A DNA stretch of 64,000 nucleotides. Origin: Lentinula raphanica (taxonomy: Eukaryota; Basidiomycota; Agaricomycetes; Agaricales; Omphalotaceae). This document shows, one piece after another, positions 1 to 64,000 of the stretch. A program made the position numbers and the translations under genes. Position 1 is the stretch's first letter, and each line of letters starts with the position of its first letter. The notes beneath the pieces are model-generated. The model did no database searches. It was given only the letters and a program-made list of their open reading frames with translations, and was not told the DNA's origin. The stretch spans positions 1,860,001 through 1,924,000 of the forward strand of contig JANVFP010000001.1 in assembly GCA_027919835.1 (NCBI GenBank). Direction: 5' to 3'.

Positions 1-154
1 TCACAGTCGACTTTCTGCAGACTATGTAGGGAATCTGTATACGAACTTGTCTTCTCTTGCAATTCAACTACATACAGTACAATGATTGAATTTTGAAATG
101 AACATCTATAGTACAACATGATGGACTGTCCCCAATTGAATTATTTGACTGTTC

Positions 155-2538
155 TTACACATATTCGTTGTGCTCTATCTCTTCAACTGACTTTATATCT
201 TTCACACTGCCAGTCGCCGGTACGCCGGTTCCTCTCACTTCTTCTTCGCGTTCGCGATCAGCATCAATATAGCGCTGAGGTCTCTCCGTCTGATACGCCT
301 CCTTGCATCCGAGAACGAACACCAAACCTTGATTATCTCTGTACAGCTTGTCGATGTCTTCTAGGTGGCGGTTGGCGGTCTCGGGGTAGAATAACCAGAT
401 AAGCTAGTAGATGCTCATAGTGAGTATACGACCGAGATGAAGACTGAGATATAGACATACGGGAACAAAGGCTGCGTTGAAGATCATCCAAATCAGATAA
501 AACTTCCATCCCAGATTCTGAATACCCGTAGGTGTGATTTGCACAACGATATAGTTGGATATCCAGTTACTCCCAGTGGCCAACGCAGCTCCCTTGGTTC
601 GCATCGAGAGGGAGTTGATTTCTACTGGGTAAAGCCACGGAACGCCCTACAAAATTCAAATCCTAGGATCAACCCCGAGTCGGGAGTCAGTGAAAGGAGT
701 AATACTTACCTGCCAGCAAATCCCAAAGAAGACGTAATACACGAAGAAGAACGTTGTCGCCCCAGCTCCAAAACTCTGACCTCTTGTCGTAGTGCCATTG
801 GCTTGGGAGAGCAAGCCAGAAATCAGAGCATAACAAACAGCTTGTCCAGCTGCACCCCACATCATCATCTTGCGTCGACCAGCACGCTCGATGAGCCACT
901 ACGTCAATTTTTGAGCTTTGGTCTCAGGAAATGGGAGAGGAGAAGATCACGAACCAGTCCGATGAACGAGAATATCAGGTAGCTAACGGAGTTGCAGGCT
1001 GCCAATAGTCGTGACATTGTGTTCGAGAGACCGACTGAGTTCTGGAGCACAAGAGGGAGACTGTTGAGGCTAGAGTTCAGGGTCTGCGATCAGTTCATAC
1101 CAGATTCAAAGACTCACTAGTAACTTGTCACATTGATACCGACGAGCTGTTGCATCCACTGAGTACCTATCAGTAAAGAGAGAAGGTATGAGCCACGTTG
1201 ACGATCTCCTCAACCAATGCCGCCAAACGACTTACCCGATCCAAGTAACAAACGTTTGACCATCCCTGTGTTTCCTGTTTTACCTCTAAGGATAGCTCCC
1301 CAGCTCGGAGACTGCTCTCGCTCGATTCTCACAGCCTCGATGATCTCCAATTTTTGGTTTAAAATTTGCGGGGAATCAGCCGTAGCACCTTCGCCCTCGA
1401 GCGCGACTAGCACTGCCGTTCCTTCTGCCTCGCGTCCATGTGCAATCAACCATCGCGGGGATTCTGGTAGCCAGGGTACCGTGACGAGTAGGATTACAGA
1501 AAAGACGAGTTGGAATGCGATAGGGAATCGCCAGCTGATACTTCCTGACACGAAGCTGAGTCCGTATGTCATCCAATTGCTCAAAGAAAACCCAGCGATG
1601 TTCATGCTGAAGAAATGTAAAGTCAAGACGTTAGACACAACACATGAAGAAAGACCTCACATCATGGAGAAAACGATGAGGCCACCTCTCCAGGAAGCTT
1701 TCGCAGTCTCACTTTGCCATACAGGAGCAGTGGAAGTGTTCATCCTAAATGAAGAGGTCAAGTACTATTCCTTTTCGACGAGAAACATAGAACCGACGAA
1801 CCCATTGCCTACTCCTAAATATCATGATGAACAGAAACATCAGAGCTTATCCACAATTCAACGCAGACTCATTACCAGTTACGAGTCGTGCCACAATCAT
1901 ATGGGCGACAGTGAAAGCACTTGTCTGCAGAATGGCGCCTATGCTCATGATGATGACGCCAAATATCAACCATTTCTTGCGACCAAAGCGTTCAGCTGAT
2001 GATCAGGATGTCCATTAGTGTACCGTCAAGGGATGAAGATATCATGGTAAAAAGTTTATCTACCGAATACGATTGTGATCATTGCACCGGCGAAACTACG
2101 ATGAAATAGTGTCAGCATCAGAGTCTATGTTAGAGGTGTGAATGCAATGAACCATCCAATATCATAAAGGGACACGATGGTTCCTTGCAGTCCACTGTCT
2201 ATTCCCTCGTGTGTCAGCATTGAACGAGAAGGAGCTCCGCAGCCAGATATACCTGGATTCCCCATTGTCTCCAGAAAGCTATCTGTGACGATGATTCCAC
2301 CAAAGACACCTTGGTCGTAACCTGTAGAGACGTTCAGTGATGCTCCGTGGTTGTGTTATTGCGTCGTTTACCAAAGAGAGTCATGGCTGTCGTACATGCC
2401 ACCTAGTAGTACAAACGAGTCAAGGGTCAAGCTTCAAGAGTTGATTGAATCCTATGGACAATAACGTACCGCCACCCAGATATTGAGTGAAGCACCCGTC
2501 ATACCAAAGTATGGTTTCTTGGAATCTGTTGCCCCCAT
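155..2538 (-). CDS. MFS sugar transporter (hexose/lactose permease-like)
   Basis: Multi-exon membrane transporter of the major facilitator superfamily, predicted to import sugars by proton symport at the plasma membrane. The start codon is at 2538 (MGATDSKKPYFGM) and the stop at 155-157. Several short introns split it. Sugar-porter signatures are visible in order: YDQGVFGG in helix 1, ERFGRKKW in the loop between helices 2 and 3, PESPRWL before the central loop, WLIERAGRRK in the second half, GVPWLYPVEI, and PETANRHLEDID after the last helix. Motifs and hydrophobic segments are as expected of a 12-helix porter of about 520-540 residues, and I saw no break. The exact sugar cannot be read from sequence; the shape resembles fungal lactose/hexose permeases. 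Exon borders were not all traced. Confidence 0.85.
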
Positions 2539-3122
2539 GATCACAAATCGTCAAGAAACTAATAGAGGTCAAAGATGAATGGAGAGGAGGCGGATATAAA
2601 GAGCTCCAAGTGATGCAAGCTCAGGCTTAAATAGGTTACCATTCGCAGCGTTGAAGTCATCGTTTCTTTGAGCCGGATCTTGCGTGTAGGATGTAGGGGA
2701 AAAGAATTGTAGCAGGCCCCACATTCACCGGGGTATCGGGAGGTGGGAGGATGCGGGGTGTACGGGATGTGGGGTAATTCCTTCCGGGGAAACCCCGCAA
2801 CGTCGGACTCGCATTTCAGTGCGCAGTTGGACACAAACGACGAGATGAATCCAGGTAATTATGACCAAATCGTACAAGAGGATACGTATAAATAAGCCAC
2901 GCACGTATTGTAAGCCATTTCACCATTGTTGATGATATATGAGGAAGAGACGAAGATAAAACGTGAAACGAAGGGAAAAAAAGAGGGTAACTTGAGCGAG
3001 TAACTTAGAGCAAAATGTGGATGATGAGCCATAGGAAAGATCTTGTTGCATGAATAAAGAACCCACTAAGGTATAATGTAGCCAGAACGAAACGAAAAGG
3101 AAAGCCATAATCAAAGATATTA
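2539..3122. other. Intergenic: transporter promoter and kinase 3' region
   Basis: Both flanking genes are on the minus strand, so this stretch holds the 3' untranslated end of the kinase gene and the transporter promoter. Apart from the TATA candidate I see no gene in it. Confidence 0.6.
2626..2633 (-). promoter_or_regulatory. Candidate TATA box of the sugar transporter
   Basis: The minus strand reads TATTTAAG about 90 bases upstream of the transporter start codon, a typical spacing for a fungal TATA element. It is supported only by motif and position. Confidence 0.35.
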
Positions 3123-6100
3123 TCATAACTTGAGCTCTGTCAACACCCGTCTTGCAAGCATTTGATATTGCCAACCATCCCCACTCGCTCGACGGAACTG
3201 GATTCCGTGTAACGGCAACCAAGGAACCTGTTCCCGAAGATCGATCAACACATATTGGAACGAGACACCAGGTGCACTCACTTTTACAATATTGATCTCA
3301 AACCGAACACTCATGGAATGATTGCCCATCGTCTCGAACACTTCACGATCCACCTGACCAGTGGGCATGGGACTAGGACTACGCGGAGGTACAGGATGAC
3401 CGAAATCGCGGGGTATAGGAGGAAGAACTTTGCTTTTAGTTGAGCCGGAAGGTGAGTTGGGTGTCATAGGCGCCGGCGCATCGATTTCGAATGAAGGCGT
3501 CCCCGGGGTTCCGTTGATCGTAGCAGTCGGTGTAGCAGCAGCGTCACCTTCAGTAGCGGTATGATTTTGCGAAACGTTGAAGAAGGAGGAAGATCCGGTA
3601 CTTGGCGTAGCTGTCAGAGTTGTTACTCCCGATGGCCGACCCGGATGTTCCCTTTCTTTATCCATCGATGCATCTCTATCCCTGATACTTCTACTTCGAA
3701 TGCTAAAAGATAGCTTTGAAGACTTCTTCTTGATAATTGGTCGAGGTGTAGATGGCTCCCCAGAGCCAGAGGACATCTGCTGATGGTGATGGTGTTGCCG
3801 GTATCCAGGGGTAGTAGGTTCAACGGAGGAGATATCGATTGACGGCAAGTGAATGCATTCGAATCCACCTTTTGTTTCTCGGTATTGCACTTGCATGCGG
3901 TCGAGTACTCGTCGAATATCGGCTTTGATTACTGGAGGAGATTTGGTAGAGGTAGTCGCCACACTAGAGATACAAGAACCTCATTAATCCCTAAAAAGCC
4001 TGGGATAGAATGTATCACATACCTGAATAATCCTTTCAAGAAGATGGGCTTAGCATGTCGATCATCTTCAGCCTCAGTATCAGTACCATGTTCTTCTCCT
4101 GAAGTCATGCCGCCTGTCTCTCTTTCTTTTTCTGCTTGAGCCTCCTGAGCCTCCTCTGTCTCATCCTCCTCAGTGGTTCTGGAGAACAGCCTTTCTGCCA
4201 AAGGTCGCGGCATACCACTTTGACCGGTTGACGGTCGCCTGTGTCGTCCCAGTGTGCCACCGACAATACCTGCGCCAGACAACAGCGCACCACCAGTGCT
4301 ACTACGTCTTTCATGTCTTGACCTAGAGCCTGAGGGATCGAAGATCGTTGCCGCCCTTCGGTGGGAACTTGAGAAAGGTTGACTTTGACTATGAGATATA
4401 GGTTTCGGCGATAGCGGTTCATTTGGTGAAGAAAGAGGCGTGTTCTCCTTGCCTTCCCTCGTCCCGTTCTCTCCCGACTTTTCGTCGATGGAGGCAACCT
4501 TCTCTTTCTCTGACCAAGTCTTCTCTCCCGAAGCCACGGTCGCAGCAGTACGTTGCGTTTCAACACTCTTCTTCTCATTGTCAGCACTAGGACGTGGGCT
4601 GGGGGAAGTTAATCCACCAAGTAACGTTCCTTTACGCCCGTGATGTCTCCGTTCATCACCCTTACCCACGAGCATACTTCCGAATTTGCGGACGAGAGTA
4701 GCTCCAGTGGCAAGAGGAGATGTTGGCGAGTATCCATGCTCCTTGTCCTTGTCTTCCTCCCTCTGGCGTTCTCGTTCAGCAAAGCTTGTAACTTCCGGTC
4801 CAGCGGTATGAGGTAGCTGTGGAGCCCTAGTGCTATCTGGTGACGCAGATGCGTCCACCGCAAGTCTGTCTCGTCCGGCGGCCGTGACGGGCGATAACTT
4901 GGCTGGTGGCGAAGCTGGTTTTTCTCCCAACTCGTCCACCGGTGCAGGAGGATTGAACATCCCGCCCCAACCTCGGCCGACAGTGGCATTTGTAGACGTC
5001 ACCGGTCTCTGACTCAAACTGTGACTCCGTCTGTGCGTACTAGCTGGCGGAGCTCTTGGCAACGTGCTCACTGCACCGGCACCAGATTTCTTACCAGGTT
5101 CGGTTTCAGCGCGTACGGACGCCGGGGAGGGTGCAGGAAGACCCAGATCACGGGCACGCGGCTGAGGTCCTTGTTGGAAGGCCGCCTGGAAAGAGGGAGA
5201 TGTAGGCGAAGGTGCGGCGTTGTTGTTCGTGTCGTACGACATGCCAGAGTAGTGGGAAGTTTCGGGTGCAGGGAGCCGAGGAAGAGGCATACTGTAGTCT
5301 GCCTTGGTATTGGCAGAGGGTGGAGCCGCTATGATTGGTACTGGAGGAGAGGCAGGCAGAGGAGCAGTGAACTGTTCTCTTCTTTCCGGAACAGGAGAAG
5401 GCACACCAGCTGGTGCTGGTGGCGAAGAACCATTGACGCCATTCGTAGCACCGTTGATAGCTCTATGATCTGCAATGCTCAATTGACTACTAGCGAATGC
5501 GCCGGGGCCATAGACTTTCTCTCTTTCCATCTTCTCGCGAGCCAGGAAATACATACTGATAAGGGGATGGAAGCCTTTCGTTGGGTCAATCGGTTCGCCT
5601 TTTGAATCCACCAGAGCACCGCCATGAGAGATAAGCTGTGACTGAGATTGAGGAGGAGATGATGATGAAAACGGGTTGCTTGACGAGGAAGGGGATGTCG
5701 AGGGAGAGAACAGTTTTCTCCGATAGTAGTCGAAGCCCGAGAAACGTTTAGATTTCTTATTGGGTGTAGGAGGTTCGGTGCGTGAGCTGTATGATGTTCC
5801 GCCGTCACTTGTGTACGAGACGGCAAGACTGGAGTTAGACATGGCCTCTCCCCATTTTGAACCATTCACAGAGCCACCTCGTTTGCGTTCCCAGTACTGG
5901 ACGGCCTTGATATACGCGTCACTCTCAAGCACAGCAATCAGCTTCCTTTCTATCTCATCATCGGAACCGAATTCGAAGCCTTTCATGCCATGGATCACTT
6001 GGCGGTCAAGCTCGTCGGCGCGCAAAGGCTCGCGATGGAGAAGAAAGTTTTCAGGTGGACCAGAATGACCGCGGATCATCCAGGGATGCGATAGGATTTC

Positions 6101-7416
6101 CGAAAGTGGTGCACGCAAAGCAGGATTTGTGACAAGCATGCGGGAAAGCAGATGCTTGCATTCTAAACGAATACCAAAGTTGAGTTTGACACCATCTATG
6201 ACCGCAGTTTCGAACTTACCGGCACTCAGCCATACTGGGTATTCCACCAAACCTCTCTTTATCTTCGCATGAAGCGCAGGCATGCTTTGATCATCGAAAG
6301 GTACTTTTCCGCAGACGAGGACATATAACACAACCCCAAAACTCCAGACGTCGACCTCTGGACCAGTGTAAACTTTGGCGTTGAGTAATTCTGGGGCAGC
6401 GAAGTACAGAGATCCACAGAAAGTGGCAAGGTGGTTGCCAGGATCATATAGATTAGAGAGTCCAAAATCAATAATTTTGATATTTCCAGTTTGGGAGATG
6501 AGGATGTTTTCGATTTTCAGATCTAGTGACCAACGTCAGAATGGAGATAATCAAGGCACCCCTTCCACCCGGTGCCACTCACCTCTGTGAACGACATTGT
6601 TGCGATGACAGTAGTCCAGAGCGCTTCCTATCTGCCTCGCAAATTTTCTGGCCACTCGTTCCCTCAATCGGCCGTGGCTAATGATATAATCTAACATCTG
6701 ACCGCCGTTGACGTACTCGGAGACCATGTAATAGTGGTGCTGATGAACAATCATCTCACGCATACCGCAAATATACGGATGATGAAGGAGCATGGATAAA
6801 GCAGCTTCGCGGAGTGTGCGTATTTCCTTGGAAGCGTCTTTAGAGGCTTGACGGGCAACAGCGTCCGATGTTGCTCCGCTCGTAGGGGGCGCGCTAGGAT
6901 TAACCCGGGGAAGAATTTTGACGGCAAGCTAGAGAGAAGATAAGATGTTCAAGCTCAAGAACCCAAGTATCAGATAATAATTACCTGTTCTCCAGTAATA
7001 TTATGAGTAGCAAGCTTGACTTTTCCCATACTACCAGCACCGAGCGTCTTACTGAGTGTGTAATCACCCAGTATTCTATTCGAACGACTTGTCCTGCTCG
7101 ATGACGCATGCCGTCTTTCTCTATCCCTGTCACGATCTCTATCTCTGTCCCTCTCGGTTGTTCTATCGTCGGCTGCAGGACTCGGAACTGCTGCGCTGGC
7201 ACTAAATGCCTGAGGAGGCATAGAGACAGGCCTCGGCCTCGTTGACGTCGTAAGTCGTGGTTGAGGCTGTGGTTGATGGCCAGGCTGAGTTTGAGAGATG
7301 GGCATATCGTATTCAAATCCACCAGGTACTATCCCACCGTGCGATGGAGTTGTTGCGCCGTCCTCGTATTGATTAAGTTGGTTTGCTAAAGATTTGGGGT
7401 ATGCTACTGTTGCCAT
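3123..7416 (-). CDS. kin1: KIN1/MARK-type serine/threonine protein kinase
   Basis: Long kinase of the Kin1/Par-1/MARK family, which in fungi acts at the cell cortex in polarity and exocytosis. Start at 7416 ([10 protein letters not shown]), stop at 3123-3125. The N-terminus is disordered with an Arg-Asp repeat near residues 88-100. The kinase domain begins near residue 117: glycine loop [11 protein letters not shown] (about 126-136), LAVKIL lysine, VVHRDLKIEN catalytic loop across an intron, DFGLSN, then the APE-like FAAPELLN. A long Ser/Pro-rich linker of several hundred residues follows. The C-terminus (LPLHGIQF...[11 protein letters not shown]) matches the KA1 membrane-binding domain typical of Kin1. 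Introns lie at about 3961-4020, 6155-6220, 6520-6580 and 6930-6985. The symbol rests on the kinase plus KA1 architecture. Confidence 0.88.
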
Positions 7417-8312
7417 AAAGCAGCAGGTCGAGGTGAATAATTGTCCGTGTTGTCAAACTCGTGAAATACAGGTCTGAGCGAAATTTCGTCGAAGTCGTCA
7501 GAGGAGGATGTGCCCTGTGTTGAATGGGAGGTGAAAAGCAGAGAGAGAGAGAGTCAAGAAGCCTCCGTTGAAAGAGAAAAAGAAAGATTGCAGGTAGAGT
7601 ACGATGGAGGAAAGGTAGATGGATGTGAACGCCGGACACGGCGCTCAGTTGTGGAGGAAAACAAACAGTAAGAGCGTGAGAAAATCAATTCAGATTTGAT
7701 AATTGAAGGCAAGTAAGCAATTTTATCGCATTCACTTCGACTCCCAAGTGCGGCCTCAGCGAGCCTCAGCGCTCTGATGTGTTCTCGTTGCACAGAGTTG
7801 CGCAGCTGTCAAGGTCGCAACTTTACACCTCATTTCGTCAGTCTACAACACGATCGAACGATAAATATGCTTCCGCAATCCGAGCAGACAGTGGTCTGTA
7901 GCAACCGGGCAGTGTGTAAATAGAATACATTATAATCAACCTACGCTTGCCCTCATACCATAGGCAAGAAAGAGATACAGACGCAGAGGAAGGACCTCCA
8001 AAGACTCCAACATCCATCATGAGCTTTTAGTTGTTTGCTCCCCAACCACAGGCAACCATTTTACCGGATGCATGTTGTACATCGGCCAAGCAGGCAGGAC
8101 AATCTGACGTTCAACGAGTCGTCCCATATACGGAAGGTTTGGTCATTCCGGTATGCAAAGCCCGGTATAGGCATAGTAGGTACAGCCCATTCGAGGATTG
8201 GCATGGAGACAGACGCGTGATAGCAGACAGTCGAAACGAGGTTATGATAGGATCCAATTGACCGGGAAGTCGAACAAAGTGGCAGCGAGTGTTTGAGATA
8301 CAGTGGAAATCA
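7417..8312. other. Kinase 5' region, no gene recognised
   Basis: This contains the kinase promoter and 5' untranslated region, with a GA-rich stretch around 7535-7600, and then unassigned sequence. Open frames here are short and share no recognisable motif. Confidence 0.5.
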
Positions 8313-8791
8313 TCACGATGAAGACAAAAGATGCGGCAAAGAACAGTTGAGCAAAATCACTGTAATGAGGAAGTAGTGATATCGACTCACCACACACAGC
8401 ACAACCGTCGAAGTGCCCAAAAGCATGAAAGATAGTTTCAGTGATTGAAGAGCAAATCCAAGGACAAAGGACAATGCCTGTGTACAGATGTTTGCATGAA
8501 GACCAAGCAAGGGGATATGAAACGAACGCACTGTGAAGAAGAATAGCCATATTCGAGAGATTTCTTCTACGCGTTGTTGACCGACAAAGTCCTGATGTAG
8601 GCATTGGTCGGAGACGAAGCAGATAGGAAAAGCAGGAAGTCGTCGAGTGCACCGAATTCAGATCGAAACAGCGAATGGATATTAGGAAGCGAGTTTAAAA
8701 GGGATGAGATTAGTGTCTACAATGATTTCACGCATCGGCCATAAACACGTACAATTTTGCCTTCAAAGTAGTCCTGGACTGCACTGCTCAT
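8313..8791 (-). CDS. Possible small membrane protein (hypothetical)
   Basis: Tentative two-exon gene. A start at 8791 opens a 13-codon exon (MSSAVQDYFEGKI) that ends in a perfect GTACGT donor. An acceptor (acatcag) at about 8600 restores the frame into a hydrophobic exon containing FHIPLLGLHANICTQALSF and a run of Leu/Val/Phe residues typical of membrane helices. The end is uncertain: it may stop at 8313, or splice again and stop near 8241. I do not recognise the family. The left end of the mobile block lies about 50 bases upstream of this start codon, so its promoter would now be split. Confidence 0.35.
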
Positions 8792-8836
8792 ACTGAACGA
8801 TTTCCAATAGAGCTCTTCCTTCGAATTAGATCTTGG

Positions 8837-8842
8837 ATCAGG
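8837..8842. repeat. Target-site duplication, left copy (ATCAGG)
   Basis: ATCAGG directly precedes the outer left end of the mobile block. The same six bases follow the outer right end at 40169-40174. No such duplication separates the two tandem copies. Confidence 0.85.
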
Positions 8843-8926
8843 TATGACAGCAATTCTGGGACAAAAATAGTATCCGAACTTATTTATGACAGCAATTCTG
8901 GGACAAAAATAGTATCCGAACTTATT
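8843..8926. repeat. Left terminal repeat, present as two 42-bp units
   Basis: The left terminus begins TATGACAGCAATTCTGGGAC. Reverse-complemented, the right end reads TATGACAGCTATTTTGGGAC, an 18 of 20 match. In copy 1 the first 42 bases (8843-8884) are repeated exactly once more (8885-8926) before unique element sequence starts. Copy 2 keeps only the last six bases of this unit. Confidence 0.85.
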
Positions 8927-9410
8927 GCGATCAGATTTATAAGATGCCACTTTATATTCTCGACTTCGGACTTCCATGAATGCAATATGACTTCCAGGCA
9001 TGACTTTTGTGAATGAGACATTGACTTTAGTATTGCTTATTGACATGTACTTTACACGGCTACATAAGCACTGATACATTGAGGCATTACACTTGATATT
9101 GAAGACTTTTGGTGACTGCTCGTTCATTGATTGAAACAACAAATTCACGAGCAGTTGAAAGGAGATGACTTCGACTTGCACCAATTGAACTCATACATAT
9201 CCGCGCCTTGTCCGTAATTGGTACCGCTTCCGGCTTCATCGGTATCCGCCTTCGGCATCCCTTTTTGGCTTCCGCATACGATTTCCCTTTTTGGCTTCCG
9301 TTATCGGTATAGTGCTAATCAGAAAGCTGAGAATATGATATGATAAATTCTGAAATCTCTAAGAATTCTCAACATTTGGAACATTGGAGGGGAAGACATT
9401 TGAGGACACA
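8927..9410. other. Left subterminal region of element, copy 1
   Basis: Non-coding as far as I can see. It includes a short repeat of ctttttggcttccg (two units near 9260-9300) and the probable promoter of gene A. The matching region of copy 2 is 26104-26593. Confidence 0.5.
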
Positions 9411-11471
9411 ATGTACGACCCCGTCGTTGGTAAGCGATGCATGTGGGGCGTGAGAAATCATTAGCAACGACGGGCATCGTTTCTTGCAACATGCATCACT
9501 CTCAGCCTGCATTCAACAACCAGCACCATCCATCCCATCCGGCCGCTCACGACTCTAATAGCCGACAAGAAAGCACTCAGGGCACTCAAGACCCGCTTCT
9601 AGGAACCGGCTGGACCACTGATCACCCTGAGGTTGCTGCAATGGATGGTGACAGCGCTTTCAACGCTGCGGCGTACTCCAACGCCGTATCGACGTATCAA
9701 GACGGTCCGACCGAACGGCCTTGGAGATCTACAGAGGAATATAACGTGAATGCGGCACGAATTGATATAGGATCGAGGCTGAATAGTGCGTTGAGGTTTC
9801 TTGTTATGTTGTGATGTAATGTTAATGAATTATTGTGTTGATAGATATCATATTGTACTTAGCTCTTACTCTCCATGCTCAGGAATCTCCCTCGTTGATA
9901 TATGAGCTGGTGATCCAGCCAAAAGCCGAGACCGTCATCACACAAAACGGCGTTCCTACGATCAGCGCGATTTCCGCGATTTCACTGGTTGCGGGGGTCA
10001 AACTTCCGGAAGCGTTCCGCGAAGCGTTCAAGAACGACGCAACGGCTCTTGCAACCGCCCGCGATATGCCACGAATGTCAAAACCGGTCAACTCTTTGTT
10101 TGAGTTTCGTCAGTTCCCGCCCGCATTAGAGATCTTGACCAGTCCTACCTCAAATTATCAACTTCAGTCGATTGTTGAGAACCCAGAGGAAATCTTGAGC
10201 CGCCCACGAATGCTGAAGTTTGTGCTGATTCTATTACAACCGGTGAGCTTGCTGACAGCTGATCCTAACAACCTTTGTATTGAATGCATTTCAGTATTCG
10301 ATTTCTCAGAATACCGGACCAACGTATTCCTCGGCGGGCCAATCTCCTTACTCGGTACCTCAGCCTGCGACGCCTGCGTACTCTTCGTCCGCTAACGCAT
10401 GGTCGGTCGATTCTCTGTCTGCTAACACGTGGTTGGCTGACGGCGCGTGGTCGTCCGATTCTTCATCTGCTAACGCGTTGTCCGATCCTTCGTCTGCTAA
10501 CGCGATGTCTGATCCTTCGTCTGCTAACGCGATGTCCGATCCTTCGTCTGCTAACGCGATGTCCAATCCTTCGTCTGCTGACGCGATGTCCGATAACGCG
10601 TGGTCGTCCGATTCGTCGTCTGCTAACGCGTGGTCTACTAACGCTTGGTCTGTACAAGGTGATACGTCTTTTGAGGAGACGAATAGATCTGCTCCGATGC
10701 CGTATCCATACTCGACGCTGGAAAACTTGTCTGTCCAGGAAGACCCTTCTGAACCACAGGGAAACCCTTCTGAGTTACAGGAAGGCGCATTGCCGACGTC
10801 TTCACATGAGGTAGTACCGGATGAGATGCTCTCTCAGCCTGCGGAATCTTCTAATGCTCATGGTCCCTCGTCGGCGCCCGTTCGTGCGTGGAATATTGAT
10901 CACGCTTGCGAACTTTTACAGATCAGTAAACCTCATGGAACCACGTATTCGACTGAATGGTTGTCAGTCGTCGTACAAGACTGGCATCGAATCAGATCAC
11001 TTATCTTTGGCATGGGGTATAAAGAAAGAAAGGGCGATAAAGACCTGTCTGAACAGTTTTATCAATGGGAGGACGGGATGATCGATTCGTTCGAGACCAT
11101 CCTCAAACGAGTGAATTGGACTAAGGAGGAATACATGGCTAAAACCAATCTGTTTCTTTGGGCTAACAAGATTGCTGCTGAGAAAATGTGGGATCCCAAC
11201 GTGATTGAGCCTGCTGACCCAGGTACGTCAACTGCTTTTGTAATGTGAAAATTTCTAACTAGCATTATCAGTTCAAAGGCAGAATTATCAAGAGGCCGTT
11301 GATACCTGGCAACTAATCGTCGACTTTTTCCAGAATACGTCCTCCCAATACTCTGGTTATCCAGAATTGTTGCCAGAGGACTCGCCGGATGCCAGGCTGG
11401 CAAGCTTGACCCGATCTCGTATGAAGCACCATCGAAGAATGATCATGGACTGCCTTGTTGACCGTCCTTAG
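9411..11471 (+). CDS. Element gene A, unknown protein (copy 1)
   Basis: Unrecognised protein of about 615 residues. My exon model is 9411-9429, 9465-9785, 9863-10242, 10295-11222 and 11272-11471; the summed length is a multiple of three and all borders are GT-AG. The first 35-base intron is short, so translation might instead begin at 9491. The N-terminus is His/Asn/Gln-rich. The middle carries 9-residue repeats of the type DPSSANAMS, encoded by near-perfect 27-bp tandem units at about 10477-10590, within a Ser/Ala/Trp-rich stretch. The C-terminal third looks folded, with motifs such as WNIDHACELLQI and LFLWANKIAAEKMW. No catalytic motif is evident. It is the leftmost gene of the element and is preserved in both copies, which suggests a role for the element. 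Confidence 0.65.
10477..10590 (+). repeat. 27-bp tandem repeats inside gene A
   Basis: About four units encoding variants of the 9-residue motif DPSSANAMS. They stay in frame and also keep two other frames open, which produces misleading alternative frames on both strands. The same array is at about 27660-27773 in copy 2. Confidence 0.8.
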
Positions 11472-11759
11472 CTTCTTTTTTCCATGTTTGCTGTTTGTGC
11501 TGTCTGACCATGCTTTTAGTTATGAAATCTGCTCTTGCTATAATTGAACCACTTACTCGATCCCATGTATCATAATAAATCGGATCTATGCTTTTTATGA
11601 CAATCTTGTGCGCGAACGAAATGAGACATTATCAAACCCATAACCCACCACTGTGAATATTTGTCGGACTTGATTAATACAATCTCAATTTCCCATTACA
11701 ACAAGTTGTGTTCAAGATCATACAGAGGGAATACAAGACGATACGGTAATACAAAATGG

Positions 11760-13947
11760 TCAATCAACGGGAACAATGGAGTGTGGAATTGAGGCTGCGC
11801 GCGCAAATACCAATAAAAAAGATGTGGTATAGAAGTATGCTAATGCTTGTTCGACCTGTTCGAGATGAGTAATATAATTATGGGCTTCATAATCGTCAGG
11901 AAAATCACAATGCAACTCTTCTGGTTTGTCGCCTTTCCAGCTTCTCATCAGGTGATGTAAAGCGTGGATGTAAGGCGCACGTTTCTGTACAGTAGGGGCT
12001 CCAAGTCCTTCATCTCCCTTGTCGATATCTACCTGAGACCTAGACCCCACCCAACATGCATCCAGCAAGGCATCCCGTTCAGCCAGAGAGAGTCTGCTTT
12101 TGTCTAGCTGGCGATCCAACGCGACCAATTCCTGACGGAAACTCAATTCGGATATCTCCCAGATGATTTGAGACGCAATCTTCTTGGGGGGTGGTTCATT
12201 TTTGCAGTCGACTGGTTGACCTGCAAATTCCTCGATTTGAGGCGTTGGATCATCAAGATTTAATGAGTGAGAGCTGCTTTGAGTGATCAGAGTCTCGACA
12301 ACGATGCGCATTTCGTTTCGAAGAATGGCATTTTTTGTTTGTGTAGAGGTGCTCGGAGCATGGCCCCCGACAACATCGAGCAGGCAGCGCCATTGTTTGG
12401 CAGACAAGTTCACTGGCTTTGTCAAACCGTCGAGAGATTGTAAAATAAACGGACGAATCTTGAGCCAGCTACGGTAATAAAACGCCCGTGTACTTGGATT
12501 TGCCGGCCCATCTAGCAATCTAGGAGGAGGGAGGAAATAACCAGATTCGAGGGTCTCAGGCCGTCGAAGCGACTGGTTATAGGTGGAGTGATACTCGAGA
12601 GCTCGTGCCCAAGCCGAGATCGCAGGCGGCATTGCTGGACTTTTCAGTTGAAGAAAGGTATTGATCCCTTGCTTGTGAAGTTGTGGCTGCTTGCGATTTT
12701 TCTGAGAATCTATTCAAGATGAGTCGTTTGATGAAAATTGCAATGTGTAATGAGATCTTACATGGCGCGGGCCTCATGGACGAGCGTAAGGTCGAATTGG
12801 GGTGGTTTAGACCGCTAGAACTGGCGTGACCGGCAGAATGATTTAAGGTTGCCCTGGTCGAGATGGCTTTTTGGAAAGAGGATAAGCTCTGCATCTGATG
12901 GGATCCGAAGACGGACGAGGGGTAGAGCAACGATTGCAAATAAGCATGCATTGCCGCGAAGCACTCTGGTTTATTGGTTGGACCTTCCCATATGATCTTG
13001 TGGCTAGGTTCAGCATCAGTGCCGTCCACCCGAAAACCAGAAGGTAGTTCAATGATTCGTGAGCTGTCCTCAGCGATCAAAGAAGCAACACGGTCGATTC
13101 GGGCATCAGGGGTGTTTTTGACTGGGCGAACAAACCAAACCGGGATTCCCAGACAGTACAACGTGTCAGCGGTAGAACTATTGTCTGTAAACGCTCCGAT
13201 AACAGCCAGACAGTCTAGGATTTCGCAGTTCCGCTTCTTTCCGATTATGACAGTGTTCCAATCTTGAGAACGGTACTGAATGCGGGCGTCTAATTCCAGA
13301 ATACTGCGTTGCAAAAATGCAACACGCAGAAGAATATCCTCACGAGGAGCCGCAACCTGCAATAAACTGAGCATACGATCGACCTGAAGTGAACCCTGCG
13401 TGAGATATGGATCGGATTGGAATTCACTGAGATTTATGGTCTTGAGAACGTCATCCGCAAGAGCTTTTAGGCGTAGATAAACTGTGGTGTCCAATACGAC
13501 AGCATTATACAAAAAGTCTGATGCTTCGGCGTCGAAGTCTTCAGCTGAAGGTATCAACCAGGCAGCTGCAAACGGATGATTTGGATCAGGAGAAGGTGTT
13601 CGAATTAATGGCAAATGTGGCCGTGTTTCGTCAAAGGGTTGTGGGTAGAAGAGGGGATCATCATGTGAAAAATGAAAGTGGCGACGTAGGCGTACACGTC
13701 GGGATGACAAGGGTGGTGCATATAGTACATTCGAATTAGGGGATGATATCAGGTAATCGTTTGGTAGTACAGCGCCTACTCGACCATCGAACGATTGTAG
13801 AGCTGTGGTAGATTATGAATGGATGGAGGTGGACGAGGCAGAATTAATACACGTACTTGAAGCTGGGTCAGAAAACCGGGTTAAGATGTCTGGATGAAGG
13901 CGATATGTCGCATAGCTTAGCGGAGGGATGCTTGAGGCATTGGACAT
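11760..13947 (-). CDS. Element gene B, unknown protein (copy 1, intact)
   Basis: Unrecognised protein of about 693 residues. The model has three exons: 13947-13857, 13802-12762 and 12709-11760, with introns of 54 and 52 bases; the frame is continuous and the sum is a multiple of three. The start at 13947 gives MSNASSIPPLSYATYR. Visible features are CLAVIGAFTDNSSTADTLY followed by LGIPVWFVRPV in the first half, and FYYRSWLKIRPFILQSLDGL in the second. From memory, similar "AFT...G-P-W-VR" proteins form large, uncharacterised, repeat-associated families in Agaricomycetes; I cannot confirm this here. There is no recognisable enzyme motif. It ends 288 bases from gene A (convergent) and starts 479 bases downstream of gene C on the same strand. 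Confidence 0.65.
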
Positions 13948-14425
13948 GGTGGTCGCGACTGTGGTCTGGCTGACCTACAGGACTCCGTCTACGAGGTTGT
14001 AATGTAAGCAAACTAGAATAGATTGAAGAAAAAAATAACGGTCACAACCGGTCTTAACACAGGCGGTCTCTCTACCGTCCTGAGTGCAGGCAGTGTGAGG
14101 ACTGCTTGGCACGATGGGAGGTCTTCAGCAGAACAATGGGTGACGATGGGGTGACAGGGGAGGGGAAGATAAACAATAGTAGAAACAGGCCGAGGTAGAT
14201 TACTGATACCCACGTCGGAAGCTCACGTGAATATCACGGAGCACCTAATTACCCGAGATCCCCGATTCCTGTTCCCAATAAGGATATATTCGATATGATT
14301 GATCAAAGCTGTTCATTCAACTCTGGAATACGAGTCTACGACAAAAATATCATGCGGACAGAATATTATAGGGTAGATGTAGCCTATGTAGGGTAGATAT
14401 ATGAAACTTCAAGCAGTCTGATAAA
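13948..14425. other. Spacer between genes C and B (copy 1)
   Basis: Promoter side of gene B and 3' side of gene C, both on the minus strand. Short imperfect repeats of tagggtagat occur near 14370-14400. I see no gene here. The copy 2 equivalent is 31130-31607. Confidence 0.5.
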
Positions 14426-17400
14426 CTAAACAATATTGTAAGACCCGATTCCAGTAAGGATTTGAACGAGAAGCCAGTGGAAAACGATGTCCTTGAGGTT
14501 GTATAGCTGCTCCGGACCACTGTCATACGAAGCATTCAAGAGCTTCAAGAGATACGAAGCAGGGACTTGCATAACGCGGGTACAGGTCTTAAAGGCGATA
14601 GTTCCAAGTTTCAGGAGCCTCTCTCTCTCGGTCATGCGATGGTCTTGAAGGCTGAAGTACATGGGATCACTATCGTCAATGAGGATGACCTTTTGTAACA
14701 TATCATTACAGTGAAAGGGTATTACGAATCGGTAGTTACGCACCTCGATTGGTGACCCATCGGTCAGGATGAATGGTGAGCCCGTAGCTGCCCAGCAAAA
14801 CATACGCATGCGATAGCTTTTTTCTGAGGAATCTTCAAGCGAGACAACATCGGTAAAGCTGCCTCGCACTTCTGCCATGAGCAAGGGGCAGGGTATACCA
14901 GAGCCCTCAAGAAACTCTCGAAAGATATCTTCGAAGCTGCATCCAGACCAACCAGGAACTCCTTCGTAGGCATCACGAAGCTCAGCGTGAGTAACCACGG
15001 AGGTTCTATCGGTGTATTCCAGCCGGAGCGCTTCATAATCGCCAGTGATGCGTGATTGCAAGAGCGACAGAACGAACTCGTCTATTCCCCCAACACAAGC
15101 AGCTGCAAGCTGTAGAAAAGTTGAGGTTAGATAATCACTCGAACTCAACGATTAGGATCAACGTACCTCTGGTAAGTCGAGCCCGATAGGTTTACAAGGA
15201 AGGAAGAGACCTTTCAACAATGCTTTGAAGTACGGGTGATCAGTTGTTGCAGGACCGACAATCGCGTTGTGTAACATCGTCCAAGCAAGTGAGCGGTGGT
15301 GCCTTTCTGTACGGCCTTGTAAAACTGTGACCTGGATCAAGACCCGTTAATGTAGTTCTGAGAGATGAGTATATGACATACTGGAAGATTATGATAGGTT
15401 GCAAAGTGAGACTCGAAGTACGATAGATTGTTGTTAGAATGTTCAAGGTCAATCCAGCGAGTAAGGGTTTGATACAATTCTGGGAACTGGTCCTTCACGA
15501 GGTCCTTCGTTAACGATTTCAGGTTGCTCGAGTTGAGGAGGTAGACGAGAAGAAGAGGGTTGATGTTCAATGGATAGTTTCCATGGACAAGAGCTAAACC
15601 TATAGCGGCACCGAAAACGGTGAGCTCATTCTTCTTAGTCGCAGATAGATCCGCAGCTGAGGAGAGGGGCGCCGTAGAAAGAGTTGTATAATCGTCATTG
15701 ACCAGGATCAGATAATCATGTATATGACCTTCGAGTTTTGCCTTGAAGAAGAGGCTCATGACCTCCTTCTCGAGGCCGGGCCCAGAGGTTATATAGGACT
15801 CGACACCACGATCGTCAATAGCGATTCTTGATGACAAGCGATTAGCTTTTGTGAAACACTAACCGACGACGGTAAATGAAAACTCACAGTTGGAAATGTC
15901 TGTTTTGGGAGAGGAGTGCCGAGAAATCTTCTTCGTCTATTGCACGCTGTACGAGATCGGTGTAAACGGGAACCATTTCTTGTGGACTTTCGCCTTTGAC
16001 CATAAAACCCAAAGGCTCAATGTCCATAACGTTGCGAATGCGATCGTTGACTATCTTGAAAATCTTTGATCTGTCTTTTACGAAGAACAATTCATCGTCG
16101 GCGTTGTCACGAGCAGGTACCCAGTCGGTCTCCCACAAAATTTCGACCTCCTATATTTGAGCTATTAACATTCAAGGAGGACTAATTGAAAGAGGCTTCT
16201 TACTTCTGATCCCGCATCTTCAGTCAACATATTCGTTCGGGACAGGGGGCTGACTGAACGGTGGTCCGGAGTCCTTAATCGTCTTGGGTTGCGAGAACTC
16301 GATGCGGCGTTTGAATCCACTACCCAAGATAACATGATATGGAATACAGATAGGATGGATACGAGTGTAGACCTACCTGTGAGCGTTTCAGAGGTATCAT
16401 GGAGCATTCGAGCGACAACTCTGAGTTCCTATACAAAGAATTAATCAATGACTTGAAACTATAGTAGCATGCACATACCTCATCTTCATGGTTCGAATCA
16501 TCTCTGTTGCATCCTAGCTCGATGTCGTCCTCATCAAGCGCGTCAAATCCTTCGTCCACATATGCGTCCGTGTCCGAGCGAAAAATACCATAGATTCGCT
16601 TCGATAGGCAGAAATGTCTACGGGTAGTATTGTCGGATCCAAGACTCTTTTCCGCTAGGTTGATATTGAGCGAAACGTTCGGAGATCGAATGACTAGCAT
16701 AGGAAAGGACCTTGAGATAGAGAACGTGAAAAGGTCATCGAGGACTTACTCGTATGAAGGATAAATTTTTTCGAATTGGTAATGACATACTTTGCGATGC
16801 CGTAGTCGTCCGTGTTGAAGACAATGTCACGCAAAGTCATGTCTTCAGATTGCACCTTCCCTGGGCTCAATCGAGGGGTCTTTGCGTGGTTGTTGATGTT
16901 TCCTTTGCTTGAGAAGCGCAATAGCTGGATAGCGAGACGCTCGTGCCGATTGAAGAAAGACGATGCTTCTTGATTTTCTGGGAATATCCAGCCGTGCTGA
17001 ACAAGGGAAGAGCGTACGGCTTCAAGTAAATCTACCACTTTTGTGTGAAGCGGAAGGTGATCGAATCGATGTACAAGAGAGAGTGCGTCGAGTACAGCTT
17101 GAAACGCATCGCGATTTTGCAAGTAATGATGAAGTTCGACGGGAACATTGTACGTCTGCGGTAATTCACATCGTCAACAAGATAGAGTAGTCCTCTCAGA
17201 AACAGAACACGTACACGACACTGGTCAGGTGTAAGCCGTGGCGGATAGACTAAGACCACCAAGCTAACCACCTGAGTTCCATCACTTGCAAGTGCGACTG
17301 CATCCTCGATCTTAGGGGCATCGATCGCTCCAAACAGTCGGGGTGCCTTCTTCCCGGAGCCTCTCTTCTTTCTTGTGGCAGTGGAAGATTGACCCAGTGT

Positions 17401-18030
17401 TAGAGTGGCATGGCCTAGACGGTCGCGATTGGCGTGTTGTATCGCAGTGATGCTTGGAGGGAAGGACTGTGGTGGTGGCAACATAGAGGTCGGTAAGGGG
17501 CGGGATGGTCCGCTATTAGGAGCTCTCTGGGCCGTCACTGATGAAAGCATTGAAACCGGTGATACATAGTTAGAGACGGGCTGAATGGCCTGCGACTGCG
17601 GCAAGGAGTTTGAGTTGGGAGTTGGTGGTAGTAAAGCGCCCACAGCCTGTGAAAAATTAAGATTGAGAGGTGCAGGCGCAGGAGGTGCAAGTACAGGCGC
17701 AGGAGGTACAGGTGCAGGTGCAGGTACAGGTGCAGGTGCAGGTACAGGTGCAGGTGCAGGTACAGGTGCAGGTACAGGTGCAGGTGCAGGTGCAGGAATG
17801 GCTGTCAAAGGCACAGAAGCTAACGAAGGCAGAGGAGCAGGAACAGCCGGCGACGACGCAGAATTTGGGGCAGAAGTGACTGGTTGTAATAGCTGTGGAT
17901 TGGACGCCAATGAATTAGATGAGGATGTAGACTGTGTTTGATTATTTTGCTGTAGCATCTGGAGAAAGAGTTGGGGATTGTTGGCAATCATTGCCTGAAA
18001 CGAATGTTGCAACCATTGGGAATGATCCAT
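14426..18030 (-). CDS. Element gene C: HECT-type E3 ubiquitin ligase-like protein (copy 1, intact)
   Basis: Nine-exon model: 18030-17215, 17155-16791, 16710-16479, 16428-16377, 16319-16204, 16150-15888, 15826-15382, 15331-15167 and 15109-14426. It sums to 1046 codons. The N-terminus is low-complexity: Gln/Asn-rich, then an Ala-Pro-Val repeat, then a basic RKKRGSGKKAPR patch. An acidic linker follows. From about residue 615 it resembles a HECT lobe: FFKAKLEGHIHDYLI, FGAAIGLALVHG (686-697), FPELYQTLTRWIDL, and near the C-terminus FKTCTRVMQVP with the candidate catalytic cysteine at 994, followed by about 50 residues ending in hydrophobic GSYNIV. HECT enzymes form a ubiquitin thioester on that cysteine. 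The threonine before it is kept, but the usual histidine is lysine, so activity is an inference. The gene diverges from the integrase gene. Confidence 0.72.
17689..17800. repeat. Hexamer repeat coding Ala-Pro-Val run in gene C (copy 1)
   Basis: Tandem ggtgca/ggtaca hexamers on the plus strand. Read in the gene C frame on the minus strand they give a proline-alanine-valine repeat. The copy 2 equivalent is about 34870-34981. The repeat creates open shadow frames (Gln-Val and Cys-Thr runs) that I do not regard as genes. Confidence 0.75.
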
Positions 18031-18249
18031 GATGCTTTTCAAAACCATACGTATCAGTACGGTTGCAGTAAAAGGAGTGGGCACTTACGGTTGGTGAAAG
18101 AAAACGAAAGAGCGAACAGGAAAGGTCAGAACAAGTGCTAATTGGATGGAGAAAGAGAGAGCTGGGCTTTTATACGAATCGCAGGTGAACGTCATCCCTA
18201 TTTTGAACATTGACGCGAAAGTCAAGATCCAAAAACGGTTGAAATTTGA
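18031..18249. promoter_or_regulatory. Shared divergent promoter of integrase and HECT gene (copy 1)
   Basis: Only about 220 bases separate the start codons of gene C (minus) and the integrase (plus). On the minus strand TATAAAAG (18167-18174) is a good TATA box for gene C, about 140 bases upstream of its ATG. A GTAAGT donor at 18089 suggests a 5' untranslated intron that ends just before the ATG. No clear TATA element is seen for the integrase side. Confidence 0.5.
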
Positions 18250-19593
18250 ATGCTTCGAAGTTGTACGAATATGGAAATATGTAGTATTCACATGATTTCG
18301 TCAGCCGACGCTCGAGTCGTTGTTGACGACTTCTTCAAGTTGAACAGAACCATGGCGCGGTACTGGTCAATACGATTTCATGCCTTCCTCCTAGCGTGGT
18401 ACATCCTTGTCAGGCTACATTTCTGCAACGCCGTCATTATCAATACTGGAATAGTTCAATCCTCCAGTTCGAACGATTTGCTTCAGGAATTTCGACGACA
18501 CTATCATGAATTCAATACAGCTGTTCACCAAGTAGCCAACGATCAAACGGATGTCTTTCATCTCCAGCTGTTGTTAGAAGACATGGGTGAATTCTCTCAG
18601 CTTGTCTCTCAGGTTCGTCATTTAGGTCTTACCTTCTTGCACTCTTCATTGAATTTTCTCCCATGAACAGTATGCGAGTGTATTTCTAGACCAATCCGAA
18701 TGGCAAATCCTTCGTGACAATCTACAGCTCATGATACTTGATGTCCAAACTATCCGAAGCCGCCGTCTTGAGGAATCTCACCATGGCCGTCCAGAAGTCT
18801 TACAATGGTCGAGAAACGGCTCAGCCGGTCGTCCTCGAGCAGTCATTGACCCTAGCTTTCTGCAATGGGCACACACTCATCGTACTACAACCGGAATTGC
18901 TGAATTTCTCGGAATAAGCCGTAGAACGGTACGAAGATCGCTTCTAGAATATGGCCTTGTCACCCCAGGAGGTGTCCCATTTGAAGGCCAAGTTTCTATC
19001 GAGGACAACACCGATCTCAATCCCAATCTCGAAATTCCTGCTAGCTTCCATCCTGACATTGAAAACGCAGCAACTTCAATTCCCTCATCTTCATCTAGTC
19101 GTCGCTCAAATATGTCCAACGATACTCTTGATTCACTCGTCAGTTTACTGCGGACCCATTATCCTCGAGCAGGGATCCAGATGCTTCATGGAATGCTCCG
19201 AAGGCTCGGGCAGGTTGTTCCGTACGAAAGCATCCGCCACTCACTCATACGAGTAGATCCTGTGCACCGTGTCTTTGACCGTATTCGAATTCGTCGTCGT
19301 CGGTATAGCGTACCTGGTCCTAATTCTCTATGGCATCATGATGGCCATCATCGTGAGGATGCTTAGCATATTCGTTTTATCGATTATCTGACGTGTTCAC
19401 AGGTCTAATCAGGTGGGGAATAGTCATCCATGGATTCATCGATGGCTATTCTCGAATGATCACAGGTCTTCAAGCTGCCAACAACAATCGTCCGTCAACG
19501 GTCCTTTCGTTATTTCTCTCTGCCGCATCACAGTACGGACTTCCATCTCGGGTACGCGGCGACCACGGGGTTGAAAACGTATGGGTCGCAGCA

Positions 19594-19600
19594 TTCATGG
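19594..19600. repeat. Target duplication TTCATGG, left of foldback element
   Basis: TTCATGG occurs here and at 22711-22717 flanking the insert, and only once at the empty site in copy 2 (about 36775-36781). This gives a clean 7-bp target duplication. Confidence 0.85.
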
Positions 19601-22600
19601 CACAGGATACAGTAAAGCTTTTGTAAAAAACACTGATAAGTTATCGGGTACCTATTGCAAATAGTTGTGATAACCCGGAGGGGGTCCCGGAAATGGCTCC
19701 GGGGGGTGGTCATGCCTGTCACCACCTGTCACATATGGCTTATATTTACTGTTTTGGGTAATTAATAATCATCCAGATATTAAATAAGCAGTACATTTTC
19801 AAAAAAACCCGAAAATTCATAAAAATTCATAAAAAACCTAAAATGGCCTGATTAGGTCAGATCAGGATATGTAAGCAAATGACCTCATATGATAAAAAAT
19901 GATGTAGGGTCAATCTAGGTACTAAAAATAGCCCAAAAATCACTAAAAATGCAAAAAATATTTAGGGATGGTATAGAGCCTATTGCAGGCCCAGGCACAT
20001 CAAAATTACCAAAAAAGGTTTAAAAAATTGATCATGATCTCATCTTGTAGCAAAAAATCTGAAAAAAATCCTAAAAATAGTTAAAAAATTCAGGGGTGCC
20101 TTGTTGGCCCTGAAAATGCAAAATAAAAAAAAATACGCGACAAGTGTAAAAATTTTCATCACTCCAAATCATTCTAAATCCACTATACAGTCAGTATATA
20201 TGATGTATATGCTATATTTAGCATCCTAGTACCCTTATTGGGCTAAAAATAGAACTTGATCTCATCTAATAGTAAAAAATCTGAAAAAATCATAAAAAAT
20301 ACTGAAAAAATTCAGGGATGCCTCATTGGCCCTGAAAATGCAAAATAAAAAAATTTACACGACACAATTGAAAAACAACATCACTCCAAATCATACCAAA
20401 TCCACTGCACAGTCAGTATATATCATGTATATACTATTTTTAGCACCTCTAGTACCTTTAATCACTCAGTATAGCTTATATCACTCGAGAATCATATCAG
20501 ACTGACAACATTCAGTAAATATAATGTACATGATATTTTTAGCACACCTAGTACCCTTATGACTCAGAACAATTTATATTACTCAATATGTTCAGTACAC
20601 TTAACACTCATCAAACCTCACACATGAAAACTCATAACAGTACTTATATGTATTATACTTAACACAGTTGACAATGAAAATACTCAAAACAGTATTATCA
20701 GTCACTATACTTAACACACTTAACAGTCAAAAAGTCAGAACAATGTTACTTTATATACATAACACACTCATTGTTATACTATAACACACTTATAACAACG
20801 AGTTTTGGGCGCTTATGGGCGCTTATTTGGTGTTTTTGAGTCGAAATTCATTAATAGCACACTCAATAATTTTTGTGTGGGCTCTATATTGTGTAAGGAT
20901 GTTGTTTATATCATATTACACTTGATACAATTCGAAGAATGCAAGATTACAGCTTTTGGGACTGGCTATATTGTGATCTTTTGTGATATAACAGTGTTTT
21001 ATGTAAATGTCAATGCATACACCCATGTTAAGAAGTCAAACTGCTACTGGGTCATGAGGAGAGTCATCCTACAACCTATTCTATGCTAACCCTATGTGAT
21101 ACAGCAAAGAGATCTGTAATGGGGGTCATTGAATATGACATCTATATCTATAGTGTACATGAAACATGTACATGTATATCACAGAGTCCAATAGTCATAG
21201 TGAGTATTTGAACCATGTCCAGACACTTCTAGTAGAGTGTAGGAGTGATTCCCTCATGAACCACCATCAGTATACTTGCATTACATGGACATATGCATTG
21301 ACATTTACATAAAACACTGTTATATTTCAAAAGATCACAATATAGCCAACCCCACAGGTTGAATTTTCGAGTTCTCTGAATTGTATCTAGAAGAATATGA
21401 TATAGACAACATCCTGACACAGTATAGAGCCCAGACAAACATTATTGAGTGTGCTATAATGATTTTCGACTCAAAAACACCAAATAAGCGCCCATAAGCG
21501 CCCAAAACTCGTTGTTGTAAGTGTGTTATAGTATAACAATGGGTGTGTTATGTATATAAAGTAACATTGTTCCGACTTTTTGACTGTTAAGTGTGTTAAG
21601 TATAGTGACTGATAATACTGTTTTGAGTATTTTCATTGTCAACTGTGTTAAGTATAATACATATAAGTACTGTTATGAGTTTTCATGTGTGAGGTTTGAT
21701 GAGTGTTAAGTGTACTGAACATATTGAGTAATATAAATTGTTCTGAGTCATAAGGGTACTAGGTGTGCTAAAAATATCATGTACATTATATTTACTGAAT
21801 GTTGTCAGTCTGATATGATTCTCGAGTGATATAAGCTATACTGAGTGATTAAAGGTACTAGAGGTGCTAAAAATAGTATATACATGATATATACTGACTG
21901 TGCAGTGGATTTGGTATGATTTGGAGTGATGTTGTTTTTCAATTGTGTCGTGTAAATTTTTTTATTTTGCATTTTCAGGGCCAATGAGGCATCCCTGAAT
22001 TTTTTCAGTATTTTTTATGATTTTTTCAGATTTTTTACTATTAGATGAGATCAAGTTCTATTTTTAGCCCAATAAGGGTACTAGGATGCTAAATATAGCA
22101 TATACATCATATATACTGACTGTATAGTGGATTTAGAATGATTTGGAGTGATGAAAATTTTTACACTTGTCGCGTATTTTTTTTTATTTTGCATTTTCAG
22201 GGCCAACAAGGCACCCCTGAATTTTTTGACTATTTTTAGGATTTTTTTCAGATTTTTTGCTACAAGATGAGATCATGATCAATTTTTTAAACCTTTTTTG
22301 GTAATTTTGATGTGCCTGGGCCTGCAATAGGCTCTATACCATCCCTAAATATTTTTTGCATTTTTAGTTATTTTTTGGGCTATTTTTAGTACCTAGATTG
22401 ACCCTACATCATTTTTTATCATATGAGGTCATTTGCTTACATATCCTGATCTGACCTAATCAGGCCATTTTAGGTTTTTTATGAATTTTTATGAATTTTC
22501 GGGTTTTTTTGAAAATGTACTGCTTATTTAATATCTGGATGATTATTAATTACCCAAAACAGTAAATATAAGCCATATGTGACAGGTGGTGACAGGCATG

Positions 22601-22710
22601 ACCACCCCCCGGAGCCATTTCCGGGACCCCCTCCGGGTTATCACAACTATTTGCAATAGGTACCCGATAACTTATTGGTACTTTTTACAAAAGTTTTACA
22701 GTATCAGCTG
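19601..22710. mobile_element. Non-coding foldback element with about 1.49-kb inverted arms
   Basis: A 3110-base insert flanked by a 7-bp duplication. Left arm (19601 to about 21087) and right arm (about 21228 to 22710) are reverse complements, nearly perfect over the outer 1.2 kb and roughly three-quarters identical near the loop. The loop is about 140 bases. Termini begin CACAGGATAC and, reverse-complemented, CAGCTGATAC. The body is A/T-rich and has no credible gene; the short frames near the centre mirror each other in the two arms. It is a non-autonomous element whose superfamily I cannot assign: a 7-bp duplication with CA ends does not settle it. The empty site in copy 2 proves it inserted after the two copies separated, or was lost cleanly from one. 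Confidence 0.85.
20020..20470. repeat. Direct repeat of about 225 bp within each arm
   Basis: The segment starting near gatctcatcttgtagc (about 20035) recurs, diverged, from gatctcatctaatag (about 20260), including a shared ggccctgaaaatgcaaaat block. The same pair appears inverted in the right arm at about 21840-22290. A further, weaker unit may start near 20500. Confidence 0.6.
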
Positions 22711-23436
22711 TTCATGGAACATGCTCGGGGACCAGGGCGAGGATCATACATCTGGGGACGGTATGTAGGACTCGTGATTATCATAACATACAACGCTCAT
22801 TCGTATCTCAGGTCGGTACACAATGTTCGCATTGAAAGATTATGGGTCGACGTGTCGAACTACATATCACAGCGCTGGAACACTCACTTTACTCGATTAG
22901 AGGACGACCATCAGCTCGACGTGAACAACCGAAATCATATATGGCTTCTACAGCATCTCTTTCTTCCTGTCATCAATCACTCCTTGTATTTTTGGGTCCA
23001 ATCATGGAACTGCCATCGTATTTCTCAGCGCCGTGGTGATGGACCGACCCGTAGCCCGGAGGACATGTGGGGCTTTGATATGCTTTCCCAAGGAATCCGG
23101 GGCGATTCGTTAGATCAATTCACAATGAGCGATGAAGAACTTCAGGAGTTTGGAATTGATTGGGAAGGAGTTCGGGACGAGACATTGTTAGATTCCCTTC
23201 GTCAGAATTACGCACACGAGCAAGGAGCTAATACATGGCATGGACAACACGGACCTCCGGCACAGCTCAACTCCGTAGAGGTTGAGCCCCCTTCAGGTTC
23301 AATGACAGCTGATCAAATACAACGGATGGACGAAGTCATTGACTCGCTAGACCGAAGTTCTAATGAAGGTGATGTAGTGAATCTGTGGCGCACTGGGCTT
23401 GTACATGCTCGAACTACCTGTCCTCACGCTTTCTAG

Positions 23437-23953
23437 TCATCAGAACTCTTACAGTATGTTTCTCAATTATTCCCTATCGTCTTATTTTTTTTTGTTTTGC
23501 AGCTGTGCCAGAATAGCATTACTTGGTATTGTGTATGTCGAATCTCCTTTGTTTTTCATGTATATATCGCCATCCAGTTGTCTTGATATGCCCAAGGTGT
23601 GTGATAAACAGCATTCACAAAGTACCCACTTAATTCTTTCTGTGTAGCTCTTACGGCTGGTGCGGTCATTGATTCCAATGATTGTTGTTCCCCATACCGT
23701 TCCCGTATACGATACATTTGCTTTGCCCCACCAAACGTGTTGAACGAATATCTGCCATGCTCCTCTCCTCCTCCTAGTTATCAAATCTGGTTCAACCCTC
23801 TCAACCTCGTATATTCGTCCCTCATCGACGCCGCATTGCTCTTCTTACTGATGAGAAAGTAATGCGGTTGGACTCGTACTCGCGTTACGGCGCCTAAACG
23901 TTTTCCACGCTCATTCGATTGCTACTTCCCTTGACCATCTCTTCTATACTTGC
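23437..23953. other. 3' region of integrase, no gene recognised (copy 1)
   Basis: T/C-rich sequence after the integrase stop. A polypyrimidine tract followed by cag (about 23485-23502) could be an intron acceptor in the 3' untranslated region or a further exon. The T run is nine long here and ten long in copy 2. The copy 2 equivalent is 37501-38018. Confidence 0.4.
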
Positions 23954-24255
23954 ATGCGTACCCTCTCTACCTCACAAACGATGCCTCGCCGACGATCAAA
24001 ACGGACCGATAACAGATTTCATCCCTATCCGATGACCCAAAGAAAACAGGTAACGGAAATCGTTGCCTTGCTGTTTACCTTCAGACTGACAAACGCCGTC
24101 AGAAACATGAACCTGAGTACCTCTTCGACAACTGGATGTACCTCGACAACTGGATGTTCTTCGACAACTGGATGTTCTGGAATTTCGTGCGTGGTTACTT
24201 CAATTGTTATAGTATTGTCCTCATTCACCACTCAGGTCGCTATTCTTTATCCTGA
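23954..24255 (+). CDS. Possible small gene D with FDNWM repeats (copy 1)
   Basis: Weak call. A start at 23954 or 23981 opens a basic exon (MPRRRSKRTDNRFH) that could splice at CAG/gtaacg (24050) to ...cttcag (24084). Exon 2 would then read TDKRRQKHEPEYL followed by FDNWMY-LDNWMF-FDNWMF and end at 24253-24255, giving about 90 residues. The implied intron is only 35 bases. Unspliced, a different frame also stays open to 24274, so the protein is ambiguous. There is no homology that I recognise. Both copies keep the sequence unchanged. Confidence 0.3.
24124..24177 (+). repeat. 18-bp tandem repeat, three units (copy 1)
   Basis: Three units built on tcgacaactggatgt. The copy 2 equivalent is about 38189-38242. 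Confidence 0.75.
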
Positions 24256-24932
24256 ACGCTTTGGGCCCCGCTAGACTCTACTCCAAACCATCGCTTGATT
24301 CATATGATCAAAAGGAGAAGGCATCTTGGTATGATTATGCACCAATCTCAGAACGAATTCGCCTGACTTTCGTACTATGTTCGTTCAGAAACCACGAAAC
24401 CAAACCACATTCCATAGTCCTCAACGTGTCGACCTTCACCCGTTTCCTTCGTTAACCTCCGTTTACGGATATGCGGTCGGTGGTGGTTCTCGTTGTATCG
24501 TGCCCGTCTTGCCATATTTGTGCTATTGTATCTCAGTGCTATATCTATATTGATGATCTTGGCTTGTAACAGTGGTTCAGTAAGTCTTACAAGGTTTCTA
24601 TTGCTCAGAAAGTATGAGTCGTCATGAAAATCGGCGCCTAAGAATGTCTTTAAGTAACCCGTTCCTCAACATCCAAGTAATCTCAATTCTCATTCAGCCT
24701 TTCTCGATTCTAACACTCTTTTTTCTTCATCTAGATGGCAAGAAGCAAAGAAATCGTTCCCGGCGCTGAACGTTTCTCCCTCACCCAGGTCGCTGCAAAG
24801 TGCGGTCTGTGAAAAATCCGAAAAGCCTGCTATCGAGCCCACGCCGGAAACCGTAGAAAACTCCCTCGGCGGTGACACAAACGGTGGCAAGTGTCTCGTC
24901 CCCACCTCCAAAGCACCTCGATTCTAGTCTGC
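24256..24932. other. Unassigned element sequence (copy 1)
   Basis: There is no gene I can defend. An ATG at 24734 opens 25 codons, then an in-frame stop. Another frame from about 24790 continues as Glu/Thr-rich sequence up to a TAG at about 24925, which might be an exon of a decayed gene. The copy 2 equivalent is 38321-38997. Confidence 0.35.
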
Positions 24933-25640
24933 AGAGGACGGCCACCAACCAAAGAAGAGCCGTAAGAGCGCTAAATCGACCAAGCTTCACTCTTCAATAA
25001 CGCCTTGCACTGTCTTGATTCTGCTGGAAGGACCAAACCGAGAATATTGGCATCGAAATGGAGTTGGATTTGAAATCATCGAAGAGAGGTCAGACTATGC
25101 TTCGACGACGTAAGACTTATGATAACATGCTTCTGTACTATGAATCGTTCAATTCTACTTTGCAGAGGACGTCCGCCAACCAAAGGAGATCCGTAAAACC
25201 GCTAAACCGACCAAGCTCTACCCTCATTGCCACCATCTTCTACTTTGAAGAGGACGTCCGCCAACCAAAGGAGAGCCGTAAAACCGCTAAACCGACCAAG
25301 CTCCACCCTCATCGCCGCCATCAAGAAAATTGAGAACCTTGGCAAATACCTCAAGTTGTCTTGGGTTTTGTCCAAGGGCCAGTATCCTCAGAGATGGTTT
25401 TCTAAGCATCGGAATGGAGCTGGATTGGAGATTATCATCAAAGAGAGGTCAAATTCTGCTTCGACGACGTAGGACTTATGATAACATGCTTCTGTACTAT
25501 GAATCGTTCTTTATATTTTCTAGTATCCTCACGAGATGGTTTTCTGAGCATCGGAAAGGAGCTGGATTGGAGATTATCAAGCAGAGGTCCAATTCTGCTT
25601 CAACGACGTAGGACTTATGATAACATGCTTCTGCACTATA
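24933..25640 (+). repeat. Degenerate direct-repeat region near right end (copy 1)
   Basis: Two interleaved repeat types. Type 1 (aggacgtccgccaaccaaag...) occurs near 24935, 25166 and 25251, the last two 85 bases apart. Type 2 (agcatcggaatggagctgg... to ...cttatgataacatgcttctg) occurs near 25051, 25407 and 25549, the last two 142 bases apart. All type 2 units would code variants of HRNGAGLEII...RSNSASTT in one frame, each ended by a stop. This looks like partial duplication of a 3' exon. The copy 2 equivalent is 38998-39705. Confidence 0.65.
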
Positions 25641-26103
25641 ATATATTGATAGAACAGGCGGGCCAATCATTACTAGTCAACATGCGAAAGTATCGCATCT
25701 TGTTGCCAGAACCATCAGTCTCTACACTCGATTCATGAGTCTTTTTGAACGGATTCGTTGTTCATTGGCCACTGTTGAAAGTCTTCAGGTCAGGACTCAA
25801 TGTAAAACGACCACTGTGGAAAGTCTGCATATCATAACTCAAAGTAAACCGAATATTGAGAGGAGTAAATATGTTCTTTCCAATTCTGAGAAGTCTTATG
25901 TCAATAACACTGAGTAAATACTCATTACACTCAAGTCAAAACTCAAAGTTTCAATGTCTATTTGAGTATTAGTCTCTAGTGAGAAGTCTTTGTTGTGATT
26001 TCAGTCGAAAGTCAGCGGTTGCGGCAGCGGAACTCGGTCCAAGTCGATACCGAAAGTGTGAGAACGGGTCAAAGTCAAATAAAGTCCCAAAATAGCTGTC
26101 ATA
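25641..26103. other. Right subterminal region of element, copy 1
   Basis: No gene seen. There are several scattered gactcaa/actcaaagt words (25795-25960), possible short subterminal binding sites for the transposase. It ends in the inverted terminal repeat. The copy 2 equivalent is 39706-40168. Confidence 0.4.
26084..26103 (-). repeat. Right terminal inverted repeat, copy 1, at the internal junction
   Basis: Ends GTCCCAAAATAGCTGTCATA, the inverted form of the left end. It is directly followed at 26104 by cttattgcgatcag, which is internal left-end sequence of copy 2 (equal to 8921 onward). No target duplication or host base lies between them. Confidence 0.85.
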
Positions 26104-26593
26104 CTTATTGCGATCAGATTTATAAGATGCCACTTTATATTCTCGACTTCGGACTTCCATGAATGCAATATGACTTCCAGGCATGACTTTTGTGAATGAG
26201 ACATTGACTTTAGTATTGCTTATTGACATGTACTTTACACGGCTACATAAGCACTGATACATTGAGGCATTACACTTGATATTGAAGACTTTTGGTGACT
26301 GCTCGTTCATTGATTGAAACAACAAATTCACGAGCAGTTGAAAGGAGATGACTTCGACTTGCACCAATTGAACTCATACATATCCGCGCCTTGTCCGTAA
26401 TTGGTACCGCTTCCGGCTTCATCGGTATCCGCCTTCGGCATCCCTTTTTGGCTTCCGCATACGATTTCCCTTTTTGGCTTCCGTTATCGGTATAGTGCTA
26501 ATCAGAAAGCTGAGAATATGATATGATAAATTCTGAAATCTCTAAGAATTCTCAACATTTGGAACATTGGAGGGGAAGACATTTGAGGACACA

Positions 26594-28654
26594 ATGTACG
26601 ACCCCGTCGTTGGTAAGCGATGCATGTGGGGCGTGAGAAATCATTAGCAACGACGGGCATCGTTTCTTGCAACATGCATCACTCTCAGCCTGCATTCAAC
26701 AACCAGCACCATCCATCCCATCCGGCCGCTCACGACTCTAATAGCCGACAAGAAAGCACTCAGGGCACTCAAGACCCGCTTCTAGGAACCGGCTGGACCA
26801 CTGATCACCCTGAGGTTGCTGCAATGGATGGTGACAGCGCTTTCAACGCTGCGGCGTACTCCAACGCCGTATCGACGTATCAAGACGGTCCGACCGAACG
26901 GCCTTGGAGATCTACAGAGGAATATAACGTGAATGCGGCACGAATTGATATAGGATCGAGGCTGAATAGTGCGTTGAGGTTTCTTGTTATGTTGTGATGT
27001 AATGTTAATGAATTATTGTGTTGATAGATATCATATTGTACTTAGCTCTTACTCTCCATGCTCAGGAATCTCCCTCGTTGATATATGAGCTGGTGATCCA
27101 GCCAAAAGCCGAGACCGTCATCACACAAAACGGCGTTCCTACGATCAGCGCGATTTCCGCGATTTCACTGGTTGCGGGGGTCAAACTTCCGGAAGCGTTC
27201 CGCGAAGCGTTCAAGAACGACGCAACGGCTCTTGCAACCGCCCGCGATATGCCACGAATGTCAAAACCGGTCAACTCTTTGTTTGAGTTTCGTCAGTTCC
27301 CGCCCGCATTAGAGATCTTGACCAGTCCTACCTCAAATTATCAACTTCAGTCGATTGTTGAGAACCCAGAGGAAATCTTGAGCCGCCCACGAATGCTGAA
27401 GTTTGTGCTGATTCTATTACAACCGGTGAGCTTGCTGACAGCTGATCCTAACAACCTTTGTATTGAATGCATTTCAGTATTCGATTTCTCAGAATACCGG
27501 ACCAACGTATTCCTCGGCGGGCCAATCTCCTTACTCGGTACCTCAGCCTGCGACGCCTGCGTACTCTTCGTCCGCTAACGCATGGTCGGTCGATTCTCTG
27601 TCTGCTAACACGTGGTTGGCTGACGGCGCGTGGTCGTCCGATTCTTCATCTGCTAACGCGTTGTCCGATCCTTCGTCTGCTAACGCGATGTCTGATCCTT
27701 CGTCTGCTAACGCGATGTCCGATCCTTCGTCTGCTAACGCGATGTCCAATCCTTCGTCTGCTGACGCGATGTCCGATAACGCGTGGTCGTCCGATTCGTC
27801 GTCTGCTAACGCGTGGTCTACTAACGCTTGGTCTGTACAAGGTGATACGTCTTTTGAGGAGACGAATAGATCTGCTCCGATGCCGTATCCATACTCGACG
27901 CTGGAAAACTTGTCTGTCCAGGAAGACCCTTCTGAACCACAGGGAAACCCTTCTGAGTTACAGGAAGGCGCATTGCCGACGTCTTCACATGAGGTAGTAC
28001 CGGATGAGATGCTCTCTCAGCCTGCGGAATCTTCTAATGCTCATGGTCCCTCGTCGGCGCCCGTTCGTGCGTGGAATATTGATCACGCTTGCGAACTTTT
28101 ACAGATCAGTAAACCTCATGGAACCACGTATTCGACTGAATGGTTGTCAGTCGTCGTACAAGACTGGCATCGAATCAGATCACTTATCTTTGGCATGGGG
28201 TATAAAGAAAGAAAGGGCGATAAAGACCTGTCTGAACAGTTTTATCAATGGGAGGACGGGATGATCGATTCGTTCGAGACCATCCTCAAACGAGTGAATT
28301 GGACTAAGGAGGAATACATGGCTAAAACCAATCTGTTTCTTTGGGCTAACAAGATTGCTGCTGAGAAAATGTGGGATCCCAACGTGATTGAGCCTGCTGA
28401 CCCAGGTACGTCAACTGCTTTTGTAATGTGAAAATTTCTAACTAGCATTATCAGTTCAAAGGCAGAATTATCAAGAGGCCGTTGATACCTGGCAACTAAT
28501 CGTCGACTTTTTCCAGAATACGTCCTTCCAATACTCTGGTTATCCAGAATTGTTGCCAGAGGACTCGCCGGATGCCAGGCTGGCAAGCTTGACCCGATCT
28601 CGTATGAAGCACCATCGAAGAATGATCATGGACTGCCTTGTTGACCGTCCTTAG
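26594..28654 (+). CDS. Element gene A, unknown protein (copy 2)
   Basis: Same five-exon model as copy 1, shifted by 17,183 bases. The only coding change noticed is at 28527, which turns a serine into phenylalanine in the last exon (TSSQYS becomes TSFQYS). The 9-residue repeats are identical to copy 1. Function unknown. Confidence 0.65.
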
Positions 28655-28942
28655 CTTCTTTTTTCCATGTTTGCTGTTTGTGCTGTCTGACCATGCTTTT
28701 AGTTATGAAATCTGCTCTTGCTATAATTGAACCACTTACTCGATCCCATGTATCATAATAAATCGGATCTATGCTTTTTATGACAATCTTGTGCGCGAAC
28801 GAAATGAGACATTATCAAACCCATAACCCACCACTGTGAATATTTGTCGGACTTGATTAATACAATCTCAATTTCCCATTACAACAAGTTGTGTTCAAGA
28901 TCATACAGAGGGAATACAAGACGATACGGTAATACAAAATGG

Positions 28943-31129
28943 TCAATCAACGGGAACAATGGAGTGTGGAATTGAGGCTGCGCGCGCAAATACCAATAAA
29001 AAAGATGTGGTATAGAAGTATGCTAATGCTTGTTCGACCTGTTCGAGATGAGTAATATAATTATGGGCTTCATAATCGTCAGGAAAATCACAATGCAACT
29101 CTTCTGGTTTGTCGCCTTTCCAGCTTCTCATCAGGTGATGTAAAGCGTGGATGTAAGGCGCACGTTTCTGTACAGTAGGGGCTCCAAGTCCTTCATCTCC
29201 CTTGTCGATATCTACCTGAGACCTAGACCCCACCCAACATGCATCCAGCAAGGCATCCCGTTCAGCCAGAGAGAGTCTGCTTTTGTCTAGCTGGCGATCC
29301 AACGCGACCAATTCCTGACGGAAACTCAATTCGGATATCTCCCAGATGATTTGAGACGCAATCTTCTTGGGGGTGGTTCATTTTTGCAGTCGACTGGTTG
29401 ACCTGCAAATTCCTCGATTTGAGGCGTTGGATCATCAAGATTTAATGAGTGAGAGCTGCTTTGAGTGATCAGAGTCTCGACAACGATGCGCATTTCGTTT
29501 CGAAGAATGGCATTTTTTGTTTGTGTAGAGGTGCTCGGAGCATGGCCCCCGACAACATCGAGCAGGCAGCGCCATTGTTTGGCAGACAAGTTCACTGGCT
29601 TTGTCAAACCGTCGAGAGATTGTAAAATAAACGGACGAATCTTGAGCCAGCTACGGTAATAAAACGCCCGTGTACTTGGATTTGCCGGCCCATCTAGCAA
29701 TCTAGGAGGAGGGAGGAAATAACCAGATTCGAGGGTCTCAGGCCGTCGAAGCGACTGGTTATAGGTGGAGTGATACTCGAGAGCTCGTGCCCAAGCCGAG
29801 ATCGCAGGCGGCATTGCTGGACTTTTCAGTTGAAGAAAGGTATTGATCCCTTGCTTGTGAAGTTGTGGCTGCTTGCGATTTTTCTGAGAATCTATTCAAG
29901 ATGAGTCGTTTGATGAAAATTGCAATGTGTAATGAGATCTTACATGGCGCGGGCCTCATGGACGAGCGTAAGGTCGAATTGGGGTGGTTTAGACCGCTAG
30001 AACTGGCGTGACCGGCAGAATGATTTAAGGTTGCCCTGGTCGAGATGGCTTTTTGGAAAGAGGATAAGCTCTGCATCTGATGGGATCCGAAGACGGACGA
30101 GGGGTAGAGCAACGATTGCAAATAAGCATGCATTGCCGCGAAGCACTCTGGTTTATTGGTTGGACCTTCCCATATGATCTTGTGGCTAGGTTCAGCATCA
30201 GTGCCGTCCACCCGAAAACCAGAAGGTAGTTCAATGATTCGTGAGCTGTCCTCAGCGATCAAAGAAGCAACACGGTCGATTCGGGCATCAGGGGTGTTTT
30301 TGACTGGGCGAACAAACCAAACCGGGATTCCCAGACAGTACAACGTGTCAGCGGTAGAACTATTGTCTGTAAACGCTCCGATAACAGCCAGACAGTCTGG
30401 GATTTCGCAGTTCCGCTTCTTTCCGATTATGACAGTGTTCCAATCTTGAGAACGGTACTGAATGCGGGCGTCTAATTCCAGAATACTGCGTTGCAAAAAT
30501 GCAACACGCAGAAGAATATCCTCACGAGGAGCCGCAACCTGCAATAAACTGAGCATACGATCGACCTGAAGTGAACCCTGCGTGAGATATGGATCGGATT
30601 GGAATTCACTGAGATTTATGGTCTTGAGAACGTCATCCGCAAGAGCTTTTAGGCGTAGATAAACTGTGGTGTCCAATACGACAGCATTATACAAAAAGTC
30701 TGATGCTTCGGCGTCGAAGTCTTCAGCTGAAGGTATCAACCAGGCAGCTGCAAACGGATGATTTGGATCAGGAGAAGGTGTTCGAATTAATGGCAAATGT
30801 GGCCGTGTTTCGTCAAAGGGTTGTGGGTAGAAGAGGGGATCATCATGTGAAAAATGAAAGTGGCGACGTAGGCGTACACGTCGGGATGACAAGGGTGGTG
30901 CATATAGTACATTCGAATTAGGGGATGATATCAGGTAATCGTTTGGTAGTACAGCGCCTACTCGACCATCGAACGATTGTAGAGCTGTGGTAGATTATGA
31001 ATGGATGGAGGTGGACGAGGCAGAATTAATACACGTACTTGAAGCTGGGTCAGAAAACCGGGTTAAGATGTCTGGATGAAGGCGATATGTCGCATAGCTT
31101 AGCGGAGGGATGCTTGAGGCATTGGACAT
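28943..31129 (-). pseudogene. Element gene B, copy 2, frameshifted
   Basis: Identical to gene B of copy 1 except for a leucine-to-proline change (30399) and loss of one G in a run (29369-29373, five G instead of six). The deletion lies in the last exon, shortly after NEPPP, and shifts the frame so that about 190 C-terminal residues are replaced by a short tail. A single-base change in a homopolymer could also be an assembly error. Confidence 0.7.
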
Positions 31130-31607
31130 GGTGGTCGCGACTGTGGTCTGGCTGACCTACAGGACTCCGTCTACGAGGTTGTAATGTAAGCAAACTAGAA
31201 TAGATTGAAGAAAAAAATAACGGTCACAACCGGTCTTAACACAGGCGGTCTCTCTACCGTCCTGAGTGCAGGCAGTGTGAGGACTGCTTGGCACGATGGG
31301 AGGTCTTCAGCAGAACAATGGGTGACGATGGGGTGACAGGGGAGGGGAAGATAAACAATAGTAGAAACAGGCCGAGGTAGATTACTGATACCCACGTCGG
31401 AAGCTCACGTGAATATCACGGAGCACCTAATTACCCGAGATCCCCGATTCCTGTTCCCAATAAGGATATATTCGATATGATTGATCAAAGCTGTTCATTC
31501 AACTCTGGAATACGAGTCTACGACAAAAATATCATGCGGACAGAATATTATAGGGTAGATGTAGCCTATGTAGGGTAGATATATGAAACTTCAAGCAGTC
31601 TGATAAA

Positions 31608-34600
31608 CTAAACAATATTGTAAGACCCGATTCCAGTAAGGATTTGAACGAGAAGCCAGTGGAAAACGATGTCCTTGAGGTTGTATAGCTGCTCCGGACC
31701 ACTGTCATACGAAGCATTCAAGAGCTTCAAGAGATACGAAGCAGGGACTTGCATAACGCGGGTACAGGTCTTAAAGGCGATAGTTCCAAGTTTCAGGAGC
31801 CTCTCTCTCTCGGTCATGCGATGGTCTTGAAGGCTGAAGTACATGGGATCACTATCGTCAATGAGGATGACCTTTTGTAACATATCATTACAGTGAAAGG
31901 GTATTACGAATCGGTAGTTACGCACCTCGATTGGTGACCCATCGGTCAGGATGAATGGTGAGCCCGTAGCTGCCCAGCAAAACATACGCATGCGATAGCT
32001 TTTTTCTGAGGAATCTTCAAGCGAGACAACATCGGTAAAGCTGCCTCGCACTTCTGCCATGAGCAAGGGGCAGGGTATACCAGAGCCCTCAAGAAACTCT
32101 CGAAAGATATCTTCGAAGCTGCATCCAGACCAACCAGGAACTCCTTCGTAGGCATCACGAAGCTCAGCGTGAGTAACCACGGAGGTTCTATCGGTGTATT
32201 CCAGCCGGAGCGCTTCATAATCGCCAGTGATGCGTGATTGCAAGAGCGACAGAACGAACTCGTCTATTCCCCCAACACAAGCAGCTGCAAGCTGTAGAAA
32301 AGTTGAGGTTAGATAATCACTCGAACTCAACGATTAGGATCAACGTACCTCTGGTAAGTCGAGCCCGATAGGTTTACAAGGAAGGAAGAGACCTTTCAAC
32401 AATGCTTTGAAGTACGGGTGATCAGTTGTTGCAGGACCGACAATCGCGTTGTGTAACATCGTCCAAGCAAGTGAGCGGTGGTGCCTTTCTGTACGGCCTT
32501 GTAAAACTGTGACCTGGATCAAGACCCGTTAATGTAGTTCTGAGAGATGAGTATATGACATACTGGAAGATTATGATAGGTTGCAAAGTGAGACTCGAAG
32601 TACGATAGATTGTTGTTAGAATGTTCAAGGTCAATCCAGCGAGTAAGGGTTTGATACAATTCTGGGAACTGGTCCTTCACGAGGTCCTTCGTTAACGATT
32701 TCAGGTTGCTCGAGTTGAGGAGGTAGACGAGAAGAAGAGGGTTGATGTTCAATGGATAGTTTCCATGGACAAGAGCTAAACCTATAGCGGCACCGAAAAC
32801 GGTGAGCTCATTCTTCTTAGTCGCAGATAGATCCGCAGCTGAGGAGAGGGGCGCCGTAGAAAGAGTTGTATAATCGTCATTGACCAGGATCAGATAATCA
32901 TGTATATGACCTTCGAGTTTTGCCTTGAAGAAGAGGCTCATGACCTCCTTCTCGAGGCCGGGCCCAGAGGTTATATAGGACTCGACACCACGATCGTCAA
33001 TAGCGATTCTTGATGACAAGCGATTAGCTTTTGTGAAACACTAACCGACGACGGTAAATGAAAACTCACAGTTGGAAATGTCTGTTTTGGGAGAGGAGTG
33101 CCGAGAAATCTTCTTCGTCTATTGCACGCTGTACGAGATCGGTGTAAACGGGAACCATTTCTTGTGGACTTTCGCCTTTGACCATAAAACCCAAAGGCTC
33201 AATGTCCATAACGTTGCGAATGCGATCGTTGACTATCTTGAAAATCTTTGATCTGTCTTTTACGAAGAACAATTCATCGTCGGCGTTGTCACGAGCAGGT
33301 ACCCAGTCGGTCTCCCACAAAATTTCGACCTCCTATATTTGAGCTATTAACATTCAAGGAGGACTAATTGAAAGAGGCTTCTTACTTCTGATCCCGCATC
33401 TTCAGTCAACATATTCGTTCGGGACAGGGGGCTGACTGAACGGTGGTCCGGAGTCCTTAATCGTCTTGGGTTGCGAGAACTCGATGCGGCGTTTGAATCC
33501 ACTACCCAAGATAACATGATATGGAATACAGATAGGATGGATACGAGTGTAGACCTACCTGTGAGCGTTTCAGAGGTATCATGGAGCATTCGAGCGACAA
33601 CTCTGAGTTCCTATACAAAGAATTAATCAATGACTTGAAACTATAGTAGCATGCACATACCTCATCTTCATGGTTCGAATCATCTCTGTTGCATCCTAGC
33701 TCGATGTCGTCCTCATCAAGCGCGTCAAATCCTTCGTCCACATATGCGTCCGTGTCCGAGCGAAAAATACCATAGATTCGCTTCGATAGGCAGAAATGTC
33801 TACGGGTAGTATTGTCGGATCCAAGACTCTTTTCCGCTAGGTTGATATTGAGCGAAACGTTCGGAGATCGAATGACTAGCATAGGAAAGGACCTTGAGAT
33901 AGAGAACGTGAAAAGGTCATCGAGGACTTACTCGTATGAAGGATAAATTTTTTCGAATTGGTAATGACATACTTTGCGATGCCGTAGTCGTCCGTGTTGA
34001 AGACAATGTCACGCAAAGTCATGTCTTCAGATTGCACCTTCCCTGGGCTCAATCGAGGGGTCTTTGCGTGGTTGTTGATGTTTCCTTTGCTTGAGAAGCG
34101 CAATAGCTGGATAGCGAGACGCTCGTGCCGATTGAAGAAAGACGATGCTTCTTGATTTTCTGGGAATATCCAGCCGTGCTGAACAAGGGAAGAGCGTACG
34201 GCTTCAAGTAAATCTACCACTTTTGTGTGAAGCGGAAGGTGATCGAATCGATGTACAAGAGAGAGTGCGTCGAGTACAGCTTGAAACGCATCGCGATTTT
34301 GCAAGTAATGATGAAGTTCGACGGGAACATTGTACGTCTGCGGTAATTCACATCGTCAACAAGATAGAGTAGTCCTCTCAGAAACAGAACACGTACACGA
34401 CACTGGTCAGGTGTAAGCCGTGGCGGATAGACTAAGACCACCAAGCTAACCACCTGAGTTCCATCACTTGCAAGTGCGACTGCATCCTCGATCTTAGGGG
34501 CATCGATCGCTCCAAACAGTCGGGGTGCCTTCTTCCCGGAGCCTCTCTTCTTTCTTGTGGCAGTGGAAGATTGACCCAGTGTTAGAGTGGCATGGCCTAG

Positions 34601-35211
34601 ACGGTCGCGATTGGCGTGTTGTATCGCAGTGATGCTTGGAGGGAAGGACTGTGGTGGTGGCAACATAGAGGTCGGTAAGGGGCGGGATGGTCCGCTATTA
34701 GGAGCTCTCTGGGCCGTCACTGATGAAAGCATTGAAACCGGTGATACATAGTTAGAGACGGGCTGAATGGCCTGCGACTGCGGCAAGGAGTTTGAGTTGG
34801 GAGTTGGTGGTAGTAAAGCGCCCACAGCCTGTGAAAAATTAAGATTGAGAGGTGCAGGCGCAGGAGGTGCAAGTACAGGCGCAGGAGGTACAGGTGCAGG
34901 TGCAGGTACAGGTGCAGGTGCAGGTACAGGTGCAGGTGCAGGTACAGGTGCAGGTACAGGTGCAGGTGCAGGTGCAGGAATGGCTGTCAAAGGCACAGAA
35001 GCTAACGAAGGCAGAGGAGCAGGAACAGCCGGCGACGACGCAGAATTTGGGCAGAAGTGACTGGTTGTAATAGCTGTGGATTGGACGCCAATGAATTAGA
35101 TGAGGATGTAGACTGTGTTTGATTATTTTGCTGTAGCATCTGGAGAAAGAGTTGGGGATTGTTGGCAATCATTGCCTGAAACGAATGTTGCAACCATTGG
35201 GAATGATCCAT
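31608..35211 (-). pseudogene. Element gene C (HECT-like), copy 2, frameshifted near the N-terminus
   Basis: Same nine-exon gene as copy 1. One G is missing at 35049-35051 (three G instead of four), near codon 55, just after the Gln/Asn-rich start. The frame then ends early, so the HECT region would not be made unless translation restarts downstream, for instance at an in-frame ATG after the Ala-Pro-Val repeat. The HECT exons themselves look undamaged. As with gene B, a homopolymer error in the assembly is possible. Confidence 0.7.
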
Positions 35212-35430
35212 GATGCTTTTCAAAACCATACGTATCAGTACGGTTGCAGTAAAAGGAGTGGGCACTTACGGTTGGTGAAAGAAAACGAAAGAGCGAACAG
35301 GAAAGGTCAGAACAAGTGCTAATTGGATGGAGAAAGAGAGAGCTGGGCTTTTATACGAATCGCAGGTGAACGTCATCCCTATTTTGAACATTGACGCGAA
35401 AGTCAAGATCCAAAAACGGTTGAAATTTGA
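35212..35430. promoter_or_regulatory. Shared divergent promoter of integrase and HECT gene (copy 2)
   Basis: Same 219-base spacer as in copy 1, with the minus-strand TATAAAAG at about 35348-35355 and the same 5' intron donor. Confidence 0.5.
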
Positions 35431-37500
35431 ATGCTTCGAAGTTGTACGAATATGGAAATATGTAGTATTCACATGATTTCGTCAGCCGACGCTCGAGTCG
35501 TTGTTGACGACTTCTTCAAGTTGAACAGAACCATGGCGCGGTACTGGTCAATACGATTTCATGCCTTCCTCCTAGCGTGGTACATCCTTGTCAGGCTACA
35601 TTTCTGCAACGCCGTCATTATCAATACTGGAATAGTTCAATCCTCCAGTTCGAACGATTTGCTTCAGGAATTTCGACGACACTATCATGAATTCAATACA
35701 GCTGTTCACCAAGTAGCCAACGATCAAACGGATGTCTTTCATCTCCAGCTGTTGTTAGAAGACATGGGTGAATTCTCTCAGCTTGTCTCTCAGGTTCGTC
35801 ATTTAGGTCTTACCTTCTTGCACTCTTCATTGAATTTTCTCCCATGAACAGTATGCGAGTGTATTTCTAGACCAATCCGAATGGCAAATCCTTCGTGACA
35901 ATCTACAGCTCATGATACTTGATGTCCAAACTATCCGAAGCCGCCGTCTTGAGGAATCTCACCATGGCCGTCCAGAAGTCTTACAATGGTCGAGAAACGG
36001 CTCAGCCGGTCGTCCTCGAGCAGTCATTGACCCTAGCTTTCTGCAATGGGCACACACTCATCGTACTACAACCGGAATTGCTGAATTTCTCGGAATAAGC
36101 CGTAGAACGGTACGAAGATCGCTTCTAGAATATGGCCTTGTCACCCCAGGAGGTGTCCCATTTGAAGGCCAAGTTTCTATCGAGGACAACACCGATCTCA
36201 ATCCCAATCTCGAAATTCCTGCTAGCTTCCATCCTGACATTGAAAACGCAGCAACTTCAATTCCCTCATCTTCATCTAGTCGTCGCTCAAATATGTCCAA
36301 CGATACTCTTGATTCACTCGTCAGTTTACTGCGGACCCATTATCCTCGAGCAGGGATCCAGATGCTTCATGGAATGCTCCGAAGGCTCGGGCAGGTTGTT
36401 CCGTACGAAAGCATCCGCCACTCACTCATACGAGTAGATCCTGTGCACCGTGTCTTTGACCGTATTCGAATTCGTCGTCGTCGGTATAGCGTACCTGGTC
36501 CTAATTCTCTATGGCATCATGATGGCCATCATCGTGAGGATGCTTAGCATATTCGTTTTATCGATTATCTGACGTGTTCACAGGTCTAATCAGGTGGGGA
36601 ATAGTCATCCATGGATTCATCGATGGCTATTCTCGAATGATCACAGGTCTTCAAGCTGCCAACAACAATCGTCCGTCAACGGTCCTTTCGTTATTTCTCT
36701 CTGCCGCATCACAGTACGGACTTCCATCTCGGGTACGCGGCGACCACGGGGTTGAAAACGTATGGGTCGCAGCATTCATGGAACATGCTCGGGGACCAGG
36801 GCGAGGATCATACATCTGGGGACGGTATGTAGGACTCGTGATTATCATAACATACAACGCTCATTCGTATCTCAGGTCGGTACACAATGTTCGCATTGAA
36901 AGATTATGGGTCGACGTGTCGAACTACATATCACAGCGCTGGAACACTCACTTTACTCGATTAGAGGACGACCATCAGCTCGACGTGAACAACCGAAATC
37001 ATATATGGCTTCTACAGCATCTCTTTCTTCCTGTCATCAATCACTCCTTGTATTTTTGGGTCCAATCATGGAACTGCCATCGTATTTCTCAGCGCCGTGG
37101 TGATGGACCGACCCGTAGCCCGGAGGACATGTGGGGCTTTGATATGCTTTCCCAAGGAATCCGGGGCGATTCGTTAGATCAATTCACAATGAGCGATGAA
37201 GAACTTCAGGAGTTTGGAATTGATTGGGAAGGAGTTCGGGACGAGACATTGTTAGATTCCCTTCGTCAGAATTACGCACACGAGCAAGGAGCTAATACAT
37301 GGCATGGACAACACGGACCTCCGGCACAGCTCAACTCCGTAGAGGTTGAGCCCCCTTCAGGTTCAATGACAGCTGATCAAATACAACGGATGGACGAAGT
37401 CATTGACTCGCTAGACCGAAGTTCTAATGAAGGTGATGTAGTGAATCTGTGGCGCACTGGGCTTGTACATGCTCGAACTACCTGTCCTCACGCTTTCTAG
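35431..37500 (+). CDS. DDE integrase/transposase (IS3/retroviral-like), copy 2, intact
   Basis: Predicted to cut and join element ends. Exons 35431-35793, 35852-36533, 36584-36824 and 36876-37500 sum to 637 codons. The first start is uncertain; an ATG 33 codons later is an alternative. Residues 193-215 (TTGIAEFLGISRRTVRRSLLEYG) form a helix-turn-helix like the resolvase/IS3 type. The catalytic core spans introns: WHHDGHHRLIRWG with D345, then [22 protein letters not shown] with D402, and SVHNVRIERLW with E437. The 34-residue gap between the last two matches the D,D(35)E integrase signature. A conserved-looking MWGFDMLSQGIRG block follows, then an acidic, probably flexible tail. Joining the last two exons restores GRSVHNVRIERLW, which supports the intron. 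This is the only intact integrase in the window. Confidence 0.88.
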
Positions 37501-38018
37501 TCATCAGAACTCTTACAGTATGTTTCTCAATTATTCCCTATCGTCTTATTTTTTTTTTGTTTTGCAGCTGTGCCAGAATAGCATTACTTGGTATTGTGTA
37601 TGTCGAATCTCCTTTGTTTTTCATGTATATATCGCCATCCAGTTGTCTTGATATGCCCAAGGTGTGTGATAAACAGCATTCACAAAGTACCCACTTAATT
37701 CTTTCTGTGTAGCTCTTACGGCTGGTGCGGTCATTGATTCCAATGATTGTTGTTCCCCATACCGTTCCCGTATACGATACATTTGCTTTGCCCCACCAAA
37801 CGTGTTGAACGAATATCTGCCATGCTCCTCTCCTCCTCCTAGTTATCAAATCTGGTTCAACCCTCTCAACCTCGTATATTCGTCCCTCATCGACGCCGCA
37901 TTGCTCTTCTTACTGACGAGAAAGTAATGCGGTTGGACTCGTACTCGCGTTACGGCGCCTAAACGTTTTCCACGCTCATTCGATTGCTACTTCCCTTGAC
38001 CATCTCTTCTATACTTGC

Positions 38019-38320
38019 ATGCGTACCCTCTCTACCTCACAAACGATGCCTCGCCGACGATCAAAACGGACCGATAACAGATTTCATCCCTATCCGATGA
38101 CCCAAAGAAAACAGGTAACGGAAATCGTTGCCTTGCTGTTTACCTTCAGACTGACAAACGCCGTCAGAAACATGAACCTGAGTACCTCTTCGACAACTGG
38201 ATGTACCTCGACAACTGGATGTTCTTCGACAACTGGATGTTCTGGAATTTCGTGCGTGGTTACTTCAATTGTTATAGTATTGTCCTCATTCACCACTCAG
38301 GTCGCTATTCTTTATCCTGA
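38019..38320 (+). CDS. Possible small gene D with FDNWM repeats (copy 2)
   Basis: Identical in sequence to the copy 1 candidate, with the same 35-base intron ambiguity. A weak call. Confidence 0.3.
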
Positions 38321-38997
38321 ACGCTTTGGGCCCCGCTAGACTCTACTCCAAACCATCGCTTGATTCATATGATCAAAAGGAGAAGGCATCTTGGTATGAC
38401 TATGCACCAATCTCAGAACGAATTCGCCTGACTTTCGTACTATGTTCGTTCAGAAACCACGAAACCAAACCACATTCCATAGTCCTCAACGTGTCGACCT
38501 TCACCCGTTTCCTTCGTTAACCTCCGTTTACGGATATGCGGTCGGTGGTGGTTCTCGTTGTATCGTGCCCGTCTTGCCATATTTGTGCTATTGTATCTCA
38601 GTGCTATATCTATATTGATGATCTTGGCTTGTAACAGTGGTTCAGTAAGTCTTACAAGGTTTCTATTGCTCAGAAAGTATGAGTCGTCATGAAAATCGGC
38701 GCCTAAGAATGTCTTTAAGTAACCCGTTCCTCAACATCCAAGTAATCTCAATTCTCATTCAGCCTTTCTCGATTCTAACACTCTTTTTTCTTCATCTAGA
38801 TGGCAAGAAGCAAAGAAATCGTTCCCGGCGCTGAACGTTTCTCCCTCACCCAGGTCGCTGCAAAGTGCGGTCTGTGAAAAATCCGAAAAGCCTGCTATCG
38901 AGCCCACGCCGGAAACCGTAGAAAACTCCCTCGGCGGTGACACAAACGGTGGCAAGTGTCTCGTCCCCACCTCCAAAGCACCTCGATTCTAGTCTGC

Positions 38998-39705
38998 AGA
39001 GGACGGCCACCAACCAAAGAAGAGCCGTAAGAGCGCTAAATCGACCAAGCTTCACTCTTCAATAACGCCTTGCACTGTCTTGATTCTGCTGGAAGGACCA
39101 AACCGAGAATATTGGCATCGAAATGGAGTTGGATTTGAAATCATCGAAGAGAGGTCAGACTATGCTTCGACGACGTAAGACTTATGATAACATGCTTCTG
39201 TACTATGAATCGTTCAATTCTACTTTGCAGAGGACGTCCGCCAACCAAAGGAGATCCGTAAAACCGCTAAACCGACCAAGCTCTACCCTCATTGCCACCA
39301 TCTTCTACTTTGAAGAGGACGTCCGCCAACCAAAGGAGAGCCGTAAAACCGCTAAACCGACCAAGCTCCACCCTCATCGCCGCCATCAAGAAAATTGAGA
39401 ACCTTGGCAAATACCTCAAGTTGTCTTGGGTTTTGTCCAAGGGCCAGTATCCTCAGAGATGGTTTTCTAAGCATCGGAATGGAGCTGGATTGGAGATTAT
39501 CATCAAAGAGAGGTCAAATTCTGCTTCGACGACGTAGGACTTATGATAACATGCTTCTGTACTATGAATCGTTCTTTATATTTTCTAGTATCCTCACGAG
39601 ATGGTTTTCTGAGCATCGGAAAGGAGCTGGATTGGAGATTATCAAGCAGAGGTCCAATTCTGCTTCAACGACGTAGGACTTATGATAACATGCTTCTGCA
39701 CTATA
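38998..39705 (+). repeat. Degenerate direct-repeat region near right end (copy 2)
   Basis: Same interleaved 85-bp and 142-bp spaced repeats as in copy 1, apparently unchanged. Confidence 0.65.
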
Positions 39706-40148
39706 ATATATTGATAGAACAGGCGGGCCAATCATTACTAGTCAACATGCGAAAGTATCGCATCTTGTTGCCAGAACCATCAGTCTCTACACTCGATTCA
39801 TGAGTCTTTTTGAACGGATTCGTTGTTCATTGGCCACTGTTGAAAGTCTTCAGGTCAGGACTCAATGTAAAACGACCACTGTGGAAAGTCTGCATATCAT
39901 AACTCAAAGTAAACCGAATATTGAGAGGAGTAAATATGTTCTTTCCAATTCTGAGAAGTCTTATGTCAATAACACTGAGTAAATACTCATTACACTCAAG
40001 TCAAAACTCAAAGTTTCAATGTCTATTTGAGTATTAGTCTCTAGTGAGAAGTCTTTGTTGTGATTTCAGTCGAAAGTCAGCGGTTGCGGCAGCGGAACTC
40101 GGTCCAAGTCGATACCGAAAGTGTGAGAACGGGTCAAAGTCAAATAAA

Positions 40149-40168
40149 GTCCCAAAATAGCTGTCATA
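40149..40168 (-). repeat. Right terminal inverted repeat, outer end of block
   Basis: Ends GTCCCAAAATAGCTGTCATA, and is followed directly by the right copy of ATCAGG. Confidence 0.85.
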
Positions 40169-40174
40169 ATCAGG
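40169..40174. repeat. Target-site duplication, right copy (ATCAGG)
   Basis: Matches 8837-8842. The pair brackets both tandem copies together. Confidence 0.85.
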
Positions 40175-41160
40175 GAGTCAGAAGAGTAACTGTACAGGTC
40201 AAGACTGGGTGAAGATTATTCCCACGTGTCAACTTTTCCTTCTGTACACGTCGGGCGCCTAACGTTCCCATCCGTCTCTCCTCATGAGCGCGTGCAATCC
40301 TCGTACTCGCCTACCCCGCCCGCTATATAGAGCACCCAGGTATCAGGCTCTGCACCTTTTAGTCCGCTGCGTTTTGCTGTGCCCGAAGATAGACTGATGA
40401 ATAATTCCAGAATCAAGTCATTCCGGTATGCTAATTCGTCTTTCACCACATTCAAGTTGGCTTATAAACTCTACAATATAGCCCGAAGCGATTCGGAAAA
40501 TTCATATTTGCCCTTACGAGGTTCTTTCTTTCTATGTATTCCGCGATAGGAACTATGACATCGCATCCCCGGGTCGTGAACTCAAAAGAGTCGATTGCTA
40601 TAAATACCCTCTCTGCACCAAATTCGGTCTGTCACCGACAGGGAATGTAGGCGAGTCAGCCTCTTTGGAAAAACTATACCAGATACAGACATAGGTAGGC
40701 TAGACTGCCTGCGGCGGTAGCCGGATGTCGTCGAATGTTGGCTAGAATCCGGAAGAGAGGGTTTTTACGCTCCCATGGATGTCCGAATCCAAACAGGGTT
40801 GGATCTTGCGGAATTCTACGATCTTTTATCCGTCACCAGCTCGAACGTTGCGCTCAGTCTGCATTTATTCTAAAAGTAGTTCGAGAAATCCCAAGGGGCA
40901 ACTTAAACATATGCTTGCACCATTAGCTTGTCGTAAGTGATGATCTCTTTTCACACTCTACTTACCCGCCTTTTGCTTACCCGATAAAAACTGATATTCT
41001 CAGTTCTCAAACGACATATCTGTTGCTCACACTACTGCGGGAAGGAAGTTGGAAGAAGAACCAGAGTACAGAATGCCAACCTTACACTGTGATCCCCGCT
41101 CGCCTTCGAAAATGTTCTTAACCCGCCTCGACCCCATTTCATCTGTTCGCTTTGCACCTC
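40175..41160. other. Host sequence right of the block, no clear gene
   Basis: A TATA-like tatatag lies at 40324-40330 on the plus strand, followed by short frames only (one from 40735, 63 codons, unrecognised). It may hold the promoter and 5' leader of the next gene, or a decayed gene. Confidence 0.4.
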
Positions 41161-42444
41161 ATGGGCCAGCTCTCGTTGCAGAAGACATTTCTCATTGCTC
41201 CGTATATTGAGGTACGGCGCATTTCTACTCCAGTTCGTTTGTATGTTACTGACTTCTTCCTCAGGGTATTGTGTATGGTCTGTGGCTAGTCGGCCTGCGT
41301 TATCTTGATAGACTCAAATGAGCTCAGGAATCTTCGCTGCTATTTTCGCTTTTACTATGTGCATTCATTATTCGAAAATCATCAATGGCAGTCCGCATCT
41401 TGGCCGACACAGTAATGTAAAAATCCCTCGGGACTTTCTGATCACCGACAGTGACCGCGAACCTCTCTAGGTCATGATTGGTATTTCCTCCGTGATGTTT
41501 TTCATTGCGACCTTTCATATGGCGATCAATGCTTATCGGATGGTAGAGGGGTATGTCGATCATGCCCAAGGACCAGGAGGTGCATCGGCATATATGTCCA
41601 ACTTGCGATCATGGCATTATATTCTCAAAGATGTACTCTATGCAACTCAAGAAAATCTAGGCATCGGCGCTGCGGTGAGTATATGCTTTGAGCTAGGCTG
41701 TTCCGGCATCTCAATTCTTAGCTGAAGATATATCGCTGTTGGGTGCTTTGGAGCTACAATTTGAAGATTATCCTGTTTCCCTCAGTGTTGTTGATCGTTA
41801 ACATCGGTGCGTAGAATAGTTATTTATGATACAGAGTGTTCATGCGTACTATCACTCTTCCAGTCGCCGGCTACATGGTCTGTGGACTATATCACACTGT
41901 CTCGTCCACTGGCACCAATACAGTTTTCAGTCCCCTTTTGACGACATGGATTAAGATCTTCTTCTCGCTCACAGTGGCTTCAAATATCGTCACTACTTCT
42001 CTTACGAGCTATCGAATCTGGAATACTCACCGCCAATCGGCGATGTATACCGGCCTTGAAGGTGATCATCGGCTCAAGTCAGTCTTAAGGATCTTGGTCG
42101 AATCGGCGGCTCTACAGCTCGTGGTTCAAATCTTTCTTTTGGCCTTGTATACTTCGGGTATCAATGCCCAATATATCATACTCGAGAGTATAGCTTCGAT
42201 CGTTGTAAGTGTAACGGCTTCCTGAAGCTGAGTCTACTGACCATCTATCTCCCTTGTTCTGCAGGGTATCACGTTCAATGCCTTAACCATCAGGATCAAA
42301 CTCGAGTCTATGAGCACAACAGAAGTTCACAGCGATGTAGAGGGGGCTACACAGACGATTGGTAGAATGCCTACGCGCCGGCTTCAGGTTCATGTGGAAC
42401 TTGAACACAGAGTCGAAGATGATCTTAGCGTTCATTCTAAGTGA
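41161..42444 (+). CDS. Seven-helix membrane protein of an Agaricomycete family
   Basis: Hydrophobic multi-exon protein, probably about 300-340 residues with seven membrane helices. Start at 41161 (MGQLSLQKTFLIAPYIE), first intron at 41212, last exon ending at 42444. Typical features of the large uncharacterised basidiomycete family are present: IYRCWVLWS after an intron at about 41670-41725, SLTSYRIWNTHRQ in a cytoplasmic loop, and ALTIRIKLES just after the last helix, followed by a hydrophilic tail. Borders of the second and third introns (41250-41475) are not settled. The ligand or role is unknown; such proteins are often guessed to be receptors. It converges on the terpene synthase gene, with only 139 bases between them. 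Confidence 0.7.
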
Positions 42445-42583
42445 AGAACAGCTCCTTGTATAATAAGAACTACGACCCGTACGGTGACGGTACGCGTCAC
42501 TTACACAGAAAGAAATAACATCACTTTATATCATTTACTATCAGTACATCGCCGATTTGATTGACAACCTATTCATTGACAGC

Positions 42584-43667
42584 CTATTCGGAACCAAAAC
42601 CAAGCTCGTTCAGATGATACCTGCTGTCCAGGCTGGTGTGGAAATATACATAGCCCGCGGCGAACTTTTTGTAGGCATCGAGTGCTTTGGGGTCGGGCTC
42701 CAGAATATGTGTGATCTTTTGATGAGCCTCAACTGTTTCGTGAATGAGTGAGTGAAATGCATGGCTTTGGCTGCAACCGCGAGCAAAAGCTATCAAGGAT
42801 ATGTGGTTGACAGTTTCTTCTGCTAGTTCTTCTTTGTAGAAGGATAGAATATCACTGCGAGGGAGGGGGGGGCAATGAGTATACAGTGCCAGACTCAGTA
42901 CTAGTCTTCAGAGACGCTTACTTGACATTGACAATGAAAATCATTAAGCTGGGAAGAGCCTGGATATAGGATCCCACTGGAACCTCCGGAGGGAATATGG
43001 CTAGAGCATATAATTCACTAGCACCAGACATGATCCTGCTGAAAGCGGGATAGTTATCTGCATAAACAGAAACCTATTCCATATCGCAATCAGTTGTCTT
43101 CAAAAGATGATCGAGTTCGAAGTAATCACCGGTAAACCTTTCGTCTGATCTTCGATCAAAAGTGCATTGATCAGGTTCAGAGTCGATGTGACCATGATGT
43201 TGGCGGTGACTCGAGGGAAGTGATGCGGAATTTCAAGAATGAGCTCTGCAAATCCATCCAGCGCACGATCTTGCTGGGGTTCATTGCGCATCAGTCGTTC
43301 ACAGAACAGCGCCACAGCCTCGGTATCTTTCATGAATACGTCGTCGCAATAGATGGCACAGGCGGTATACAGAGCCATCCAAACAAGAACGGATTTATCT
43401 TCGAGATGGGTGTAGCTTGTCGTAGCAATGCAAACACCTTGCGGGATGAAGGGTCTGAGAGGGTCAGGCCCATCGGCCATGTATCCTCGTTTCGTTGCTT
43501 CGTCAAAGCACAGAGCCAAAAAGGCCTCATCCATCGGTATTTTTCGGTATGGGACTGAGCACCTTGAGAGGAAAGTCCGTAGGGCAAAGACAATCTCTTC
43601 TTTCTGCGAAATCTTCAGAAATTCGAACACAATCATTGAGTACTTTGTAACTTACCGCAACCCTCAT
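42584..43667 (-). CDS. TRI5-like (trichodiene synthase family) sesquiterpene synthase
   Basis: Class I terpene cyclase that would ionise farnesyl diphosphate in the cytosol to make a sesquiterpene. Exons 43667-43656, 43603-43138, 43057-42922 and 42854-42584 sum to 295 codons. The aspartate-rich metal site is CDDVFMKD. The second site is NDILSFYKEE, interrupted by an intron after the first asparagine codon, as an NSE-type triad (N, S, E). The C-terminus FHTSLDSRYHLNELGF is also typical. At 294 residues it is shorter than trichodiene synthase (about 380), so it may lack an N-terminal segment; the 12-base first exon is the weakest part of the model. The product cannot be predicted. Neighbouring dehydrogenase 45278-46638 could act on it. 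Confidence 0.8.
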
Positions 43668-43753
43668 TGTGTGTATTTTTCTTTTGTCGGATAGTCGTAG
43701 AGATACAAGTGGTCCAGAGAGATTCACTGTGTTTTTGAGGATACGTATGTAGA

Positions 43754-43761
43754 CTTTTATA
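43754..43761 (-). promoter_or_regulatory. TATA box of the terpene synthase
   Basis: TATAAAAG on the minus strand about 90 bases upstream of the proposed ATG at 43667. It supports this start over any exon further upstream. Confidence 0.55.
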
Positions 43762-43770
43762 CTCTCGGAA

Positions 43771-44145
43771 TTATCTTGCATCATCTGGCTTCGAAAAATG
43801 AAAATAAAAAAAGTCATACCAGCGTATGCCATTAGGAGTAAACGAAGCGCGATTCATGTGGATATTGATAGCTTCAAATTCTATCCGACTTTCTTTTCGA
43901 GCTTTCCGCGAGCGAAGGAAAGAAGGAAGAACGGCCAAGCCTTTGGCTCCCAGAATCGCAACATCTATAGCACGAACCTTCTCATGAATATAAGGGTCTT
44001 GGTCCTCATAATCTGCGAGCAAGTCTTGGTGGAATAGGCGAGTCTGCAAGCAGATGAGTTTCACTATTGATGATCGCCACTCCCTATCACTCTCCCGTAT
44101 CAGTTTACCTTCCATGGACGACTTGATACTGCATGCAATATGCAT
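43771..44145 (-). other. Unassigned open stretch upstream of the terpene synthase
   Basis: The minus strand is open for over 100 codons, with a hydrophilic sequence including LLADYEDQDPYIHEKVRAID and ending TPNGIRW before a possible GTATGA donor. I do not recognise it. It may be an exon or remnant of another gene. Confidence 0.25.
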
Positions 44146-45277
44146 ACATAAAGCGGGTACTCACGAGTGAATGACATTACCTATGAAGGACATGCATAGC
44201 TTATCTCGGACACTGCATGTTGTAACACGACTGTAAGGCAATCTATTCTCATCCGTCATACTCGCACCACTGATTGTCATGCCACAACTTGCTACCTTCC
44301 AGACGTCAATCGATGGATTCAGCAGACGATTTTAGAAAATTTCGGAGCTGTCCTTCGCATTTCCAGTTGAAACGGAATCTGGTCTAAAATTGCGCAATTC
44401 TCTAGAGTCCATGTCTGCAACTAACATCCTGGCCTATGAGAATCCCATTCATCAGAAATACATTCTCCTTGAACGACGGCAAGGGAGCTAAGTACCTGTT
44501 TACCATCTCCTGGTCCAGATACTGATTATATTGCGAAGCTCAAGCCAGTCTCATTCAGTACTATGCCCCCCTAATGAAGACGGAGAGGTGGAGAACTGAA
44601 GATCATTAGTTAATAATTTGCGCACTGAGGATACACATTTGCATGGGCCCAGGCATATGTCCTGAGTCTAAAGGAGGAGGTAGGAGGAATCTCTCAAACT
44701 CCAGACATCAGGAGATTACATGTCCGTGTCAGTACTGAACTCGACTCTTGGTGTTGATGTCAGACTCGCCGGAGTTCAAGACGATCTGACATCAACACCA
44801 ACCTTACCTACTATATTTCTGCCTACCCTCCAGCGCAGAGATTGTACGCTGAAGCGAGTCTGACTCCAAGGCCTGAGCGTCGAATACTGAGTCGGAGCAA
44901 GTCGGGAGCAGGTTGAGTACCAAGGAATACAGCACGGAGTGGCAGTTGAAGCTGCCAGGAGAATAACCTTGTTTACGTAATATTTTGCAATGTCGAAGCG
45001 ACGAACCGGCGACGAAGCCGCTTCGCTTCAGCGCTTAATTGACTTCAGAGCGCTTTAGTTCTCAACTTATCATCGTCAAGGACCCAAGGTTATATTCCTT
45101 GATATGATCATATCCTTGTGTGTAGGTGTGTATCTTAGCCGGAATATTTCGCATCTCAACTCGAACATCCACCATGGGCAAGTTTGGTCCACCCTCAAGT
45201 TCGTGCATCTCGCTTTTCTGTTATTTCATGACTCAAGCAGTGTAAATGCAGAATGGCTGAAAGATCAACGAGAGACG
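44146..45277. other. Intergenic, divergent promoters
   Basis: Contains a perfect 15-bp inverted repeat (listed separately) and an imperfect palindromic stretch around 44990-45060. I see no gene in it. Confidence 0.45.
44750..44799. repeat. Perfect 15-bp inverted repeat with 20-base loop
   Basis: GGTGTTGATGTCAGA (44750-44764) pairs with TCTGACATCAACACC (44785-44799). It lies between the terpene synthase and the dehydrogenase. Confidence 0.8.
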
Positions 45278-46638
45278 ATGCCGCTACAAAGCAAGGACTT
45301 ATCTGAGCGCATCATTCTCGTGGTTGGCGGGAATACTGGTCTAGGCTTGGAAGGTCAATTTGCAGTCAACATATCTCTGGTTTTTGACTCGACAATTTCC
45401 CACAGCGTCAAGACATTTGGCAGCAATGAAGCCTCAAAGGCTCATTATTGCTTGTCGCGATGCTACCAGAGGCAAGAATGCTGTCAACGGTATGTGAACC
45501 TCGTGCCTGTTCATACCCTCAGTCATTGCTCTCTAACATACTCAAAACTCTCACCGGTGACTAGACATTGAACGCACGACGGGAGTTGAATCGATTGAGC
45601 TTGCTCTTGTCGACCTCACAGATTTCAAGTCAATTCCTTCTTTCGTAGAGCTCCTGAGAACCAGCTTAGGTATCAGTCGAATTGATGCTATCCTTCTCAA
45701 CGCGGGTATGATGACCCCGAACTTTCAACTCACGAAAGACGGGTGGGAGACAACGTGTGTATAACAGATTACCGATTCAAGACTCTACTTGATCGTTCTC
45801 CATAGCCTCCAAACCAATTACATTGGAACAGCTCTACTGGCTTTCCACCTCCTTCCTTTCCTCTTACATAGTCCCCTCGATGGCTTTACTCCTCGCCTTG
45901 TATTCGTAGGCTCAGAGGTTCACTATTTCGTTTCCAAGGTTAAACAGGAAGAGTCTCAAAATATCCTCCTCGCTCTGAACGACAGAAAAACGGCTGCGAT
46001 GTCGCAGAGATACTATATCACCAAGAGTGAGAGCCAAAATTGTTTCGGCATCAAGATAAACATCCTAACTTCTTCGAAATAGCACTAAACCTATTCTTTG
46101 CTCGTTCTCTTGCCTCAAAGATATCCCACAAGAAACTTATAATTACTTCCACCAACCCCGGATTTTGCAAATCTGGTGTATGTACTCTCACTGTCATTTC
46201 CTCCCGCTGTGTATACACCCCTAACTGTTCACTGGTTTGCATTGTCCAGTTGATCCGGAATTCCAACCCAGTACAACTGCTTGCTCTTAAAGCCGCCACA
46301 TTTCTACTCTCACGATCAACCGAAATGGGTTCCCGCTGTCTCGTTCATGCCTTACTCAGTGATAATGCTGATGCAATACATGGGAAGTACCTAAACAATT
46401 GTAGAGTCGAAGAAGAGAGTGATTTTGTGCTGTCGGAAGATGGACAACGGGTGCAAGCGCGAGTTTGGGTGAGGATACTTATTTTCTCTCTTCCGATGGA
46501 ATCTGCGTTCTCATTGCTCGACGCATAATCATTTCTCCTCCTACTTTTTTGACCTAGAATGAGTTATCTGATGTTCTATTCAAGGTTGATCCCCGTGTAA
46601 AGGATATTGTTGAGAAGTACTTGGTTGAAACACGGTGA
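45278..46638 (+). CDS. Short-chain dehydrogenase/reductase
   Basis: NAD(P)-dependent oxidoreductase of the classical SDR superfamily, retinol-dehydrogenase-like. The start at 45278 (MPLQSKDLSERIILVVGG) is a minimum; the frame is open further upstream and an ATG at 45174 could begin an extra exon. Rossmann motif GGNTGLGLE (TGxxxGxG type), LNAG (NNAG type), and catalytic YYITK are all present. Exons include 45278-45353, 45406-45489, 45565-45754 and 45806 to about 46028; joining them gives an unbroken reading frame. The end at 46636-46638 follows VEKYLVETR. Length is about 330 residues, normal for the group. The substrate is unknown; its position near the terpene synthase makes a tailoring role possible. 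Confidence 0.8.
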
Positions 46639-47101
46639 TGTAAGTCAGTAATAGTGCACAGAATCTCACCATCCATGCGGGACTCAAGAAATCTCTAAAT
46701 TTGTCTGTTTTCTATCATCCTGTATGTATTTACGGAACCTTCACCGTGTGGTCATTGCCTTGAGTTGAGGTAACGTCGTGATTCAGAGCATGTTCCAAGA
46801 CGATATCAGTACTCACACAATCTCTGTGTCTGTGTATAGGACACAAACTGCTGGAAAAATCATTTCCGTTCAAGAATATGCAATCGATATCATCAAGATG
46901 TCTCCTGTTGAGCAACTACTTTACCTTGATCATCAGCTAGCTACCAGTATCAACATACGACGAATTTGGGAAAATGCTTCACATTCCGAAGCCTTTTCTA
47001 TGCTTGCGATTCTCATAGTTGGAGTAAGTTTTGTGCTCCCGGTTCATACTCCACAAAGTTCTTGACCTTCCCCTAGAAGCACCTCGATCCGACAAGAACC
47101 A
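46639..47101. other. Intergenic, no clear gene
   Basis: One frame from 46778 to 47065 is open, with a hydrophobic end (AFSMLAILIVG). It overlaps the presumed promoter of the next gene and I do not treat it as a gene. Confidence 0.4.
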
Positions 47102-49169
47102 ATGGCCTCTCTTATGCTCCCCACATTTGATGGAACGTTAGGCTGCCTTTTCATCGGCTCGAGTCTTGCTGCAATGTATGACTATGTCTTCAATGATTTT
47201 TGTCAAAGTTGATCCATGGCTCTACTAGCTTGTATGGAGTAACCTGCGTCCAAACCTTCATATATGTAACCTCAGACAGAACGAAGCACGACTCTTTGCA
47301 CCTTTGGCTTGTCGTTCTTATCAACTTGTGTGTATAGATATCAACCTCTTGGAACTGCTTATGTCTACTTACTAACTTACTTGACTCTAGTGTAAGTTCC
47401 ACAACATAGTGTGTGAATAGTGCATAGTACGATGATTATGTCGGATGTGCTTTCAGCTTCTAGACACAGGTCATCAAATTTCGGTTTCGATGGGGATGTA
47501 TCGTTTCCTGATCACCGACTACCTCAATCCTCTTCAACTGTCCAGTACGGCAGGTAGCGGTGGTGCGAAGTGAGCACCCAGTTTTCTTCTCTGAAGTAAT
47601 CACTAACAATCACTATTACTCTTCCATCCCGGATATACAGCTATATCCACGTATGGGTTTCTTGCCGACTCTTCCTATAGCTTGTACTCATATACACGCA
47701 CGATCCTTAGGTGGAGGTGATATTCGGAGTATGTTCTTTTCCTGAACACGTACTCGAGACTTCCAAGTTTTACATACTGAATATGGTTTGACAGATTTTC
47801 ATGCCTCTTTCGGTTCAGCTGTTAGCAATCATGGCATTAGTCCAAGCCGATTACACAGCTGATCACAATTGCACAGATTCTACGCTTGGCGCGTCTATGT
47901 TTTCAGTACCGCACTCACAAAGCAGTTGCGTGTCACGATTGCTGCTTTGACGGTAGGTTACCAACACTTCGGATGATTCTTCAATTTGATGTCCTTCGTG
48001 ATAGGTATGCTTAGCATTGCTCACATTTGGTGAGAACCATTGCCAATTCAGCTGGTCAACTCAGCACATGTAGCTTGACTCGGTACACTAACTTCGATAT
48101 GTGGCAGCTATTAGCATGGGTATGTGTTTCACTCGCTGCCGCAATTCATAACAACTAATATCTTTGTAGTCATCTTCGTCAGAACGATCCCGTCCATTCA
48201 TAGTGGTCCGTCTGTATTCACACCTACAGCTCAGGATTCGGTCGGTCTAAACTATTTTTTGTGGAGATTTTCGACTCACGTCTTGCACGCCGGACAGCTC
48301 GATTGGAAAATACAACTGCCCAGTGCCATTGCTTGCGACCTTGTGATCACCCTGGCGATGGTGTACAATCTTGATAAATCGCGCACAGGTCTCAAGAAGT
48401 GGGTAATTTAAGGCCGACTGATAGAGCATGAGGTCCATTTTAACATCATCATGCATGTACACAGAACAGACCACGTCTTGAATATGCTCATCATCTTCAC
48501 TGTCAATACGGGTTTGATCACTGTGTAAGCCTCTCGTTCGGTCTGATAGCTCGATACTCATGCACCATTATTACAGAGTATTGTCCACAGCGTCTCTAAT
48601 CTGTGTGAGTGAAAGAAATGATGCAAAATACCAGTCTCCAAACCCTCCTCATCCAGTTTCTGGTCTTACCCCAAAGCATCCTGGTATATGTGGCGCTGGA
48701 GACGATACTTCCTAAATGTGTGTTCCAACTTATTCATACCATTCTCCGTTATGATCCTGTTTCATAGGCTATTTGAATTCATTCCTTGCGACGTGAGCGT
48801 CTTCATTCGAGGTTCATACTATAGTAATAATCCGACCATAAAATGGCAGTCTGAACTCTAGAGAATTTCTCCGCGAGCGGATGTCTACCGAGATCACGGA
48901 TCGCACGATTGAAAACCTGTCGGCCAAATCGCGAACTCTTCACTTTGACCGGAACCCTGTGAGTGTTTTCCAATCCTAATTCCAACTTCAAGTTCTTGAA
49001 CTGATGATTGAATCATTCACAGGACCTGAGTTCCGGTTCCTCTGAGACTATGAGCTATGTCCGTAGCACGGGTCCCCCCAATCAAGTCAATACCTTGCGC
49101 GAGACCGTAAGTCAGACCAAATAATTTACTACGAAACTGACTTCTCTGAACTCGCAGGGCGACGTCTAA
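47102..49169 (+). CDS. DUF6534-like seven-helix membrane protein
   Basis: Multi-exon membrane protein of an expanded Agaricomycete family. Start at 47102 (MASLMLPTFDGTLGCLFIG). Family-like features appear in order: GVTCVQTFIYV in helix 2, a DYLNPLQL loop, FYAWRVYVFS, then LACDLVITLAMVYNL-like sequence (SAIACDLVITLAMVYNLDK) in helix 5-6, and the C-terminal YLNSFLAT...LNSREFLRERM. A long polar tail ends at 49169. Introns are numerous and I traced only some. Function is unknown. It could be a small-molecule receptor by topology, but nothing in the sequence shows this. Confidence 0.7.
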
Positions 49170-49319
49170 ACAGTAACCTCAATTCGAGCTGCTATATTGG
49201 CGCTGCAATCTGCCAATGTAAATAAGATGAATGAAGTTGTAGCACATTGTAGAATTATAAGTGGCGTATGTAGCAATTATTATCGAAACACGATGAACCC
49301 GCAACCAATCACTAGAACT

Positions 49320-50942
49320 CTAGTTCAACGTCGGAGTGAAGCAAAGGGAGCTTTCCAATTTTGGACACATGATTTGAGGTGGACTTTGTGGAAGACTACT
49401 CCCGTAATACTCTTCGATCGCTTTGTCTCGAGCTGATACATGTCGCTGACCAGTAGTCTGACGAGTGACTTGCTTTTTCGGACTATTGCTGCGACTGCGA
49501 CTGCTACGGACAGGAAGCGCCGTGTATGAATCTGACGACCGAGTGTTGACTCTACCTCGAGATTTGGAGGGAGTAACGCAAGATTCAGGTTCGTTGTTAC
49601 CCCAGAAGAAGCCGGTGCCCATTTGGCTAAGGCCAGAGATTGATAATGCAGGGGTGGGCAAAGGAGAGCCTTCAACCATTCGAAAGCCAGTTTGGGCGGT
49701 GCGTGTGCTGCTCTGAGTCTGCATAGTCGTGCTTCTGCTAAGATTGTTCCCTACACGTTGTTTGTTGCCGAAAGATGTGTTTGTATTGTCCAAATTTGTG
49801 TCTGACTCATTTCGATTGTGGTTCAGACGACGACGAGAAAGAGATACAACACGCGCCGTAGACGGACTACCAGCGTTTTCTTGATCGAAACGAGGGGAAC
49901 GAGGGTCATAGTTGCTCTCGAACTCGTCCAGGAATGACATCCTTTCGACCAAATCATCGTCATGAGTTTCATCTTCGTCCCCGACTTGAGAATAGATTGA
50001 CACAGAAGTTGCAGTCTTGGTAGTTACAGCCCTAGAAAGTGCTTTATCACGTCGAGTTCGACCAGCTGTTTTCTGGCGAGAATTCTTCGGAGGTGGCTTG
50101 GGCGGTGCAAGGAAATTAGGATCCAGCTCATGTCCTCCTCCACGATCTGCGTCGAGGGCACGCCAATTGAAAGATGTTGTCTGAGTGTAAGCATTCTTCT
50201 CTGGACTATGATCAGGAGCTTCCAATAGATCTTTTCGCTCTGAGAGACTGGAACAGTACGCGGGTCCAACTTCTAGCTCACTCCGTCTTTGCCTTCTTCG
50301 TCCGGTCTTATTCAAGACGTTGCCTTCGTCGTCGAAGTCGCGTAAACGAGGTTTACGAGTAATACAACCCCAGCCGATCCAAGCTACCACACTTCCCAAC
50401 ACAACACCGATAACAACAAAGATCGGAATAAGATACGCCTCAGTCTTGGAGTTGTTCGAGTTTTGAGGTTCAGGATTCTTCGGGTATGAAGTGAAACTTG
50501 AAGCGGCTGGCTGAGAAGACATAGTTGCGTTGATCAAAATTATAGATTGCAGTGCCGACGTGGTTGGATCCAAGGTGGATATTGAACTGCTTGCGGAAGT
50601 CAGCGTCGAGCTTGAAGAAGTAGGAATAACCGAGCTTGAAGACACGTCGGAGGCCGAGGAAAACAGAGAGGAAGGGATTGCAACGGAGAAAGAAGTGGCT
50701 AAAGTCGGAGACACGACGGGTATTGGGGTTGGTGAAGTGGTCGTTGTAGCGACACCGCCAGGAGGGTAAGGCCACCAGTAATCATAGCTGCTGCTGGTGG
50801 TCACAGGCTGATTATAGAAAGGTGCGGCTAGCGAAGTCTGAGCTGCGAGTTGCCGATAGTTGATGTTGTACTGTGAATGGGTGGGCGTGTTATGTTCATC
50901 ATCTTGTTCTACTCGCTGAACAAAGGCAAGCGGGCGAGGCAT
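49320..50942 (-). CDS. Ser/Thr-rich single-pass membrane protein
   Basis: One uninterrupted frame of 540 residues, start 50942 (MPRPLAFVQRVEQ). The first half is Ser/Thr/Pro-rich, suggesting an O-glycosylated extracellular part. One clear membrane helix (YLIPIFVVIGVVLGSVVAWI, about residues 170-190) is followed by a basic CITRKPRLR stop-transfer. The rest is a polar cytoplasmic tail with Ser/Arg-rich stretches. This resembles fungal wall-stress sensor layout (Wsc/Mid2-type), but there is no WSC cysteine domain and no obvious signal peptide, so sensor function is only a guess. Lack of introns is unusual among its neighbours. Confidence 0.65.
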   Translation of the reverse strand: MPRPLAFVQRVEQDDEHNTPTHSQYNINYRQLAAQTSLAAPFYNQPVTTSSSYDYWWPYPPGGVATTTTSPTPIPVVSPTLATSFSVAIPSSLFSSASDVSSSSVIPTSSSSTLTSASSSISTLDPTTSALQSIILINATMSSQPAASSFTSYPKNPEPQNSNNSKTEAYLIPIFVVIGVVLGSVVAWIGWGCITRKPRLRDFDDEGNVLNKTGRRRQRRSELEVGPAYCSSLSERKDLLEAPDHSPEKNAYTQTTSFNWRALDADRGGGHELDPNFLAPPKPPPKNSRQKTAGRTRRDKALSRAVTTKTATSVSIYSQVGDEDETHDDDLVERMSFLDEFESNYDPRSPRFDQENAGSPSTARVVSLSRRRLNHNRNESDTNLDNTNTSFGNKQRVGNNLSRSTTMQTQSSTRTAQTGFRMVEGSPLPTPALSISGLSQMGTGFFWGNNEPESCVTPSKSRGRVNTRSSDSYTALPVRSSRSRSNSPKKQVTRQTTGQRHVSARDKAIEEYYGSSLPQSPPQIMCPKLESSLCFTPTLN

Positions 50943-51115
50943 ATGAATTAGAGAGCGACCGCGAGAAATGAAAGGAAATCGTAAAGAGCGTGAGGATTAG
51001 CAATGGGCGATAGAAGATGGTGGTTCAATTCAATGAATGCTGAACTGGTAAGCGCCCAGTGAAGCGCCGAAATTTTCAAATGACATTTTTTACAGACTCG
51101 TATCCTAAAGTGAGG

Positions 51116-53659
51116 CTACTTCATAGTCGGCATATTCAGGGAAACGCCCTCTCCCGCAACGTTGGCATCATCCGAGCGCCAGAGACTCGTTGTAGTCTGG
51201 TGTTCAGAATTGTTATGAGTGTCATTGATGAGTGCTCAGTGGATCGTCTACTAACCTTCGTCTGAGTGTAGAAATTAATTCCCCTGTTGCGTGAGGATGT
51301 CATGAGCACACGAGGAAAAGTGAACGAGACTTATAGAACATACCCTTTTCCGTAGAAGTTGATGTCTCCCAAGAAACTGGCCTGCAAAGCGATTGCCATC
51401 AGCAACGAAGAAGAGAATACCACACCTCAAGTCACTCGCCTTGTTACCAGTCCAAGAGAAGAAAGGCAAAGGGACCTGTCGCGATATCGTCAGTGATGTA
51501 TGAAAATATTCCGACGAAAGGAGTCTCGTACAGGAATGGGGACATTGATACCAATTTGTCCCGCTTCAATCTCAGTCTCAAACTTCCTCGCGATAGGTCC
51601 TGACTGTGTAAAGATAGCTGATCCGTTACCGTATGGATTGTCGTTGATCAATGTGATAGCCTCGTCTAGGGTCTTAGCATTGATGACAATGAGCACGGGT
51701 CCAAAAATCTCCTCCCTTGATGACAAAAGGAGAACAGCGTCAATGTTGCATACACACGGAAACTAACGACACTAACTTGTAGCAGGTCATGCTGGTTGTG
51801 GCTTCAAGGATAGTAGCACCGACGAAATTTCCGTTGGGGTAATCGGGGATCTGTTTTCCCCGACCATCCAGAAGAATCTTGCCTCCTTCTTTTTCTGCGG
51901 ACGCGATAAGACCTTCAATGCGGGACTTTGCGGCAGGAGTGGTGACAGGGCCACTAAGCAGAACGATATCAGCATTGTAGATTGACTTGGAGAATGTATG
52001 ATACGCACAAATCAGTGCCTTTCTCGAACCCTTGGCTGACTTTGAGTTTACTTGCACGTTCGATAAGATCGGGTAAGAATTGTTGTGCTGTTCCGACTAG
52101 TATAGCTTGAAAGAGATGTCAGTTAGGTGTATGTGGAATTATCAAGCATTGGAATGGAAAGCTTACCAACGGATATGGCCATACAGCGCTGACCGGCAGC
52201 TTCAGAGGATAATTAGCAATTCATGTCGTCGAAGCAGGAAGGGTTTGATTTTACCCCCACAAGCCGCGCCCAGAAGGGCATTCAAAGCCTGATCTTTGTT
52301 GGCTGAAGTAAGAGAAACAAGTCAGAATGAACGTTCCGATCTCTTTTAGTCGCGCACGAACCATCCGGCATGATTACAGCATGATTTTTTGCCCCCATGT
52401 TGGCCTAAAGGTTTCAAAAACACGTTAATGAAGCTCAAGTACATGATGAGCGTCTGTTTCATACCTGAACACGCTTGCCATTCTTCGTTCCTCTGGACGA
52501 GAAATGAGGTGAGTTCTTTGTACAGAAGTAGCAAACTCACGTATCATAGATATGCTGGCCAGCTCTATTTCCACCGACGAAGCTGATTGCCTTGATTTTT
52601 GGATGGTTGCAAATCGCATTGACTGTCGGAACGGTCCCGTGCACGATATTGAGAACCCCTTTTGGTAGACCTGCGAGGTACCTCGTTAATAGCGGCTCAC
52701 CATCTGGATCTGAGTAGCATTTTACCTGCTCTTTGACAGAGTTCCGCGATCATCAAGGCTGCGCCGGGATCACGCTCAGAAGGTTTGAGTATGAGTGTGT
52801 TGCCAGTGACGATGGCCATAGGGATAGTCCAGAGAGGAATCATCCTTGAGTTTCGTGTGAGACAATCATGAGATACTGAAGCTGATCAGGGATTCATCTC
52901 ACGCAGGGAAATTGAACGGCGCGATACTGGACGATTTCGTTAGAAGAAATGCCCCGTAAGTAGTACCGAATATGACCGAACCTTGCGCAGACACCCAACG
53001 GTACTTTTCTTGTTTCAGTATCCATATCTTTGCTTACTTCGAGTTTTTCTCCCATCAGAAGGGTAGGAATGGAGCATGCTGTCTCAACGACTTGCAATCC
53101 TCGAAGAACGTCTCCTTGTGCGTCTAAAAAGTCTTGAGCTGAATGAAGCCTTGGATAGATCGTGGATTTGCAGACCTCCGAATGTTTTTCCTTGCTCGAG
53201 CACGATCGCATTTGCAAGATTATCCATGTTTTGCCTGATGAGAGCCTGCAATCTGTATACAATCGTGGTTCATCAGTGCTCGGTGGTTGTACGCCTGGCT
53301 CGAAATGATTTACTCCAAGGCAAAACGTTGTCGTTTCAAAACACTGGTTTTCCTCCAGCTTTGAAAAGCCCTTGAAGCCGCATCGACTGCGCTTTCAAAC
53401 TCCTCACTTGTTGTCTCGGGCACCTTTGACAACAACGTTTGCGTCGACTAGATACAGCGTTTTCTTAGCATGCTACATCGATAGTAGTCATAGTATATGA
53501 ACTCACCGGATCCAGTACTTCGATCCATTTATCTGTCGTGCTTTCTCTGAATTCTCCATCGATAAAGTTTTTGGCTGTTCCTCCAAGGAAGCTTGTACCC
53601 TTCCACTGCGATGAGAGTTGTTCAGCTCGTTCGAGCGATAAAGAGCTGAGACTGGGCAT
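51116..53659 (-). CDS. Methylmalonate-semialdehyde dehydrogenase (acylating)
   Basis: Mitochondrial-type aldehyde dehydrogenase of valine/pyrimidine catabolism, making propionyl-CoA or acetyl-CoA from the semialdehyde. Start 53659 ([15 protein letters not shown]), stop 51116-51118. Many introns; the spliced frame is continuous. Signatures: [74 protein letters not shown] with the catalytic cysteine, EEIFGPVL and [16 protein letters not shown]. These are specific for this subfamily. There is no long presequence, so targeting is uncertain. Intron 51439-51382 appears to use a GC donor (AAG/GCGAGT): only that splice joins GNK to [12 protein letters not shown] in frame. The gene ends in MPTMK. Confidence 0.88.
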
Positions 53660-55536
53660 GATTTGTTTTTCTTGTGTGTGAAAGTTACAGTTGAGGAGGA
53701 AAGCAGAAAGCAGAGCGTGAACTTGCAGCCGTTTTCATAAACGCGGATCTCGGAATTCCGTTCCCGATTCGTTTTTTCGGCCTTTCCGACAACATGAGCT
53801 GCGAGTGAGAATGCAGAAGTTAGAATCATTGGATAGTGTGTGTGCGAACAGGTTGCTGTGAGCAGATGAGAGAACAATGCTAGGATTGGGAAAACTCTTC
53901 GTGTCCATTAACGCTCGTGTAGTTGGCTATTGGTGGCAATGGAAAGAGTAGCACTGATGACTGTAATCATTGATTCTTCGACGGATACTCCGCGGCAACC
54001 AGAAGGAAGCAGGGGGCTCGGCCTATAATTGCATGCGGAGTAGCAATCGGCCGGATAGCGCCGAAGTAAGGCCGAACTCAATACTCATTGTTCCGATTCG
54101 CCTTCTTCAATTTTGCGAAAGTCTAACCCAACTATCACCTCGCTGACGCGGCCAACGACGTGTAGCGCGCGACGTTCAGCCTTGATCTCAGGCAATATGA
54201 GCACTATACCCTTGGTGAAGTTTGAGATCGATCTCCTTATAGTTATTCACCGATTTCAACATGTTTTCTGCGTACGCCGTACGCTAGTGGCATGACTGAC
54301 CCAAGGTACGCTTGGTTCTACTAGTATTGACCGATACCCACAAGCTTAACAAGTTAGTCGTTCGGATTCAGGTTTTCGACGACGTATAAGTTGCGAGAAA
54401 TTGAGGTAAACGTGAAACTTCTAACTGGACCGTCAGTCAATTACTACTTCAGCCTACTAAAGCGTATACGCACTGTCGCCACAGAAGTTCTACTGCGATT
54501 TCATCTCACGTTGATTGAACCCTTATATATCATTGCTCAATCCGCACGTTCCTTCATACCCTAGGATCAGCTCTATTGGTGAGTAGCTTACGCCCCCGTA
54601 CCTGTTTTATTCAAACCAGATCGAAAATGGATGGCTCTGACAGACGTATCTTCTCGGCTTGTTGGCATTTCTCGCTCTGGCGCTTTCTCTGTCGTAACTC
54701 AATGACGATTTGCTAAAGGATCTCGCAATTTTCCAGTCATGTCTGATTTTTTCCCTAGTGATTATGAATGGGGTAAGCATATCGATATCGGGCACTCGAC
54801 TATGTATTAATCATGGAGCCCGAATTATGGGATTCATCCTATTTCCATTGCAGTGAGTCGAGCACATAGCATGCAGGAGGCCAAGCGGGATTTCTAAATT
54901 CATACAGGACTTTTCGGAGGAGGCTGTCCCATCGTTGGCTACAGCGATGTGTTTTGGGTTGGTATAGCCACCTCAAACATGGGCGCCGACGATTTCCTTT
55001 ACTACTACGACACTCCCGGAGCAGAAAGGCAGGGATTTCTGACACCAGTTGAGCGCTCTCCCATGCACACCTGTGCTGCCCTTCGGATGATACAATACCG
55101 CTGTAATCACAGCGATGTAGATTAAGTGGGTCTCCATCTTCAACGCACCGCATGGTTTGACAACAGATATGTATGTATCTTAACATGCTCCCCTTCACCT
55201 TTCTGTTCTCCAATCTTACAAAAGACCCGGAAGGGAGCAGGTTTTCTCTCGAACCATCAAAACCAATTCAGAACGCGATTGACTACCATGTACAAGTGCT
55301 CCTTTAACTTGTAGTAGCCGGCGTATACGAAACTCCGCAAGGATAGACGAAGATACGCCGCTGCCCTGCGACCCACTGGAAAACGTTTCTTTCAATGAAT
55401 GGTCTTAGAAATGAACTCTCCCGAATCGTGCGCGGGATCAGAACGCAAGTCAGTCGAGGGTTCGATTTTATCTCATGTAACCTTCAGAGAGTATGCTGTC
55501 AGGGATAGTTCCTCGGTTTTTATAGGAGCTACCATA
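53660..55536. other. Intergenic, no gene recognised
   Basis: Nearly 1.9 kb with only short frames on either strand and no family motif. No tRNA-like T-loop (GGTTCRANTCC) was spotted. It includes the dehydrogenase promoter and the leader of the next gene. Confidence 0.45.
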
Positions 55537-55546
55537 TATATAAAAG
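55537..55546 (+). promoter_or_regulatory. TATA box of the methyltransferase gene
   Basis: TATATAAAAG about 55 bases upstream of the ATG at 55600. Confidence 0.5.
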
Positions 55547-55599
55547 GCCCTCGACTTCTTCCACAGATGGTTCTGCGTGGACTTCACACAACGAGCAAA

Positions 55600-56377
55600 A
55601 TGGCTTTACTTCTCAAGCTACCGTTGTTGGTGTCTGAAGCAGTATGCATACGGATCTGTGGCAAGCCGCCTAACCCTCCAGCGTCCTCCGGACATGTTAT
55701 CATACCTGATTGGAGAGAACATTTTCTAAGGAGCTTGGCTTATCCTTCAAGGATCCTTCGCGTCAGTGCCTTCATTTCCCTCTTGAACATAGACTGACAC
55801 CCACACACTCACGCACTCTTGATAGACAACATCATGGCTAGCACAATTCATAGAGTTCCTCGTTATCATAGCCTATCACAACCCCCGAGGACCCATATCT
55901 CACTTCGTTCTCAAGAACCTCGTCGCCGATCCCTCCTGCGTCGAAAGACTCCGCATAACACCTCTATCTCTGATTGGGAACGGGATCAACCTCGCTGGAA
56001 CGATCCTCCGCGTGTCATGCTACCGCTCGCTGGGGCGTCTCTTCGTATTCGAACTCCGCATCCAAAAGGATCACCGGCTCGTGACGGATGGACCGTATGC
56101 GTACGTGCGACATCCCAGCTACACTGGGCTCATCCTGTCCGTCTGTGGTGCATTCCTGGGCCATGCCTCCAGTTCGTGGATCCTCCAGTGTGGTCCAATA
56201 CAGAATGCGTTCGTCCAGGCTCTTGCTGGGCTCTGGACGCTCGTGGCCATCGCGGTTGTGGCGAGTCTTCTGCTTCGCGTGAGTAGGGAGGACGCTATTC
56301 TGAGAAATGCGTTTGGTAAGAGATGGTTAGAGTGGTCAAGAGATGTTCCATACCAGTTGATTCCAGGGGTATATTGA
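55600..56377 (+). CDS. Isoprenylcysteine carboxyl methyltransferase-like protein
   Basis: Membrane methyltransferase family that methylates the prenylated C-terminal cysteine of CaaX proteins (Ras, pheromones) at the ER. Two exons, 55600-55761 and 55826-56377, give 237 residues. Exon 2 carries WLAQFIEFLVIIAYH and other helices, then the family signature TDGPYAYVRHPSYTG at about residues 140-155, which binds S-adenosylmethionine, and a C-terminal RVSREDAILRNAFG with the expected arginine/glutamate-rich end (KRWLEWSRDVPYQLIPGVY). Length and topology fit the basidiomycete ICMT-like group, which is multi-copy, so this may be a paralogue rather than the housekeeping Ste14 orthologue. Confidence 0.8.
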
Positions 56378-58811
56378 ATGGTAAGTCTGAAGTTGTTGAT
56401 TTTTGCCTCGAGGTCTTGCTCAAAGGTTGCTCACCAGTGTCATTCGGGATTCGAAATGGGGTTCCTAGAGTTATCGGAAGTTATCGTGCATATATATTGA
56501 CGTTCTCGAGGAATGCTGGGGCTGACAGTGAGACTGAGAGAAGCGGATACCTATGTTGGGAAGCATAATAGATCAGTCCGAGATTGTCGTGTTATCTAAA
56601 GCCTAGGACGAGGACTGAGATTTGGGGAGAAGGGGACTCTCACCGTGACTCATTCTCACTATCGATCGTCAAAACCGGGACCGTGTGGTTTCCCGTCTGG
56701 AAAAAACCCACAGTGACCACTTGAACTCTCTTTTGTAGCCTTATGGGGGCTGGTTTTTACTGTTTAGGGTAGCCTTCGCGAACATCTCCAGGTTGGAAAT
56801 CCCCTAAAAGTGTCCTTGGGCATTCGGTATGGATGATCAACTGCTTTCTTTGACGTGTGACCTATGTATATCCTATGTCTGTATGTAAAGTGTTAGTCTA
56901 CCGGGATCTGCAAAACAGCGACTACAGGAGGCGAGCTAGGACGGGGCTGCTAACAATATATATGATGTAGACAGGCATGCTTCCATTAATGAGGTGATTA
57001 GGTTGAGAATGTCGCGCAGGAAACCGCGTTTCTGGGTAGTCAAACCTTGTTAAGAGCTCTAGACTCAGCGCACAGACTTCATAGTACATACTCATGTTGC
57101 AAACGAACTGATGAACGAACGATTTCTGAGACGTTAATTTTTGGAAAGAGACGTCAGCGATTCAAGAACATATCCCGGGTCTACTATGCCGCAATTCACT
57201 ATCGAGTATGCATCTGACATCATGTTCACCAATCTGACTCTCTGAGCAGTAGCAGTGAGTACTTCAAACGGAACAAATGACTGTATGATAAACAAGAACT
57301 GAGGGCTTCCTGAGAGTAGAAAGCTTGTCCCGGATCAAACTTATTCAACTCAGGCGACTCATGATCACCTAAGTCGTCTTCAGGCATCACAGTTGCTGAT
57401 AGTTGTTGATACTAGATAGAGTCAGATAGCACAGGCGGAAATATCGCACCATTACCCACAGCAGTCACAGTCACTGACCATATGTTACTTGAATCGATTC
57501 GTGTACGCAATTTCTGATGAACATAATTGTGAGTACGAAGTTCTTTTTCGGAGTCGGGGTCGGGATATTCTGTGCGCATTTGCTTCCCCGGCGCGTAATG
57601 TCGAACATCAGGTGGCGGTAAACGGAAGATGCGAGAAAAGCACCTGGCAGTAGCTCTGTTATCTTGTAGATGAATAAGGTTCCAGTTGTTGGCACTCAGG
57701 AATTCCATCCATCAAGATTATTCTCGTTGACTTCTCTAACTTGAAGCTCTTCAAGTGACCTTGTCGGTACATTTCATGCTCGGAGGTCTTTACTCATCGA
57801 TGTCACCGAACCAAGCATCATCAGACCCCATGAAAAGCATCGACACAGATAAGGATTTTCCGAAACTGACCCCATCGGCTACTAGACCTTTACCGCAGGT
57901 GACATCTGGCATACTGGAAACATCATAATTAGTAAATTGGCTTCACGAGAGCAATCAGGCTCACGAAATATCAAGGGAGTTTTCAGACGTCAAGCCTGCA
58001 GGCAAGCGATCGTCAATAGCGGGCATCTCGACGCTCGCTCCGAAGCCCAAAGTGGATCGTTGAAGATCGTGGAAAGTTGACGCGTTTTTGAGTTCAATAG
58101 GGTTTCCTGAGGGTTCATGATCGTCGCTTGACAATCGACGAAGATTGTGCTTCACTTCCGGAGTCTCTTCTACACATATTCTATAGCAGGCCAGTAGTAG
58201 CTCTTCATTTGGATCGGACTCTTACCATCTGCTATAGTACTCCCTAGCCCCGTCTTGATCCCAGGGGATCGAAGGGGATTGACTGGTCAATTATACTTTT
58301 GGACCTCGTCGAACATTCGACGCAGGGAAATGAATATCTGCTCTGGCCTGCCCGAATGCCACTGGGAGACTAGTAGACGCGTCCCAGGAGGCCCCAGGCC
58401 TGCTGCAGGTAACAGCAAGCGACTAGAAGGAGACTCGGACTCAGCTCCAGACCAAATGGTAGATCTTCCTGCGAAATTACTTCAGCATTTGCATACCTGT
58501 TGGCCCCTACACGTACTTATGCTTATGAGCAGCAAACGCGTCGAGGAGCATCGAAGACACAGAGGCGGTGTTGAATGAACACTGAACAGGGGCAAGCCGC
58601 AAAATGAAATCGGAAACGTCGGACCGATGAAGAATTCTGATACCTCGGAGATCGGACCGGATCCCGGAATCAGACTTTGCGGGGAACAGTGCAAAGTGTT
58701 TTTTGTCCAAGTTCCAAGTACCAAACTTCGAAGTCCCTCAGAACCCTGCGTTCCCTGGTCGGATTTCGGACCGTATACGTTTCTGCGATGATCCTGTTAT
58801 GAGGTTAGAGG
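56378..58811. other. Intergenic region with an uncertain minus-strand gene remnant
   Basis: About 2.4 kb. On the minus strand, 58230-57960 reads ESDPNEELLLACYR...VEETPEVKHNLRRL and 57708-57412 reads another polar stretch, FLSANNWNLIHLQDN, which may be exons of one unrecognised gene. I found no linking splice model and no family. The rest shows nothing. Confidence 0.3.
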
Positions 58812-58819
58812 TATAAATA
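58812..58819 (+). promoter_or_regulatory. TATA box of the polyol dehydrogenase gene
   Basis: TATAAATA about 50 bases upstream of the ATG at 58870. Confidence 0.5.
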
Positions 58820-58869
58820 CAGGATGGAATTTTGGCTGGAATTACCAGTTTCAATCTCACCTTCAACCA

Positions 58870-60481
58870 ATGTCTACCTCCACAGCTGCTGTTCTTCACG
58901 GCCCCAAAAACCTTCGCCTCGAGCAGCGCTCGCTCTGGACTCCAGAGCCAGGTCAATGTCAGGTCGAAATCAAGGCCACTGGTTTATGCGGAAGCGACTG
59001 TGAGTTAATGAAGCCAACAAAATGCTTGAGATTAACTAACAACTTTGAACAGTGCACTATTACCTCGCCGGTCGCAATGGGGATTTTGCTATACGTTCTC
59101 CCCTTGTTCTCGGTCACGAATCTTCCGGTGTCATCACTGCACTTGGCCCGGGAGTGGCTACGCAATATCCTCATTTGCGAGTGGGTATGAGAGTCGCCAT
59201 CGAGTGTGGCATTCCCTGTCGATCTCTCAACACCGATGGCTCTGAACGTACGAAAGATGACGCTTGCAAACATTGTGAGAGTCATAGGTATAACCTGTGC
59301 AAAAACCTACGCTTCTGCTCGAGCGCCAAAACATTCCCTCATCGAGATGGAATGCTCCAGCACAAGGTTAACCACGAAGCGTGGTGTTTACATCCGTATG
59401 TTACTCTCCTTCTCAATCGTGTTGGAAGGAATGGATGTAACTAAAAGTGGCCCAATACAGAATTCCAGAGAGCTTATCCTACTCCCAAGCGGCACTTGCT
59501 GAGCCCCTTTCGGTCTTGCTCCATGCCTCGCGTCGAGCAGGCATATGCCCTCCATCATCACACTCGTCACTCGTAGAGTCATCACTGACGTCTTCCTCTT
59601 CTTTAACTTCCTTGGCCGCCTCATGCCCTCCAACCTCAGCAGCAGGAAAGAAGATCCTAGTCTTCGGTGTAGGCGCCATCGGCCTCATTGCCTGTGCACT
59701 TGCTCGAGAACTAGGCGCAGAATCTGTCTGTGCTGTTGATATCAACAACGATCGACTTGCGTTTGCTACTCGAGAAGGGTTCACCTTCAGCGACTCAGGT
59801 ACGGGGACGAGTACGTTTTGTTTACCTTTACCTTCGACAACGAAATCTTCCTCCACTTCGACGGCGGATCCGAAAGAGCATGAGCTCCTTCGTCGTGCGA
59901 AGGAGAATGCCGCTCGTGCATTGAGCGTTTTTGATGAACCTGATGGGTTTGATGTTGTGTTCGAATGCACTGGTGCTGAAAGCTGTATCCTCATGAGTGT
60001 CTTCGTAAGTTTCGTTTCATCACTTCCCAGCCGCGTTTTCACATCCTGAATCTCCTCCTCTCTTTCTACTATCCAGTGCGCAGCTGTCGGGGCTCGAGTC
60101 GCCCTAGTAGGCATGGGTAGTCCATCCGTGTCTTCCTTCCCAATATCCTTCGCGGCTACACGAGAGATCGACCTCATCGGTAGCTTTCGCTACGCCGATA
60201 CATACCGCGAAGCTATCGATCTTCTCTCTGGATCACACATTTTTTCAAATCCTGAGCTCGACCGTGACGTCGAAAACCCAGATCACAGTGATAGAAATGA
60301 CGCTCACGACGGTGCTGCTGCTGCACATGAGCCGAAAGACACGGCGTTCTCGCGAAAGCTCGCGAAGTTGGTTACACATCGCTTCGAGTTGAGTCAGACG
60401 AAGGAGGCGTTTGAGCTTTTGGCAAGAGGGAGGGACGAACGAGGGGGGATGGTGATTAAGGTCATGATTGAGGTTTCGTAA
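58870..60481 (+). CDS. Zinc-dependent polyol dehydrogenase (sorbitol/xylitol dehydrogenase-like)
   Basis: Medium-chain dehydrogenase oxidising a sugar alcohol to a ketose with NAD. Exons 58870-58999, 59053-59395, 59461-60004 and 60077-60481 sum to 473 residues. Catalytic zinc site: GLCGSDLHYY and LGHESSG. Structural zinc cysteines: ECGIPC, then DACKHC...NLC...FC. The Rossmann fold starts at KKILVFGVGAIGLIA and the cofactor aspartate is in AVDINNDRL. The protein is about 100 residues longer than usual: Ser/Thr-rich inserts precede the Rossmann glycines (SSHSSLVESSLTSSSSL) and follow the cofactor strand, and an acidic/His insert lies near the end. Which polyol is used (sorbitol, xylitol, L-arabinitol) is not decided by the motifs. 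Confidence 0.85.
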
Positions 60482-62348
60482 GAAGAAAGCAAGATTTACT
60501 AGTCGGTAGGTGCTGCAGTTCCGAGTCAGTCTAGGCTTCATAGTTTTTTAAGTACCGGTTAGGTCTTTCTGTAGCCTCACGCTTCATGTTCAAATGTTAC
60601 TCTCAAGAAATGCCTGCTTTGATATGTCATGCGTAACACGATTGCTAGTCATTCTGAGTGAGTAAACGCAGGCCGTGTCTTCCTGTTCAGATCCATGTGT
60701 GAAAGTCGAAGGAGACAAAAGGAGATCGTAAGGAAGCACCTTTTAACTTACGGTGTTGACACCGTGTCTCTCTGGCTTCAACCCTCGGAGCATCGACCTC
60801 TTCTCCCTCTACCTGAGGCCAACAAAGGGAGATATCACTCAAGAGCGCGCCGCAAGGGAATTGGTTGGGCGCAAAAAACCACCTGGTCTCCCCTGGTCTC
60901 CCTACCCCGCGGGTCCCATCGATATCGCCCGATGCTGTTGGATGACGTGTATTTCCCTGACTGTGTGAGTCGTGACTACAACCAACATACGGTCTTCGCA
61001 TCGTAAGAAGGCTACACAACGCCTTATGTAGATTTTATGTAGTTTATGTAGGTCCTTCAACCGACCAAGCGGGTTTTCGCGGCTAATTGGGAGTCAACAT
61101 GATGTACAAAAAAAGAACACTGGCATTGGACAACGAGTAAACACGGGCTGCGCATCGAACTGGCCGTGGAGCGCCTTTGTGACTTTGTGGGCTGTGAGCT
61201 TGCTTGAGGTTTGGTGAGGTGTGCATGATAACGTACCATCGTATCAGTGAAGTTGTTCGGTGAATTCTACTAGGAGGCATGTTATCATTGATGAACGCTG
61301 ACTGTTGAAACATTGTTCTCAGCTAGAATAGGCTAGAATCTGGAATCTCTAGTACAGTAACAGAGGAGCTTTGTGAAGAAATTGCCCGTCTTGGGGACTT
61401 GAAACTGAATTCTGACAGTCTTATCAGGCAACTTGGAGATTGATCAGACGTTGTATGATACGGGCCCACTGTCCAGGATGTCCCATATGCACTTTGTTCC
61501 TCCCTTGTATAGCTACCTCCTGTGGCGCAGGTATTTCTCGGACAATTCATATGGCTATGGACTGGAGTGGCTACTATAGCTCCGGATGCAATGATGAGAT
61601 ATGATGCCATGCCAATTGCCTGTGCACTGTGCAGTAGGCTGTAGTAGGGCACTGTCACGAGCGTGCATTGCCTTCCTCCTTGGTATAGGCTAAGACCAGA
61701 TTGGCTCCTCCTTGTACTTTCACTGTTACAGACTTACAGTCGGGCTTTGAATGTGGAGTTCCGGGCTGGACGGAAAGGCATAGGCTAGTAAGTATAAACA
61801 CCGGAGTTACTATCTACAAATTACTGCGAAACTCGAAGCTGCAGACTTCTGGGGACTGAGCTGTGAGCGTGCCCACTAAAAGCCCTTATCAGGGTTGTAG
61901 AAGAAAAAGGCCATCGACGGAGCTCGGATTACGAACGACCGGAGTGAAAAGTAGAATTGGGGGACGGAAGGGAGACGGAAGGACGAATTGTATGAGTTGC
62001 CGGAGACGGGAAGGAAGTTGATGCGCCATCAATTGTTTGCGTTTTGGAAATTTGATGCAAATCCGTGGCGATCATCTTCTCGCATCGCCACCAGCGTCTA
62101 TCAATTGTTTGTTCCTCAACCCACCTTCTGGACCTCTATCCTCTCTTCTCAACTTTAAACTCCCCACCCAGCCAGTATAACCCTCTTAACCCTCTCCTCT
62201 TTCCTTCATCCAGAGCGCGTTCGAGCTCATCCTCACAGCTGTGGCGATTACCCGCAGGTAAACGTACGTCAAACATGATGTCGTTCTCGCGCTTAAATTT
62301 CATTCTAATGCCTTTTTCAATTTCACAGCTATATCATTCATATTCGAT
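60482..62348. other. Intergenic, includes bZIP 5' leader
   Basis: No convincing gene. 62065-62340 is C/T-rich leader with a likely 5' untranslated intron (gtaaac at about 62258 to ttcacag at about 62328). Short upstream frames there could dampen translation of the bZIP gene. Confidence 0.45.
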
Positions 62349-63414
62349 GGTTCGTGGTCGTAAGAAAGACATGACGATCCCTGTCTCGAGAACAATTGCT
62401 CTTCAACGAGATTACCGCGAACGAAAGGCTAGATATGTTGCGGACCTCGAGGACAAGTGCAGATCCCTTGAAGACCAGAATGCTCAGTTGATCCAAGAAG
62501 TGAAAGAGCTTCGGCGGATGCTAGATCAACGGGAGCATATACCTGTTGTAGGTATGGATTCATCAAGCTGTAACCAAGAAGTAAAGGTACGATAATGACC
62601 TGGTCTTGAGGACGTTCTCGCGTATCCCTCTACCAAACACTAACCACTGCTTGCTTATCAGGACGAAGCATTAGGGGATATCATGAAAACGCTATCAGCT
62701 GCCATGTCTTCCATACAGAATTTTCAACACCTAGCCGAAGGTTCAAGAAACTCACCACTCATAAACTCCTCTGCATCGACACCTCCAGATTCTCTACGAT
62801 CCTCCTCCTCCCTCTCGTCCGGTCTATCTTCGACATCCGCCTCCTACCCTGCATACAGGGCGCAACCTTCCGGTTATCAAAGATCAGTGACTACAGCTTC
62901 GAGTCTATCTCCGTCTGTTGATGGCTATGCACCCAACTCAACAAATATGACACCTTCACCTTCACCTAGCTTTGCTGATACTACCGGTTCCCAGTCGAAC
63001 TACCAACAGCAGACGGGTAACGCCTCAAATATGCCCTTCAATCCTTCCGATTACTGGGAGCAATCCACATCCTCTTGCCCCAATTACTACTCCTCCACAA
63101 AACGAAACCTACGCCATCATAACGCGCAAGAGCTCGTACCTCCTCAGGATGGTATGGGAAACAGCTTGGCCGCGTTAGACGACGCTGCGAAGGCTCTTTC
63201 AGATCTTTCGTCGGATGTTCTTTCGAGTCATCCACCGTTCCAACGTGGTTCAGCAGCATATACGATGCCTGCTGTCGCTAATGACGGTTTTGGTGGGTAT
63301 CCAAGTAATATGGCGCCGCCCTCTGGACAGCCATCGCGTATGCGGGCTACGGTTTTCGGAAACGTATATAGTCGAGATCCGTCGAGTGAATCGTACTTGG
63401 CGACATCTGGGTAA
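62349..63414 (+). CDS. bZIP transcription factor
   Basis: Nuclear DNA-binding regulator. The start at 62349 puts the basic region at the very N-terminus: RGRKKDMTIPVSRTIALQRD then YRERKARYVADLE. The leucine zipper has a perfect heptad at L34, L41, L48 and L55. An intron (about 62587-62662) joins NQEVK to DEALGDIMK in frame. The remainder is Ser/Pro/Tyr-rich and probably an activation domain. The frame stops at 63412-63414, but a GTAAGC donor overlaps the stop and an acceptor at about 63477 could add a last exon ending at 63610. The basic region lacks the usual Asn-x-x-Ala of AP-1/GCN4 (here ALQRDYRER), similar to the QxxFRxR type of fungal bZIPs. Target genes are unknown. Confidence 0.8.
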
Positions 63415-63610
63415 GCTAGTAATTCCGTATGTGAGTCCCGAAATCTGGCTATACCCTAACAATTTGGCTCAAATCAGTATGACCAGATGGCTCGATCTCT
63501 TTCGAAACAAAGTTGAGAAGCTGTACAATCCAGTCTTTGGGGACTTAAGGCCCTGTCAACGAAGCAGCGAGTCGTATTCTGACTCTTTATACCTGTTCAT
63601 CGTGCGTTAA

Positions 63611-64000
63611 AGATTTGGTATACTTATATTGTCTTAGGACATGTCACAGGCTACAGCTCTTGTTTATTATAACTGTACTAACTAAATACCTAAGTATTAT
63701 TGTAACTGTATCCATTAATATTATATCGACTGCTTTATTGTCAGAAGCAGCGCACAAGTTTCGAAGAGTTTCGAGCGAGTCGGATTTCGTTGATGAAAAC
63801 TGCCAGTGCTCCGTTTTCTGCAAGAAGCTTGGTGGATTCTACTCGCTGTGAACCAGAAATGACCAGGGTGTGTACCTAAATGCATTTTCTCTTCTCGTCT
63901 GAGCACCAACCCGTTCTTGCGAGTAAATGCCGTACTCGATCAGGCTGAGCTTATTTTTGGCGCCCGACAAATGCTCGCTGCCTCAGCCTGGCAGTGCTCT
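63611..64000. other. Window end, no gene recognised
   Basis: Downstream of the bZIP gene; A/T-rich at first. Nothing supported. Confidence 0.4.

Follow-up and report, generated by a model that had tools for sequence, protein, structure and literature searches.

A 14.1-kb multi-gene DNA transposon, probably of the IS3EU kind, inserted into its own sister copy in Lentinula raphanica

Overall organization

The window (the whole 64,000-nucleotide stretch of L. raphanica DNA analysed here) contains two copies of one 14.1-kb DNA transposon, which are 99.9% identical. Judged from its sequence, this is very probably a large multi-gene cut-and-paste transposon of the IS3EU kind, having all the parts of an autonomous element, with genes A and C and either B or E as lasting parts.

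The sequence-only reading had assigned a multi-gene transposon of about 14 kb to positions 8843-40168. A multi-gene transposon of this size carrying an integrase is indeed present, and is 14,101-14,102 bp long when intact, but the interval from 8.8 to 40.2 kb is made up of two nested copies. The inner copy (8885-26103, forward strand) is 17,219 bp long with a 3.1-kb insert and 14,102 bp without it. The outer copy, also on the forward strand, consists of a left end at 8843-8884 and the remainder at 26104-40168, together 14,101 bp. Its left end comprises 36 bp and the 6 bp that the inner copy duplicated on inserting, and these 42 bp are identical to 8885-8926. The element has inserted into itself, the second copy having landed within the left end of its sister copy, 36 bp in. 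A tandem or composite arrangement of 8843-40168 was rejected because the inner copy has its own CTTATT duplication.

The two copies differ by four substitutions, three changes in homopolymer length and a single palindromic insert of 3.1 kb. The mismatch at position 19601 is the edge of this insert and is not counted as a substitution. The presence of two nearly identical copies in the window indicates recent movement.

Termini and target sites

The sequence TATGACAGC is found four times in the window, against 0.46 expected and with none of 100 shuffles reaching four, and each occurrence marks one of the four ends of the two copies. On the left, the terminal inverted repeat is TATGACAGCAATTCTGGGAC (8885-8904, forward strand), which agrees in 18 of 20 bases with the right end, TATGACAGCTATTTTGGGAC (40149-40168 and also 26084-26103, reverse strand). 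The inverted repeats, only about 20 bp in length, contain the short end pattern TATGAMASC...GGAC. The outer copy lies between perfect 6-bp duplications ATCAGG (8837-8842 and 40169-40174), and the inner copy between perfect 6-bp duplications CTTATT (8879-8884 and 26104-26109), in agreement with the inverted ends and the 6-bp duplication noticed by the sequence-only reading.

The same termini recur in this genome in elements carrying gene B (group I, to which the window belongs) and in elements carrying gene E (group II). Termini of the form TATGA...TCATA are present in all 16 group-I and all four group-II elements having both ends. Perfect 6-bp duplications flank 15 of these 16 group-I elements (the two copies in the window and 13 of the 14 others with A, B, C and D elsewhere in the genome) and three of the four group-II elements. 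The group-I exception, on contig C49, has unequal flanks, the left matching that of the C50 copy and the right that of the C52/C55 site, so that it appears to be a recombinant or a misjoin. The group-II exception (C11:634405-654521) likewise has unequal flanks. The elements on C61 and at C8:1127277 have flanks in common and are thus probably duplicates. Since both C52/C55 and C61/C8 resemble duplicates of one site, the copies are not all independent. The group-II end pattern was found at 125 places at least, versus 42 for a control pattern.

The transposase gene

Gene D of the outer copy (35452-37500, forward strand) encodes a 629-residue integrase-type transposase, which matches the Pfam family rva_4 with an E-value of 2.3e-68. 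The match to rve (E 1e-6) falls just under the curated cut-off. Residues D338, D395 and E430 probably form a DD34E catalytic core. The three residues are kept in 108 of 113, 69 of 71 and 112 of 115 alignable homologues, respectively, among the 120 listed of 513 found. There is a weak N-terminal helix-turn-helix, and neither an HHCC nor a CxxC motif is present. A phmmer search of the PDB gave a best E-value of 0.088, to unrelated proteins.

In the inner copy, gene D (18271-19600, forward strand) is interrupted between the second aspartate and the glutamate. The insert is a palindromic non-autonomous element (19601-22710) bounded by a 7-bp duplication, TTCATGG (19594-19600 and 22711-22717).

The accompanying genes

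All four genes, A, B, C and D, are spliced according to their gene models, and the block A-B-C is inverted in the window's subfamily. Gene A is modelled in the outer copy (26674-28654, forward strand; about 9491-11471 in the inner copy) as a protein of about 600 residues with three introns, the first acceptor being uncertain. It belongs to no Pfam family and has homologues in related elements. Gene B of the inner copy (11763-13947, reverse strand) encodes 693 residues, with a listed identity of 100% to an annotated 693-residue L. raphanica protein, P0016; the frame in the outer copy (28946-31129) differs by one homopolymer base. No relative of B was found in the PDB by sequence search, nor did its AlphaFold model (mean pLDDT 66.5) match any PDB structure at an E-value of 0.001 or below.

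Gene C of the inner copy (14426-18030, reverse strand; about 1035 residues and nine introns in the model) had been called HECT-like, in a set said to consist of an integrase, this protein, two large unknown ones and possibly a small one. The integrase and three further genes are there, but the HECT label is unproven. Pfam gave no match to the HECT domain PF00632 in the window's gene C at E-values up to 1, none in 15 homologues, and none in two C-terminal pieces at E-values up to 10. A genome search with PF00632, in which 14 candidates were scored, matched only loci other than gene C. Profile searches of the PDB gave best E-values of 1 and 0.47, neither to a HECT protein, and the AlphaFold model (mean pLDDT 37.5) is too poor for fold comparison. 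One homologue, P0004, has a UniRef name beginning "HECT domain-containing", and gene C has a conserved cysteine in the sequence FKTC.

In group II the slot of gene B is occupied by the unrelated gene E, for which no Pfam family above the cut-off and no PDB relative were found. No relation between B and E was detected with hhalign (probability 0.3%, with an E alignment of three sequences). Pfam shows no domain pointing to a role in A, B, C or E.

Conservation of the gene set

L. raphanica is a wood-rotting mushroom related to shiitake. Its genome contains 14 further elements in which both ends enclose A, B, C and D. The end pattern with at most one mismatch occurs at 31 sites, all of which are ends of gene-set elements, including one on C50 where the element runs off the contig with A and B alone remaining. 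None of the 31 is the end of a copy with the integrase alone. Gene D occurs in clusters lacking A, B, C and E at seven places (C2:1137 kb, C6:1388 kb, C7:778 kb, C13:255 kb, C21:908 kb, C23:192 kb and C55:65 kb); that on C23 sits inside a larger element, and no ends were recognized at the other six. In the clustering each place was represented by roughly one row (76 of 93 rows for D, 37 of 78 for B, 32 of 136 for C, 29 of 72 for A and 32 of 88 for E) as well as 14 right-end places out of 22 rows, and the genome searches scored the best candidates only, so that an absence is not proof.

Gene B is for the most part found with the rest of the set. Among 23 copies at 55% identity or more, 17 adjoin A, C and D, and six (C19, C21, C25, C29, C39 and C50) are partial, split or isolated. 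More distant B relatives (27-42% identity) lie at about a dozen places, such as C38:158 kb and C53:122 kb, with no D within 9 kb. One element (C4:211783-227159) has A, C and D and neither B nor E. Within group II, the window's gene A as query gave no match in C30, C31, C61, C8:1133 kb, C18:217 kb, C40 and C14, although in C30 a remnant of A was found with another query; no match to gene C was found in C8:1163-1181 kb, C8:1264 kb and C65.

In a D tree, the 12 B-type copies are separated from the rest (1.000) and the seven E-type copies form one clade (0.987). Comparison of the window's element with that at C1:1038501 gave dN/dS ratios of 0.37 for A, 0.20 for B, 0.28 for C and 0.16 for D, with all bootstrap intervals below 0.5 in this one pair. 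All four genes are under purifying selection between the two subfamilies.

These observations bear on whether the element might be a plain one-gene integrase transposon in which host genes A-C were captured as passive cargo. Capture does occur, as part of an acetyl-CoA carboxylase gene is lodged between D and the right end in the group-II element on C30, and TET/JBP genes are thought to have been moved passively between fungal transposons, according to part of PMC12730594. The places having D alone would also fit. However, the same gene set is found in the same order in elements whose D proteins share only about 65-87% identity with that of the window, every gene of the one tested pair is under purifying selection, and integrase-only elements are missing from the 31 end sites. 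Cargo capture is thus quite improbable as an account of A-C, and the proposal of the sequence-only reading that they are working parts stands.

Possible mechanism and significance

What D does biochemically, and which particular roles A, B, C and E play, is inferred as follows. The D protein most likely binds the short terminal patterns, cleaves at the terminal TA and links the ends to target strands with a 6-bp stagger, and gap repair would then produce the 6-bp duplications. Genes A and C and one slot gene (B for group I, E for group II) are very probably kept by selection and most likely serve transposition, regulation or interaction with the host.

Eukaryotic cut-and-paste transposons are usually pictured as working with one or two proteins. 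In diverged subfamilies of this one genome four genes have stayed together, in order and under selection, and one slot holds either of two unrelated genes. It is conceivable, if somewhat doubtful, that these elements form a modular class, in which D, A and C form a fixed transposition apparatus and the position between C and A is an exchangeable slot. B and E would then be interchangeable accessory factors, which might, for example, help in choosing targets or in evading silencing by the host. In multi-protein bacterial transposons targeting subunits are swapped, and a modular class would be a eukaryotic parallel to these. The alternation of B and E offers a natural comparison for the function of accessory proteins in an integrase-type transposon, and recently moved copies are now on hand in a wood-rotting mushroom. 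Many agaric proteins annotated just as hypothetical or as integrase core may also receive names through comparison with this family.

Comparison with known transposons

Polintons (Mavericks) are similar in size to the window's element and encode a DNA polymerase B, an ATPase, a protease and a capsid protein. Pfam searches with A-D gave no match to a polymerase, ATPase, protease or capsid family at E-values up to 1, and the inverted repeats here measure only about 20 bp. A Polinton or other virus-like self-synthesizing element is thus scarcely credible, even though Polintons share the rve-type integrase and the 6-bp duplications (PMC10045372, in part). Ginger1 and Ginger2 differ in that they duplicate 4 or 4-5 bp (same source, in part), whereas the present family duplicates 6 bp.

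The closest resemblance is to IS3EU/GingerRoot, described in the part of PMC10045372 used here as having TA..TA termini, 6-bp duplications and a core of integrase type that lacks HHCC. The window's element has such termini and duplications, as the sequence-only reading had supposed, and a retroviral-integrase-type DDE core with no HHCC upstream. Genes resembling A, B, C or E are not mentioned in that part of the description. It might be argued that the element represents a new superfamily, merely convergent with IS3EU in its ends and duplication length, as the comparison with IS3EU was made on its published description and as Pfam found none of the published IS3EU partners (TET/JBP, alpha-kinase, or the GATA, CCHC and DUF3577 domains of Styx) in A, B, C or E. 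The joint agreement of termini, duplications and core with the IS3EU description makes this improbable, and membership of the IS3EU kind is preferred.

Among fungal relatives, Styx of Zymoseptoria resembles the window's element in its IS3EU-like integrase transposase, four open reading frames, 6-bp duplications and recent activity. In contrast, it is 7.9 kb long, has 36-bp repeats and partners with GATA, CCHC and DUF3577 domains, and is reported from one ascomycete genus only, as given in part of PMC10853768. The TET-bearing IS3EU elements of rusts are likewise from basidiomycetes, with several genes in conserved order and 6-bp duplications, but they carry a TET/JBP dioxygenase and an alpha-kinase as partners, and their ends are TAYGG..CCRTA with repeats of more than 30 bp, according to the portion of PMC12730594 consulted. 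With Styx and the rust elements, multi-gene IS3EU-like elements were already in print, which corrects the sequence-only reading, where integrase-type elements were taken to be usually smaller, with one or two genes. The window's element is thus a new variant of the multi-gene IS3EU-like transposons and not their first case.

Nested elements in the window

The sequence TATGACAGC is present four times in the window: two forward-strand copies begin at 8843 and 8885, and two reverse-strand copies end at 26103 and 40168; none of 100 shuffled sequences contained four. The 42 bp of 8843-8884 are repeated at 8885-8926, and two longer segments match with more than 99.9% identity (26103-36785 with 8920-19604, and 36775-40168 with 22711-26103). 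The junctions allow a single reading: a complete inner element, 8885-26103, is nested in an outer element, 8843-40168. The outer element is broken off 36 bp plus CTTATT past its start at 8843, and continues from the CTTATT at 26104 to 40168. The target duplications are exact, with ATCAGG around the outer element and CTTATT around the inner one. The inner insertion, 36 bp inside the terminus of a sister, shows that such transposons can insert into copies of themselves.

The outer copy measures 14,101 bp and the inner copy, minus its insert, 14,102 bp. Four substitutions and three differences in homopolymer length separate the two; a fifth listed substitution was assigned to the edge of the palindromic insert and was not counted. 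The sequence-only reading had correctly recognized the ends, the 6-bp duplication and the size of about 14 kb. The interval 8843-40168 is a self-insertion of two copies, as the inner CTTATT duplication shows, and not one element.

The insert is a 3.1-kb palindromic non-autonomous element (19601-22710) that splits gene D of the inner copy; D of the outer copy is open. Its arms are 96-99% complementary and it is flanked by the 7-bp duplication TTCATGG. At least 40 places in the genome, counting the two in the window, match its first 696 bp over nearly the full length (best 40 of 892 candidates). Several diverged direct repeats of about 70-125 bp, at 38980-39710, take up the space between D and the right end. 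On the reverse strand, 3123-6535 contains frames that encode a protein kinase domain (PF00069, 3.7e-33) and a KA1 domain; they probably form a single host kinase gene, some 2.3 kb to the left of the insertion.

Genes and their products

Splice models give a forward-strand gene A (about 600 aa), reverse-strand genes B (693 aa) and C (about 1035 aa), and a forward-strand gene D (629 aa). The model of B was checked against an annotated 693-aa protein of another L. raphanica strain, to which it is 100% identical over the full length; those of A, C and D are our own splice choices.

The D product is an integrase-type transposase matching Pfam rva_4 (E 2.3e-68) and rve (1e-6, slightly under the Pfam cut-off), with weak helix-turn-helix models upstream of the integrase match. 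D-like proteins are widespread: the search yielded 513, of which 120 were listed, and those of the 120 that carry a name belong to mushroom-forming fungi. The residues of the triad, D338-56-D395-34-E430, are kept in 108/113, 69/71 and 112/115 of the site-alignable homologues among these 120.

No Pfam family was found above cut-off for A, B or C. Gene C had been called HECT-like, a label that gains no support from Pfam, where no HECT match was found, from its PDB hits, which include no HECT protein, or from a genome search with the HECT model, which matched other loci only. The predicted structure of its product was unusable. One C homologue has a UniRef name starting "HECT domain-containing", and an FKTC motif is conserved near the C-terminus, in what we take to resemble the HECT active-site region.

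The ratio dN/dS was obtained by counting for a single pair, the window element and that at C1:1038501. It is 0.37 for A (485 codons; rough, since dS is near 1.0), 0.20 for B (690 codons), 0.28 for C (1019 codons) and 0.16 for D (602 codons), with bootstrap limits of 0.12 to 0.48 overall. As judged from these sequences, all four genes are maintained by selection in this pair.

Other copies in the genome

Whole-genome searches with D, B, C and A, followed by clustering, found the four genes adjoining one another repeatedly. At some places D or B occurs without the remaining genes. The end pattern TATGAMASCWATTYTGGGAC has 25 exact places and six with one mismatch; with up to three mismatches there are 69, versus 24 for the reversed control pattern. 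All 31 places with at most one mismatch are ends of gene-set elements, and integrase-only copies, sought at these sites, were absent there. The element on contig C50 runs off the contig end with only A and B remaining.

Beyond the window, 14 further B-type elements (group I) have both ends. Eleven measure 12.2-16.3 kb; the other three (19.5, 33.0 and 44.6 kb) were probably enlarged by nested insertions. Perfect 6-bp duplications flank 13 of the 14, or 15 of 16 with the window's two. The exception, C49:281685-294809, has one flank in common with C50 and the other with C52 and C55, which suggests that copies recombined or that the contig was misassembled. Because one flank is common to C52 and C55, not every contig represents an independent insertion.

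Linkage of the element genes recurs in other strains. The database homologues P0001 (C) and P0024 (B) have adjacent locus tags and both lie on 9,872-bp contigs; P0003 (C) and P0044 (D) carry tags of a single strain and both lie on 22,764-bp contigs.

Distant B relatives (27-42% identity; C38:158484, C23:735802, C53:93362 and 121986, C17:400065 and others) sit apart from all D-like integrases that were found; they may be part of other transposons or of the host genome. The end-like repeat TATGACAGATATTATGGGAC, exact or with one base changed, lies apart from the gene set at C7:186102, C7:199736, C16:408172 and C6:1604044; these places may represent a further family, either related or non-autonomous.

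An alternative slot gene and block inversion

The genome search found no B match in diverged elements whose D is 50-69% identical to that of the window. In two such elements that were read, the stretch from C to the position of A contains a different large gene, E. After a search with E and re-clustering, E was found in these elements (group II) and never in the same element as B; the sole cluster in which both occur, on C11, is a pair of neighbouring elements. Comparison of B with E gave no detectable relation. In the D tree, 12 B-type copies are separated from all others (support 1.000), seven E-type copies form a clade (0.987), and two copies with neither gene lie outside both sets. Both ends are present in four group-II elements, at spacings of 20-32 kb; perfect 6-bp duplications flank three of these. 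In the genome search A was matched in several group-II elements, was a remnant in that on C30 and had no match in others. The exchangeable gene slot is the most unusual feature of the transposon family.

The C30 element also carries, between D and its right end, an acetyl-CoA carboxylase gene piece (C30:567560-569512; ACCA_BT, E 4e-38, Biotin_carb_C and ACC_central), which looks like a captured host gene.

The window's subfamily (window, C49, C52 and C55) has the order A+ B- C- D+. The remaining 12 group-I elements that carry the full set of four genes have C+ B+ A- D+, with the window-type left end at the C side and the right end at the D side. Comparison of gene orders and end positions thus indicates that the A-B-C block was inverted as a unit. 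In both orders the gene adjoining D is transcribed divergently from it. The other order occurs in both groups, from which we infer that the order seen in the window is derived.

Mechanism and related transposons

Given the ends, the duplications and the enzyme class, and by analogy with other integrase-type transposases, D would most likely cut at the TA termini and join them to a target staggered by 6 bp. The conservation of A, B, C and E argues for them as putative helpers of the element.

IS3EU elements are described as having TA..TA ends, usually 6-bp duplications and no HHCC motif (PMC10045372); the present element likewise has TA..TA ends, 6-bp duplications and no HHCC. Multi-gene IS3EU-like elements are already known, since other papers describe the IS3EU-like Styx, with 7,927 bp and four reading frames (PMC10853768), and rust IS3EU elements, which have TAYGG ends and carry TET/JBP and alpha-kinase genes (PMC12730594). 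IS3EU sequences have also been counted in Ganoderma (PMC8955403). No description of this gene set was found in searches of the open-licence PMC literature, which covered most papers as listings. The family is real, multi-gene and recently mobile, and by the printed description its elements are of the IS3EU kind.
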